64,000 nt of DNA from Physcomitrium patens (lineage: Eukaryota > Streptophyta > Bryopsida > Funariales > Funariaceae): assembly GCF_000002425.4 (NCBI RefSeq), contig NC_037263.1, forward strand, positions 8,879,673 to 8,943,672, written 5' to 3'. Both the position numbers and the translations under genes were made by a program. Under the pieces are notes generated by a model. That model did not search any database, was not told the origin of the DNA, and worked only from the letters and a program-made list of their open reading frames with translations. Positions 1-64,000 of this stretch are shown one piece after another. Position 1 is the stretch's first letter. Each line of letters begins with the position of its first letter.

Positions 1-1059
1 TAGACTTATTTTCCTATATCCATGAGAGATTTGAAACCAATCGAACGGCTCAAAAAAGAGAAATTGGCTCTGGAAGGTTGGCAACAAGATTGGAGAAGGA
101 GGCCAGCTAACACCCGAACACATTTTTGAGGTTTTCATCAATTTGTTAACTCCGATCCTTTTCAAATTTTTTTGCTTATTTTGAACTTGGTTTTTAAGAA
201 GTGTGCAAATTTTGAATTGAGATCAACGGTTTATTCATTAGATATTGAGGTTTAAATCTGTCGTAGGAATTACTAGGATTTGGATTAGGGTTTGGCTAGG
301 GTTCGGTTTAGGGTTTGGATTAGGATTTGGATTAGGATTTAGGGTTTGATTAGAGTTTGGCTAGGGTTCATTTTAGGATTTGGATTAGGATTTGGATTAG
401 GGTTTGGTTAGGATTTGATTTGAGATTTGGATTAGGGTAGGGATTAAAGTTTGGTTAGGATTTGATTTAAGGTTTGGTTTAGGGTTTAGGATTTGGATTA
501 GAGTTTAGGATTGAATTAGGATTTGGATTAGGATTTGGATTAGGGTTTAGAATTTGGTTAGGATTTGATTTAGGGTTTGAATTAGGATTTGGTTAGGATT
601 TGATTTAAGGTTTGGTTTAAGATTTAGGGTTGGATTAGGGTTTGGTTTAGGGTTTGATTTAGGATTTGATTTAGGGTCTAGGATTTGGAATAGGGTTTAA
701 TTTAAGAACTGTTTAGGATTTGACTTAGGATTTAGGAATTATTAAGGTTTAAGATTTTATTAGATTTGGTCTAAAGTTGAGTGAAATTCAATAGGGTTTT
801 AACTAGAATTAAATTAAGGTTGAATTGACATATATTTGAGTAAAATTTGTGATCATTCTAATATTTCTTTAAGAATTTTATTATTTGTTTGAAATTTCTT
901 TGAGTTATTTTGAATTTGATTACGTTTGTTTATCATTATTATAGTCTAATTAGAGCATTTTTAGTATTCTATCTAGGATTTTGTTATCGCAATTTCTATT
1001 CTTCTTTCTACAACCAGGTGCCTGGAGTATTCTCAAGCAAGACTTCATACATTACGACA
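1..1059 (+). mobile_element. LTR-A of CG family (right part; left end outside window)
   Basis: Reads into the window and ends ...TACGACA at 1059, followed by CCGG (1060-1063), the expected 4-bp target duplication. The last ~60 bases are the reverse complement of the LTR-A starts at 14036 and 36664, and the G-rich array at 240-775 is the reverse complement of theirs. It interrupts the pol of T3: the uninterrupted sequence is seen in T2 around 53530-53580, where the same CCGGTTTAGCG follows directly. Whether it is a solo LTR or the end of a full element cannot be seen. Confidence 0.85.
240..775 (+). repeat. Degenerate TTTAGGG-like array inside LTR-A
   Basis: Dozens of irregular 6-8 base units such as GATTAGG, GTTTAGGG, GATTTGG and GGTTAGG, never a perfect TTTAGGG run. 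The same kind of array lies in the other LTR-A copies (14340-15060, 36960-37610 on the opposite strand; 62450-62840), so it belongs to the LTR and is not a chromosome end. Confidence 0.85.
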
Positions 1060-1063
1060 CCGG

Positions 1064-1692
1064 TTTAGCGTTCTGCTCTAAAATGATATGATGCTCACAG
1101 ACTTACCGGAAATATCTTTTAAATCATCATAAGTCCAAGCAAAAGCAGATTTATGATGCAAGAAAAATTCGATCTAACCGGTCAACTCTTGTTCTTTAAT
1201 ACCTTTATAGACCTTAATTGTCCGAAGTTCTACTGTGGTCGCCAAGTTGATAGTTTGATATAAAGGTACAACGGTGATGTTCTGTTTCAATTCTCGCGCT
1301 GATTTAAAGTCAGTCGTTAAATTCGACATGTATAAAGTACTAAATCCTATATCCAGGGCACTAAAATGGTGCACATCATACTTGGTCATCCAATCAGTAC
1401 TAACATAATCCAAGTTTTCCGAGTCTGTCAGGTATATCAAGTACTCCCCCAGACCTCCACATTGGTATACTACTCCAGGGTGTAGTGCTGCCTCCATGGG
1501 CACCTCCGTAATTGGTGCTACTGCGTCGTCATCATAGCTAAGCTCATCGTTTGACGTTAATTCAGATGCTGTCAATTGAGACTCTCCGTGATAGTGTACT
1601 GGGTACATTTGTAATACCATTTTGTCTTCGCCCTTGCCAATTGTCAAAGTATCCCGACCCCAATCATTCTTGGCCTTTGTTTGATAAAGCCA
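1064..1692 (-). pseudogene. T3 pol: protease-RT connector (Tat/Athila-like)
   Basis: Minus-strand coding remnant, longest open part 1174-1647 (157 codons). It corresponds to the connector between protease and reverse transcriptase of Ty3/gypsy pol. Near its end the reading contains HHKSAFAW followed by TYDDLKDI, the stretch normally found just before the RT domain. The same protein is recognisable in T2 (53618-54175) and T1 (10373-10920). The acidic middle (residues ~30-45) is poorly conserved between copies. It is cut off at 1063 by LTR-A. Catalytic function is not expected. Confidence 0.7.
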
Positions 1693-1695
1693 TGA

Positions 1696-1947
1696 TCATC
1701 CCAATAAAATTGGATATGATAAAGTCAAACATTGTAACCGAAAGATGATATAGTCGATTTCATATGCAATATCGACAATCATAGTTTGAACACTCCGTAA
1801 GATATCTATTGGTTTAACCCGGCTATGATCTGCCATCCGTAATACCAATGTCATGGGTATTAAGTGTTCCAAATCTAAAGCATCCATTGTATCAGCGTTC
1901 ATTAAATTGACACTGGAACCACCATCTACCTGAATACCCAAGATCAT
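1696..1947 (-). pseudogene. T3 aspartic protease domain
   Basis: 83-codon open segment with DGGSSVNLM at its N-terminal end, the retropepsin active-site pattern (D-[ST/G]-G) of Tat/Athila-like elements, followed by the hydrophobic ILRS...YIIFRLQ region typical of the second half of the fold. It would process the Gag-Pol polyprotein. T1 has the same domain at 10094-10333 (DGGSSINLM), but in T2 this exact segment is deleted. It lies between the gag tail (1948-2294) and the RT connector, in the usual gag-PR-RT order on the minus strand. The frame is open, but the flanking reading frames are broken. Confidence 0.8.
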
Positions 1948-4547
1948 TACACCATCAATCGAAACATCGATGGTTGGTGCACCTGCTCAGGGTTCAAAAT
2001 GACTTCACAAACTTCTTTATTATGGTGCCTATGCCGTGTTAATGATGAATTCAATGTAGAACGGCACTCTGGTGCAACCGCTAGAAGTTGCTTCATAGAA
2101 ATAGAAGGCCAAATAGCATCCAAATCCTTCAAAATATCATAGAATTCTATATTTAGGATAATTTCTAATGCTTTCTTTCTTTTCATTGGTTTGAGTTTAA
2201 CTCCGTGAGATAAGATATTCTTCCACCCTGGACTCAGAATTGAAATAGCAGCCGGGGCTTCTTTGGAATTCCCGCCTCCGAGAGGATCTTTCAAGGGATA
2301 GGACGTTTCTCGAAACTGCGTAGAAATCGGAACTGCTTAGAACAGAACCGAAGCCTCCGTAATTGGGACCTCATTGGATTGTGCCACCGAGTCAAGTCTC
2401 ATATTGGATACGAAGCCCGTAACAGGACCTGGATTGGATGGTCCCCTAATTGGGTCAAATTAGTCTTTCGCATCGGAATTACCCAAATGTTGAATTGGTC
2501 CTTTTTCCTTTTGCTGACTCCGGATAAGAACGGCTTGGACACATTCCATCCGATTTACTGAAGAATCTTGAGGACCTCGATTTATCTCCTCAAATTTTTT
2601 TTGACTTTGAATCTGCTAATCCCGATTATTGACATTAAATGGAGCATTACATTACTGATACATATGCCCTGGCTGCTTACAATTCCCATAAACTAACGCA
2701 TAATCATCACTGGCTCTTGGATAGGGACATTCATTGGCATAATGACCAATCTATCTGCAACGAAAACAACGAAGTGGTCTTCTTGTACCCTCATCAGGCA
2801 TATTAGGTGCCTCCACTGATATATACCTACTAGGCTTGTTCCATATAGGGTTGGAAAATGATCCTGGTTGTCCCGTTGGTACTGAGAGAACTTGGTTTGA
2901 TGACATCGATAGAGCATATTATTGATACCTGTGCTGGTCCTTACCGTAGTTCTGGAGGTTCGATATAGACCCCTGATTAAGATTGGAACTTTGAAAGTTA
3001 TTGAATGCTCGATTTTATCGATTAAATCAATTTTCATTCCATCCAAACGTATTTCTTGTTTGTACTTGATTGACATCCCACTGGGTTGGTGGAATCATGG
3101 TCTGATTACTAAATTATTGTTGTTGTTTTTGTCAATTTCAACAATTTACTGTTATGTACTTTCCTTTGTAAAATGTACATTGACCCATTATTTTTGAATG
3201 TGAGGGGCATTCTGTTACAGAATGACCGTGGCCCTTACAATTACTGCACCATATATTGGTCTTAGTATTGGTAGGCTTTTGCCTCTTCTCCTTATCTTTG
3301 GCCATATTGATGGCCATTTCCTCCATTTTCTTCGTCAAATTCAACAACAAGGTTTCATTGAAATTTTTTAGGGTTGGCATTATTGGTATCTCTATCGTAC
3401 TTAATTCTTGTTGTTGATATGGAAAATATAGAATATATGTTGTTGTCACGTTCCGTGGTATAGCTTGCAGCGGGGTGACATTAACTGGCCCTTGAATATT
3501 GGTATTGGAATTGGCCCCTGTTTCTAACATTCGTGGATAACTACCTACTGATTCGTTCCAAGTCAGATTTTGATATCTACCTTGAACTAAAATCATCGTG
3601 GCTCCCGTAGTTAAAAATTGATCATAATGACATTCCTTCCAAATCTTGGCTCTATTAAAGGATGGAGCCACCGTAATGGATTGAGCTTCCTTTACAAACA
3701 TTTTTAGCTCTGGTAGATGCAAACCATTGATTAATATGGATAAGATAAATGCCTCTGATATTTGGTGATTCGACCACTTACTGAGTATATCAGCTACTCG
3801 GCCATAGTACGATTCCACCACCTCTCCTAAGATCATTTTGCTATTCATTAACCTCTCTCGAAGGCGGTCCTCAAAACCAATTGGCTAAAAATGAGATAAA
3901 AATGTATTCTTCAATGCTTCCCAATTTGGAAATTGATCCATTGATTGGCGATTGTACCATTCAAATGTCATATCTTTTAAGGTTGCTGGCAGCCATCGCA
4001 ACCAAATATCTTTAGTTTTGCCATTATTAGCTACACATGCTGTAAAAAATTGAGACAAATGTTGATTGGGATTCGCACCCAAAAATCCCTAAAAAGTAGG
4101 TAGTGGCACGATACTAGTCACATGATTGCTTACTGTACCCATTTGTACTACAATCAGAATGGCTGGTCCTCCTGATACCATTGAATTTCTTATTCCACTA
4201 AACTCCATTTTAAAATAATCTCTACTTTCCCTTATTCTAATTTTCGAGCTCTCAATGCTCCTCGATTTACTGTTATTTTCCACAATTAGTTTTATTGGTT
4301 GAGTTGCTGATGAAAACGTCAGATTTTGAAATACAATATAGTTATTTTTATTGCAAACCAATTTGTGCCAATCTGAAGAGCCACTATTGCTCGTTTCAGC
4401 GGTACCTCCTAGTAGAAAAATATCCAATGGAGTACCAAATTCTTCTACACCTCCTTCTCTTTCAGTTAACGGCTTCAAGATTTCCATTGGAATGTTAACA
4501 AAATTTTCCACGAGTATTCTTGGTAATTTTTCTAACGGTACATACAA
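1948..4547 (-). pseudogene. T3 gag (capsid, two zinc knuckles, tail)
   Basis: Decayed gag read on the minus strand in pieces: N-terminal part 4089-4547, capsid 3138-4082 (includes the WLRWLPATLKDMTFEWYNR retrotransposon-gag signature near 3950), nucleocapsid around 3180-3260 with CSNCKGHGHSVTEC (CX2CX4HX4C), a second knuckle near 2745-2790, and a C-terminal tail 1947-2294 leading to protease. The order matches the gags of T1 (8143-9836) and T2 (60190-61415 plus 63064-64000). Frames shift several times and stop codons interrupt the tail at 2300-2690. Gag would form the virus-like particle and bind RNA. The 2300-2690 part is the source type for sequence captured in LTR-B. Confidence 0.8.
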
Positions 4548-4846
4548 CTACAAAATTAAGAGTCTGTCTGGTTCTTGATATGTTCAGATGTGCCGACAAG
4601 CTTGGAACCATGGTTAAATCCAATTCTATCGATGCTTCTTTTTAAGATTACGTTCTTGCTCCTCTCTAAGCAAGTTCTTTCCTTGCGCTCTTTCGTGTCT
4701 TTCTCTCAACTGATTTATTTTCCTTGATGCAATGCTCTTGTTCTTATTAACCATAATCTTGCTTCAAACACTACTGAAATCGTCTTTCATTGCCAATTTT
4801 TTGACACATTTGGTAATTAATTCCTAACACCCAAAGCTATTATCAC

Positions 4847-4864
4847 TCCCTGGCAGCGGTGCCA
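4847..4864 (-). other. Primer-binding site of T3
   Basis: On the minus strand TGGCACCGCTGCCAGGGA starts 3 bases inside the 5' LTR. It closely resembles the PBS of plant Tat/Athila elements and of T1 (7802-7819). This fixes the orientation of T3 as minus. Confidence 0.85.
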
Positions 4865-4867
4865 AAA

Positions 4868-5640
4868 TGTGATTGCTTATTTTACTTATTCTAGAAGAAA
4901 CCTCTCAGCATGAACCCGTATAGGGAGTTTTGAACATGGAGAATGACTAGTTGTTTAAGCGTTCAAGTTAGGATTACACAATCAATTACCTTCTGAATGT
5001 ATTGTCTCTATTTTCAATATCTGAACACACAAAGAAACTATAATCTCCTCCTTCACCTTATCGGTCTCTTCTTTATAGCAATTCAGTCATACCAATAACT
5101 GCTATTTCCACCAATATATTCACCCTCATAATCTCTAACTGTAATACTGTGCCCTCACAACTTTCTGCACACAATTATCCTTGTTCCAATCATTGGAATT
5201 CTTCACACAGAACTACCATTCACATTACAGTGTTTCACACAAAGACAGACTCATTCTCTTTGCTGAACTACAATCAGATTTTAGTATTCAATCTTTCTTC
5301 TTCTCAAATAATACGAATCACATTTCCATTCCAGAATTCACTTCACAATATTCAGAAACTCTCAATCCTCTTATTCAAAGAAAATAACAAACGAAAGAAA
5401 AGAGATAGCACCAAGCTTACCCCGGCTCACACTATCACAGCGATGGCACCTTAATTAACTTCTACAACTCCTATATACTTTCCCCTGATTCTCCAAATTC
5501 TAACCGTAATTCTGTAATTAATCACTTTTAATAACTAAATCACTTATCCGTTCTCTTGAATTTCCTATTATATGGACTATTAATATATTTTATCAATATC
5601 TTTCAAAAACAAATTAATATCTATTCTACAAAACTAGATA
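4868..5640 (-). mobile_element. 5' LTR of T3
   Basis: 773 bases, reading TGTGATTG...TCTACA on the plus strand, i.e. TGTAGA...CAATCACA on the element strand. It is homologous to the T1 LTRs (7022-7798, 41892-42668) and the T2 LTR (49126-49860). The following AAACT (5641-5645) would be the target duplication; its partner is outside the window. T3 inserted here into the old remnant CG-G. Confidence 0.85.
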
Positions 5641-5645
5641 TAAGA

Positions 5646-5854
5646 TTGTAAAATGAAAAATAAAGCTTATAGCTATACTATTGCCTAGTGACTCCAACCT
5701 CTAAGTTCAATAAGCTTCAAAAGAGAAGAATTTAGGGAATTTTAAATTGATTGACTACAAGTTTATTTAAATTATATTCAAAAAATTAAAAATTAGATCT
5801 ATACATTTATTTCTACTTATTGAAGTGGAATAATTTAAAAACATATTAAGTAGG
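5646..5854 (+). pseudogene. CG-G remnant, left part: protease-RT connector
   Basis: In-frame translation with stops gives a TKYK..K.KL...LLPSDS-like stretch and, at the end, a reading ending ILSR, matching the protease-RT connector of CG-E (33378-34109). The reading continues in frame at 47957 (HEKAFIFESLEVSCMD) on the other side of Chromo-2 once one copy of the 5-bp target duplication is left out. This shows that 5646-5854 and 47957-49125 are halves of one element split by Chromo-2. Heavily decayed; several TAA/TGA codons. Confidence 0.7.
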
Positions 5855-6402
5855 TATTAAGGACATGAATCTCAAAGAAAGGAAATCCTTGATACACTCT
5901 TCTATCACTGAAGAGAACTAGAAAGTCACTCAAAAGGTGAAATAATATTAACTAGAATGGCTAGTACCAAAAACAAGAAGACTAGAAAGTCTTGAAACAA
6001 GACTAAGACTAGAAAGGCATTGAGAAGAGTGAAGAAGGCTTCACTCTTGCTTCTATATATACTATCTAACTAAGAACCACGTGACAATGTCCTATAGGAC
6101 CTCCAACATGTGTTGACTTTGTTAGCCACATATCTTATCTTGTAAGGCAAGTTATCTATGTATGCACCACGTAGTTGGCTTGTTCCACAAGCTACTACAC
6201 AAAAGTAACTTGTTCTACAAGTTACTAATATATGATTAGCTTTTTGACCAATTTTCTCACCTACAAACACATCTAAAGTAAAAACCACATCTATGAAGCT
6301 TCTAGGAAACTTCTCTAGGGGACTTTATAAAATTATTCTATTTTACCTACTTCTACTTAATCATATAAGTAACTATTGAGGTAAATATATATGTCCGTGA
6401 CA
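5855..6402 (-). mobile_element. 3' LTR of Chromo-2
   Basis: 548 bases, homologous to 47372-47951. The plus-strand start TATTAAGGACATG is a transition-mutated form of TGTCAAGGACATG in the other LTR; the end is GTCCGTGACA. On the minus strand there is a TATATATA box (near 6055-6062), and about 24 bases downstream ACTCTTCTCAA (6020-6030), the predicted RNA 5' end. Flanks GTAGG (5850-5854) and GCACG (47952-47956) are the presumed, diverged target duplication. Confidence 0.85.
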
Positions 6403-6447
6403 TTACCTTCATTCTCTTCCAGCGACGAGTACCACGAGGAGCGGTCT

Positions 6448-6870
6448 TCATATGTTGACGAAGTCTAAGATGCGGCAAATTATATTTGCTACATACTCCG
6501 ATCTTTGCTCTCTTTGAAGATGGTTGATAGATCCTTTCAACCATCTATAGTGTTCTATACCAGGGCAAAAAGACCACCTTGTTATTTGATCATTGTTAAA
6601 GCCTTCATAACTTCCTTCAAATAAAATATTTAGAACTCCATCAGGAGTAGTTTCTACCTCTAATAAAATCACTAAACATTAGGATTCTCTTCTAAGGTCG
6701 TGATACCAAACACGTTGTATCTCGCCATCTATTCGAGGAAGGATATGTTATTCTTGAGGATCTTCATCTTGATTCCATCATCTTGAAGGTTGTGATAATC
6801 GCAATGTCTCGTCTGGTAAGTTTGCAAATAAAAGTTCTTGAGTTAAATTTGTTGGTTGTTGATGGTCCAT
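6448..6870 (-). pseudogene. Chromo-2 ORF3: extra ORF between chromodomain and 3' LTR
   Basis: Read on the minus strand from ATG at 6868-6870 to the stop at 6448. It is one frame of about 140 codons with three internal stops, all explicable by single transitions. The open C-terminal half (MILLEVETTPDG...) aligns with ORF3 of Chromo-1 (29198-29551): shared features are LEVE/FEVE, EHYRWL.G / GHYRWLQG, N.L.REQ, a helix E(Y/F)...(I/V)...RI.(D/F)F and the short spacing to the LTR. The N-terminal half is not basic as in Chromo-1. No known domain is recognised. Conservation between two strongly diverged elements argues that it was once a functional third gene of this chromovirus lineage. Confidence 0.7.
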
Positions 6871-7021
6871 CTCATCACAAATACACAGAAGCTACAATGA
6901 AAGATAGAAGGTAGAATGTTATTTTCTTTTTATCTTATTTCTTTCATAGCAAAAATTTACTATTCTTCATCTTGATTTTGATGGATGTCATTGATGAAAA
7001 ACTTCAACTTTCTTTGCTACA
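6871..7021 (-). other. Chromo-2 spacer between pol end and ORF3, cut by T1
   Basis: Short non-coding stretch left of the T1 insertion. Its last five bases CTACA (7017-7021) are repeated exactly at 42669-42673 after the T1 3' LTR. This is the target-site duplication that ties the two halves of Chromo-2 together. Confidence 0.85.
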
Positions 7022-7798
7022 TGTAGAATAAGTAGTTATTTTCAGAATGTAGATATCTAGTGTATAGTGTAAACAGGGAGAGATAACTGTTGAAAAGGTG
7101 GTTCAGCAGGTAGAATGGATGAATAGTCAGGAAAAATAGTTATCATCCATAGTATAGGAGTTGATATCTCGAGGTAGTATAAAGAGGATGGAAGAGAGGA
7201 AGAAAAGGCTGGACTGTGATAGTCATGAGCCAAGATTAAGCTTGGTGCTTCCTCTTTATTTCTTTTGTTTTCTTTGTTGTTGAAGAATAATGGATAGTTT
7301 TTGAATACTGAGAAGTGAGTTTGTGGAATAAATCAGAGATTGATTTATGAGTTATTGATTATGTAATTGGAGTACTGAGTGATTGAATTATATGAGAAGT
7401 TATTGGAAGATTGATTATGGGTGGAAGATTATGATTGTTGTTTATTCAAAGTTGTGTGTGTGTGTTTCAACAGAGGAAGTCTGTGATTACAAGAATTCTG
7501 TGAATTCAAATTGATTGGAGTAAAGTCTGTTATTCCTAGTGTTGGATGGAATTTATTGAATTTTGAGCGGTCTTTTGAGAGTGCAGGGTTGCACATTGTG
7601 GTTATCAGTTGATGAAGGAGTATTGTTACTGGAAGGAAGTATTGTAGTGTTTCTTAGTGTTTTAGTGGTTCAAAATACACTTAATTGTGTGACCCTAACA
7701 AGTGAAACTCATGCGCTTAGTCTTTCCCTATGTTTGAATTCTCCTATACGGGTTTATATTGGGAGGTTTCTTCAAAAATAAGTAAAATGACAATCACA
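7022..7798 (+). mobile_element. 5' LTR of T1 (Tat/Athila-like)
   Basis: 777 bases from TGTAGAATAAG to CAATCACA, closely matched by 41892-42668. It is flanked by the 5-bp duplication CTACA at 7017-7021 / 42669-42673. A TATAAAG box lies near 7177. T1 therefore spans 7022-42668 on the plus strand, although most of that length consists of later insertions and a tandem duplication. Confidence 0.92.
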
Positions 7799-7801
7799 TT
7801 T

Positions 7802-7819
7802 TGGCACTGCTGCCGGGGA
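7802..7819 (+). other. Primer-binding site of T1
   Basis: TGGCACTGCTGCCGGGGA three bases after the LTR end, the Tat/Athila PBS type. It supports plus orientation of T1 and a plant host. Confidence 0.85.
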
Positions 7820-8142
7820 TTGACAACATTATTGAATGTTAGGAATTAACTTCCGAAGCAGTAAAGGAGATTAGGAAGCAAACTCAGTAGAAATAATAAA
7901 AGAGTATGATTATTAAGAATGAGAATTTAACAACAAAGAGAATAAAGCAATCAAAGGAAAGAACAGAGAGATCGTAAGCAAGAAATTTATTGCATAACAA
8001 GCGAGATCGTAAATTGAAAAAGAAGCATCAACAAAGTTGGATTAAGCTGTGGTTGCATGCTTGTCGACATATTTGATCGTACCCAGAAGACGATTAACCT
8101 CTAATATTTTAGAAGTACATACCATTAAAGAAATTACCAAGA

Positions 8143-9836
8143 GCACTCGTGGGGAGTGCTGCTAATAGTCTAGCATACCTCTCGAAGTCGTTAACAGAAA
8201 GCAAAGAAGGCACAAAGGAATTAGGTACTCCATTGGATATTTTTTCAAATAGAGATACGTCCGATTCTAACAAGACTGGTTTTAAAGATCAGCATAAATC
8301 ACTTGCCAATAAAGACCAATTCAGAGTATATCAGAACATGTCATTTTTACCTCATATTCAACTAGTAAAATTATTTGGGGATGATAATAGTCAATCAAAA
8401 AGGCCTAAAAGTTCGAAAAAGACTTTTACGAAAGATAGTTTTTATTTTTTAATAAGAAATTGAGCAAAACATTGGCATCTTTAATGGCATCCAAAGGACC
8501 AGCAGTTCTAATTGTAGTCCAAATGGGTGCGGCAGGAGATCGCAGAATTAGCGTGGCTCCATTACCTACTTTTAGAGGTTTACCAGGAACCGATCCAGAT
8601 CAACATTTATTACAATTCTTGACTGCATGTATAGTCAATAATGGCAGAATTGAAGATATTTGGTTAAGATGGCTGCCAACAACATTAAAAGATACAGCAT
8701 TTGAATGATATAATCGCTAGTCTGTTGGTCAATTTCTTAATTGGGAGGCATTAAAAAATATATTTTTAACCCATTTTTGACCAATTGGATTTGAAGAGCG
8801 ACTTAGGAAAAGATTGATGAATAACAAAATGGTACTAGGAGAAGCGGTATAATCATATTATGGCGGAGTAGCAGATATTCTTAGTAAATGGCCAAATAAC
8901 CAAATGCCTAATTCATTTATTTTATCTATATTAATTGACGGACTTTACCCAGCAAAATTAAAGTTATTTGTGAAGGAGGCTCAATCAACCACTGTTGCTT
9001 CTTCACTAGCACGAGCAGTGCTAGTGAAGAAATTTTCCAAATTTCAAAATTTGATATACAATCAACAATACGAAACCAATGCTCAAGGAATGGTACAAAA
9101 CCGGTAAGGATATTCTCAATATCAACCCTTTCAACAATCAAATTTGGATTTTGCAGTACCAACTGGATAATTGGGATCATTTATCCATCTGACTTGAAAC
9201 AGGTTGAGCTGGTACATCCCAGTAGATACCCTCAATATTCCGAGCGATATTGAAAGGAAACCACTTCGATGTTACTGTTATAGACAGATCAGACATTATA
9301 CTAGTAAATGTCCCAATCCAAGAGCAAGCGATGACTATGCTCCCATGTACGGAAATTGTAAGCAATCAGGATATACTTATCAGCAATGCAATACCCCATT
9401 TAATTTCAATAATTGAAACCAGCAAGTTCAATTGCAGAGTAAACCAGAGGAGAATAATCAAGGTCTACAAGATTCATCGATAAACTGGGTGGAATGCATG
9501 CATACCGTGCTTATAAGAGCACAATAAAAAAGAAAAGACCCAATTCTACAATTGGAGGAACTAATTTCTAAGGGACAATTAGACTCAAATCCAATAACCA
9601 TACCTGGATCATCATCAACATTGAGACATGAATTATCAGAACAGCCCAATCATGGTTCTGGTACAAGACTATTGATCCAACATGAACTACTTCTATTACC
9701 CTCGAAAGACAAAGAGTGGCCTTACTCACTGAAAGACCCTCTCAGGGTGAAACAATACGAAATAGCTTGTTCAGCTATTCTAGTGTCAGACTTTGTGAAG
9801 CAAGATAAGCTATTGATATAGATTAAAGTAAAGCCC
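8143..9836 (+). pseudogene. T1 gag
   Basis: Broken gag. Open pieces are 8149-8463 (N-terminal), 8460-8708 (start of capsid, with the WLRWLPTTLKDTAFE signature; the next codon is TGA where relatives have W), 8904-9107, 9204-9416 (zinc-knuckle region, C.C...H....C with one Cys misplaced compared with T2's CFYCRQIVHYASEC) and 9552-9821 (C-terminal tail with SLKDPLR). The pieces between are readable with stops. Homologous to gag of T2 and T3. Most interruptions are TGG-to-TGA/TAG or CAA/CAG-to-TAA/TAG, i.e. C-to-T changes on either strand. Not functional. Confidence 0.8.
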
Positions 9837-10350
9837 ATGAAAAAAAAAGGGCTTTAGAAATCACTAAAAATATGAAACCGTATGATATATTAAAGGATTT
9901 GGATGAAATCAAACTGCCAATTTCAATGAAGCAACTATTAGTGGTTGCGCTAGAATGTCATTCTACGTTGAATTCTTCATTAATACGATGAAGAGCTTGG
10001 TCTAAGAAAGTTTAGGAGGTCAATTTGAACCCTGATCTAGGAGTATCGACTATTGATGTATCCATTAATGAAGTCATTATTTTTTGAGTTCAAGTGGATG
10101 GAGGCTCAAGTATAAATTTAATGACAATAGAAACAATGGAAAATTTGGATTTAACTCAGTTATTATCCACATTATTGCTATTAAGAATGGTTGACCATAG
10201 TCGAGTCAAGCCTATGGGTATTCTTCGTAGTTTTGACACTGCTATAGCAGTGATTGTATATAAAATTGATTATATCATTTTTAGGTTACAAAGTTCTACA
10301 TTATCATATCTAATTTTATTAGAATGGCCATAGTTATACCAAGCTAAAGC
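9837..10350 (+). pseudogene. T1 aspartic protease and its N-terminal linker
   Basis: The protease is open at 10094-10333, starting just before DGGSSINLM (active-site Asp followed by Gly-Gly), and continues through HSRVKPMGILRS to YIIFRLQ, the same order as in T3 (1696-1947). The preceding linker (9837-10093) corresponds to the T3 gag tail with the ILKDLD..I...SMKQLL motif and has in-frame stops. Its role would be maturation of the polyprotein. The active-site loop is intact, but the gene as a whole is not. Confidence 0.75.
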
Positions 10351-11010
10351 TAAAAATGACTAGGGCTGTAGAATGCTAACTATTGAAAAGGAAAGAGAAA
10401 CAATTGTTTTCCAAATATATCCAGTCCAATATTATAGGAAATCTCAAATTCCAGGCTCGGAAGTGACATTTGATGAAGAGGATCAATCTGAGGATAACCA
10501 TGATGAAATTATTAATGCAATGCAAGTCCGCAATGACCCAATTCATATACGTAAGGAAGAAGTATCCTACTAATATTGAGGACTCAGAGAATATTTTGTT
10601 CATCTGGAGGATACAGCAAAATCTAATCATGCTATTGCCGAATGGATGAACAATCCTGCAGTCAATAGAATCAATATATTGGAACCAAAATTGGGTAGTT
10701 TCCATATGTCGGATAATATAAGATATTTAGATCATGAGAAGATAATTAAATCAGAGGTTGTAGAAGACCTTGTGTGTCAATCCATTAACCTGGGCACCAA
10801 CGAAATGCCATAGCTAATTAAAATATATGCCGGTATTATAGGTACAGAATTAGATACTTAGAAACAGTTTTTTGTCCATCACAAATCTGCCTTTGCATGG
10901 TCGTATGCAGATTTGAAAGAGATTTTAGTCAACGTATGTGAGCACTAGATTATTTTGGAGGAAGATATTACACCAGTTTGTCAAAGATAACACTGGCTTA
11001 ACTCAAAATA
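10351..11010 (+). pseudogene. T1 protease-RT connector
   Basis: Open piece 10373-10573 (VFQIYPVQYYRKSQ... followed by an acidic stretch) matches the T3 connector at 1174-1647. The downstream readable part contains HHKSAFAWSYADLKEI just before RT. Interrupted by at least four stops. Confidence 0.65.
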
Positions 11011-11892
11011 TTCCCTTTTAGTGAAAGAGGAATTGGATGAACTTCTTGACGTGGATTTTATTTATCCTGTTCCGCATAATGCATGGGTGTCGCCAATCAT
11101 GATGGCCCCGAAGAAGAATAGAAAAATCAGGATATGTCAGGATTTTCAAAAGTTAAAGGTGGCTACTAAGAAGGATTATTTTCTGTTACCGTTTACAGAC
11201 AGTATTTTGGACGTAGTGGCCAAACATGAATGTTACTCATTTTTGGATGGATTTTTGGGATATAATCAAATTAAAATTACCAAAGAGGACCAGTTGATGA
11301 GTATGTTTACCACAGATTGGGGTACATTCGCCCATAAAGTAATGCTATTTGGATTATGTAATGCCCTAGCTACTTTTCAATGGATAATAACAAAAGCGTT
11401 TCAATATTACCTACGTTTATCTATGGAGATATTTCTGGACGATTTTTATATATTTAGCACAATAGCTGAACATTTAGCATGTCTGGATAATTATTTGAAT
11501 CAATGCGATAAGTTTGGAATATCTCTAAATTCGAAAAAGTGTCAATTTGGCATACCATCGAAGAAGCTATTGGAATACATTGTCTCTGTTGAAGGTATCG
11601 CTATGGATCCCGATAAAGTTACTTGTATATTGGATTTATCAAAGCTAGATATGGTGTCGGGCGTGCGTGGTTTCATCGACCATGTCAGCTACTATTGGTA
11701 TTTTATTGAATCTTTTGTGGTTATTTGTCAATCGTTAATCAACATGTTAAAGAAACCTCCATCAAATGGATCTAGCCCAATATGGACTGAAGACTGTACT
11801 TTTGCATCCGATGAATTGAAATGGAAATTAGTATCTGCCCCAATTCTTGTAATATTTTGTTGGACAAAACTGTTTCATGTTTATGTGGATAC
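11011..11892 (+). pseudogene. T1 reverse transcriptase and start of RNase H
   Basis: Open for about 290 codons before LTR-B. Visible Ty3/gypsy RT blocks in order: KEELDELL..DFIYPVP, MMAPKKNRKIRICQDF, YSFLDGFLGYNQI (first catalytic Asp region), the DWGTFAHKVMLFGLCNALATFQ block, MEIFLDDFYIFS (the YxDD box as FLDD), then the connection CQFGIPSKKLLEYIVS..GIAMDPDKV and the RNase H beginning FHVYVD. The reading is broken inside the first RNase H motif by LTR-B at 11893 and resumes at 13228. This is the longest intact RT of the Tat/Athila group in the window. It would copy RNA to DNA in the particle. Confidence 0.85.
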
Positions 11893-13227
11893 TATCGTAT
11901 TACGTGCTTTCCTGCTCGAGAACGCACCGGGCGTCTGGCTGTAGAAGGTAGTATGGAGATTCGCCGATAGTCAAGCAGTCTATCAGTTTTGACTGCTGGA
12001 ATATAAACGACTGCAACAATGTACCGTAAATCTATACGGATGCTCTTCGACTGCTTGTTGAAGTCCTTTTTGTCCCAGCCGGTAGGTCTCTAGACGTTAC
12101 AGAGAACCCCGAACAATCCAAACTGTTAATCTTCAATATCGCTTTGTACTTACGATCTTGTATCCGTTGACTGTCTTGTTAGATTAATCCAATAAATTTC
12201 ATTCACTCCGCATACTCAATCCTATAGACACCCTTTTAATCCTTCAATCACAGACGTAACTCGATTTCACAAAATAGTCAAGAGTATTCAAACCCACTTC
12301 ATTAAAAATCCCGATTCACTATTATAATACTGACTTCAGCAGCGATTGCCTCAGCCTTCCTAAAACTCTACGAAGAAGAAAAATCCAAATTCTCTGTCTT
12401 TCCTTCCCCGACCCGAAGCATGAAGCTCCTCTCTCTCTAATCCCTTTGATCTTCAAAAACCTCCAATTAAAACCGAACTAGTAACCTTGCAAAAGCTTGA
12501 AAACTAGCTCCCTCCCAATTCTCAGAGAAAAAAAAACCCCCCCTCTTCAAAACTATATCCCCCCTAACCTTATCCTCTGAATTTCTTCAATCTTCCATCT
12601 TAGATCCGGAATTGGCTCCCACCGTCAAGCTTGGATCCAAAATTGGCTCTCCCCGTCAAAGCTTTCTCCTCCGTTTTTACCTTTAAGAAATCTATTTACC
12701 AAAAACAACGTTCCCTGAAACGGCACAGAGAACAGGACAGCCTGAAACAGAATCGAACCCCGTAATCGGGACCACATCGAGTCGCCCGACCAATTCAGGT
12801 CTCATATTGGATAAGAGTCCAATAGTAACCTGGATGTTCCCGTAATTGGGTCAAATTTTTCCTCGCGTTGGATTGGCTAAGATCCGTAGTAAGACCTGGA
12901 TTTCCCGTAATTAGACTGCATTGGGTTGACCGACCAATTCAGGTCTCATATTGGATAAGAGGACCCGGATTGGATTCTCGAAATCGGATCCAATTGGCTC
13001 TTCGAACCCGTCGTGTGAATTGGTCCTTCTCTTCCTGTTGACTCCCGTTATTGGAATCGAATGGAGCATTTCAGTATACCCCGGCTGACTGTAACGGAGT
13101 GACTGAACCTGACCACTCAGTATTTGCACTGGAGTTGGTCGATGCTCCCAATATTCGAGGTAACTGAATATTAATAAAATTCCCCTTTCTTTTTATTTTC
13201 ACTGTATACTCGTGTTACAACACGACA
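11893..13227 (-). mobile_element. Solo LTR-B of CG family
   Basis: 1335 bases reading TATCGTATTACGTG...ACAACACGACA (first TG mutated to TA). It is homologous to both LTRs of CG-F and sits in the RNase H coding sequence of T1. Flanks are ATAC (11889-11892) and ACGC (13228-13231), which differ by two transitions at the central CpG; with ACGC taken as the original, the T1 frame reads through without a break. Orientation is minus because CG elements with this LTR (CG-F) have minus-strand genes. The part 12740-13130 is related to Tat/Athila gag. Confidence 0.85.
12740..13130 (+). repeat. Captured Tat/Athila gag-derived segment inside LTR-B
   Basis: On the plus strand this part runs parallel to the T3 gag tail (2330-2700) and the T2 gag tail (60200-60570): shared landmarks are CCGTAAT.GGGACC, CAGGTCTCATATTGGATAAGAG, GACCTGGAT..., GTAATTGGGTCAAATT, TGCTGACTCC-like and GAATGGAGCAT. 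The same segment is present in the CG-F LTRs (18610-19000, 22270-22650) and, inverted, in 17000-17320 and 39560-39870. In LTR-B one block (CCGACCAATTCAGGTCTCAT) is doubled. Confidence 0.7.
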
Positions 13228-13508
13228 ACGCGTCCAATGTTGCTATTGGATCCATTCTCAGTCAAAAGGATGAAAAAAGATTAGATCATTCCATATATTA
13301 TGCGAGCCAACAATTCATTGTTGTAGAACAAAATTATAATACTATCGACTGAAAAGCCCTTGGAATGATCTATTCTGTACAGAAATTTTTCCACTATCTA
13401 CTTGGATACCCATTTGTGTTCCACATTGATCATGATGCGCTTAAGTACATGATAAATAAACCTCAATTCAGTGGACGAATTGCTTGATGGGTGTTACTTC
13501 TCTAAAAA
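13228..13508 (+). pseudogene. T1 RNase H (continued after LTR-B)
   Basis: Readable with stops as SNVAIGS.LSQKDEKRLDHSIYYAS, ALGMIYSVQKFFHYLLGYPFVFHIDHDALKYMINKPQFSGRIA, i.e. the Ty3/gypsy RNase H core with its DHDALKY block. It joins in frame to FHVYVD before LTR-B. Stops are at TGA (S/T..D*KALG) and TGA after RIA, the latter where relatives have W. Confidence 0.75.
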
Positions 13509-14035
13509 TTGAACTTTACGATTAACGTTCGACTTGACAAGAAACATGCCAATGTGGATCACTTATCCCATTTATCTAATATACTGGATAATGAGCTAAT
13601 AAACAATGTTCTTCCAAACGTACAACTATTCGCTATGGATGTCATTACACCCGAATATGGTAAATTGATCCAATATCTAACATTTAAGACTTTTCTAATT
13701 TCTTATAATGAAAAATTAAAGAAGCATCTGATTTTAAAAAGTGCACCGTATACCATGATTGGAGATGCCTTGTACAAACAAGGGCAGGATGGAATTTTAT
13801 GTCGCTGCATCTTTCAAAATAAATTTCGTACGATTTTGAAAGGATGTCATTTGGACAGTTATGAAGGACAATTTGCAGGTGATAGCACCGCACGTAAGGC
13901 TTTAATGGCTGGATATTGGTGGCCAACAATGTTTTCGGATGCACACCAATATGTTCATCATTGTGATCCTTGCCAACGAATTGGTTGCCCTACTCAAACT
14001 TCTACAATGCTATTGGTACCAATTTTCGTACACGT
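13509..14035 (+). pseudogene. T1 integrase N-terminal zinc domain
   Basis: Open from 13509, first with the RNase H-integrase linker (HANVDHLSHLSNI), then the zinc-binding domain around residues 115-160 of this piece (CHLDSYEGQFAGDSTARKALMAGYWWPTMFSDAHQYVHHCDPCQRIG, one His position changed) and the start of the core (LVPIFVH). The open frame runs artificially into LTR-A; the true continuation is at 16103 and, in the duplicated copy, at 38654. Confidence 0.8.
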
Positions 14036-16102
14036 TGTCGTAATGTATAAAGGCTTGCTTGAGAATGCTCCGAGCACCTGGCTATAGAAGGAAGAATAGA
14101 AATTACGATAATAAAATCCTAATTATAATAGAATACTAACAATGCTCTAATTATAATAGAATACTAACAATACTCTAATTAGACTATAATAATAGTAATC
14201 AAACGTAATCAAATTCAAAAAAACTCAAAGAAATTTCAAACAAACAATAAAATTCTTAAAGAAAAATTAGAATGATTACAAATTTTACTCAAATATATGT
14301 CAATTCAACCTTAATTTAATTCTAGTAAAAACCCTATTCAATTTCACTCAACTTTAGACCAAACCTAATTAAATCTTAAACCCTAATAAATCCTAAATTC
14401 TAATTCAAATCCTAAACAAATCTTAAATTAAACACTATTCCAAATCCTAAATCCTAAACCAAACCCTAATCCAACCCTAAATCCTAAACCAAACCTTAAA
14501 TCAAATCCTAACCAAACCTTAATCCAAACCCTAATCCAAACCCTAAATCAAATCATAACCAAATCCTAAATCTTAATCCAAATCCTAATCCAAACCCTAA
14601 TCCAATCCTAAACTCTAATCCAAATCCTAAACCCTAAACCAAACCCTAATCCAACCCTAAACTCTAATCCAAATCCTAAATCCTAAACCAAACCTTAAAT
14701 CAAACCCTAACCAAACTCTAATCCAAACTTTAATCCAAACCCTAAATCAAATCCTAACCAAATCCTAAATCCTAATCCAAATCCTAAACCGAACCCTAGC
14801 CAAATCCTAACCAAATCCTAACCAAATCCTAAATCAAATCTTAACCAAATTCTAAATCAAACCCTAACCAAACAATAAACTCTAATCCAAATCCTAAATC
14901 AAATCCTAACCAAATCCTAGTCCAAACTCTAATACAAACCCTTAAATCAAATCCTAACCAAATCCTAAATCCTAATCCAAATCCTAAATCCTAATCCAAA
15001 CCCTAATCCAAACCCTAAACCGAACCCTAGCCAAACCCTAATCCAAATCCTAGTAATTCCTATGACAGATTTAAACCTCAATATCTAATGAATAAACCGT
15101 TGATCTCAATTCAAAATTTGTGCACTTCTTAAATATCAAGTTCAAAACAAGCAAAAAAATTTTGAAAAGGATCGGAGTTACCAAATTGAAGAAACCCTCA
15201 AAAATGTGTTCACGTGTTAGCCCACTTCCTTCTCTAATCTTGTTGCCAACCTTCTAGAGCCAATTTCTCCTCTTTGCGCCGTTCGATTGGTTTCAAATTT
15301 CTCATGGACATATAAAAACAAGTCTAATATTCTCTCACATAAGTTTTACTTCAATCCAACTAGTAGATTGCATGAAAACTTAAAAACCCTCACTAGACCT
15401 AAAACTCTACTTTCTGAGACCTTGACTCACTTAAACCTCAATATCTCTCAGTTCAACCGTTAGATCAAGCTCAAATTTACAACATGTATTCAACACAACT
15501 ATAACCATAAACCCAAAAAAATTCAACCATAGATCTGCAACAAAACTCTCGAAATCACTCAAAACATAAACCCTATTTTATTTTATAAAACCCAAGTCAT
15601 CCGAAAAAAAACTCAACTTTGCAAAGCTCTTACAAATTCATATCAACTCCAAATCACCCAAAATTAATGCTTATAGAAACCCTATTTAATCTTCTCTCAA
15701 ACCCCACTCTCCGATCTGCCAAATAATCCCGGAGTCGTCGTCGAGACTCGGTTTTGTGCCTTAGGGTCTGATTTCGACCCTGGTTCATAACCAGCCCTCT
15801 CTGGGTATCAATATCTAGTTTTTCTAAGTAATTTTTGTTTTTAGAATTTACTCTTAACTTTCTTCTAAATATTCCTATATCATTTATTTTTCCAATCTAC
15901 TTTGATTTGCCTTACTTATGGTACTACAAAGTAAGTAGAAGTCACCTTTCTAAAAGGCAGCAGTGATACCTTTTAATTTTTCTACCCCTTTGGCTATTAA
16001 CTATATTTCTAAAATAATTTGTTCTAATACTTTGAACTAAGATCTCTTAAATTATAATAATCTCCACACTCTTTCACCTATTAATCGTGTTACATCACGA
16101 CA
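14036..16102 (-). mobile_element. Solo LTR-A of CG family (hybrid, former CG-E)
   Basis: 2067 bases, TGTCGTAATG...CATCACGACA. Flanks ACGT (14032-14035) and ACGC (16103-16106) are a 4-bp duplication with one transition, and the T1 integrase frame is continuous across it. The right part (about 15300-16102) looks identical to the right LTR of CG-E (36664-38653), while the left part with the array differs clearly. This is expected if left and right LTRs of one CG-E copy recombined to a solo LTR. Confidence 0.88.
14340..15060 (-). repeat. CCCTAAA-like degenerate array in LTR-A
   Basis: About 700 bases of units such as CCAAATCCTAA, CCAAACCCTAA and CCCTAAA in irregular order. The homologous arrays at 36960-37610 and 62450-62840 differ in length and order, so the array changes by slippage or unequal exchange faster than the rest of the LTR. 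Confidence 0.88.
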
Positions 16103-16906
16103 ACGCACCATTCAAAAAATTGACTTTGTAGGATCCATTGTACCTATCTCTTGAAATGGAAATAAACATTATATTCTCGTAGCCACCGATTATGTGACCA
16201 AATGGGCGGAGGCCATGGCAACAAAAACTGATAATGTCAATACTATAGCAACATTTTTATATGAGAACATTATCACTTGTTTTGGTTGTCTGAAAGAATT
16301 GGTTAGTGATCGCAAAACACATTTTATTAATGCAACAATTGAAGCATTAACAGCAAAGTATGAGATCAAGCACTGCAAAACTATACCTTATCATCCATGA
16401 GCCAATGGACAAACAAAAAAGACCAACAGTATCCTATGTAAGATCTTAACAAAGACTATTTCATGAGTGGGAACCGATTGGGACACTAAATTATTTGCAG
16501 CTTTATGGGTGTACTGTACTACGTATAAAGTAACTATCAATGTATCATTGATAGTTACTATCAATGTCATTTCAATTGGTATATGGTCAGGAGGTAATTC
16601 TACCAATTGAATTAGAGGTCCAATGTTTACGAATTGCGTTGGATGAACGTATGGGAGACAAAGAATCTCTTGAATATAGGTTAGTCCATTTGGAGAAATT
16701 GGATGAAGCTAAGGCTATGGCTCTCTTAATCATGGAAGCTACATAGCACTGCAGAAAGAGTTATTATGATAGTAAGTTACGATTGAAATATTTTATGCCC
16801 AATAATCTAGTGCTACTTTATGATAGCCGCTTTAATAACTTTCCTAATAAATTTCAAGTACGATGGCATGGGCTATATCGGATGGTGGAAGGTTTCCCTA
16901 ATGATT
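16103..16906 (+). pseudogene. T1 integrase core and C-terminus, copy 1
   Basis: Readable with stops: APFKKIDFVGSIVPIS, then YILVATDYVTKWAEAMAT (first catalytic Asp region), CFGCLKELVSDRKTHFIN (second Asp in SDR), YHP.ANGQT (near the third acidic residue, which reads K where E is expected), VYCTTYKV, and a C-terminal LRLKYFMPNNLVLLYDSRFNNFPNKFQVRWHGLYRMVEGF (SH3-like GPY type). Stops are at 16154 (TGA), 16397 (TGA), 16465 (TGA) and others. Nearly identical to 38654-39457. A palindromic insertion lies at 16526-16562. Confidence 0.8.
16526..16567. repeat. Inverted-repeat insertion in T1 integrase
   Basis: GTAACTATCAATG, three bases, then CATTGATAGTTAC, then CTATCAATG again. The same structure is present at 39077-39118. 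Without about 24 bases of it the integrase frame would read VTINVIS, so it is a templated inverted duplication that arose before the large tandem duplication. Confidence 0.75.
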
Positions 16907-17465
16907 CCGTTGTCGTGTTGTAACACGTCTATATGATGAAAATATAAATAAATAAGATTTATTAATATTTAGTCACCTTGGATATTAGAAGCGACGGCCG
17001 ATTCCAGTGCAAATATTGAAATGTCAGGTTTAGTCACCCCATTACAGTCGGTCGGGGCATACTCACCAATAACAAAATACTCCATTCGATTCCAGTAACA
17101 GGAGTTAGCAGGAAAGGAAAGGACCAATTCAACGTCGGGTGAGCCTAGTTCGGAGAGCCAATTGGATCCAATTTCAGAAGACATCTAATCCAGGTCCTAT
17201 TATGGGTCTCTTATCTAGTATGAGACCTGACTTGGTTGAGCAACCCAATGCAGTCCAATTGTGGGGCTTCGATTCCATTTCAGGCTGTTGTGTTCTTTGT
17301 GCCGTTTTAGGAATGTCCTTTCTATAAAAGGATCTCTTAAAGGTAAAAATGGGGGGGAGAAAGTGCGGTGGGTTGTTCCAATTCGGGGAGTCCAAGGCGG
17401 AAGAATATGATCTTCTCAAGGTAAAAGGGGAAGGTAGGTTAAGAAATGGATTTTTCGAGAATCGG

Positions 17466-19103
17466 TGTCCTATTACGTGTTGTCTTGTTCAGGAATACAC
17501 TGGGTATCTGGCTATGGAAGGTATAGTTGTTTTTGCAAATAACAAAGAAATCCTAATAGATTTTATCCATGTATGAAGAATATAATTGAAATATCAATTT
17601 CCAAGTATTTAAAAACACTCCTCATAGTCATTTTAACCATAAAATATTCCAATTGCTTTATTTCTTTTATAATTAAGTTGTTTTTGTTTTTCTTAACAAG
17701 CCCTAACCCTAGCCAATGAGCTTTGACAAGTTGTAAATTTTGATCCAACTGTCCACTTAGTGTGAAATTTTGCACCCAAATACCAGTATAAGCCTTCTAT
17801 ATGCTCAAAAAATTTCAGCCCAACCCAACTTACAAATTGCAAGAAAACGCCCAAAAACCGCACTGATGACACTCGGCCGCAACCTTGAAATTTGATGTAG
17901 AAACTCCAGAAGTGATTTCTCCTTTGTCAACCGTTAACTCTAGCTCAAAATTGAATAGCTACTTGATCTCCAAATCTTCTATTACCAAGCCAAAAATTAC
18001 GTCGATCCAATCAGTAGATCTTCAGATATCACAGAAACCCTATCCAACCCTAGACTGCCAACTTCCGACAACCCTTTGTACTAAAACCCAGATATCTCTT
18101 GATTTCATTGTTAGATTAACACAAATTCTTGTATACACTTAGCACTCCCAACTATCCAGACAATATCAAATTTTGATCTATAGATGCTACACGACTTGCA
18201 CAAACCGATTGAGAATGCAAACCATCAATGTTTTATATAAAATGTGAAACACCAAAATAAACATTGATTTTGAGTAGCGATTGCTCTCCCTTCACAAATC
18301 CTAATGAAACCAAATTAGTGACCTTGAAAAGAGCTTGAAGCTAGCTCTTCGATCCAAAAACCCCATCTGAAAAAAAATCCCCTCATTTCTTAACCTTCCT
18401 CCCCTTTAACCTTAATTCTCCCCTCTTTCAAACCCTAGCCTCTGAATTTCTTCAATCTTCCGTCTTGGATCCGGAATTGGCTCTTTCCATCTTAGATCTG
18501 GAAGTGTCTCTCACCGTCAGAGCTTTTTCTTCCGTTTTTACCTTTAAGAGATCTTTTTACCGAAAACAACGTTCCTTGAAACGGCACAGAGAACAGGATA
18601 GCCTGAAACAGAATCGAAACCCCGTAATCGGGACCACATTGAATCGCCCGACCAATTCAGGTCTCATATTGGCTAAGAGTCCAATAGTAAGAGCCGGATG
18701 TTCCCCTAATTGGATCAAATTGATCCTTCGCGTCAAATTGGCTGAGGCCCGTAATAAGACCTGGATTTTCCTGTAATTAGACTGCATTGGCTTGCCCGAC
18801 CAATTCAGGACTCATATTGGGTAAGAGGACTCGGATTGGATTCTTGAAATTGGATCCAATTCGCTCTTTGAACCAGGCTCATCCGTCGTGTGAATTGGTT
18901 CTTTCCCTTCCTGCTGACTCCCGTTTTTAGAATCGAACGGAGCATTTCAGTATGCCCCGGCTGATTGTAACGGGGTGACTGAACCTAGCCTCTCAGTATT
19001 TACACTGGAATTGGTCATTGCTCCCAATATTCGAGGTAATTGAACATTAATAAAAATCCTCTTCCTTTATATTTTCACAGTATACTCGTGTTACAACACG
19101 ACA
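17466..19103 (-). mobile_element. 3' LTR of CG-F (LTR-B type)
   Basis: 1638 bases, TGTCCTATTACGTG...ACACGACA. Highly similar to 21086-22750; the visible length difference comes mainly from an extra GGATC.GGAATTGGCTC unit in the other LTR (22085-22155). Confidence 0.92.
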
Positions 19104-19141
19104 TCCTCCGATATGTGCCAAATTCAGTACACCATTATTCT

Positions 19142-20005
19142 TTATTCAATATCAAAAATCCATGTATTCATTTTGTACAAGTAAATTGGAAACATCCAAC
19201 TTTGTACATGACCAAACCATTGGCGAGGTACAAATTTTGAAATAGAAAGATTTAATTGAAACTTCTTCCTTATGGCTACATACATCATGCTTGCATCTTT
19301 TTTCTTGTTCCTTTGATTCCATGCTTGATTTAAGACGTCCATATAATCCTTAAATCCATTGCCCATGTCTTTATATTTGTAGATTTTTAGATTTTCAACC
19401 TTTGAATTCCACACTTCATGATGAATCTTTTTCTTATCAAAATCCAATTATGCCCCCAATACATGTGCATTATCCATGTAACCTTGATCTTCATCCAAAA
19501 GATTAGTACTTACAATTAACTTGATTAAAGCCATTGATTTAGTACCTTTACCTTTGATTCCATAATCTTCTTTCGCCACATTATCTTGTAAAATATGTAT
19601 CATTTCTTCTTGAATGTATCCTTGTAAAACATCCTTCATTTCTTCTTGAATGCATCCTTATGAAACATCATAACCTTGTGTTATCTCAATATGTTGTATT
19701 ACTTCATAATATTGAAAAATTTCATAGCCTTGTGAAACCTCATGTTCTTGAAAAATCTTACATCTTTCACCATAATCTCTTTTACCACCATGAGATGTTC
19801 CATCCAAATTGCCATCATCCACTTGCATAAACATATTCAATGTAGAATAGCCATAATTTTCATCCTTATTGTTATTAATTTCTAAATCCTTGACTTCCAT
19901 ATTGCCTTCAATTTTTTTGATATTTTGACCTTCCATAGTAATAATTTGATCAAAGTCTTTGTTCTTTCCTTCACCATCCTTGATAAAAGATCCACTTTCT
20001 TTCAT
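19142..20005 (-). pseudogene. CG-F second ORF, unknown protein
   Basis: One frame of about 288 codons with two stops (19658-19660 and 19448-19450), both TAA where CAA would restore the repeated neighbouring sequence pattern. Not recognised. It is acidic at the N-terminus, has a middle with short internal repeats (QGYEIFQYYEVIQ.., ITQGYDVSQGC-IQEEM.., LQGYIQEEM) and a basic C-terminal part (HHEVW...KNLKIYKYKDMGNGFKDYMDVLNQAW). No protease, RT, zinc knuckle or integrase motif is visible. It occupies the place of pol after gag. It could be a captured host sequence or a rapidly evolving accessory gene. Confidence 0.55.
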
Positions 20006-20832
20006 TTGCGAAAAATTGGCTCCTCCTTCGAAGTCCTCCAGTTGCTATTCCATTTCTCTTTTTTCAAGATTAATCCTTTGTATTGATAAAGATGATATAG
20101 AAGCCAAAGTAGAAGATTTCTTAGACCATATTCCAACTCCTTTAGCTTGTGCTCTTTGTTGCTTTGCTAAAAGAATTGTTGCTTCTTTCAACTCTTCCCA
20201 ATTGTTAGTACAACCACTCTCCGTAGACTCATCTACAAGAAGTATAAAAGTTTATCTCCCATGGCATCATCAAGACCATTTAAAAATAATTCTATTTTTA
20301 TAGCATCCAATGATTGTCTCTCTGAGGATGACAGTTGATAAAACCTCTTTTCAAATTCTTTCAAGAATTCATAAAGATCCGTATGCATGCCTGGTTGTAA
20401 TTCTATCCAATCCAAAAACTGTCGCTTGGTAATCTTATCTTCATTTGCATCAATAAATTCTTTCTTCAAAAGTTCTTGAAATTTTGACCATGTCTCCACA
20501 CCCCTTTCAAGTAATCTCTTTACCTTTCTATAAATTCCAAGTTCAATAGCCAAATAAAAGCTTGAAATCATCTTTGCCTCAGGGATTTGGCATGTCTCCA
20601 TCTCATATGTATAAACTTCTAAAAACTTAGTGATGTTGCATCCGTTAAACCTCCCAAATTTGTTGAAAATTCCTTGTAATGCCTTTGTGATATCCCTTTC
20701 AATTGCTTGTATCTTTTGTTGTTCTTCCATGAATATACAAAAAGCCTCAAAAAACTCTTTAACATTTGGTCCATCCAAAGTATTCAACCTATCTAAAGAC
20801 TTCATTGAAATATCTTCCATTTTCTTCCACAA
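20006..20832 (-). CDS. CG-F gag (capsid part)
   Basis: 199-codon open frame at 20233-20832 beginning MWKKMEDISMKSLDRLNTLDGPNVKEFFEAF; a frame-shifted tail reaches 20006. The arrangement FGRFNGCNITKFLEVYTYEME...ISSFYLAIE...VETWSKFQELLKKEF...F..W..........F.KRF..L...ER is that of the CG-family gag: compare CG-C DQFDGRNISKYLKYYSWEMELNKV and CG-E WIEKPKKD..AIELLRKFEKKYSSLSKKERQLLDPSKVELFLQA. It shows the helix-rich retrotransposon capsid but no zinc knuckle in the open part. It would form particles; other proteins would have to come from another element. Confidence 0.7.
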
Positions 20833-21063
20833 TGTTAAAAAAATATCCCTAAAAATACTCCAATAAATAACTTATGATACCTCAAAATGCCCCAAGATGT
20901 CTATAAGCCATAATATAGTCCATAATAATCCAAATATCACCATTGCTTTTCAAAATATCCCCCAAAGCTCCAAGTCTTCCAAAAACTCTAAAATCAACCT
21001 TGTCATCTTGCACCATCAATCCAAATAACCACATACAAAATCCAATACCTTCCACCCCAAACG

Positions 21064-21081
21064 TTCACGTCAGAATCACCA
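21064..21081 (-). other. Primer-binding site of CG-F
   Basis: TGGTGATTCTGACGTGAA on the minus strand, four bases inside the 5' LTR. Same site and same 4-base spacing as in CG-E and CG-C. Donor tRNA not assigned. Confidence 0.7.
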
Positions 21082-21085
21082 CTTA

Positions 21086-22750
21086 TGTCATATTACGTGT
21101 TCTCTTATTCAGGAATACACTGGGTATCTGGCTATGGAAGGTATAGTTGTTTTTGCAAATAACAAAGAAACCCTAATAGATTTTATCCATGTATGAAGAA
21201 TATAATTGAAATATCAATTTCCAAGTATTTAAAAACACTCTTCATAGTCATTTTAACCATAAAATATTCCAATTGCTTTGTTTCTTTTATAATTAAGTTG
21301 TTTCTGTTTTTCTTAACAAGCCCTAACCCTAGCCAATGAGCTTTGACAAGCTGTAACTTTTGATCCAACTGTCCACTTAGTGTGAAATTTTGCACCCAAA
21401 TACCAGTATAAGCCTTCTATATGCTCAAAAAATTTCAGCCCAACCCAACTTACAAATTGCAAGAAAACGCCCAAAAACCGCACTGATGACACTCGGCCGC
21501 AACCTTGAAATTTGATGTAGAAACTCCAGAAGTGATTTCTCCTTTGTCAACCGTTAACTCCAGCTCAAAATTGAATAGCTACTTGATCTCCAAATCTTCT
21601 ATTACCAAGCCAAAAATTACGTCGATCCAATCAGTAGATCTTCAGATATCACAGAAACCCTATCCAACCCTAGACTGCCAACTTCCGACAACCCTTTGTA
21701 CTAAAACCCAGATATCTCTTGATTTCATTGTTAGATTAACACAAATTCTTGTATACACTTAGCACATCCAACTATCCAGACAATACCAAATTTTGATCTA
21801 TAGACGCTACACGACTTGCACAAACCGATTGAGAATGCAAACCATCAATGTTTTATATAAAATCCGAAACACCAAAATAAACACTGACTTTGAGAAGCAA
21901 TTGCTCTCCCTTCACAAATCCTAATGAAACCAAACTAGCGACCTTGAAAAGAGCTTGAAGCTAGCTCTTCGATCCAAAAACCCCATCTGAAAAAAAATCC
22001 CTTTATTTCTTAACCTTCCTCCCCTTTAACCCTAATTCTCCACTCTTTCAAACCCTAGCCTCTGAATTTCTTCAATCTTCCGTCTTGGATCCGGAATTGG
22101 CTCCTTCCATCTTGGATCTGGAATTGGCTCTTTCCGTCTTAGATCCGGAATTGACTCTCACCGTCAGAGCTTTTTCTTCCATTTTTACCTTTAAGAGATC
22201 TTTTTACCGAAAACAACGTTCCTTGAAACGGCACAGAGAACAGGATAGCCTGAAACAGAATCGAAACCCCGTAATCAGGACCACATTGAATCGCCCGACC
22301 AATTCAGGTCTCATATCGGCTAAGAGTCCAGTAGTAAGAGCCGGATGTTCCCCTAATTGGATCAAATTGATCCTTCGCGTCAAATTGGCTGAGGCCCGTA
22401 GTAAGACCTGGATTTTCCTGTAATTAGACTGCATTGGCTTGCCCGACCAATTCAGGTCTCATATTGAATAAGAGGACTCAGATTGGATTCTTGAAATTGG
22501 ATCCAATTGGCTCTTCGAATCAGGCTCATCCGTTGTGTGAATTGGTCCTTTCCCTTCCTGCTGACTCCCGTTTTTGGAATCGAACGGAGCATTTCAGTAT
22601 GCCCCGGTTGACTGTAACGGGGTGACTGAACCTAGCCTCTCAGTATTTGCACTGGAATTGGTCGTTGCTCCCAATATTCCAGATAACTGAACATTAATAA
22701 AAATCCTCTTCCTTTATATTTTCACAGTATACTCGTGTTACAACAAGACA
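21086..22750 (-). mobile_element. 5' LTR of CG-F (LTR-B type)
   Basis: 1665 bases, TGTCATATTACGTG...AACAAGACA, pair of 17466-19103, followed by TCGG. Confidence 0.92.
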
Positions 22751-23577
22751 TCGGGGTTTTAGGTCGGAGAGCTAGCTTCATGCTTTTGGAAAAAAGACGG
22801 AGAATTGGGGTTTTTTTTTATATATAGGATTTTGGGGAGACTGAGAGGGGGGGTTGCTAAAAGTCAGTGTTATATTAGTGAATTGGATTTTTTCATAAGA
22901 GAGGAAAGGCTGGTACTCTTGATTATTGATGGAATGGGAGATACTTCTATGGTTGAAATTCAAAGTTGTCTAGAAGGTTGAGTTTGCTGAATTTATGCGT
23001 GGTTGTGTTAATCTGACTGTACGAATAGAGGATATCTGCCAACAGTTTAAAGAAGTATTGGGAGTTGGCTAATTGGGGGCTGTTTAGGATTTCTATGATA
23101 ACTGAGGACCTACTGACAAGGATAAGAGGAATATCGGCAAGCGGCCAAGGAACATCGGTGCGGATTGCAACATAGCCTCATAATCTGTAAGCGGGGTTGA
23201 ACTCAAACTTCATGAGCATTCGAAAGGGCTTGCAGAGACACTAACAATAGATGTTTCACAATAAGTCAGAAGGACAAATTGAAGATCACAGCTTGCCAAA
23301 GTTCACAGTCTAGGATTAAGATAATTAACGATAAAGATAAAATAAAAACATAAAATAAATAAAATAAAATAAAAATAACAAAAGAGATTGAAGTTACATA
23401 GGGTCTCTAGGTGTTTTATATTGGAATTAAGCTTTTACATTGCAATCCAATATAGATTGTATTTGGGTAGTCAAGAACCCGATAAACTGCTTGAGTACTA
23501 GCGAAATACCATACTACCTCTTTCAGCTAGACGCCCAATGTTAGGGACATAGTCCTTAGACCTTTCTAGAGACAAGT

Positions 23578-23815
23578 TTCTAGAACCTTCTAGAAAGAAG
23601 TCTCTAGAAACTTCCAGAAGATTTCTTTAATATTCTCTTAGAATATTCTTCAAAGATTCTCTAAAGATTCTTTGAAGATTCCCTAAAGATTCCCTTAGAA
23701 GGCTCTAGAAGATTCTTAGAATATTCTAGTAGATTCTAGGAAATTACTTGAGAAGCTTCCTAGCTCTTGGGTAGTTGCTCGAGAAGCTTCATAATTCTTG
23801 GGAAGCTTCTTGATG
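23578..23815 (+). promoter_or_regulatory. Cluster of heat-shock-element-like motifs in U3
   Basis: 23578-23595 is a perfect alternating TTCnnGAAnnTTCnnGAA. 23607-23619 reads GAAnnTTCnnGAA. Further GAAnnTTC pairs lie at 23641-23649, 23709-23715, 23719-23727, 23752-23759, 23782-23789 and 23802-23809. In the 3' LTR the same cluster is at 29641-29880, where 29670-29687 is a perfect four-unit array. This is the binding pattern of heat shock factors. Confidence 0.7.
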
Positions 23816-23842
23816 CGCTTCCTTAGAATCATAGGCCAATAG

Positions 23843-23885
23843 TATATATAGGAGTCGAGGCTGAAGAGTTCTTCAGTCTCGACAA
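23843..23885 (+). promoter_or_regulatory. TATA box and predicted transcript start of Chromo-1
   Basis: TATATATA at 23843-23850. 24 bases after it AGTCTCGACAA (23875-23885) is exactly complementary to 24015-24025 just inside the LTR. The distance fits a transcription start, so the first 11 bases of the RNA could pair with the PBS. Confidence 0.7.
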
Positions 23886-24014
23886 CACATCTCTTGAAGC
23901 TCTAGCTCAATTGTCTTGGCGTTGCTCTTGTACTCATCTGATAATCTAGTTCTTCTCATTTCTTCTTGAACTTCTTGTTTAGATTTCTTGTTTGTATTTT
24001 TGGTCCGTGACAGT

Positions 24015-24025
24015 TTGTCGAGACT
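24015..24025 (+). other. Self-priming type primer-binding site of Chromo-1
   Basis: TTGTCGAGACT, two bases inside the 5' LTR, perfect complement of the predicted RNA 5' end (23875-23885). No TGG-type tRNA PBS is seen at this place. Eleven pairing bases next to the LTR is the arrangement known from Tf1. Confidence 0.72.
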
Positions 24026-24059
24026 ACCTTTATCTTAATATCAGAGCTGAATCCTTCTT

Positions 24060-24402
24060 GTTTGAGAGCAGATTACCCCTCTTCTTGAAGGTATTCTAGC
24101 GCTTTAAGGGTTGCGGATTACCTTCCTCTAAACTGATATTTTCTCAATCACAATATCAGAGCTTAGTTCTTTGAGGCAGAGAGTGGACTACCCCTTTTCT
24201 TGGAGATACTTGAGCGTTCTAAGGGTTGCGGATTACCCTCTCTTGGACTGATATTAATTCTTTCTTTTTGTTTAGCATAGCTACTAAAAAAGACTGTTAA
24301 CATCGATTTCAGAGCTTTGCCTTCTTGATAGAGTGCGGATTACCCCTCTTCTCGAAAGCATTGAGGCATTTTTAGAGGTTGCGGATTACCCTCCTCTAAA
24401 AC
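24060..24402 (+). repeat. Leader repeats with GGATTACCC hairpins (Chromo-1)
   Basis: Three imperfect repeats of about 110-140 bases (from ~24037, ~24156, ~24300), each opening with ATCAGAGCT or TTCAGAGCT and each holding two GGATTACCC-type motifs: near 24071, 24113, 24185, 24229, 24335 and 24382. The last is the loop of a perfect 9-bp hairpin, TTTTAGAGG (24370-24378) with CCTCTAAAA (24393-24401). Other copies have shorter arms. The same motif in hairpins occurs in the Chromo-2 leader (47166-47332). Confidence 0.75.
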
Positions 24403-24529
24403 TAAAATCGTTTAGTGTTTTTTTTCTTTTCTCCGAGTAGGTTTTAGTGACAGGTAGTGCTACAATTTTCTCCAAGAGACTTAGCAATTTCTTCTTCTCT
24501 CAAAATTTTAATCCATCTATTCTCTAAAT

Positions 24530-25579
24530 ATGGAAGTAGACCAGGTCATAGACAGTGCATCTCCACAAGTAGACAATAGAGTGGCAACTCTTGCAAATCT
24601 TCAAGCTCTTATGAATAGTGTACGAAAGGAGATTGCATTTCTTCGTAATCCAAGTAAAGAACCTCAAATTGATTTAGTGATCGAAGAAGCTAGATGCGAA
24701 ATTCATAGCCTACAACAAGAGATTATTCGACTGAGAGAAGCAAGACATGTGTCACATACGACCCCTATGGATACTTCAAGGATTAGTACGAAAGAACCAA
24801 AAGCAAGTTTGTCAAACAAGTTTGACGGAACAAGAGCCAACTTCCGAGGTTTTGTGAAACAAGTACGGCTTTACCTACGCCTATACCCTTCTCGTTATCC
24901 GAATGGATTTACCCAGGTTGCTTTCATAGGTACTCTTCTATCAGAAAATGCTCGCTCTTGGTTTGCTCCACTATTGGAGAAGGATTCTCTAATATTGTAT
25001 GACTTAGAGGCTTTCATAAAGAGACTTACTGCTACGTTTGGAGATAGCGATCGAGAAAGAGTGGCTGAAAGAAAGATACAAAATCTGCGACAAGGATCAC
25101 GTTCTGCTGCAATCTATGCTGCAAAATTTCAACAGCTTACATGTGATCTTGATTGGAATGATAAGGCGTTCATGACACGATTTCGATATGGACTGAGAGA
25201 TGATGTCAAGAATTTATTGATCACCATGCCTAAGGCGGATACTTTAGAAGAACTTATATCTCAGGCAATTATTTGTAAAAATCGCCTCTTTGAATTACGA
25301 CAAGAAAGACGATCAGGCTGGAGAAATGATGGAGCATTTGCTACATTTTCAAAAGGTCTAGAGAATCACTCCACAGATCCTGAACCCATGCAAATTGATG
25401 CGGTATGTTTCAAACCCCTCACAGCTGAGGAAAGGAAGCGATGGTTTGAACAAAACTTGTGTTTATATTGCGGAGAAGCAGGCCATAAAGCTGTAGATTG
25501 TCGGAAGAAACAGAAGCCTCAAACAACAAGACTCAAGAGTACAAGCATGCAGGAAAACAGGGACGCCCAGCCACAATAG
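24530..25579 (+). CDS. gag: Gag of Chromo-1
   Basis: 349 codons, complete. The coiled N-terminal part (residues ~15-80, leucine- and glutamate-rich) is followed by a capsid region of the retrotrans_gag type (residues ~95-260: [35 protein letters not shown]...F...[17 protein letters not shown]...YA..F..L) and a nucleocapsid with one zinc knuckle [14 protein letters not shown] (CX2CX4HX4C, about residues 309-322). It would assemble the particle and package RNA. The start at 24530 is the first ATG of the frame and lies just after the leader repeats. It ends 82 bases inside the pol frame, which lies in the -1 frame, so Pol is probably made by -1 frameshifting. No canonical X XXY YYZ heptamer is obvious in the overlap. 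Confidence 0.93.
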
Positions 25580-28500
25580 GGATCGTGCGGCTGGACATCT
25601 CAACATCCAAAATTAATCAAGGTCCCTTTCTCTCAGCTCAACCTTCAGATTGTTTTATGGTACCTTTACATCTGGGTATTCAAGAACTACAAGTCGATGC
25701 TTTATTAGACTCGGGTGCATCCGCTTACTTTATAGATGAAGAGTTTGCCAAGCTTCACAATATTTCTCTTATAAAGAAACTTAAGCCTGTACATGTAGAA
25801 GTCATAGACGGACGACCATTGTCTTCGGGCAATGTTATCCATGAAACTAAACCATTGAAGGTACGTCTTGAAAACCATGAGAGCAATATTGTGTTTAATG
25901 TTATCAAGACCCCTTCATGTCCTATCATTTTGGGACTATCTTGGCTTGATAGATATAATCCATTGATAGATTGGAAGTTGCGGAAAGTGACATTTCCAAC
26001 AAACTCCTTGAAGGTGGAATCTGCCAAGACAATGTCTAGAAACAAATCCTTGTTTATAGGAGCAAGGGCTTTCATGAAGGAAGCCAAGCAAAATACACCT
26101 CTTGTCATCTTCGCAACTCCGACTCGAGAAGCTGCAACTCCGACTTTGGTTATTCCAAAGCAGTATGAAGAATTCAAAGATGTCTTTGAAAAGAAGAATG
26201 CTGATATGCTGCCAAAGCATCGACCCTATGACTGTGCCATTGAATTCCAAGAAGGAGCACAACCACCTTTTGGACCAATCTACAATTTGTCGCAGACGGA
26301 GTTGACTGAGTTGCGGAAGTACATTGACGAGAATCTAGCCAAGAACTTCATCCGTCATTCGAAGTCGCCAACTGGGGCACCAATCTTATTTGTGAAGAAG
26401 AAAGATGGCTCACTACGGATGTGCGTGGACTATCGAGGTCTCAACAAGGTGACAAAAAAGAATCGCTACCCACTGCCTTTGATCTCTGGTCTTCTAGAAC
26501 AACTTAGGCGTGCAAGGATCTTTACAAAGATTGACCTAAGAGGAGCTTACAACCTTGTGCAAATTAAGGAAGGACATGAATGGAAGACAGCATTCCGAAC
26601 AAGGTATGGCCATTTTGAATACAATGTCATGCCATTTGGTCTTACTAATGCTCCAGCGGTCTTTCAACACATGATGAATGACATCTTTCGAGAGCATCTA
26701 GACATTTTTGTTATCATCTATCTAGATGATATTTTGATATTTTCTAAGAACGAGGAAGAACATGAGAAGCACGTTCGTCTGGTACTCAAAAAACTATGGG
26801 AGTGAGGACTCTATGCCAAATTGGAGAAGTGCTTATTTCACCAAACTGAGATGGAGTTTTTGGGATTCATCGTGACTACGAAAGGCTTGAAGATGGATCC
26901 AAAGAAGGTGGAAGCAATCATGTCTTGAGAAGTTCCGAAGACGGTTAGGGATGTACAATGTTTTCTTGGATTTGTTAACTACTATCGGATCTTCATCAAG
27001 AATTATTCTCAAGTTGCTGCCCCCCTCACTCGGTTAACATGTAAGGACAAGCTCGAATGGGGACCTATCGCAGAAAAAGCATTTCAAGATTTGAAGATGG
27101 TATTTACTACAGCTCCAATCTTGGTACATCCGAACTTTACAAAGGCCTTTTATTTGGAGACAGGTGCTTCGGATTTTGCTTTGGGAGCTGTACTTTCACA
27201 GATGGGCGTAGATGAGAAGCTCCATCCAGTTGCATTCTATTCTCGAAAATTCTCTGCTGCTGAGATCAAATATAAGATCCACGATAACGAACTCCTTGCT
27301 ATAGTAGATTCTTTCCAAGAGTGGCACCACTTTCTCGAAGGAACTACACATCCAGTGACTGTATATACGGATCACAAGAATTTGGAGTATTTTATGTCGG
27401 CTCGGGTTTTGAATCGGCGTCAAGCTCGGTGGAGTATGTCGCTATCCAGGTTCGACTTTGTTATTACTTATCGGCCTGGGAAGCAACAAAGGTTGTCCAA
27501 TGCATTATCAAGGAGATCATATCTCGCGCCAAAGGCTGAAGATGCAGCATTTGATCAACAGTGCACGACATTGTTGAAGCTAGAGAAATTTCGGCTCAAT
27601 GCAGCTATTGTATCAATTGATGCTGACTTCCTCGACCAGGTACGGGCCGCAACCATTGAAGATTCTCTAGCCCTTGATATCAAGCAACATGCTAGTGATG
27701 ATAAATTCAAGATGGAAGGAGATCTAGTATATTTTGAAGAGCGGTTGTATATCCCAAAAGGGCCAACACGACTCCGAGTTCTTCAATCTCGTCATGACTT
27801 TCCAGCTCCGGGACATTTTGGATTCAATAAGACCTTGGAACTTATTTCCCGTGATTTCTGGTGGCCTCAAATGTGGAAGGATGTAAAAGATTTTGTTGTA
27901 TCTTGTGACATTTGTTCAAGATCCAAAAACCCTCAACATCAGCATTATGGACTTCCACAGCCATTGCCTATTCCGCACCGACCATGGTCTTCGGTTTCTA
28001 TGGACTTTATTACGGATCTACCACCATCAAATTCATTTGACAGCACTTTTGTTGTCGTAGACCGGCTTACAAAGATGGCACATTTTGTCCCTTGCAAGAA
28101 GACATCGTCAAGCGAAGACACAGCAAGACTCTTTCTTGATAATGTATATCGATATCATGGTCTACCAGATGATATCGTATCGGATCGAGGAACCCAGTTT
28201 GTGTCAAAGTTTTGGAAATCTCTTTTTGAAATATTGAAGGTGGATATCAAGCTTTCTTCGACATTTCATCCTCAAACGGACGGCCAAACAGAACGGGTGA
28301 ATCAAGTTTTAGAGCAATATTTACGTTGCACCATCAACTATCAACAAGATGATTGGATCGCATATCTACCGCTAGCCGAGTTCGTATATAACAACACCCT
28401 TCATGCGTCAACTCAACAAACGCCATTCTTTTCCAATTATGGATACCATCTGAAGCTTGACTTATGGAGTTCGTCAATGATTAACAATCCGGCAGCTGAA

Positions 28501-29058
28501 GGATTGGTGAAGGAGCTTTTGCAGCTTCAAACTACATTGAAGCTTCAATTGCAAACTGCCCAAGAATCTTACAAGGCGTCCGTGGACAAATTTCGAAATC
28601 AGGCACCTAAATTCACGATTGGAGACAAAGTTTGGCTGCTTCGACGAAATATTAAGACCAAGCGGCCATGTGACAAATTGGACTATCGGAGATTGGGACC
28701 ATTTGTTATCCAGAAGCAGATCAATCCTGTAGCGTATCATCTGGAGTTACCAGCTACTATGAAGGTACATCCTGTCTTTCATGTTTCTTTGTTGGAGCCT
28801 TATCGAGAATCGTCTTTTCCTGGAAGAGTACAATGTCCACCACCTAGCATAGAAATAGAGAACCACGAAGAATACGAGGTGGAAAAGGTCCTGGATTCAC
28901 GGCAAAGACGAGGTAAATTAGAATACTTTGTGCATTGGAGCGGTTATGATATTAATGAACAAACATGGGAGCCGGTCGAAAATCTCGCGAATGCACCGCA
29001 AAAGGTACAGGAGTTTCATCGACGATATCCTGAGAAACCCAAGCCGGTTCGACAATAG
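25498..29058 (+). pseudogene. pol: Pol of Chromo-1 (PR-RT-RNase H-IN-chromodomain), two stops
   Basis: 1186-codon frame interrupted only by TGA at 26803-26805 and 26926-26928; the second stands where relatives have W (MS-W-.VPK). Domains: protease with LLDSGAS (Asp 71); RT with [19 protein letters not shown] and YLDDILIFS (YLDD at residues 408-411); RNase H with LETGASDFALGAVLSQ and YTDHKNLEYF (~545-625); integrase zinc domain HFGFNKTLELISRDFWWP...CDIC (~775-800) and catalytic triad in SMDFITDL, SDRGTQF and DGQTERVNQ (~836, ~895, ~931); GPF-type module (RRLGPFVIQKQ); and a C-terminal chromodomain VEKVLDSRQ...YFVHWSGYDINEQTWEPVENL (~1126-1165). The chromodomain would steer integration to marked chromatin. 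The element needs only these two codons repaired to be open, so it is young or read through; readthrough is not supported by anything I see. Confidence 0.93.
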
Positions 29059-29197
29059 CTTCTTACTGAAGCTTGCTCATCCAGAAAACAGAAAAGAGGA
29101 GAGAGCACCACCAAAATCCATAGTTGATGTAGTCATTCTCTCCAAGATAGCGTAGAATTTTATTAGTAGCCCAAGTTTGTTCTTATTGTTTTAGCCT

Positions 29198-29551
29198 TTG
29201 AATATGGATAGCCAAGATACTACACTTGTCATGTCATCTCAAGCAACTAGCTCACGAAGACGACCGCGAGATGAAGAACCGCTTGCACCACGACGACGTA
29301 GAAGGATTCCGAGCAACAGATCGTTGGTGATTGTATTTGAGGTCGAGCCTGCCTACAATGGTCAGCCAGAAGGAGTGTTTGCAGGACAATTTCACAATAA
29401 AGACACGGAGGTTCATGCTTGGTCAGAAGTTGAAGGCGAGGGCCACTACCGTTGGCTTCAAGGACCATTGAATCAATTGCCTCGTGAACAACAATTGGAA
29501 TTCATAACAGAGGTTATGCGACAGATCTTCATTTTCTTGTGTTGGTATTGA
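29198..29551 (+). CDS. ORF3 of Chromo-1, extra small protein
   Basis: 117 codons, open, starting 139 bases after the pol stop and ending 50 bases before the 3' LTR. Residues ~19-45 are strongly basic (RRRPRDEE..APRRRRRIPSNR), resembling a nuclear localisation or nucleic-acid-binding region. The C-terminal part (LVIVFEVEP...GQPEGVFAGQF...GHYRWLQGPLNQLPREQQLEFITEVMRQIF) has counterparts in Chromo-2 ORF3 (6448-6870). No transmembrane segment or signal peptide is visible, so it is not envelope-like. No family recognised. Expression from the genomic RNA would need a subgenomic or spliced message, or reinitiation. Presence at the same place in both chromoviruses suggests a conserved third gene. Confidence 0.72.
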   Translation: MNMDSQDTTLVMSSQATSSRRRPRDEEPLAPRRRRRIPSNRSLVIVFEVEPAYNGQPEGVFAGQFHNKDTEVHAWSEVEGEGHYRWLQGPLNQLPREQQLEFITEVMRQIFIFLCWY

Positions 29552-29587
29552 CTAACGATAACATTGCTTCTCGGAGACCTCAAAGCT

Positions 29588-29601
29588 AAAGGAGGAGGTG
29601 A
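29588..29601 (+). other. Polypurine tract of Chromo-1
   Basis: AAAGGAGGAGGTGA directly before the 3' LTR; primer for plus-strand synthesis in LTR retrotransposons. Purine throughout except one T. Confidence 0.75.
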
Positions 29602-30075
29602 TGTTAGGGACATAGTCCTTAGACCTTTCTAGAGACAAGTTTCTAGAACCTTCTAGAAAAGAGTCTCTAGAAAATTCCAGAAGATTCCTTGAATATTCTC
29701 TTAGAATATTCTTTAAAGATTCCCTAAATATTCTTTGAAGATTCCCTAAAGATTCTCTTAGAAGGTTCTAGAAGATTCTTAGAATATTTTAGTAGATTCT
29801 AGGAAGTTACTTGAGAAGCTTTCTAGCTCTTGGGTAGTTGCTCGAGAAGCTTCATAATTCTTGGGAAGCTTCTTGATGCGCTTCCTTAGAACCATAGGCC
29901 AATAGTATATATAGGAGTCGAGGCTGAAGAGTTCTTCTGTCTCGACAACACATCTCTTGAAGCTCTAGCTCAATTCTCTTGGCGTTGCTCTTGTACTCAT
30001 CTGATAATCTAGTTCTTATCATTTCTTCTTGAACTTCTTCTTTAGATTTCTTGTTTGTATTTTTGGTCCGTGACA
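29602..30075 (+). mobile_element. 3' LTR of Chromo-1
   Basis: 474 bases, same length as the 5' LTR and aligned without gaps, with about 18 substitutions. Followed by CCCAA. Confidence 0.95.
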
Positions 30076-30118
30076 CCCAAGGCGTTCTCAAGTAAGATAG
30101 CACATAATATGACACCAT

Positions 30119-30218
30119 TCAATTGGAAGATTTTTTGGAAACCCACTTCACAACTCGCATTAATGAGAACCAGTTATGTCTGTATTATACGTAAACTTGG
30201 GATATGTTTACTCAGTGG
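30119..30218 (+). other. T1 3' region, copy 1, ending at duplication junction
   Basis: TTCAATTGGAAGATTTTTTGG...TTTACTCAGTGG corresponds to 40839-40938. Homology to the second copy stops at about 30218, and sequence of the LTR-A array (AAAACCCTAAATCC...) follows. This is the novel joint of the tandem duplication. Confidence 0.75.
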
Positions 30219-30623
30219 CAAGAAAACCCTAAATCCTAAAAACCCTAAACCCTAAACCTCGTTGAGACTCGGTTTTGTACCTCAGGGTCTGATTTCGACC
30301 CTGGTTCATAACCGGCCCTCTCCGGGTATCAATATCTAGTTTTTTTAAGTAATTTTTGTTTTTAGAATTTACTCTTAACTTTCTTTTAAAGATTCCTATA
30401 TCATTTATTTTCCCAATCTACTTTGATTTTCCTTACTTATGGTACTACAAAGTAAGTAGAAGTCACCTTTCTAAAAGGTAGCATCGATACCTTTTAATTT
30501 TTCTACCCCTTTGGCTATTAACTATATTTCTAAGATAATTTGTTCTAATACTTTGAACTAAGATCTCTTAAATTATAATAATTTCCACACTCTTTCACCT
30601 ATTAATCATGTTACATCACGACA
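30219..30623 (-). mobile_element. Truncated left (3') LTR-A of CG-E
   Basis: Begins within the telomere-like array and then jumps to GTTGAGACTCGG, so the LTR start and about 650 internal bases are missing. From there it follows 15735-16102 to CATCACGACA at 30623 with scattered differences (e.g. GTACCTCAGGG against GTGCCTTAGGG). Next to it lies the purine tract of CG-E (AAGGGGGGTGGA on the minus strand, 30624-30635). Confidence 0.85.
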
Positions 30624-30671
30624 TCCACCCCCCTTGAATCTGTACATCCTCCGGCATGCGCCAACGATTCT

Positions 30672-32027
30672 TCAATATGTTGATGTAGAATGTTCTTCAT
30701 CTTGGTATAATTCTTGATCTTCAATATGCTCTTCTATTCCAATCTCAATATCTTGTACTTGAGTTTTTTCTTCATCAAAATAAATGCCTTCATTTCTTTG
30801 TTTAAATAACTTGATTCGTTTCCCTGCTATAAGTACCTTCAATTCTGTACCATCAAGTTCTTGTAATGAATATGTTCCATTGTTGTGTGCCCTTTTGACA
30901 ATATAAGGTCCAAACCATCTCTTTGCAAACTTCTTCATAGTGCTATGTTGATTGTCTAAGCTACTATCATAAACTAATATCCAATCACCATCTTCAATAG
31001 CCTTGGGTCGTAATCGATGTTTTTTATCAAATCTTTCTTTATTCTTTTCCCTTGCTTCTTTCAATTTTTTTATTGCTATTTCAATATCATTGGGTCTTCT
31101 TTCTAGTTGCTGAATCTATAATGCTAAAAGTTCTTCTCTGTTGAGATCATTCTTCCAAGGCAATACACCCCATGTAGGTACTACATCTTCTATTGGCATT
31201 ACTGGTTTTTGACCATATACTAATTCAGAAGGCATATAACCTGTTACCGAACTATGAGTTGTACGATCTGCCCATACTACAAATAGTAGTAGTCTAGGCC
31301 ATTCATATGCTTTTCCATTGCATGCCTTTACTAATGCCTTAACAATAGGTGAATGCCCACGCTCACTTTTACCATTACCTTCTGGATTATATGTAGTTGT
31401 TACAAAAAGCTTAATTCCTATCCTATTAAAGAATTCTTGTGCTTCTTTTGCATCCAATCCATCTCTACCCGCCGTAATTTTTCCAATACAACCATAGCCA
31501 CAAATAACTTCTTCTAATAGAAATCGACATACACCTTTAGTATCTTTTGTTCTTAATACTCGTCCTTCAACCATATTTGATAAATCTTCTCATGCAAGTA
31601 CCAAATACTTCATTTGTCCAAGTCCCATAGGCATTGCCACTAAATCTACCACCCATTTGTAATGTAAAGCCAAAGGGTATGTTGGATGTAACCCATCTCG
31701 ATGTCAAATATTTGAATATACTTGGCAAGTCTCACAAGATTCTACAAATTTTGCTATGTCTTTGTACATTTCCTTCCACCAATATTTTTCCTTTAACTTA
31801 GTGAATGTTGCCCAAATACCTCGATGCCCTGCCCATAAATTTTCATGAAATTCTTTAATAATCTTTTGTTGAACTTCTAAACCACATATTATCCTTTGTG
31901 GTACTTCTCCTCTCTTTTTTGGATGCTTCCATAAATATCCATCATGTAAAAAATATCCATAGGCTTTCTTACGAATTTTCTTAAATTCTTGATCTGTCCA
32001 ATCTTTTTGTCGTTTTAATATGCTCAA
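30672..32027 (-). pseudogene. CG-E integrase
   Basis: Three open pieces. 31704-32027: zinc-binding domain with HENLWAGHRGIWATFTKLKEKYWWKEMYKDIAKFVESCETCQ (H-H-C-C). 31116-31574: catalytic core part, including GKSERGHSPIVKALVKAC near the third acidic residue and the WPRLL.FV.WADRTTHSSVTGYMPSELVYG block. 30672-31064: C-terminal module with RFDKKHR..PKAIEDGDWILVYDSSLDN, KRWFGPYIV (GPY motif) and LAGKRIK-like end. There is no chromodomain after the GPY module, only an acidic tail (EEKTQVQDIEIGIEEHIEDQE). This integrase is the likely source of the 4-bp NCGN target choice. First catalytic Asp region lies in the interrupted stretch 31575-31703. Confidence 0.8.
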
Positions 32028-32045
32028 ATACTCTCCAACATCTTT

Positions 32046-32648
32046 TCATTCATTTTCATATAAATCTCTTAAAAATGCTTCTAATGGTATATTAAAACAT
32101 ACACCCATTTCTTTTGATAACGCATTGGTATAAAATTTTGTATCCACATCATCTTCTAAATCAATCATCTTTTCTTCATCATTATACCTTATTCTTGATA
32201 ACATATCTGCAATTGAATTTTCTTTCCAAGAAATATGTTTAAATTCAGGATTCATAGATTTGATATATGCTATCTACCTCAACATAGCAATATCAAGAGT
32301 TGAATAACTTGTAATCATACCTAACAAAGGTGGACAATCTGATTCTATAACTACTGATGCTTCAATCAAGTATTCTTTTTCATTTTTCATAGCTATTACT
32401 ATACCCCATAATTCTCTTTTGATTTGTACATATGCCCTTTGCCTAGAATTCAATACCTTTGCTTCAAATCTTACTACATATCTATTTCCTTGTTCATCAT
32501 CTTGCCCAACCGCCTAACCTATTCCAATTGGACTTGCATCAACTGTTAATACCATTGGCCTTCTACCTTCATAATTTACTTTCTTCAAAGTTAGAAATGA
32601 AGAAAGAAGTTCTTTCAATTTTTCCATAGCTTTCCGTTGTTCTTCTTT
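32046..32648 (-). pseudogene. CG-E RNase H
   Basis: Readable with stops. The C-terminal end 32046-32255 (FKHISWKENSIADMLSRIRYND) is the usual link from RNase H to integrase. Upstream readable parts give a LTVDASPIGIG-like start and RQRAYVQIKRELWGIV. Domain order is normal for Ty3/gypsy. Confidence 0.7.
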
Positions 32649-33480
32649 TCATTGAAATTTTTGATTCTTTCTTAACAACTTATATAATGGATCTGCTATA
32701 TATGCAAAGTGAAGTATCCATATATGATAGAAAATACATGCTCCTAAAAATCTTCTTACTTTCGTTGTATTTGTACATTCTTTCATCTTTTTAATAATAT
32801 CAATCTTTTCTATACTTGGCTTACGTCCATATGAACCACATATGTGTCCTACCACCAAAATTTCTTTTACTCCAAACATTGATTTTGTTCCCGATAAGGT
32901 TAAATGAACTTCTTCCAATCTTTTCAAAATCTTCTCACAATCTTCAATATGATCTGCCACAAACTTCCTACATCCCTTTGAATCTAAAGTTTCATCCTTT
33001 CTTTCTTCTTCACATCCCTTAATAGGTACATCATCCAAGAAAGACATTATTATTCTTGGAATAAAATCTCTTAATACCTTATGCATTCCATTCATCATAT
33101 GTGCTACAAAATTTGTAGCCCCTTATGGTAATATGTACATTCTAACCAATCCTAATGGTGTCTTCATAGTTGTCAAATCTCTACTTTGTATTGCCAATTG
33201 GAATTGATCATAACCTGAATAAAGATCACCCATTGAGTAGATAGCTCTTCCAGCAAATGTTTCTGCAAATTCATCCACAATTGGACTTGAACCCATATTT
33301 CTAATAGTCACTTTATTTACGGGTTGCATATCTTGTATAAATCTCATTGTTCCATTTTTCTTTGGCACTGTAAACCATCAATTAGAATAAGGTGCTATAG
33401 ATGGTTCCAAAATTCCCATTTTAATCTTTTCATTGAGTAAATCTACTAACTTAGATAAATGCGCTCTTGGTACTAGAATT
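32649..33480 (-). pseudogene. CG-E reverse transcriptase
   Basis: Open pieces 33123-33368 (MPKKNGTMRFIQDMQPVNKVTIRN, then DEFAETFAGRAIYSMGDLYSGYDQFQLA with the first catalytic Asp, TTMKTPLGLVRMYILP) and 32649-33098 (HMMNGMHKVLRDFIPRIIMSFLDDVPIKG with FLDD instead of YVDD, LSGTKSMFGVKEILVVGHICGSYGRKPSIEKID, RRFLGACIFYHIWI). The YDQF and GSYGRKPS signatures separate this RT from those of T1 and the chromoviruses. A broken homologue, CG-G, is at 48128-49120. Confidence 0.85.
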
Positions 33481-34972
33481 GGTTGCAAATTCCATGGTTC
33501 ATGAGGAATAGTAAAAATAACCATGGGTGCTATAATATTTGAATCAACACACCCAATTTCATATGCTTCAAATGCAAAAGCTTTTCCATGACGTGCAAGT
33601 ATATCCCTAAAATATTTTTCTTCATATTTTGTCAAAAATCCATCACCTCCAACATTTAATCCATCTAATGTAACATCCATAAATTTATGCCCTATCTTCC
33701 TTGGATCTCTTAGATTTGGTTGTGTCGATGCTCCACTTATCATTTCTTCACAATCACATGGTAGTAGCAAAGTCACTAGTTTGACCTTCTTTGCTACTGA
33801 TTTATACTTAGTTTCAACATATATCTCTTGGCGACTTAAATTTTCTTTAAATCCTTGAATTTCATCATAAAATTCTTTAGAACACACATTAATAACTCTA
33901 TTTTCTACTTGTAACCCACATTGTAATAGATAATTTAATTCCCCCATAGTATCTGCAAAACCTACTTCTTCATATGTTCCTGAAATAAATTCATTTTCAA
34001 CCAATTCTCCATTTTCTTTCAAATTTTTTTCTATATTTTTAATATAACATCTGTCCCTCTTTTTTATTTTGTCAATAGTCTTAAAAGTCAATACACAATC
34101 TTGTGTCATGCCAATAAGTCCAGTTCATAACAATTCTTTATCTAAATTAAGCGAGAGAATTTCTTTCTCTAATCCATTGCAACCCCGCCTTACAATGGTG
34201 TGTGGTAAAAATCCTCAAGGTCTTCAAATTTTTCATTTGATATTGGTTTTTCTCTCAACTTATCAAGATTTCTCTCATGATTAGCACAAACAGTTAAAAA
34301 TTGAATTGCTTTCATCCCATCTTGGCTTCTTATTCTTGCATAAGCTGAATCATCATCCATTACTTTTGTTTCCATTCGTGTAGAAATAATATATGGTTGT
34401 CCCAATATAATTGGGTATGTAGACATGTCTTGTATAAAGAAATTTTATTCATGAATAACATCTCCAATTGTCACTTTGATATTTGGACATGCTCTATACA
34501 AATCTTGCTTTGAATTATTTGCAGCTCTTATCATCTACCCATGTTCAGTATCAATAGGCCATTTTTTCTTGTTATACAATTCCTTTGTCATCAACTTGAC
34601 TTCAGAACCATCATCAATTAATGCTACAACTGGTTCTTCTAAATTTCCCAATTTTATTAAATTCTCCGTTGTAGCCCTTGCCCAATGACTTCTAGAATAA
34701 TGGCTAGAAGCTTGAATGACATCTTCTTTTTCTGCAAACCTTACTCGCAAGACATCTCCAAAATTTTGTATTTCATCTTCTTCATCTTCATTTCTTTCCA
34801 TTACTCTTGTTCCTTGTATATTTGATATCATAGAGTCTCCTATAGATTGTCGTTTTCTCTTTATTGTATCAATAATAACTTTATAAAACTTACGCTTTGT
34901 AATTCCTAGAATTTCACCAATTATGAATTCAATCTTTCCACTTAAAAACCGCTCCTCCAATACCTTTTTCAA
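33481..34972 (-). pseudogene. CG-E protease and protease-RT connector
   Basis: Protease near the start of the open piece 34535-34972: EPVVALIDDGSEVKLMTKELYNKKKWPIDTEHG (active site ALIDDGSE, where D-x-G-S is expected). 34190-34426 (MSTYPIILGQPYI) is the second half of the fold. 33378-34109 is a long connector ending in PHEPWNLQPILVPRAHLSKLVDLLNEKIKMGILEPS just before RT. CG-C retains the same protease (ALIDHGSEINIM). Confidence 0.75.
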
Positions 34973-36562
34973 ATCTGTAGCTGCTTCAATATCTGATTGT
35001 AATTTATAAGCAAGAGCCTTTGCTTTTTCTTTTCCAATTTCCCTCTCTTTTGTAGAAATGCTCTCTATTGTCTCTTCATGTATAGAATTCTTTTGTTGCT
35101 GTGCTTTTTCTCCCCTTATAATTCTTTTTGAGGGCCCTTAATTATTTTCATCTCTCTTTTATTTTTCTTCTATTAATGCTTCATATTGACTCCTTACAAT
35201 ATGAGCATGTACAGATAGTCTATCTAATGGATCATCCCACCTAGTAATTTGTCGAATGTTATTACGAACACATTTCAAATCATCTCTAATAAAATTTCCC
35301 CTTTCAGCATACTTCATTGCACTTGTCCACAAAGAACTAGATTCTATTGGAAACTCAAGGTTTATACTTAAACATCTACTAGGATCTGCTTCTACCTAAT
35401 ATGTTGATGCTGCATTGCTTGAGTTTGTCTATACTTTAAAAGTATCTCCAATAAATAACTTCATTCCTCTTTTACCAAAATTTATTTCCAATTTTTCTCC
35501 ATTTTCTTTTGAGTGTATCATACCATCTTTAAAAACAACAATTTCTTTACGTAATGCCTCTGTAAATTCTTCACATTCCTTCGTCAAGTGATCTATGTTG
35601 TCACACCACATGCATCTATGTACTACACCCTCCATTGGCCTTGATCTTTGTTTTGTTGATATTCTTGATGGTTGACCTTTCTCTTCAATTTTTGCAAATT
35701 TTATTGGCAAATCTCTCATTCCACATATGATTTCATCAATTCCTGTTTCTTCTTTCTTTGATGTAGCCATTGAAGGTTGAATTAAAGATGTCGGATGGAT
35801 ACTAGACACCTTTATCTTAGATGGTTGTAATGGTCTTTGATCACCCCCCATATCTTTTCTCTTTTCTCTTTTTGTCATCTTCTTTACAGCATCCTCTACC
35901 CTTTCCCAATTTGTTGTCAATCCTTCATCTTCTTCTTTATCTTCAAGCATGAATTCCAACTTCTCTTGCAACTTTCCATCAGCTGCTTGAAGAAAGAGCT
36001 CCACCTTACTTGGATCCAATAATTGTCTTTCTTTCTTTGATAAAGAAGAATATTTCTTTTCAAACTTCCTTAATAATTCTATTGCTAGAAGATCCTTCTT
36101 TGGCTTTTCAATCCATTCAAAAAAAGACCTTTTTATAACCCTATCACTATCTTCTAAGAAAAACTCATCCTTCAAAGCTTAAGAAAATTTCTCCTATGAA
36201 CCTCCAAAGTGTTGAATAAGAAACTTAACTTGATTTCTTATCTCTCGTACAGAGGCTAATTCAAATAATTGAACCATCTCACTTTCTGAAATACGCTTCA
36301 ATTCCATTTCCTTTACATAGCATCTTAAATATTTTGTAATATCTTTTTCTTCAAATTAATCGATCTTGTCCACGACCGCTTGTAATTCTTTGTTAGCCAT
36401 ACTCTCTTTGCGATCTTTAACCTGTTGCTCTTGTTGTTGCATGAATAAGGTCAAAACTTCAAACATGTTTGTAGAGGTAGAATCAAAATGCATACCTTGT
36501 CCTCCAAATGAAGCTCTTCTTCCAACTCTACTTAAAGCACTATCCAAATTGCCTCCTTCCAT
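34973..36562 (-). pseudogene. CG-E gag
   Basis: Start MEGGNLDSALSRVGRRASFGGQGMHFDSTS at 36562 (68 open codons, with a glutamine-rich FMQQQEQQ helix). Broken middle 36176-36355. Open piece 35429-36175 with capsid residues and a single zinc knuckle CMWCDNIDHLTKEC (CX2CX4HX4C). The same MEGG...S.GRR start occurs in CG-C (58788), supporting the start codon. Confidence 0.78.
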
Positions 36563-36641
36563 TTTCTTTTAATTCCTTCTCCAAAATTAAAATAAATAAA
36601 AAATAATAATAATAATAAAAAATTCTTTTCACCTCAAGCGT

Positions 36642-36659
36642 TTCACGTCGGGTTCAGCA
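36642..36659 (-). other. Primer-binding site of CG-E
   Basis: TGCTGAACCCGACGTGAA on the minus strand, four bases inside the 5' LTR. Consensus with CG-F and CG-C is TGGTGAAYYCGACGTGAA. Confidence 0.7.
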
Positions 36660-36663
36660 AATA

Positions 36664-38653
36664 TGTCGTAATGTATGAAGTCTTGCTTGAAAATACTCCG
36701 GACTCTTGGCTATAGAAGGAAGAATAGAAATTGCGATAACAAAATCCTAAATAGAATACTAACAATGCTCTAACTAGACTATAATAATGATAAACAAACA
36801 TAATCAAATTCAAAACAACTCAAAGAAATTTCAAACAAACAATAAAATTCTTAAAGAAATATTAGAATGATCACAAATTTTACTCAAATATATGTCAATT
36901 CAACCTTAATTTAATTCTAGTTAAAATCCTATTCAATTTCACTCAACTTTAGACCAAACTTAATTAAATATTAAACCCTAATAATTCCTAAACCCTAAGT
37001 CAAATCCTAAAAAAATCTTAAATTAAATCCTATTCCAAATCCTAATCCAACCCTAAACCCTAAACCAAACCTTAAATCAAATCCTAACCAAATTCTAATC
37101 CAAATCCTAACCAAATCCTAATTCAAACCCTAAATCAAATCCTAACCAAATCCTAATCCAAATCCTAAATCAAACCCTAACCAAACCTTAAACCCTAATC
37201 CAATCCTAAACTCTAATTTAAATCCTAAATCCTAAACCAAACCTTAAATCAAACCCTAACCAAACTCTAGTCCAAACTCTAATCCAAACCTTAAATCAAA
37301 TCCTAACCAAATCCTAAACCCTAATCCAAACCCTAATCCAAACTCTAATCCAAACTCTAAACCGAACTCTAGCCAAACGCTAACCAAACCCTAACCAAAC
37401 CCTAAACTCTAATCCAAACCCTTAATCAAACCCTAACCAAACCCTAGTCCAAACTCTAATACAAATCCTTAAATCAAACCCTAACCAAATCCTAAATTCT
37501 AATCCAAACCCTAAATCCTAATCCAAATCCTAATCCAAATCCTAATCCAAATCCTAATCCAAACCCTAAACCGAATCCTAGCCAAATCCTAATCCAAATC
37601 CTAGTAATTCCTATGACAGATTTAAACCTCAATATCTAATGAATAAACCGTTGATCTCAATTCAAAATTTGTTCACTTCTTAAATATCAAGTTCAAAATA
37701 AGCAAAAAAAATTTGAAAAGGATCGGAGTTACCAAATTGAAGAAACCCTTAAAAATGTGTTCACGTGTTAGCCTGCCTCCTTCTCTAATCTTGTTGCCAA
37801 CCTTCTAGAGCCAATTTCTCCTCTTTGCGCCGTTCGATTGGTTTCAAATTTCTCATGGACATATAAAAACAAGTCTAATATTCTCTCACATAAGTTTTAC
37901 TTCAATCCAACTAGTAGATTGCATGAAAACTTAAAAACCCTCACTAGACCTAAAACTCTACTTTCTGAGACCTTGACTCACTTAAACCTCAATATCTCTC
38001 AGTTCAACCGTTAGATCAAGCTCAAATTTACAACATGTATTCAACACAACTATAACCATAAACCCAAAAAAATTCAACCATAGATCTGCAACAAAACTCT
38101 CGAAATCACTCAAAACATAAACCCTATTTTATTTTATAAAACCCAAGTCATCCGAAAAAAAACTCAACTTTGCAAAGCTCTTACAAATTCATATCAACTC
38201 CAAATCACCCAAAATTAATGCTTATAGAAACCCTATTTAATCTTCTCTCAAACCCCACTCTCCGATCTGCCAAATAATCCCGGAGTCGTCGTCGAGACTC
38301 GGTTTTGTGCCTTAGGGTCTGATTTCGACCCTGGTTCATAACCAGCCCTCTCTGGGTATCAATATCTAGTTTTTCTAAGTAATTTTTGTTTTTAGAATTT
38401 ACTCTTAACTTTCTTCTAAATATTCCTATATCATTTATTTTTCCAATCTACTTTGATTTGCCTTACTTATGGTACTACAAAGTAAGTAGAAGTCACCTTT
38501 CTAAAAGGCAGCAGTGATACCTTTTAATTTTTCTACCCCTTTGGCTATTAACTATATTTCTAAAATAATTTGTTCTAATACTTTGAACTAAGATCTCTTA
38601 AATTATAATAATCTCCACACTCTTTCACCTATTAATCGTGTTACATCACGACA
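36664..38653 (-). mobile_element. Right (5') LTR-A of CG-E
   Basis: 1990 bases, TGTCGTAATGTATG...CATCACGACA, followed by ACGC (38654-38657) and the T1 integrase. Contains the CCCTAAA-like array at 36960-37610. From about 37850 to the end it appears identical to 15300-16102. Confidence 0.92.
36960..37610 (-). repeat. CCCTAAA-like degenerate array in LTR-A
   Basis: Irregular CCAAATCCTAA / CCAAACCCTAA units, like 14340-15060 but with a different order and length. Confidence 0.88.
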
Positions 38654-39457
38654 ACGCACCATTCAAAAAATTGACTTTGTAGGATCCATTGTACCTATCT
38701 CTTGAAATGGAAATAAACATTATATTCTCGTAGCCACCGATTATGTGACCAAATGGGCGGAGGCCATGGCAACAAAAACTGATAATGTCAATACTATAGC
38801 AACATTTTTATATGAGAACATTATCACTTGTTTTGGTTGTCTGAAAGAATTGGTTAGTGATCGCAAAATACATTTTATTAATGCAACAATTGAAGCATTA
38901 ACAGCAAAGTATGAGATCAAGCACTGCAAAACTATACCTTATCATCCATGAGCCAATGGACAAACAAAAAAGACCAACAGTATCCTATGTAAGATCTTAA
39001 CAAAGACTATTTCATGAGTGGGAACCGATTGGGACACTAAATTATTTGCAGCTTTATGGGTGTACTGTACTACGTATAAAGTAACTATCAATGTATCATT
39101 GATAGTTACTATCAATGTCATTTCAATTGGTATATGGTCAGGAGGTAATTCTACCAATTGAATTAGAGGTCCAATGTTTACGAATTGCGTTGGATGAACG
39201 TATGGGAGACAAAGAATCTCTTGAATATAGGTTAGTCCATTTGGAGAAATTGGATGAAGCTAAGGCTACGGCTCTCTTAATCATAGAAGCTACATAGCAC
39301 TACAGAAAGAGTTATTATGATAGTAAGTTACGATTGAAATATTTTATGCCCAATGATCTAGTGCTACTTTATGATAGCCGCTTTAATAACTTTCCTGATA
39401 AATTTCAAGTACGATGGCATGGGCTTTATCAGATGGTGGAAGGTTTCCCTAATGGTT
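38654..39457 (+). pseudogene. T1 integrase core and C-terminus, copy 2
   Basis: Second copy of 16103-16906 with the same stops and the same palindromic insertion (39077-39118). The first ~600 bases have about one difference; the rest differs more. Presence of identical stops in both copies shows that T1 was already dead when this segment was duplicated. Confidence 0.85.
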
Positions 39458-39461
39458 CCGT

Positions 39462-40834
39462 TGTCGTATTGTAACACATCTATATGATGAAAATATAAAT
39501 AAAGAAGATTTATTAATATTTAGTCACCTTGGATATTAGAAGTGGCGGCCAATTCCAGTGCAAATATTGAAATGCCAGGTTTAGTCACCCCATTACAGTC
39601 GGTCGGGGCATACTCACCAATAACAAAATACTCCATTCAATTCCAGTAACAGGAGTTAGCAGGAAAGGAAAGGACCAATTCAACGTCGGGTGAACCTAGT
39701 TCGGAGAGTCAATTGGATCCAATTTCAGAAGACATCTAATCCAGGTCCTATTATAGGCCTCTTATCTAGTATGAGACCTGACTTGGTCGGGCAATCCAAT
39801 GCAGTCCAATTATAGGGCTTCGATTCCGTTTTAGGTTGTTCCGTTCTTTGTGCCATTTTGGGAACGTCCTTTCTGTAAAAGGATCTCTTAAAGGTGAAAA
39901 TGGGGGGGAGAAAGTGCAGTGGGTTGTTCCAATTCGGGGAGTCCAAGGCGGAAGAATATGATCTTCTGAGGATAAAAGGGGAAGGTAGGTTAAGAATTGG
40001 ATTTTTCGAGAATCGGAGTTTTAAGTCAAAGAGCTAGCTTCATGCTTTCGGAAAAAAGACGGAGAATTGGAATTTTTTTATATATATAGGATTTTGGGGA
40101 GACTGAGAGGGGGGTTGCTAAAAGTCAGTGTTATGTTAGTGAATTGGATTTTTTCGTAAGAGAGAAAAGGCTGGTACTCTTGATTATTGATGGAATGGGA
40201 GATACTTCTATGGTTGAAATTCAAAGTTGTCTAGAAGGTTGAGTTTGCTGAATTTATACGTGGTTGTGTTAATCTGACTGTACGAATAGAGGATATCTGC
40301 CAACAGTTTAAAGAGGTATTGGGAGTTGGCAAATTGGGGGCTGTTTAGGATTTCTATGATAACTGAGGACCTACTGACAGGGATAAGAGGAATATCGGCA
40401 AGCGGCCAAGGAACATCGGTGCGGATTGCAGCATAGCCTCACAATCTGTAAGCAGGATTGAACTGGAACTTCTTGAGCATTCGAAAGGGCTTGCAGAGAC
40501 ACTACTGATAGATGTTTTACAACAAGTCAGAAGGACAAATTGAGGATCACAGCTTGTCGAAGTTCACGATCTAGGATTAAGGTAATTAACGATAAAGATA
40601 AAATAAAAAACATAAAATAAATAAAATAAAATAAAAATAACAAAAGAGATTGAAGTTATATAGGGTCTCTAGGTGTTTTATATTGGAATTAAGCTTTTAC
40701 ATTGCAATCTGATATAGATTGTATTTGGGTAGTGAAGAACCCGATAAACTGCTTGAGTACTAGCGAAACACCATACTGTCTCCTACAACCAGACGCCCGA
40801 CACATTCTCAAGTAAGATAGCACATAATATGACA
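39462..40834 (+). mobile_element. Solo LTR-B, inverted, copy 2 (empty sites)
   Basis: 1373 bases, TGTCGTATTGTAACAC...ATAATATGACA, flanked by CCGT (39458-39461) and CCAT (40835-40838). It equals 16911-30114 minus CG-F and Chromo-1, and so gives the pre-insertion state of both: GAGAATCGGAGTTTT near 40010 and GACGCCCGACACATTC near 40788. Confidence 0.9.
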
Positions 40835-40838
40835 CCAT

Positions 40839-41252
40839 TTAATTGGAAGATTTTTTGGGAACCCACTTCACAACTCGCGTTAATGAGAACCAGTTTCGTT
40901 TGTATTATACGTAAACTTGAGACGGGTTTACTCAGTGGTGGAAGGGAGTCTTCATAATAATGATTATCCGACAAGATTGGAAAGGTTATGATAGCTAGAA
41001 AATGATCGATGGTTAGTTTTGGATATTGAAACTAACTAGTCAAGAAATTAGATATTCTTGATTAGAGGTGAGATTAAGGTACATTAAGTTAGATATTCTT
41101 AATTCGGACCTCGAGTAAGCAGTTAGCAGCGGGGCACTCATAGAAGGTTTCATTGTTGTAAATTTCAGATATTATGCTTTGAACTATTAGCTTTACGACA
41201 GTAATCAGCAATAGTGTTAGCGCGAGGAAGTATTGAGAGTTTGATTTTTACA
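40839..41252 (+). other. T1 region between pol and 3' ORF
   Basis: Non-coding or too decayed to read; begins TTAATTGGAAGATTTTTTGG as in 30119-30218. I see no gene or repeat in it. Confidence 0.5.
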
Positions 41253-41889
41253 ATGTCGATAGAAAGAGCAAAGAGAGTATAGAAACTATTGAAAAGTCAC
41301 CACAATGTGAGGTCTAAGTGCGATCTGAGATTGTCGTCTCTTATAGTTATCACCAACATGGAACCGATGAAGTTAGATATCTGTTGATCATTGAAAAGGC
41401 AAAAAGATTTTAGAAATGCATAGTTATTTACGTTTTTGCGAGGATCGGATAAACTACCACCAATTGATATAGAACGAGTAGCAAAATATATAAAAAATTA
41501 TAATCCAGAAGATGGTTCGAGTGTGGTAAGAAGAGTCCTGATTGGGATAGAGGAGAATATCTTACATAAGGTCTTGCATTTATCAACCGAAGAGCTTGAG
41601 GTAGGAGGAAATGCGTCAAATGAGTTCAAGCCAGGAAGCTACTTCAAAGGAGGAATGTCGTCTCTCGAGCAAAATCAAGGATGGAAGGTACAAGAGGTAC
41701 TTACGCCCAAATTTATCGAATGGATGCGGTTCATTCTGAAGCGGTTAGCATTGAATCGGCATACCACCTACATGGCGAAGCGATTACAATTTTCTGTAAT
41801 AAGAATACTAGAAGGCATGGTATTCAATTAGGCAGCTTATGTGGCCACAAGGATACATACAAAAATGGGAGCTAAGCGGAAGACGGAAT
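41253..41889 (+). pseudogene. T1 3' ORF of unknown function
   Basis: One frame from ATG 41253 (MSIERAKRV) to TAA at 41889 with a few stops, the last (TAG at 41829-41831, before AAYVATRIHTKMGAKRK) probably from TGG. The long open part 41436-41831 encodes LPPIDIERVAKYIKNYNPEDGSSVVRRVLIGIEENILHKVLHLSTEELEVGG..., SYFKGGMSSLEQNQGW and LTPKFIEWMRFILKRLALNRHTTYMAKRL. It is soluble-looking, alpha-helical, and not an envelope. It sits between integrase and the 3' LTR, where Athila/Tat elements may carry an additional ORF. T2 has a different, coiled-coil ORF in this place. Family not recognised. Confidence 0.6.
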
Positions 41890-41891
41890 AA

Positions 41892-42668
41892 GATAGAATA
41901 AGTAGTTATTTTCAGAATGTAGATATCTAGTGTATAGTGTAAACAGGGATAGATAACTATTGAAAAGATAGTTCAATAGGTAGAATGGATGAATAGTCAA
42001 GAAAAGTAGTTATCATCCATAGTATAGGAGTTGGTATCTCGGGGTAGTATAAAGAGGATGGAAGAGAGGAAGAAAAGGCCGGACTGTGATAGTCATGAGC
42101 CAGGATTAAGCTTGGTGCTTCCTCTTTATTTCTTTTGTTTTCTTTGTTGTTGAAGAATAATGGATAGTTTCTGAATACTGAGAAGTGAGTTTATGGAATA
42201 AATCAGAGATTGATTTATGAGTTATTGATTATGTAATTGGAGTATTGAGTGATTGAATTATATGAGAAGTTATTGGAAGATTGATTATGGATGGAAGATT
42301 ATGATTGTTGTTTATTCAAAGTTGTGTATGTGTGTTTTGACAAAAGAAGTCTGTGATTACAAGAATTCTGTGAATTCAAATTGGTTGGAGTGAAGTCTGT
42401 TATTCTTAGTATTGGATGGAATTTATTGAGTTTTGAGCGGTCTTTTGAGAGTGTAGGATTACACATTGTGATTATCAGTTGATAAAGGAATATTATTACT
42501 GGGAGGAAGTATTGTAGTATTTCTTAGTATTTTAGTGGTTCGGAATACAGTTAATAGTGTGACCCTAACAAGTGAAACTCATATACTTAGTCTTTCCCTG
42601 TATTCGAATTCTCCTATATGATTTTATTCTGGGAGGTTTCTTTCAGAATAAGTAAAATGACAATCACA
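41892..42668 (+). mobile_element. 3' LTR of T1
   Basis: Pair of 7022-7798 with a mutated start (GATAGAATAAG for TGTAGAATAAG), ending CAATCACA at 42668, followed by the target duplication CTACA (42669-42673). Confidence 0.92.
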
Positions 42669-44080
42669 CTACATTTCTAAGATTCTTTGATGGCTCCCAT
42701 GTGCATTCACTAATATCATATCTGCACCAATGTACAATATATTCCAACCTATTTTGGCACCACCTTGAGTCTAAGACTTCTTCCACTTCAAATTCTTGGT
42801 TATTATCCACTTCTATAGGGAGAGGTGGTATTTGTCTTCTTTTCAAGATATTCATTGTCTTATACGGCTCCAAAAGAGACACGTGAAATACAGGATGGAT
42901 CTTCATAGACTTCGGTAGATGTAATCGATATGCAACAGAATTGATTTGTTCACAAATAGAAAAAGGTCCGAGCTTATTATAATCTAATTTATCACAATGA
43001 CAAGTAGTCTTGTTATTATGACAAAGTAACCATATCTTGTCATCCATATTATATTATGGTTGCTCCTTGCGATAGGCATCTGCGTTGGTCTTTTATCATT
43101 CTTGAACTTCCTTTAATTATATCTTCATTGTTGTATGTAGCTCTGACAAATGATTTGCTAAATCTTTCGTCGCAAGATTATCAACTTTTGAAAAGTCAAA
43201 AGCATCAAGACGTGGATGATGACCATAATTGATAAAAGAAGGTGTTTGTTGAGTAGAAGAATGTATCGAATTATTATATGCAAACTCTAGTAATGGTAAA
43301 AGAGTTGTCCAATCATCTTGATGATAGTTGATAGTACATCTCAAATGCTGCTCCAAAACTTGATTTACTCGTTCTATTTGTCCATCAGTTTGAAGATGAA
43401 AAGCTGAAGAAAGCTTTATATCCACCTTTAGAATCTTGAATAGGGTTCTCCAAAATCTTGATACAAATTGAGTCCTTCTATCCGATATAATATCCTTTAG
43501 TAATCCATGATAGCAATAGATATTATTAATGAAAAGCTTAGCTATTTCTTCAATTGTGATAGATTTTGTATATGGTACAAAATGTGTCATCTTGGTAAAA
43601 TGATCTACTATCACAAATATAGAGTCATAAGAACCTGAGATTGAAAGATCCGTGATGAAATCCATAGAAACAAAAGACCATGGTTATTCTGGAATAGGAA
43701 ACGACTGAAGAAGCCCATAAGGTCGATGATGAAGAGTTTTTGATCTTGAGCAAACATCACAAGATTGTATAAAATCTTTGACTGCCTTCTACATTTGCGG
43801 CCACCAAAAATCCTTAGATATTAGTTCTAAAGTTTTATTGTATCCAAAGTGTGCTATTGCTAGATAGTCATGACGAGCTTGAAAAATATGTAATCGGGCT
43901 TCACCTTCTGGAACATATAAGCGTCCTTCAAAATATAATAGATTATTCTTAAATTCAAACTTGAAAGTATCATGGGACTTAGAGGAAGTATCCTTGATAT
44001 CCCAAACAAGAGGATCAGAGGACATGCTTGATTGAATTTGCTTCATAAATACTGAAGCAACAGTCAATGTTGATTTTATA
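42669..44080 (-). pseudogene. Chromo-2 integrase and chromodomain
   Basis: Minus-strand pieces: 43789-44067 zinc domain (HFGYNKTLELISKDFWWPQM); 43117-43665 core (MDFITDLSISGSYDSIFVIVDHFTKM, SDRRTQFVSRFW with RGT changed to RRT, QTDGQIERVNQVLEQHLRCTINYHQDDW); 42664-43047 GPF module (YNKLGPFSICEQ), MKIHPVFHVSLLEPYK and a chromodomain VEEVLDSRWCQNRLEYIVHWCRYDISECTWEPSKNL. The order and spacing equal Chromo-1, but many codons differ, so the two are separate, old families. The end of pol was cut by T1; the rest lies at 6871-7016. Confidence 0.85.
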
Positions 44081-44199
44081 ACTCAAAGATGAAAATGCTC
44101 GGACTTCAAGAAAATTGATCTTTGTGGATCAAAAGATGCATCTCCTTCTTTTGATCCAAGATAAGATCATCTAGAAAGAGCATCCGATAGACCTTGTTA

Positions 44200-45430
44200 T
44201 TTTTTCGATCGATAAGTGATCTTGAAATTAAATCTAAATAAAGACATGCTTTAATGGGCTTGACGACGATTCAAGACACGTATAGACATAAAGTACTCAA
44301 GGTTCTTATGGTCTATATACATGGTAATTGGACTTGAGGTGCCTTCTAGATAATGATGCCATTCTTGAAATGAATCCACGATTGCAAAGAATTCTTTATC
44401 ATGGATCTCATAATTAATCTCGGCTACTGAAAATTTCCTCGAATGGAAAGCTATTGGATGGAGTTTGTCATCTGTTCCCATTTGTGACAACACGGCACTT
44501 ATACCAAAATCTGTTGCATTTGTTTCCATAAAAAATGCCTTGGAGAAGTCAACGGAATATAAGATTGGTGCATAAATAAATTCTTTCTTCTTCTTTATTC
44601 CACTCAAGTTTGTCTTTACAAGTCAAACGTATAAGTGGAGTTGTAACTTAAGAAAAATTCTTGATGAAGATTCAATAGTAATTAGAAAAGTCCAAAAAGC
44701 ATTGTACATCTCGTATTATTCTTGGAATCTTTTAATCTATGGTAGTTCGAACCTTCTTGGGATCCATCATAAGGCCTTCGTTAGAAATGATGTATCCTAA
44801 GAAATCAACTTGAGTAGTATAGAATATACACTTTTTTAATTTGGCATATAATCCTACATCTTTAAATTTTTGTAACACGCAACAAATATGAAGCTCATAC
44901 ACTTCTGTATTCTTAGAGTAGATTAGAATGTCGTCTAAATAGCAAACAACAAAATCATCTAAAAACTCATGAAAAACATCATTCATAACATGTTGAAAAG
45001 TGGCCGATGCATTCCTGAGTCCAAAAGGTATGATATTATATTCAAAATGTCCATACCTAGTTCAAAATGCAGTCTTCCATTCATCTCCTTCTTTGATACG
45101 AACTAAGTTGTATGCTCCTCTTAGATCTATTTTGGTATAGATCTTTGCTTAATTGAGTTGGTCAAGAAGTTCTAAAATCAAAGACAAAGGATACCTATTT
45201 TTTTATGGTAATCTTGTTGAATCCTCAATAATCCACATACATTCGTAGAAATCCATCTATCTTCATAAATAAGATAGGAGCCCCGATTGGAGATTTAGAA
45301 TGGCATATGAAATTCTTTGCCAAATTTTTATCAATATACTCTTTTAATGCAGCCAATTCATTCTGCAATAAGCTATAGATTGGTCCAAATGGTGGTTGAG
45401 CTCTTTCTGCAGATCAATTGAACAATCATA
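44200..45430 (-). pseudogene. Chromo-2 reverse transcriptase and RNase H
   Basis: RNase H: open piece 44251-44607 (METNATDFGISAVLSQMGTDDKLHPIAFHSRKFS, MYIDHKNLEYFMSIRVLNRRQAH). RT: 44732-44986 contains VVCYLDDILIYSKN (intact YLDD) and LKKCIFYTTQVDFLGYIISNEGLMMDPKKV. Upstream to 45430 the N-terminal RT blocks are readable with frameshifts. Homologous throughout to Chromo-1 pol. Confidence 0.8.
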
Positions 45431-45493
45431 AGGTCGATGCTCGAAAAGAATATCTAGATTTTTTTTTTCAAAAACATCTTGGAATTCTTGATA

Positions 45494-46081
45494 TTACTTA
45501 GGAATACCACTCGACGTTGTTTCACCATTAGAAATGGATGTAGCATATATAGCAAAAGATGATCCTTCTTTTGCAACATGCATGAAAGCTTTTGCACTTA
45601 CTAGTAAAGGTTTAGACGTACTAAACTTACATACTTCTAGTTTGCTAATGTGATCTTGGATTATACTATCAAAAAAGTTAAGGTTATGAGAAATCCAATC
45701 TATTTGAGGATTATATTTTTCTAACAATGATAATCATAAAATAACCAGATTAGAGGGAGATTTTATTATATTAAATACTACTATGCTGTTATGATCTTTA
45801 ATTGCTATATCTAAAGGAATAGTTTCATGGATAATATTTCCAGAAGACAACAAATGACCATCTATGACTTCTACATGTATGGATTTAATTTTCTTCACGA
45901 AAGGTATTTTTTGATTTTTGGCAAAATCTTTGTTTATAAAACATTCTAAGGCTCTTGAATCTAACAAGGTAAAGAATTTATGATTATTAGGTCCTAAATA
46001 TACTTCTATTATAAAACAAAGTGAGGGATCTGAGGAGAGGATAGGACCTTTACTAAGTGTTGCATATGATTCCAGCCGCAC
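45494..46081 (-). pseudogene. Chromo-2 aspartic protease
   Basis: Pieces 45734-46081 (GPILSSDPSLCFIIEVYLG..., LLDSRALECFINKDFAK, with DSG changed to DSR) and 45494-45727 (MLEKYNPQIDWISHNLNF). Matches Chromo-1 [17 protein letters not shown] and [17 protein letters not shown]. Loss of the active-site glycine agrees with an inactive element. Confidence 0.8.
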
Positions 46082-46104
46082 AGTCCCTATTGTAGCTGGA
46101 GAAA

Positions 46105-47157
46105 CTAATTTTTTGACACACTATCTTCTTTGGTAATTGTGCTCCTCATTTTGTAATTGTGTTGCTTCTTTGGACAATATTGAGCAGTGTGTTTAACTTC
46201 TCCACAATATAAATACAATCCCTCTTGGCGACGTTGAGACTTTTCTTGCTTTAAAAGAGGTTTAAAATATATCATATCAATCTGCATTGATTCTCACTTT
46301 GACGAATAGGTTTCAAAAAACTTAAGAGCTCCCGTCATTATTTGACTTGTTCTTCTCCAACTAAATCTTTGTTCTTGATGCCTTTTAAATAAACGATTAT
46401 TGCATGCAATGGCTTGAGTATTAAATTATTCCAAAGATTCTACTTTTGGCATTGTTAATAACAAATCTTTGACGCTATCCTTCAATCTATATCAAAATTG
46501 GTTGATAAGTGCTTTATTGTTCCAGTCCACATCGCAAGCAAGATTTTAGAATTTGGCAGCATATATAGTGGCTGATCATGATCTTTACTGTAAAGATAGA
46601 AGCTTGATCTCTACTACTCGAACTCGATCACTTTCTCCAAATGTGGCCATAAATACTTCTAGAAATGAATTCAAATCGTAAAGGAGTCATGAATCTTTTT
46701 CCATTAAAGGTGCAAACCAAGAAAGAGTACTTCTTGATAGTAGTGCGCCTATAAATCTGACTTGGATAAATCCATCAAGATATTGGAAAGGGTGCAACCT
46801 TAGATAGAGCTTGACTTGTTACAAAAATTCTCAAAATTTTGATCTTATTCCATCAAACTTCTCAGGCATACTAATCCTTGTCACTTTCATACTTGTAGAA
46901 GTAAAGCTCCCTGGATTTGGTTGTGACGTTGATCTACTTTCTTCTTTCAACTACACAACTTCTTGTCGTAGACTCTTAACTTCTTCCATAGGCATAGGCA
47001 TAGTACTTCCATGATTCACATTGGAAATACATGAGATTTCCACTCTTAGAGTGTTGACAAGTTCATGAAGATCTGCTATAGTTACAAATCTATTCTCACT
47101 TCCATTGAGAGTAGCATCCATAATCTTTCCTTCTATAGATAATTCAAATGAATTCAA
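46105..47157 (-). pseudogene. Chromo-2 gag
   Basis: Starts MNSFELSIEGKIMDATLNGSENRFVTIADLHELVNTLRVEI at 47157 (compare [20 protein letters not shown] in Chromo-1). The capsid region is full of stops between 46290 and 46950, and 46105-46287 carries MQIDMIYFKPLLKQEK and the nucleocapsid LYLYCGEVKHTAQYC, where the first Cys of CX2CX4HX4C has become Tyr. Length and order as in Chromo-1. Confidence 0.8.
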
Positions 47158-47165
47158 AAGTTAAA

Positions 47166-47332
47166 TTAGAGGAGGGTAATCCACAACCTCTAAAAACAAA
47201 TCCCACAAAGAGGGGTAATCCACTCTCTTTAAAAAAAAGATCAGTGTTAAAAAATAAGATTTTTTTTAAAAGATGGATAGTCCGCAACTTTTAAAATACA
47301 ATAATAGAAGTAGGGTAATCCACTCACTTCTA
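47166..47332 (-). repeat. Leader hairpins of Chromo-2
   Basis: Four hairpins with a shared loop related to GGATTACCC (minus strand): arms 47166-47172/47187-47193 (TTAGAGG/CCTCTAA), 47207-47212/47225-47230 (AAAGAG/CTCTTT), 47264-47272/47288-47296 (TTTTAAAAG/CTTTTAAAA) and 47305-47311/47326-47332 (TAGAAGT/ACTTCTA). Arm sequences differ while pairing is kept. Same location as the Chromo-1 leader repeats. Confidence 0.75.
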
Positions 47333-47358
47333 GAACAAGACAGAAATAATATGTTAGC

Positions 47359-47369
47359 ACTCTTGTCAA
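47359..47369 (-). other. Self-priming type primer-binding site of Chromo-2
   Basis: TTGACAAGAGT on the minus strand, two bases inside the LTR. It pairs at 10 of 11 positions with ACTCTTCTCAA, the predicted RNA start in the 3' LTR (6020-6030). Different sequence from Chromo-1, same geometry. Confidence 0.65.
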
Positions 47370-47371
47370 AT

Positions 47372-47951
47372 TGTCAAGGACATGAATCTCGAAGAAAGGG
47401 AATCCTCAATACACTCTTCTATCACTGAAGAGAACTAGAAAGTCACTCAAAAGGTGATGTAATATTAATTAGAATGACTATTGCCAAAAACAAGAAGATT
47501 AGAAAGACTTGAAACAAGACTAAGACTAGAAAGACTTGAAACAAGAATAAGACTAGAAAGAAGTTGATAAAGAGTGAAGAAGGCTTCATTCTTGCCTCCA
47601 TATATACTATCTAATTAAGAGCCACATGGCGATGTCCTATAGGACCTCCAACATGTATTGACTTTGCTAGCCACATGTCTTATCTTATAAGGTAAGTTAT
47701 CTATGTATGCGCCACGTAGTTGGGTTGTTCCACAAGCTACTACATAGAGGTAACTTGTTCTACAAGCTACCAATACATGATTAGCTTTTTGGCCAAGTTT
47801 CTCACCTACAAATACATCTAAAGTCAAAACCGCATCTGTAAAGCTTCTAGAAAACTTCTCTAGAAGACTTTATGAAATTATTCTATTTTACCTACTTCTA
47901 TTTAATCATATAAGTAACTATATATTGAGGTAAATATATACGTCCATGACA
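47372..47951 (-). mobile_element. 5' LTR of Chromo-2
   Basis: 580 bases, TGTCAAGGACATG...ACGTCCATGACA, pair of 5855-6402. It contains a 28-base local duplication of the AGACTTGAAACAAGA type near 47500-47550 that the other LTR lacks. Confidence 0.88.
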
Positions 47952-47956
47952 GCACG

Positions 47957-49125
47957 CATGAAAAGGCTTTTATTTTTGAATCCTTAGAAGTTAGTTGTAT
48001 GGATCTAAGTATTATAGTACCAATGACTATATTTATAATTTCACATGTTCTTTAGAATTTAAGGCCAATTACAATACTTTAAGTGTATCAACTCAAATTT
48101 ATGGAACTTTTGAAAGAAAAGATGTAAATGAAGATCTCAAAATTATTATTTATACCAAATTTTAGCCATTGCTTCATAGTACCAAAGAAGAATGAAATAC
48201 TAAAACTTATTGAAGATGTACAACCAGTAATTCAGGTGACCATTAGAAATATAAGGATTAGATCAATTCATAGAAAATTTGCTAAGATATTTGTAAGTCG
48301 AGCCATTTATTCTATTGCAGGTCTTTATTTTGGATATAATAAATTCCACCTAAAAGAAGTAAAGATATCACCACTATGAAGACATTCTTAGGGTTGATAA
48401 AGGTGTATATATTACCACACGATGCAACAAACTCAATTACTCACATGATGAATAAAATGAATAAGATTCTTTGAAATTTTATTCTAAAAAAGGCTGCACC
48501 TTTCTTGAATGATATTTCAATAAAAAAGTGTATAGAAGAAAAGAAAAATAAAGCAATGGATCAAAAGAGGTGTTATAAATTTGTAGCTAATTATATTTTA
48601 AATTGTGATAAGATTTTATCACAACTTGAAGAAATTCACTTAATATTATCAAGAGCTAAATCCATTTTTGAAGTTTGGGGGGTTGTTAGCATAAGACAAA
48701 TATGTAGATGGTTTTGTTGCAAGCCAAATCTTACTAAAGTGGATACTATATAATGGATGAAAGAAGTTTGTAGCACACAAATAGAGATATAGAGATTTTT
48801 AAGAGCTTGTAGATTTTATTATATATGGATTCTTTATTATACATATATAGCAAATTCTCTCTATAGTTTGTTACAAACAAAAAAAAGATTTAAATGGAAA
48901 AAGAAGTATACAAAAGTAATTCAAAAACTAAAGTAATTATTATCTTCCCGACTTATGTTATAAAGAATAAATTATGAAGGTTTACAAATTAATTATACTT
49001 ACAATTGATAGAAATCCAATAACTATTGGTTGGACTTAAGGACAAGATAATGAAGAAGGAAATAAGTTTGCTATAAGATTTGGAGCCAAAGTATAAGGTA
49101 AATAATAGAAAAAGTTGTGATTATC
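47957..49125 (+). pseudogene. CG-G remnant, right part: RT and RNase H
   Basis: Continues the frame of 5646-5854. Readable: HEKAFIFESLEVSCMDLSIIVPMTIFIISH, then at 48128-48379 VPKKNEILKLIEDVQPVIQVTIRNIRIRSIHRKFAKIFVSRAIYSIAGLYFGYNKFHL (compare CG-E), 48505-48753 FLNDISIKKCIEEKKNKAMDQKRCYKFVANYILNCDKI..LSRAKSIFEVWG, and RNase H around 48970-49115. The catalytic FLDD reads FLND. It is the oldest and most eroded CG copy, strongly AT-shifted. Cut at the right by T2. Confidence 0.75.
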
Positions 49126-49860
49126 ATTTTACTTATTCTACAATTTCTTTCAAAATAAACCTGTATAGGAGAATTCAAACATAAGGAAAGACTAAGCGCA
49201 TAAGCTTTACTTGTTAGGATCACACAATTAATTGTATTCCGAACCACTAAAACACTAAGAAACACTACAATGCTTCCTCCCAATAACAATACTCCTTCAT
49301 CAACTGATAACCACAATGTGCAACCTTGCACTCTTAAAAGATTGCTCAAATCTCAAAAATTCCATCCAACACTAGGAATAACAGACTTCACTCCAACCAA
49401 TCTGGATTCACAGAATTTTTGTAATCACAGACTTCCTTTGTCCAAAACACACATAGCTCTCAATAAACAACAATCATAATCTTTTAATAACTCCTCATAT
49501 AATTCAATCACATAATATTCTAATTACATAATCAATAAATCATAAATCAATTCCTGATTTATTCCACAGACTCACTTCTCAGTATTCAGAAACTATCCAT
49601 TATTCTTTAACAACAAAGAAACAAAAAAACAAAGAGGTGGCACCAAGCTTACCCCGGCTCATGACTATCACAGTCTAGTACCCCAACAAACTTCTACAAC
49701 TCTTATATAATTGCTCCTAATTTCCAGATCCTAACTGTAATACTATAATAACCACTTTTAATAATTAAATCAATCATCCGTCCTCCTGAACTGACTATTC
49801 TATGGACTATTAGTCTATTTTACCAATATCTTACAGAAACAAACTAATATCTATTCTACA
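49126..49860 (-). mobile_element. 3' LTR of T2
   Basis: 735 bases, TGTGATTATC...TATTCTACA on the plus strand. Homologous to 4868-5640 and, more distantly, the T1 LTRs. Preceded by AAAGT; the partner duplication is beyond the window. Confidence 0.85.
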
Positions 49861-49935
49861 TAGCCCCACTCCTATCTGTGTAGCATCCTCGCAAACATAC
49901 AATTGATTCCTATCTAAAAACTACTTAACAAAATT

Positions 49936-50657
49936 CTACAAAGTTAATATTTCCTTTGATCCATCCAATTGATCATTTGCTGCATTATCGAATGTAGGTT
50001 CCATCGATTCTGATTCTAAATTCAAATCTTCCTCTTCTTTCAATCTATCCATCGACTCCTTTTTCAACTGATTTGATAGATCATCATTATATGCTCCCAA
50101 TTCACTGTCTTGAGCTTCCAATTTTAAGATCTGGACATCACAGAGTTCCAACTGATGTTGCTGCTGATTCATCCATTCTAGAACATCTTCAATTAACACT
50201 TGTGACCGGCTCCTCACTGTTAACTCTTTTGTCAATTTTGTCACCTCAGCTTATAAAACTTTGATTTCGGACCTCAACTTCTACATTTTACATCTGGATT
50301 GATCACTCAATGCCGCTTTCTCTTTCGTTAATAACTCTGACTTGTCTCCTTCTACTTGCAACTGGCATTTGAATATCTCTCGTTTCAAATCCCATGTCTT
50401 GTGATTCTGAATCAATTCGTCCCATTGTCTTCTACAATCAGTAAGATGTATTCTTTTTCTTCTGTCCAAGCTTCTTGTTTCTTTAAAAATCTCCTCTCTA
50501 ATGTCAACTTGGATTCTGCATTCTCTTAGAGTATCCATTCTTTCTCTGTAATTTTTTTTTTTCGGTTCTGCTCTGATATCACCTTCTTACTTGCCTCCAA
50601 TTCTCATTTGCTACTGTCCTCTTTGTTTGTAGTTCTCTTTGCACTTTTAATTGCCAT
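49936..50657 (-). pseudogene. T2 3' ORF, coiled-coil protein
   Basis: Minus-strand frame starting near ATG 50657 (MAIKSAKRTT), with one likely 1-base shift in an A-run at 50557, then open as 50281-50538 and 49936-50244 separated by two stops (TAG, TAA, both one transition from Gln codons). Rich in E, K, Q, L with heptad-like spacing (RRQWDELIQNHKTWDLKREIFKCQLQVEGDKSELLTKEKAAL; NQQQHQLELCDVQILKLEAQDSELGAYNDDLSNQLKKE), so a long coiled coil of ~230 residues. It sits between integrase and the 3' LTR. No membrane segment. Function unknown; T1 has an unrelated ORF here. Confidence 0.6.
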
Positions 50658-50979
50658 GATGCTCCCTCTCTCAAACTCTTAACTGGAACTACTATGCTCA
50701 AAAAAGTAAGGAACACAAGAAATGGCAATCTTAGAAAAACAACCAAAAACGACAATACAGAATAACCTCTAACTGGAGCCCTACTCCTATTCTTTTACTA
50801 CCTAGTGATAATGACAACATATAACCCATACTGTTCGTTTCTCACCTCTGTCCCATCAAACACATTAATAACTACTAACTATCTTTTCAGTCGCCTCTAC
50901 ACCCTAATGCACTTATACCATAATTAGGTCTACCATGTGTCCATTTGAAGTCACCCCTCCAAAAAAAATCAAAATCCAT

Positions 50980-52360
50980 CCCAAATTTTATGTATTATAT
51001 AACCATAATCGATTTTCGTTAATGCGGGTATTGAATCGATGGTCCATGAAATCTTCCAATTGAATGGATCCATTGGAAAAATCTTCAATCACTTGATACG
51101 GCCCATGTCAGCGAACTTAAAATTTATCCAAAAAGTGATTGAACCAGCTATCATACAGTAATAACAAATCATTGGGCATAAAAATCTTTGGACGCAGTTT
51201 ACTATCATAGTAACTCTTCCTCTATTTTTGAGTTGCTTCCATGTGAAAAAGAGCTATAGCCCATATTTCATCCAATTCCTCTAATTTTGCCAATCGAGAG
51301 TGTAATGACTCGTTGTCACTGAGACGTTCATCCAGTACAATCTGTAAACTTTGAACCTCCAGCTTGATAGATAAAATTACCTCTTTACCAAAAACTAGTT
51401 GAAACGGAGTAGAATTGATAGTTACATTATATGCGATACGATATGCCTACAAAGCCGCAAAGAATTTGGTCTCCCTATCAATACCTGCCTCCAAAATTGT
51501 CTTAGTCAAGACCTTTTACAAAATTCCGTTGGTCTTTACCGTTTTCCCATTAGCACGAGGATGATATGGAGTGGTTTTTCGATGCTTGATCGCATATGTG
51601 TTCGTCAAGGCTGCTATGGTAGCATTGAGGAAATAGGTGTCACGATCGTTAATCAATTCCTTCTGACTCCCAAATCAACTTATAATATTTTTGTATAGAA
51701 AAGTAGCTACCATACTGGTATTATCATTGCAGGTAGCAATAGCCTCTGCCCATTTTGTTATATAGTCCGTAGCGACTAAAATATATCGCTTCTAGTCAAG
51801 TTTGGACGTTGGTGTGATAGGACCGACAAAATCAATACCCCATTTTTCAAACGATGCATGTACCAAGATTGATATTAACGGCATGGCTGAAGTGCTTGTT
51901 GATAGAGATCACAACGACGAAAAAATTGGTGCACATCAGAAAACATTGTGGGCCACCAATATCCGGTCATTAAAGCCTTGCAAGCAGTACTATCTCTCGC
52001 AAAATGACCACCACAATTCTCTAGGATCGACTGTACTTCACTTGGAAAGATACAATGACGTAAAATGCCATCTTTGCTTTGTTTATACAAAGCATCGTGA
52101 ATCATCATGTATGGGGCACTCTTCAAAATGAGTCACTTCTTAAGCTTGTCGGTAAAAGTCAGCAGAAAGGTGTAGAAGGTCAGAAACTGAATGATTTTAC
52201 TATACTCGAGAGAAATCACATCCACCACAAATAATTCAGTGTCAGAAAGAGTATTCAAGACAGACTCATTGCCGAGAATATTAGACAACCGAGATAAATG
52301 ATCAACATTTGCATGTGTCTTCCTAGGTCATACGACAATCATAAAATTGAACTCTTGTAG
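50980..52360 (-). pseudogene. T2 integrase
   Basis: C-terminal module at 50990-51250 (LLLYDSWF-like reading followed by a K..WHGPYQV-like module), catalytic core 51400-51860 readable with stops (ATDYITKWAEAIAT region near 51730-51780, second Asp in NDRDTYFLNAT near 51640), and zinc domain 51875-52126 (GGHFARDSTACKALMTGYWWPTMFSDVHQFFRRCDLYQ, where CDPC has become CDLY). It is homologous to both copies of T1 integrase but lacks their palindromic insertion. Confidence 0.75.
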
Positions 52361-53560
52361 GAGTAAGATCCATCGGGCAATGTGTCCACTCAATTGAGGC
52401 TTATTAATCATATATTTGAGGGCATCATGATCCACATAAAATACAAACAGATATCCCAGCAAATAGTATCAAAATTTCTGAACTGAGTATATCATACCCA
52501 ACGCTTTTTGTTTAGTAGTAGTGTAATTGTGTTTGGTAGCCACCAATTGTCGATTGGCATAATAGATAGGATGATTCAGATTCTTATCATCCTTTTGACT
52601 TAGTACCAATCCAATAGCCACATTGGATACATCAATGTATACATGAAAGGGCTCCATCCAACGAGGGGTCACTAAGATTGGGACAGAGATCAATTTTGAC
52701 TTCAACACTTCAAAGGCCATGATACACTCCATGGTCCAGATGAAACTAGTCCAATTTGATGGAGGTTTCTTCAGTAAGTTCGTTAAAGGTTGTCAAATAA
52801 CTACAAATAAACGAATAAAGCGACAATAATAACTGACATGGCTAACGAATCCTCGAACACCAAAGATTGTCTCTGGTCTGGGCAAGTTCATTATATGCTG
52901 CACTTTGTTAGGATCTATAGCAATACCACGACTGGAGACAATATGTCCCAATAATTTATCGAACAGAATACCTAATTGATACTTCTCTGAATTCAACGAT
53001 ATTCTAAACTTAACGCACCGAGCCAAACATTTGTCCAGATAATTAAGATGATCCTATTTTATACTGAATGCACAAAAATCATCTAAAAAGATCTCCATAA
53101 ACAGTCGAAGATAGTCTTAAAAGGCTTGAGTCATCACTCTGTGAAACATGGTTGAGGCGTTACATAACCCAAAAGGCATCATGCGATAAGTAAATGTGCC
53201 CCAATCTGTAGTAAAGGTCGTCTTAAGCTGGTCTTCCGTTGCAATTTGAACTTGATTATATCCAAAAAATCCATCGATGAACAAATAACATTCGTGACTG
53301 GCTATGGCGTCCAATATACTATCTGTGAAAGGCAACAGAAAGTAATCCTTCTTGGTCGCATTAAGTTTCCAAAAATCTTGACAAATGTGGATTTTTCCAT
53401 TTTTTCTTGGCACCATGACGATTGGAAAAATCCACTCACTATTCGGGATTGAGTAAATAAAACCAATCGCAAGAAGCTTGTCCAATTCCTCCTTCACCAT
53501 GAGGAAATATTTAGGATTAAGGTAATGTTGCCTTTGCCATACCGGTTTAGCGTTCTCCTC
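52361..53560 (-). pseudogene. T2 reverse transcriptase and RNase H
   Basis: RT pieces 53117-53500 (MVKEELDKLLAIGFIYSIPNSEWIFPIVMVPRKNGKIHICQDFWKLN, YLFIDGFFGYNQVQIA, TFTTDWGTFTYRMMPFGLCNASTMFHRVMTQAF) and 52793-53026 (SEKYQLGILFDKLLGHIVSSRGIAIDPNKV, FVSHVSYYCRFIRLF); the FLDD box (MEIFLDDFCAFS region) lies at 53060-53105. RNase H is 52469-52732 (FHVYIDVSNVAIGLVLSQKDDKNLNHPIYYANRQL). Same RT type as T1. Confidence 0.85.
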
Positions 53561-53599
53561 TAAAATGATACGATGCTCACAAACTTTAACAAGGATACT

Positions 53600-54194
53600 T
53601 TTTAGATCATCATAAGTTCAAGCAAAAGCAGATTTATGATGCAAGAAAAATTTTGTCCAGTAGGTCAACTCTTGTTCCTTAATACTATCATAGACCTTAA
53701 TTGTCTGAGGCTCTGCTGTTGTTGCAAAGTTGATAGTTTGACGTAAAAGTGTAGCGGCAATGTTCTGTTTCAACTCCCATGCTGGATTAAAATTACTCGA
53801 TAAGTCTGACATTTGCGAAGTACTGAATCCACTGTCCAAGGCACTAACATGATGCACATCATACTTGGTCATCCAATCAATACTAACTTAATTAGAGTTT
53901 TCTAAATCCATCGGATACATCAAGTACTCTTCTGGACCTCCACATTGGTACACCACTCCGGGGTATTGTGCTGCCTCCATAAGCACCTCCGTAATCAGTG
54001 CAATTATATCATTATCAGAGCTAAGCTCATCGTCCGACGTCAATTTAGATGATGACAATTGAAATTCCTCGTGATAGTGTACTGGATATATTTGTAATAC
54101 CATTTTGTCTCTATCCTTGATAATTGTCAAAGTACCCTGACTCCAATCGTTCTTGGCCTTTGCTTGATAAAGCAAGGATCATCCCAATAAAATT
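53600..54194 (-). pseudogene. T2 protease-RT connector; protease deleted
   Basis: Open pieces 53618-53872 and 53888-54175 match T3 1174-1690. Directly upstream, ATCATCCCAATAAAATTAG is joined to AAACATCGATGGTTG: in T3 these two points (about 1710 and 1960) are separated by some 250 bases that encode the protease. The protease is therefore missing from T2. Confidence 0.8.
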
Positions 54195-54574
54195 AGAAAC
54201 ATCGATGGTTGATCACCTCCAATATGCACCTGGGTCATGATTCAAACTAACTTCGTATACTTCCTTATTACATTGCCGATGTTGTATTAACAATGAATTT
54301 AATATATAACGGCACTTTGGTGCGACTGCTAGAAGTTGCTTCATAGAAATAAAAGGCCGAATAGCATCCAGATCCTTCAAAATGTCATAAGGTTCCATAT
54401 TTAGGGTAATGCTCAATACCCTCTTTCTTTTCATTGGTTGGAGTTTAACTCCATGGGGTAAGATATTCTTCAGCCCTGGACTTGCAATTGGAATAGCAAA
54501 TGGAGCTTCTTTTGAATTCACGCCTCTTAGAGGATCTTTCAAAGGAAAGGATGTTTCCCAAAACTATGTAGAGA
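54195..54574 (-). pseudogene. T2 gag tail (before protease)
   Basis: Open piece 54213-54542: MKDPLRGVNSKEAPFAIPIASPGLKNILPHGVKLQPMKRKRVLSITLNMEPYDILKDLDAIRPFISMKQLLAVAPKC, equal in position to T3 1947-2294. Interrupted to the right by CG-C. Confidence 0.75.
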
Positions 54575-54578
54575 ACGG

Positions 54579-55911
54579 TGTTGTATGGTATGATTTGATA
54601 TCTGAGAATATACTAGGTATCTAGTTGTAGAGAGTGTAGCTTAAACCTTTATATGAATCTTATGTTTGCCTCCCAAAACTCCTTCTTTGCATAAAATTCA
54701 AAATATAACAAAACCCCTTTAAAACATATTTTTTCTGCGAAGGATTTTCTTGTCTCGAACTTTAAAAAATCATAACTCTTGATCTAGCCGTTCAATTTGT
54801 CTCAAATTTATAGAATAGGTAGAATTCACCTTGAAATTTTATCACAAAAAAAAACCAATTTCAAATTCACTCCCAATCTTTTGATATCTAAGAAGTCTTA
54901 GCAGACGCTCTAAACCCTAATTTACAAGAATCCAAGCACTATTTTCTTAATCTCTCAAGAATCCAATACTTAAATTTCATGAAACTTATGCACAAAGTTT
55001 ACTTACATGAAATTACACATTTCCTAAAATTTTGAGCCAAGACCTTGTCAAATTGCTTAAGATATAGCTCAAGAGACAACCACTTATAAATCGGGTTACT
55101 TACTACCCTTAGATTGCATGTGCTGACTTCAAAATCCAATAACTCTTTCATTTTAACTTGGAATCCAGCAACTAATATAAGAAAAGTATAGCCGCAAAAG
55201 TGCTCTCTTCAATTGCAATCGCCGATCCTCAATTGCTATTTGTAAGCGTACGTTATGCCAAAAAGAGTGACAGTAGCTCCCAAATCAATACCTTAACTTT
55301 GAGCACTTGTATCTCTTTCATATAAACTCCAAACTATACAAAACTTGTATCATAATCATAGCCAAAAACTTAAACCTTTTGATCCTAGCCTTCAAAACTC
55401 GAATGGCTCCAAGAAACTAACTCTAATTTCTAATATGGCCTCAGGCCGCCTCCTCAAAGCATATTGATCATGATTTTTAACCAATAAGAATGGAGATTTT
55501 TATCATTCATCTCCATTCATCTATATTAGTGCCTTAATTACTCCCTTTGCTACCAAAACCCTTCTTCAATCCTTTTTCTTATGAGATTTACATAATTTAT
55601 GTTCTAAATATCAAATAAAAGAACCAAAATAAGTTTCCAAAGGTCACCAATGTCTAACAAAGGTGACTCTAAATATTTAGAAGTTACTATCAACCAAAAC
55701 CAATCTTAAAATCCACTATCAATAAAGAAATTAAAGTTAAACAAATTCTATAGTAATCTTTTTAAACAACCTCTTTTCAAGGTAATAATCAAATTATATT
55801 CTACAACCAACTAAAATCTACTAACACGGCTATCACCATGTTACTTAGTAAATTATATATTAAGTACATAATTACATTATTTTCATATAGTAGCCGAACC
55901 AAAATACGACA
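54579..55911 (-). mobile_element. 3' LTR of CG-C (LTR-C type)
   Basis: 1333 bases, TGTTGTATGG...AAATACGACA. No telomere-like array and no captured gag, but its start shares the ...TAGGTATCTAGTTGTAGAG block with LTR-A and LTR-B. Confidence 0.9.
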
Positions 55912-56246
55912 TCCACCCCTTCTAAACTTGTGTATCCTTCGGTATGTACCAAGAAGAACCAAAGTTGTGGTTGGTGTCATAGCACCTTCTCAATATTATC
56001 TTTTTTTTTTATCCATGTCTTCCACTTCTTCATTTGTAAAGAAATATATGTCTTCTCTAATACCTTCATGAATTCCTTGTTGCCTTATTCAATGCCGCAT
56101 ATCAATTTTATCCTTGTATTTCGAGCTTATTTCTTCCAAAAATCTTTCAAACATGTCTCCATATATATACTTGCTATTAAAGCATCTTTATCAAGCACAT
56201 CTACTCTGTTTAGGTCTTTTTCAGATTTTTGCATATCTCTTTGCTC
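55912..56246 (-). other. CG-C remnant between protease and 3' LTR
   Basis: Readable in part on the minus strand (EQRDMQKSEKDLNRVDVLDKDALIASIYMETCLKDFWKK...FMKVLEK), not recognisable as RT or integrase. It may be a counterpart of the unknown ORF of CG-F. Confidence 0.4.
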
Positions 56247-57223
56247 TCATTTTTGTAAGTCATTAAGTTGTGTTTGTGTAACAAATCTATTCCTAGATAA
56301 TTTTACAACACCTATATAAAAGATATTATTCTTTCTATGCGAGAATACTTTCTTTGATGTACTACTATATTCCGCTCTAAGTAGTACCCTACAAAAATCT
56401 TTAAATTTCTCAGTAATCTTTGGTAATGAATCACTTTGTAGATAATCCCGATTGCGCTCATAGTTTGCAGATACTATTAAAAATTGCACTATCTTTATTC
56501 CATCTTGACTTTTAATACGAACACATGCTGATCTGTCATCCAAAACCTTGGTCTCCATCCTCATAGCTCTAATATATGGTTGATCAAGAATCACTGGATA
56601 TGAAGTAGTGTCTTGAATAAAAAAAATTGTTTTGTGGTCACTTCTCCAACTTTTATCTTCACATTGAGACAAGTACTATAAAGATCTCCTCATGTATTAT
56701 TTGCTGCCCAAATCACCCATCCATGATTAATATCAATGGGCCACCTTCCACGTTTATAGACTCCTTTTGACATAATATTAATTTCAGATCCATGGTCAAT
56801 GAGAGCAATTACTGGTTCTACCAAGTCTTCTATTTTTACTAAAGTCTCTGTGGTGGCTCTTGTCCAATTTTCCTTGGTATAGTGTCCAGGGCCCTTGTCA
56901 TCATCCTTGTATTCATCCAAATCAAATTGTCCCTTTTTATTGATACAACATTCTACTAATTCATGTTCCTCTTCTTCAGTCAAGATTGTATCCAAAGTAT
57001 TAAATATAGCAGATTCTCTTATTAATTGCCTCTTTTGCTTAATCGTGTCAATGCTGACATCATGAAACTTTTTCTTTGCAATGCCCAAAATTTCTCGTAG
57101 AGTAAATTTAATTTCGACATTTAATACTCTTTCTTCCAACACTCCTTTCAAATTTGTGGCTTCCTCTGATTGTAGCTTATAAGTAACATGCTTACTCTTC
57201 TCTTTGTCTTTATCAACTTCCAT
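56247..57223 (-). pseudogene. CG-C protease region
   Basis: Pieces 56690-57223 and 56247-56672. Contains LVEPVIALIDHGSEINIMSKGVYKRGRWPIDINHGWVIWAANNT, the CG-family retropepsin (compare CG-E EPVVALIDDGSEVKLM), followed by TTSYPVILDQPYIRAMRMETKVLDDRSACVRIKSQDGIKIVQFL, the C-terminal half seen in CG-E at 34190-34426. The N-terminal linker 57050-57223 also matches CG-E (VLEERFLSGKIEFIIGEILGI). A likely inactive protease due to interrupting stops. Confidence 0.75.
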
Positions 57224-57519
57224 CCTTTCTTCTCATTTCTCTTGTGGCAATGGTACTTTTTCAGGGTGCGATGTCAATGGCCTAACCCTAGATGGTCTAT
57301 TAGCTTGTGGTATAGGTATTTTTTTATTTTGTATTGTTTCTACATACCTTTGAGATCTCTTCTTGTTGGTTGGCTCTTCAAAACTTTTCTTATATTTCAT
57401 TTCTTTTCCTTTTTATTTCCATTAGAGCTTCATGTTGGGACTTTGCCAAATAAGCATATACAGACATAGTATCTACAAGATCATGCCATCTTGTAGCATT
57501 TCTAATTATTGTGGCTGTA

Positions 57520-58788
57520 TTAAGTAATTTCTACCTTGTTGTTTTTTTTTTATTCATACTGATAATAGCATGATTCCATAGATCTCCTATGTTTACATAC
57601 TTGTCAAAAATATCCTCCTTCTTTCTTATAGCCTCAATGCCATAAGTAATAGCCTCTCTTGATTCCATAGCCTGTTGAGATAAATGCTCTTCCAAAACCT
57701 TCTTCATCCTTCCTTTTTCAAAATTGGTTTTGAGAAACTCATCTATATCTTGCAACATAATTTTTCCATCTTTTCATAAAATTACTCCCTCTTGCAGAAT
57801 ATCAGCAAAATCTCCACACTCCCTTCGAGGATGCTCTATACTATCATACCAAATACATCGTTGTATATATCTTAGCTTTGGTATAGATTTGCTCTCAAGT
57901 AATCCTTCTTTCTCCTCTAACTTTGTCAATTTGATTTGTAAGTCTTTCATTCCTTTTACCAACTCATCAATTCCATCTTTCTGTGGTGGAACTGTAGACA
58001 TAGGAATTAGAATAGTACTTATTGGTATAGTAGGTTCTAGCAGTTGCCTACAAGATATTGTAGTTGGTGGAGGTCTAATCTCTTGCCTTACTACCACCTT
58101 ACCCCTCCAATACTCTCTTTTGGCAAATATATCCACAGCTTCAAAGACTTTCTTCTAATCAATAGAAAGTGCGTTGTCCTCTGTATTATCCTCCAATAGT
58201 AATTCCAATTTCTTTTGTAAATCATTGCCAACTGATTGAAGAAATAATTCCACCTTATCATTTTCAAGTATAAACTTTTCCACTCGAGACAATTGAAGAA
58301 ATTATCTTTTAAATTCACAAAATAACTTTGTTGCAACCAAACCCTTGTTGAATTTATTGACTCATTCCATAAATGATTTTCTTGTCATCCTTTTTTGCAT
58401 CTTCCAAATAATACTCTTCTTTTAGCTAAAGGATAAAATCCTCCCATTTCTCTCCATGAGTTTTAATAATGCCCTTTATATGCTCACGAAGCTCTAGTAC
58501 AACTACAAGCTCAAATGTAAGGATCATATCTTTCTCTGGTACTTTATTGAGCTCCATCTCCCAAGAATAATATTTAAGATACTTGGAAATATTTCTTCCA
58601 TCAAATTGATCCAATAAACCAACAACAGATTGCAAGGCTTTAGTAGCCATTGCCTCTTTGCATTCCAGTGCTTGCTATTGTTGCATAAAAAGTGCAAATG
58701 CTTGAAACATTTGAATTGTAGCAGGATCAAGTTGCAATGGAGATTCCCCAATGCAATTCCTCCTACCACTTCCTTGCCCTCCTTCCAT
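57520..58788 (-). pseudogene. CG-C gag
   Basis: Start MEGGQGSGRRNCIGES at 58788, as in CG-E. 58426-58650 capsid part (MATKALQSVVGLLDQFDGRNISKYLKYYSWEMELNKV). 57774-58136 tail with a zinc knuckle CIWYDSIEHPRREC, in which the second Cys is Tyr. 57531-57758 basic-acidic tail. Several stops between. Confidence 0.75.
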
Positions 58789-58834
58789 AATAGAAAGCCA
58801 AAATATTTCTTCAAACCTCTCTACTTCAGAAATT

Positions 58835-58852
58835 ATCACGTCGAGTTCACCA
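58835..58852 (-). other. Primer-binding site of CG-C
   Basis: TGGTGAACTCGACGTGAT on the minus strand, four bases inside the 5' LTR, same site as CG-E and CG-F. Confidence 0.72.
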
Positions 58853-58856
58853 AGTC

Positions 58857-60189
58857 TGTCGTATGGCGTGATTTGCTATCTAGAAATACACTGGGTATCT
58901 AGTTGTAGAGAGTGTAGCTTAAACCGTTATATGAATCTTATCTTAGCTTCCAAAAATTCCTTTATTTTGCATAAAACTCAAAATATAACAAAATCCCTTT
59001 AAAACATATTTTTCCTGCGAAGGGTTTTCTTGTCCCGAACTTTAAAAAATCATAACTCTTGATCTAGCCGTTCAATTTGTCTCAAATTTATAGAATAGGT
59101 AGAATTCACCTTGAAATTTTATCACAAAAAAAAACCAATTTCAAATTCACTCCCAATCTTTTGATATCTAAGAAGTCTTAGCAGACGCTCTAAACCCTAA
59201 TTTACAAGAATCCAAGCACTATTTTCTTAATCTCTCAAGAATCCAATACTTAAATTTCATGAAACTTATGCACAAAGTTTACTTACATGAAATTACACAT
59301 TTCCTAAAATTTTGAGCCAAGACCTTGTCAAATTGCTTAAGATATAGCTCAAGAGACAACCACTTATAAATCGGGTTACTTACTACCCTTAGATTGCATG
59401 TGCTGACTTCAAAATCCAATAACTCTTTCATTTTAACTTGGAATCCAGCAACTAATATAAGAAAAGTATAGCCGCAAAAGTGCTCTCTTCAATTGCAATC
59501 GCCGATCCTCAATTGCTATTTGTAAGCGTACGTTATGCCAAAAAGAGTGACAGTAGCTCCCAAATCAATACCTTAACTTTGAGCACTTGTATCTCCTTCA
59601 TATAAACTCCAAACCATACAAAACTTGTATCATAACCATAGCCAAAAACCTAAACCTTCTGATCCTAGCCTTCAAAGCTCAAATGGCTCCGATAAAATAA
59701 CCCTAATCTCTAATATGGCCTCGGGCAGCCTCCTCAAAGCCTATTGTTCATGATTTTTGACCAATAAGAAAGGAGATTTTCATCATTCATCTCCATTCAT
59801 CTGTATTGGTGCCCTAATTACTCCTTTTGCTACCAAAACCCTTCTTCAATCCTTTTTTTTATAAGATTTACATAATTTATGTTCTAAACACCAAATAAAA
59901 GAACCAAATAAGTTTTCAAAGGTCACTAATGTCTAACAAAGGTGACTCTAAATATTTAGAAGTTACTATCAACCAAAACCAATCTTAAAAGCCATTATCA
60001 AAAGAAAATTAAAGTTAAACAAATTCTATAGTAATCTTTTTAAACAACCTCTTTTCAAGGTAATAATCAAATTATATTCTACAACCAACTAAAATCTACT
60101 AACATGGCTCTCACCATGTTACTTAGTAAATTATATATTAAGTACATAATTACATTATTTTCATATAATAACTGAACTACAACATGACA
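58857..60189 (-). mobile_element. 5' LTR of CG-C (LTR-C type)
   Basis: 1333 bases, TGTCGTATGGCGTG...ACAACATGACA; pair of 54579-55911. Long stretches (e.g. about 59040-59580) look identical to the other LTR, so the insertion is young relative to T2. Confidence 0.92.
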
Positions 60190-61415
60190 ATAGAACACCT
60201 TGAAACAAAATAGAAGCCTCCATAATCTGGACCTCATTGGATTGCCTAATCGAGTCAAGTCTCATACTGGGTAAGAGGCCCGTAATAAGACTTGGATTGG
60301 ATGTCTCCATAATTGGGTCAAATTGGCCCTTTGCATCAAGCTCATCCAAATGCTGAATTGGTCCTTTTCTCTTTTGCTGACTCTTGGTAAGAATGGCTTG
60401 GACACATTCTACCCGATTTACTAAAGAATCTTGAAGACCTTAATTAATCTCCTCCATTTTTCCTTGTTTTTGGATCTGCTGATCCCGATTATTGAAATTG
60501 AATGGAGCATTATATTGCTGATAAGTATGCCCGACTGCTTGTAATTTCTACACACTGGTACATAATCGTCACTCGCTCTAGGATTGGAACATTCACTAGC
60601 ATAATGAACAATCTGTCTGCAATAGAAACAATGAAGTGGTCTCCTTGCACTCCCATCAAGCATAGTGGGTATCTCTATTGATATATACCTACTAAGCTTG
60701 TTCCATATAGGGCTAGAAAATGATCCTGGCTGTCCCGTTGGTATGGAGGGTACTTGGTTTGATGACGCCAGTGGAGCATATTGTTGATACCTCTCTTGCT
60801 CCTTTACGTAGTTCTGGGGGTTTGATGCAGATTCCTGATTAAAATTGAAACTTTGAAAGTTATTGAATGCTCTATTTTATCGATTAGATCGATTTTCATT
60901 CCATCCAAACATATTTTTTGATCGAACTTGATTGACATACCAGTGACTTGGTGGAATTATGGTTTGATTACTGAATTGTTGTTGCCTTTGCTAATTCCAA
61001 TAATTAGCTGTTAAGTGCTTTCTTCTGCAAAATGTACATTGACCCATCATTTATGAGGATGAAAGGCATTCTGTTACCAAATGACCATAGCCCTTACAAT
61101 TACTGCACCAAACATTAGTCCTAGTATTGATAGGCTTTTACCTTTTCTTCTTATCTTTGGCCATATTGACGGCCATTTCTTCCATTTTCTTCATCGGGTT
61201 CAATAACAAGGTTTTATTGGAATCTTTTAGTGCTAGTATTATTAATAATTCTGCCACAGTTAATGCTTGTTGTTGATACAAAAAATAGGGAGCATACATT
61301 GTTGTCACGTTCGGTGGTATAGCTTGCAATAGAGTGACATTAACTGGCCCCTGAATATTGGCATTGGAATTGGCCACTATTTCTAACCTCCGTAGATAAC
61401 TACCTATTGATCCGT
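60190..61415 (-). pseudogene. T2 gag, C-terminal half with zinc knuckles
   Basis: Open pieces 60421-60663 (nucleocapsid: RPLHCFYCRQIVHYASECSNPRASDDYVPVCRNYKQSG, CX2CX4HX4C intact) and 61138-61464 (INIQGPVNVTLLQAIPPNVTTMYAPYF..QQALTVAELL). The stretch 61040-61110 holds a second knuckle reading CSNCKGYGHLVTEC-like with changes. Equals T3 2300-3560. The N-terminal half is on the other side of LTR-A, at 63064-64000. Confidence 0.8.
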
Positions 61416-63063
61416 TGTCATGATGTAATATGGATAACAAGTGAAAGGGTGAAGAAAATACCATGTTTTTAGAATCTCACTTCATAAATATTGTAGCAAA
61501 TTATCTTGGAAAAATAGATATTAGTCAAAGGGTAGAAAAATTAAAAGTGCTAATGCTGCCTATTTACAAATTATGCTTCTATTTACTTTGTAAGGCCATA
61601 AATAAGACAAAACAAGGTAGATTAGAAAAATAAAGGATATAGACATATGTAGGGAGGAGTTAAGAGTGCAAATTAGTAAAAATTACCTCAAGAAGACGAA
61701 AGTTGATACCCAAAGAGGACCGGTTATGAACCTGGGTCGAAATCAGACCCCAAGGCACAAAACCGCACTCTGATGGCGAATCAAGGATTCTTTGGGAGAT
61801 CGGAGAGCTGAATTAGGGGGCAGACTTGTAGAGGGATTTTTGAGAGGTAATTTCGTATCATTTGGATTAGTATTGGATTTTTGAAGGATTTTCAAAGTGA
61901 GTGATGATCTCTGTGAATTTAGATCTTTGAGAAATAAAACTGGTTTATAAATTTTTGGATTTCCTGATTTTTGTAGTATTTTTACGGGTGAAAATTTAGA
62001 GACGTATTTTTATGTTTGTTGTAAATGTGTACAAGAGATTTGAGATTAGTCAAATGGCTAGATCAATACATATGAAGGTTTTTGTGGGCTAAGATCTTGG
62101 GATTTAGGGTTTTGAAGACCAGTAAGGTTTTCTTAGATATCTAGTAATCTACCATTTGGATTGGAGAGATTTTTGGTTTTATTAGTAAAAGACTTGATTT
62201 CCTATATGCAAGTAAAATTTAGAAGCAATCAAACAGTGGAAAAAGGAGATATTGGTGTTGGAAGTTTGGCATCAGATTGGAGAAGGAGAGGTCGGCCGAC
62301 ATCCAAGCGGAATTTTGAGGTCATCAACTAATTGGTAAGTGAAATTTTCTTCAAAATTTGTGTGCTAGTTGCTAACTTAAACTCTAAGAAGTATGCAAAT
62401 TTTGAATTAGAATCGACTGTTCAATCTTTAGTTATTTAAATTTCAAATTTATGATTAGGATTTGGTTTGGATTAGGATTTGATTAGGATTTAAGGTTAGG
62501 ATTTGGTTAGGATTTGGTTTAGGGTTTAGGATTTGATTAGGATTAGGATTTGGTTAGGATTTAGTTTAGGATGTAGGATTTGGTTAGGATTAGGGTTTGG
62601 TTAGGATTTAGAGTTAGGATTTGATTAGGATTTGATTAAGATTTGTTTAAGATTTGATTAGGGTTTGTTTAGGGTTTGGAATTGATTAGGATTTGTTAGG
62701 GTTAAGATTTGTCTAAGATTTGATTAGGATATGTTTAGGATTTAGGATTTGTCTAGGATTTTATTAAAGTTGGATTAGGATTAGAGTTTGGTTAGAATTT
62801 AAGGTTTATTTAGATTTTTGTTAGGGTTTGACTAAGTTTTTTTTAATATTCTTTTATATTTTTTTAAGATTTCCTTTTGTTTCTTTTATAACTTCAATAA
62901 AATTTAATTGAGCTTGCTTAATATTTGATTATGATTGTTAATATTGAATTATAATTTCTCTATAATCCTATTGGAATGTTAGGATCTTTTGTTGTAATTT
63001 TCTTTTACCTTCCACAACTAGGTGTCCGGTGCATTCTCAAGCAAGACTTCACGTAATACGACA
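61416..63063 (+). mobile_element. Solo LTR-A of CG family in T2 gag
   Basis: 1648 bases, TGTCATGATGTAAT...GTAATACGACA. Flanked by CCGT (61412-61415) and CCAT (63064-63067); the uninterrupted gag in T3 at 3552-3570 (GATTCGTTCCAAG) shows that these four bases are the duplicated target. Confidence 0.92.
62450..62840 (+). repeat. TTTAGGG-like degenerate array in LTR-A
   Basis: GGATTTGGTTAGGATTTAG-type units, shorter and even less regular than the arrays at 240-775 and 36960-37610. Confidence 0.8.
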
Positions 63064-63067
63064 CCAT

Positions 63068-64000
63068 TCCAAGTCAGATTTTGATAACTGCCTTCAACTA
63101 GAATCATCGTAGCTCCCACAATTAAAAATTGATTATAATGGCATTCCTTTCAAACCTTGGCTCTATTAAGGGATGCGGACACCGTAACGAGTTGAGCTTC
63201 CTTCACAAATATTTTTAACTCTAGTGGTTGCAAACCATTGATTAATATGGATAAGATGAATACCTCCAACATTTGGTGATTCGGCCACTTACTCAGTATA
63301 TCAACCATCCGACCATAATACGATTCCACCGCCTCCCCTAAGATCATTTTGCTGTTCATTAACCTCTCTCAAAGACAATCTTCAAAACCTATTGACCAAA
63401 AATGGGTTAAAAATACATTCTTCAATACTTCCCAATTCGGAAATTGATCCACTGGTTGGCGGTTGTACCATTCAAATGCCATGTTCTTTAAGGTTGTTGG
63501 CAACCATCGTAATCAAATATCTTTAATTCTTCCATTATTGGCTACACATGCTGTCAGAAACTAAAAAAAATGTTGATCGAGATTTGTACCCAAAAAGCCT
63601 CTAAAAGTAGATAATGGAGCCACATTGGTTGTGCGATCATCCACGTCATCCATTTGGACTGCTATTGGAACTATTAGACTGCTCGTTGTCATTGAAGAGG
63701 ACAATGTGCCGCTTAATTTCTTATTAAAATTACCATTGCCTTCTCCAATTGTCTTTTCTAAAATTTCCAACCTCCTTAATTTACTATTATTATTCCTAAA
63801 TAAGTTTATTGATTGAATTGGAGGTGAAAACAAAGGATTTTGAAATACACTAAATTGGCCCTTATTGGCAAGTAATTTATGTCATTCTATGGAACCAATT
63901 TTTATAAAATCGGTAATTTCTGCTATTGAAAAGGTATCCAATGGAGTATCTAATTCTTCTGTGTTTCCTCTACTTGTAGTTAACGAGCTCAAGAGATACG
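63068..64000 (-). pseudogene. T2 gag, N-terminal half (runs out of window)
   Basis: Pieces 63150-63359 (MNSKMILGEAVESYYGRMVDILSKWPNHQMLEVFILSILINGLQPLELKIFVKEAQ, nearly the same as T3 3640-3848) and 63561-63833 (PSIVPIAVQMDDVDDRTTNVAPLSTFRGFLGTNLDQHFF). The WLRWLPTTLK.MAFEWYNRQ signature is near 63440-63520. T2 continues beyond 64000, where its PBS and 5' LTR are expected. Confidence 0.8.

Follow-up and report, generated by a model that had tools for sequence, protein, structure and literature searches.

Insertions of one retrotransposon family in the moss Physcomitrium patens, referred to here as the CG-family, are bounded by 4-bp target duplications with CG confined to their exact centre, and CG is also present in uninterrupted paralogues of most insertion sites in the window (the whole 64,000-nucleotide stretch of DNA analyzed here). 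Two-LTR elements, pol-less elements and solo LTRs use the same sites. Judging from these sequence patterns, the family is very probably Phygy, with an integrase that would act across a 4-bp stagger and accept almost exclusively targets with a central CG, adding a weaker V-CG-B preference at the outer positions.

A preliminary description of the window had claimed seven CG-family insertions, each with CG at the centre of one or both duplication copies, entering each insertion in duplicated segments once. All 13 sites quoted there read as given, and all seven insertions agree in their central CG (Table 1). For the site at 1060, described from a single flank, the other flank lies just outside the window and completes a CCGG/CCGG pair. 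Because CpG accounts for 1.73% of window dinucleotides (observed/expected 0.56), seven of seven by chance has P ~6 × 10−11 even with either copy allowed to count, which upholds the earlier judgment that chance was a very unlikely origin. Two of these insertions recur within the window: one is common to the LTRs at 14036-16102 and 36664-38653 (duplicated segment), the other to those at 16911-30114 and 39462-40834.

Table 1 CG-family insertions, their target duplications and a control element, in window coordinates.
Feature	Position	Strand	Remarks
Solo CG-family LTR, right part	1..1059	+	Whole LTR is -774 to 1059, start outside window
Target duplication CCGG	1060..1063	.	Left copy CCGG immediately before -774
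Duplication left copy ATAC (decayed)	11889..11892	.	
Solo LTR	11893..13227	-	LTR type as in pol-encoding element L021-L022
Duplication right copy ACGC	13228..13231	.	
Duplication left copy ACGT	14032..14035	.	
Solo LTR with internal short repeats	14036..16102	-	Taken as same insertion as element 30259-38653 (duplicated segment)
Duplication right copy ACGC	16103..16106	.	
Duplication left copy CCGT	16907..16910	.	
Solo LTR carrying nested insertions	16911..30114	+	Duplicate without nested insertions is 39462-40834
Duplication right copy CCAT	30115..30118	.	
Duplication left copy TCGG	17462..17465	.	
Two-LTR element, LTRs 95% identical, gag-like ORF	17466..22750	-	gag match below Pfam's cut-off
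Duplication right copy TCGG	22751..22754	.	
Control chromovirus with chromodomain	23539..30075	+	5-bp non-CG duplication CCCAA
Broken same-family element, internal region	30624..36663	-	LTR parts 30259-30623 and 36664-38653
Duplication left copy ACGG	54575..54578	.	
Two-LTR element, LTRs 95% identical	54579..60189	-	Frames like gag and protease by eye
Duplication right copy ATAG	60190..60193	.	
Duplication left copy CCGT	61412..61415	.	
Solo LTR	61416..63063	+	
Duplication right copy CCAT	63064..63067	.	

Uninterrupted homologues had been offered as confirmation of some of the original sites. Within a 264-kb block, this held for five of the seven insertions, whose nearest paralogue carries CG, but not for those at 11893 and 14036. 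The site at 1060 corresponds to CCGG in an uninterrupted paralogue at about 53541 (compared by eye), that at 17466 to TCGG, and the nearest uninterrupted paralogues of the sites at 16911 and 54579 read CCGT and TCGG. For the site at 61416, the nearest paralogue has TCGT and a second, equally close one CTAT. For the insertion at 11893, ACAC stands in the nearest paralogue and ATGC, ATGC and ATGT in three more distant ones; at 14036 both paralogues have AGGC, though both duplication copies contain CG (ACGT/ACGC).

Beyond the window, pairs and flanks from the same genome strongly support a central CpG choice at integration. At 38 LTR loci, central CG was present in at least one copy of 24 of the 26 complete duplication pairs and in both copies of 13, the two remaining pairs being CCTT/CCAT and ATGG/ATGG. 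Across these 26 pairs, flanks matched at 0.84 for a duplication length of k = 4, versus 0.17-0.23 for k = 2, 3, 5, 6 and 7. Two LTR-end patterns gave 6461 and 3316 matches across the 470-Mb genome, with 3 and 1 for the reversed-pattern controls; the listed matches come from a single LTR group and from the initial 12.9 Mb of contig C1. From 100 listed matches of the first pattern, 42 purine-tract rows were dropped by rule (leaving 58), then near-identical flanks (leaving 53), and one purine-tract-like row (TCCA...) was set aside by eye (leaving 52); from 100 of the second, we dropped 38 primer-site rows (leaving 62) and near-identical flanks (leaving 51). The two listings partly give opposite sides of the same insertions. 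Among the matches listed, the centre was CG in 41 of 52 independent flanks for the first pattern (TG 5, CA 5, TA 1) and in 40 of 51 for the second (CA 5, TG 3), where three flanks were neither CG nor a transition product. Both listings together yield NCGN in 81/103 flanks, TG, CA or TA in 19/103 and other centres in 3/103; the preliminary description's observation extends to the genome beyond the window. In the same listed flanks, CG at other offsets occurred 0-4 times per ~52. CpG stood at 2.0% in 7264 bases of flanking sequence. Orientation of the LTRs was assigned from primer site and purine tract; NCGN is symmetric, and the counts are thus unaffected by it. At the outer positions exclusion is weaker, affecting T at base one and A at base four (113 half-sites, second listing left out).

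We next compared the two copies of each duplication in 48 pairs. CG was found in both copies of 28 pairs, one copy of 18 and neither of 2, where independent decay from targets that were all CpG predicts 28.5, 17.0 and 2.5. The share of non-CG targets is estimated at 0, with a one-sided 95% upper bound of 0.062. Transitions made up 19 of the 21 central mismatches, in line with the earlier reading of copy differences as CpG decay. This test and the window probability together rule out chance. Of 20 second-listing pairings, made using the positions of 66 of the 100 listed first-pattern matches, 13 entered the test. The seven pairings set aside, each with CG in one copy or both, comprise three near-copies of a single solo LTR (CCGT/CCAT, CCGT/CCGT, CCGT/TCGT) and four that were doubtful or nested (ACGT/CCGG, CCAT/ACGA, ACGC/TCGG, ACGA/ACAA). 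Three block pairs also stand outside the test: 124032-130267 (ACGA/ATGG), the pol-encoding copy L021-L022, whose flanks are unmatched (ACAG left, GCGT right) with the right flank adjoining a run of N, and an LTR pair of unassigned family at -99625 to -91075 in the block self-comparison (GTGT and GCAA). Five older single-sided ends in the block, outside the window, read ATGG, TTAT, TTGG, CCAA and TCAA; none has CG, and all are transition products.

These patterns are consistent with a mechanism in which the integrase would join the two ends of the cDNA to the target with a 4-bp stagger, the choice probably being made in its target groove, where the DNA has to kink at a flexible pyrimidine-purine step. 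Additional base reading would pick CG over TG, CA and TA, one integrase family might serve the pol-less relatives in trans, and old copies would be blurred as their CG decayed over time into TG or CA. A family whose only requirement, with hardly any exceptions, is one CG within AT-rich DNA would offer a clean natural system for integrase base reading.

One alternative, which we regard as rather unlikely, is that a methylated CpG is indispensable to the integrase or to a chromatin partner, so that the family seeks out silenced DNA as a hiding place. In vitro CpG methylation gave strong preferences in retroviral integration (Kitamura 1992, as cited in PMC11054761), and CG methylation on moss TEs is described (PMC6453930). 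Flanks at the 38 loci are depleted in CpG (0.58) with TG+CA in excess (1.15), as in methylated surroundings, and CG targets decay mostly by transitions; however, methylation after insertion, or survival only in TE islands, gives the same depletion and decay. Its strongest form, a putative Phygy integrase with an absolute need for CpG, methylated in particular, and with the host's silencing mark as its landing signal, seems to us unlikely. Were it so, silenced DNA would draw more copies and give stacked insertions as in the window. Moss mutants without CG methylation exist, so whether methylation guides integration can be asked; in the met mutant 93% of CG methylation is lost (PMC6453930), and LTR insertions that are polymorphic between P. 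patens accessions have been reported (PMC7466625).

It is very improbable that a flexible central pyrimidine-purine (YR) step suffices, as in retroviruses with 4-bp duplications, CG being only the most frequent result. TG, CA and TA together do occupy 19/103 of the listed flanks, and a central YR preference is general (PMC4422553), yet the YR increase over four such retroviruses averages 63% there, far from near-exclusion. CG dominates although TG and CA outnumber it in window DNA; of the 20 pairs in which a copy lacks CG, 18 have CG in the partner copy, and the 28/18/2 distribution fits pure decay. That CG belongs to the element ends, or that sites were copied from one another, can practically be dismissed: segmental duplication does repeat some flanks (near-duplicates removed, 5/58 and 11/62 among the matches listed), but 13 different NCGN words occur, paralogues without the element contain CG, and the inner LTR edges are primer site (38/100) or purine tract (42/100) among the matches listed rather than NCGN, which rules out CG as part of the LTR end.

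By coding capacity, the CG-family falls within Ty3/gypsy. In L021-L022, LTRs of CG-family type enclose an 827-aa pol ORF that encodes RT, RNase H, H2C2 and rve, and the domain order RT-RNase H-integrase is present, with gag and protease placed only by position and eye. The broken element at 30624-36663 has a 6.04-kb internal region with coding pieces along its length: RT, RNase H and integrase by domain search (the integrase piece shares 71% identity with L021 pol), gag and protease again by position and eye. The two pol-less members differ; no pol ORF was found among frames of at least 45 aa in 17466-22750. Sequence relatives among the matches listed are bryophyte, Riccia included, and none of 30 stretches in viral contigs was confirmed as a relative. 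The chromodomain PF00385 was found in none of eight window pieces, nor in the L021 ORF, which ends before the expected C-terminus, nor in relatives among the matches listed (120 of 178). Its presence in the control at 23539-30075 and absence from CG-family pieces led us to reject a chromovirus identity. Local control duplications comprise three of 5 bp (AAACT, CCCAA, GATAC), bearing out CCCAA from the 5-bp, non-CpG targets first ascribed to other elements.

Phygy is described as a non-chromovirus Ty3/gypsy lineage of Physcomitrella patens (Neumann et al. 2019, PMC6317226; Jedlicka et al. 2019, PMC6911290), and the CG-family matches it in its 4-bp NCGN duplications, the missing chromodomain, a mostly coding internal region and most likely the same host. 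Phygy as published is a rather short element whose polyprotein covers nearly the entire internal region (PMC6317226). The NCGN preference itself is already published for Phygy, in one sentence (Neumann et al., PMC6317226). That survey, as there described, covered predicted elements with LTR similarity of at least 95%, a polyprotein region and no nested insertions, whereas ours also takes in solo LTRs, pol-less and old copies, uninterrupted paralogues and the two-copy decay test; what is added is the near-obligate strength, the uninterrupted paralogous sites, the use by solo LTRs and pol-less elements, and the outer bases.

A CpG choice had been thought unusual for Ty3/gypsy. This is so among other plant lineages, whose target sites are reported as variable, plant LTR elements being mostly without a motif (PMC6317226), but motif choice is known from Drosophila errantiviruses, whose groups use palindromic TATA, CGCG or ATAT targets (PMC5408687). 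ZAM, also Ty3/gypsy-type and equipped with env, targets the longer, CG-rich motif CGCGCg (PMC2527525), whereas in the CG-family the central CG alone stands out from AT-rich surroundings. PFV and MoMLV share the 4-bp stagger and central YR step, but the retroviral preference is statistical and that of the CG-family near-exclusive for CG. Sequence comparison pairs the integrase of one relative with that of PFV (E 6.6 × 10−17). At the position aligned to the PFV residue that we take to be Ala188, 25 of 27 relatives have glutamate, which may take part in base-pair reading. The best solved relative by polyprotein profile is the yeast Ty3 intasome (7q5b, E 3.5 × 10−89); Ty3 differs in that it reportedly chooses tRNA gene start sites via TFIIIB/TFIIIC rather than a base motif (PMC2527525).

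The preliminary description had reported seven window insertions of the CG family with 4-bp target duplications centred on CG (NCGN), and all 13 quoted sites re-read as stated; the family consists of Ty3/gypsy elements without a chromodomain. At the 1060 site the second flank falls outside the window, 774 bases before its first position, and the element is a solo LTR with CCGG on either side. With CpG at 1.73% of dinucleotides in the window, the chance of a central CG in seven of seven is ~6 × 10−11, with either copy allowed to count. Uninterrupted homologues had also been said to confirm insertion sites; this held for five of the seven, whose nearest paralogues carry CG at the target (see table), the exceptions being 11893 and 14036. 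Every word in the 11893 paralogues can be derived from ACGC or ACGT by transitions, and both paralogues of the 14036 site in the 264-kb block around the window read AGGC, so that site is not confirmed by a paralogue. For six insertions the flanks were joined by script and searched against this block; the 1060 site and its paralogue were compared by eye.

We read target flanks at LTR ends at the start of a single contig (C1, first 12.9 Mb), for one LTR group, other groups being known from window and block examples. The first LTR-end pattern, with one mismatch allowed, had 6461 genome matches (reversed control, 3), and among the first 100 of these, 52 independent flanks gave CG 41, TG 5, CA 5 and TA 1. 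An exact pattern for the other end had 3316 matches (control, 1), the first 100 of which yielded 51 independent flanks, with CG 40, CA 5, TG 3, CT 2 and TC 1; the two flank sets are partly the same insertions. CG occurred at other positions of the listed flanks 0–4 times per ~52, and CpG was 2.0% across 7264 flanking bases. Outer bases were biased across 113 half-sites, both at the first position (A 50%, C 33%, G 12%, T 5%) and at the fourth (T 42%, G 30%, C 20%, A 8%). Among the matches listed, 11 pairings lay 8.0–8.7 kb apart; eight had identical NCGN duplications (CCGT, ACGT, ACGG, GCGG), and the other three were GCAT/GCGC, TTGT/TCGT and ACGT/CCGG. At ~1.97–2.39 Mb of C1 the flank NCRT-ATCAACAACAAGC recurs at LTR ends in at least six places among the matches listed, in both orientations: a segment repeated locally, which spread once a single insertion had occurred.

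The wider genome (470 Mb, 101 contigs) was searched with a 301-base piece of one LTR, and the best 40 of 2449 candidates were scored as matches; 38 were fetched, the remaining two being the window's own. Outer flanks were readable on both sides in 26 loci, with 12 identical 4-mers, 11 differing by one base and three by two. Tabulating these genome copies, a check of the kind proposed at the outset, bore out the pattern: a central CG stood in both copies in 13/26, in one in 11/26 and in neither in 2/26 (CCTT/CCAT and ATGG/ATGG). The 12 single-sided loci gave CG 10, CA 1 and TA 1. Duplications are exactly 4 bp, flank match being 0.84 at k = 4 vs 0.17–0.23 at other k tried.

Decay of targets that were all CpG, each copy decaying independently, predicts 28.5/17.0/2.5 pairs with CG in both, one and neither copy, vs 28/18/2 observed in 48 pairs, a count that leaves out certain pairs, including, from the block, the flanks of the L021 copy (a pol-encoding CG-family element outside the window) and the GTGT/GCAA pair. 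Non-CG targets are best put at 0, and their share is at most 6% by a one-sided 95% bound (13% from the 26 LTR loci alone). Differences between copies are mostly transitions, as first described (19/21 central mismatches in the 48 pairs). The published NCGN "preference" looks close to a requirement within the samples examined.

Several block examples run against the pattern. The flanks of the L021 copy, next to a run of N, do not match each other (ACAG/GCGT); five older single-sided LTR ends (ATGG, TTAT, TTGG, CCAA, TCAA) show CG in 0/5; and one LTR pair, its family unchecked, is flanked by GTGT and GCAA. The chromovirus control comprises three local 5-bp duplications (CCCAA, AAACT, GATAC) and literature, with a domain search on the CCCAA element only. 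Long open frames and 5-bp duplications are seen together in two Ty3/gypsy elements: 23539–30075 (CCCAA), which carries a chromodomain, and window-relative 137219–143571, outside the window on the same contig (GATAC), chromodomain-like by eye.

Features of the CG family and target words at paralogous sites
Feature	Location	Strand	Content, or word at nearest paralogue	Farther or second paralogues
Broken member	30259-38653	minus	RT, RNase H, integrase pieces by domain search	
Two members, frames limited to gag-like or to gag- and protease-like	17466-22750, 54579-60189			
827-aa open frame between CG-family-type LTRs	L021:2059-4539, outside window		RT, RNase H, H2C2, integrase core	
1060 site			CCGG	
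11893 site			ACAC	farther: ATGC, ATGC, ATGT
16911 site			CCGT	farther: CCAT, CTAT
17466 site			TCGG	
54579 site			TCGG	
61416 site			TCGT	second, equally close: CTAT

CG-centred insertion is known in kind, since Neumann et al. 2019 (PMC6317226) describe, in the relevant excerpt, an NCGN target preference for the Phygy lineage of P. patens, and passages of Jedlicka et al. 2019 (PMC6911290) report 4-bp duplications as commonest in Phygy, Galadriel and Bryco, with GC-rich central dinucleotides; our elements are set with Phygy by described features. Phygy is mentioned also in a passage of PMC12885004. Excerpts on Ty3/gypsy relatives give palindromic targets for ZAM (CGCGCg; PMC2527525) and for errantivirus groups (TATA, CGCG, ATAT; PMC5408687), and part of PMC4422553 describes central YR steps favoured by retroviruses with 4-bp duplications, via target bending. 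The mechanism favoured here for target choice in the CG family is likewise a central YR step with target bending. That CpG methylation can act as a cue for targets has been seen before in vitro (Kitamura 1992, as cited in a passage of PMC11054761).

By sequence, the solved structure closest to the profile of CG-family relatives is the Ty3 intasome, and for the integrase of one relative alone it is PFV. PFV Ala188 touches target bases, according to an excerpt of PMC4422553; the aligned position is Glu in 25/27 relatives, and our guess is that this Glu might read CG. Several of the 120 relatives listed belong to two liverworts, Riccia sorocarpa and R. fluitans. Riccia integrases are ~57–79% identical over the aligned part, and others lie on many further contigs, which extends the branch beyond a single moss.

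CG-family LTRs start TGTC and end GACA, with a TGGTGAACYCGACGTGA-like primer site after the 5′ LTR (read by eye) and a GAGGGGGTGGA-like purine tract before the 3′ LTR. Two RT pieces and the SH3 piece of the broken member scored below Pfam's cut-off, while its gag and protease were assigned from position and by eye. Its integrase piece is 71% identical to the L021 frame. The remaining window members are solo LTRs. No chromodomain was found in the window pieces, the L021 frame or the 120 relatives listed.

A segmental duplication, ~93% identical, joins window 14036–17468 and 36664–40019, and extends to 30218 and 40938. A two-LTR CG-family element sits in one copy; the other has, at the matching position, what appears to be its solo LTR, and LTR–LTR recombination is thus visible side by side. 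An older Ty3/gypsy pol (10991–11944, with collinear pieces to ~30203), which shares just 24% identity with the CG-family RT and has named bryophyte relatives, was struck by at least three successive CG-family insertions. One LTR subgroup shows short internal repeats and length variation (1–780, 14350–15060, 36950–37600, 62450–62830). Between window-relative −72461 and −55362, an N run (−63870 to −62000) is flanked by two oppositely oriented open pol frames that share their first 60 residues, which reflects either a misassembly or an inverted pair.
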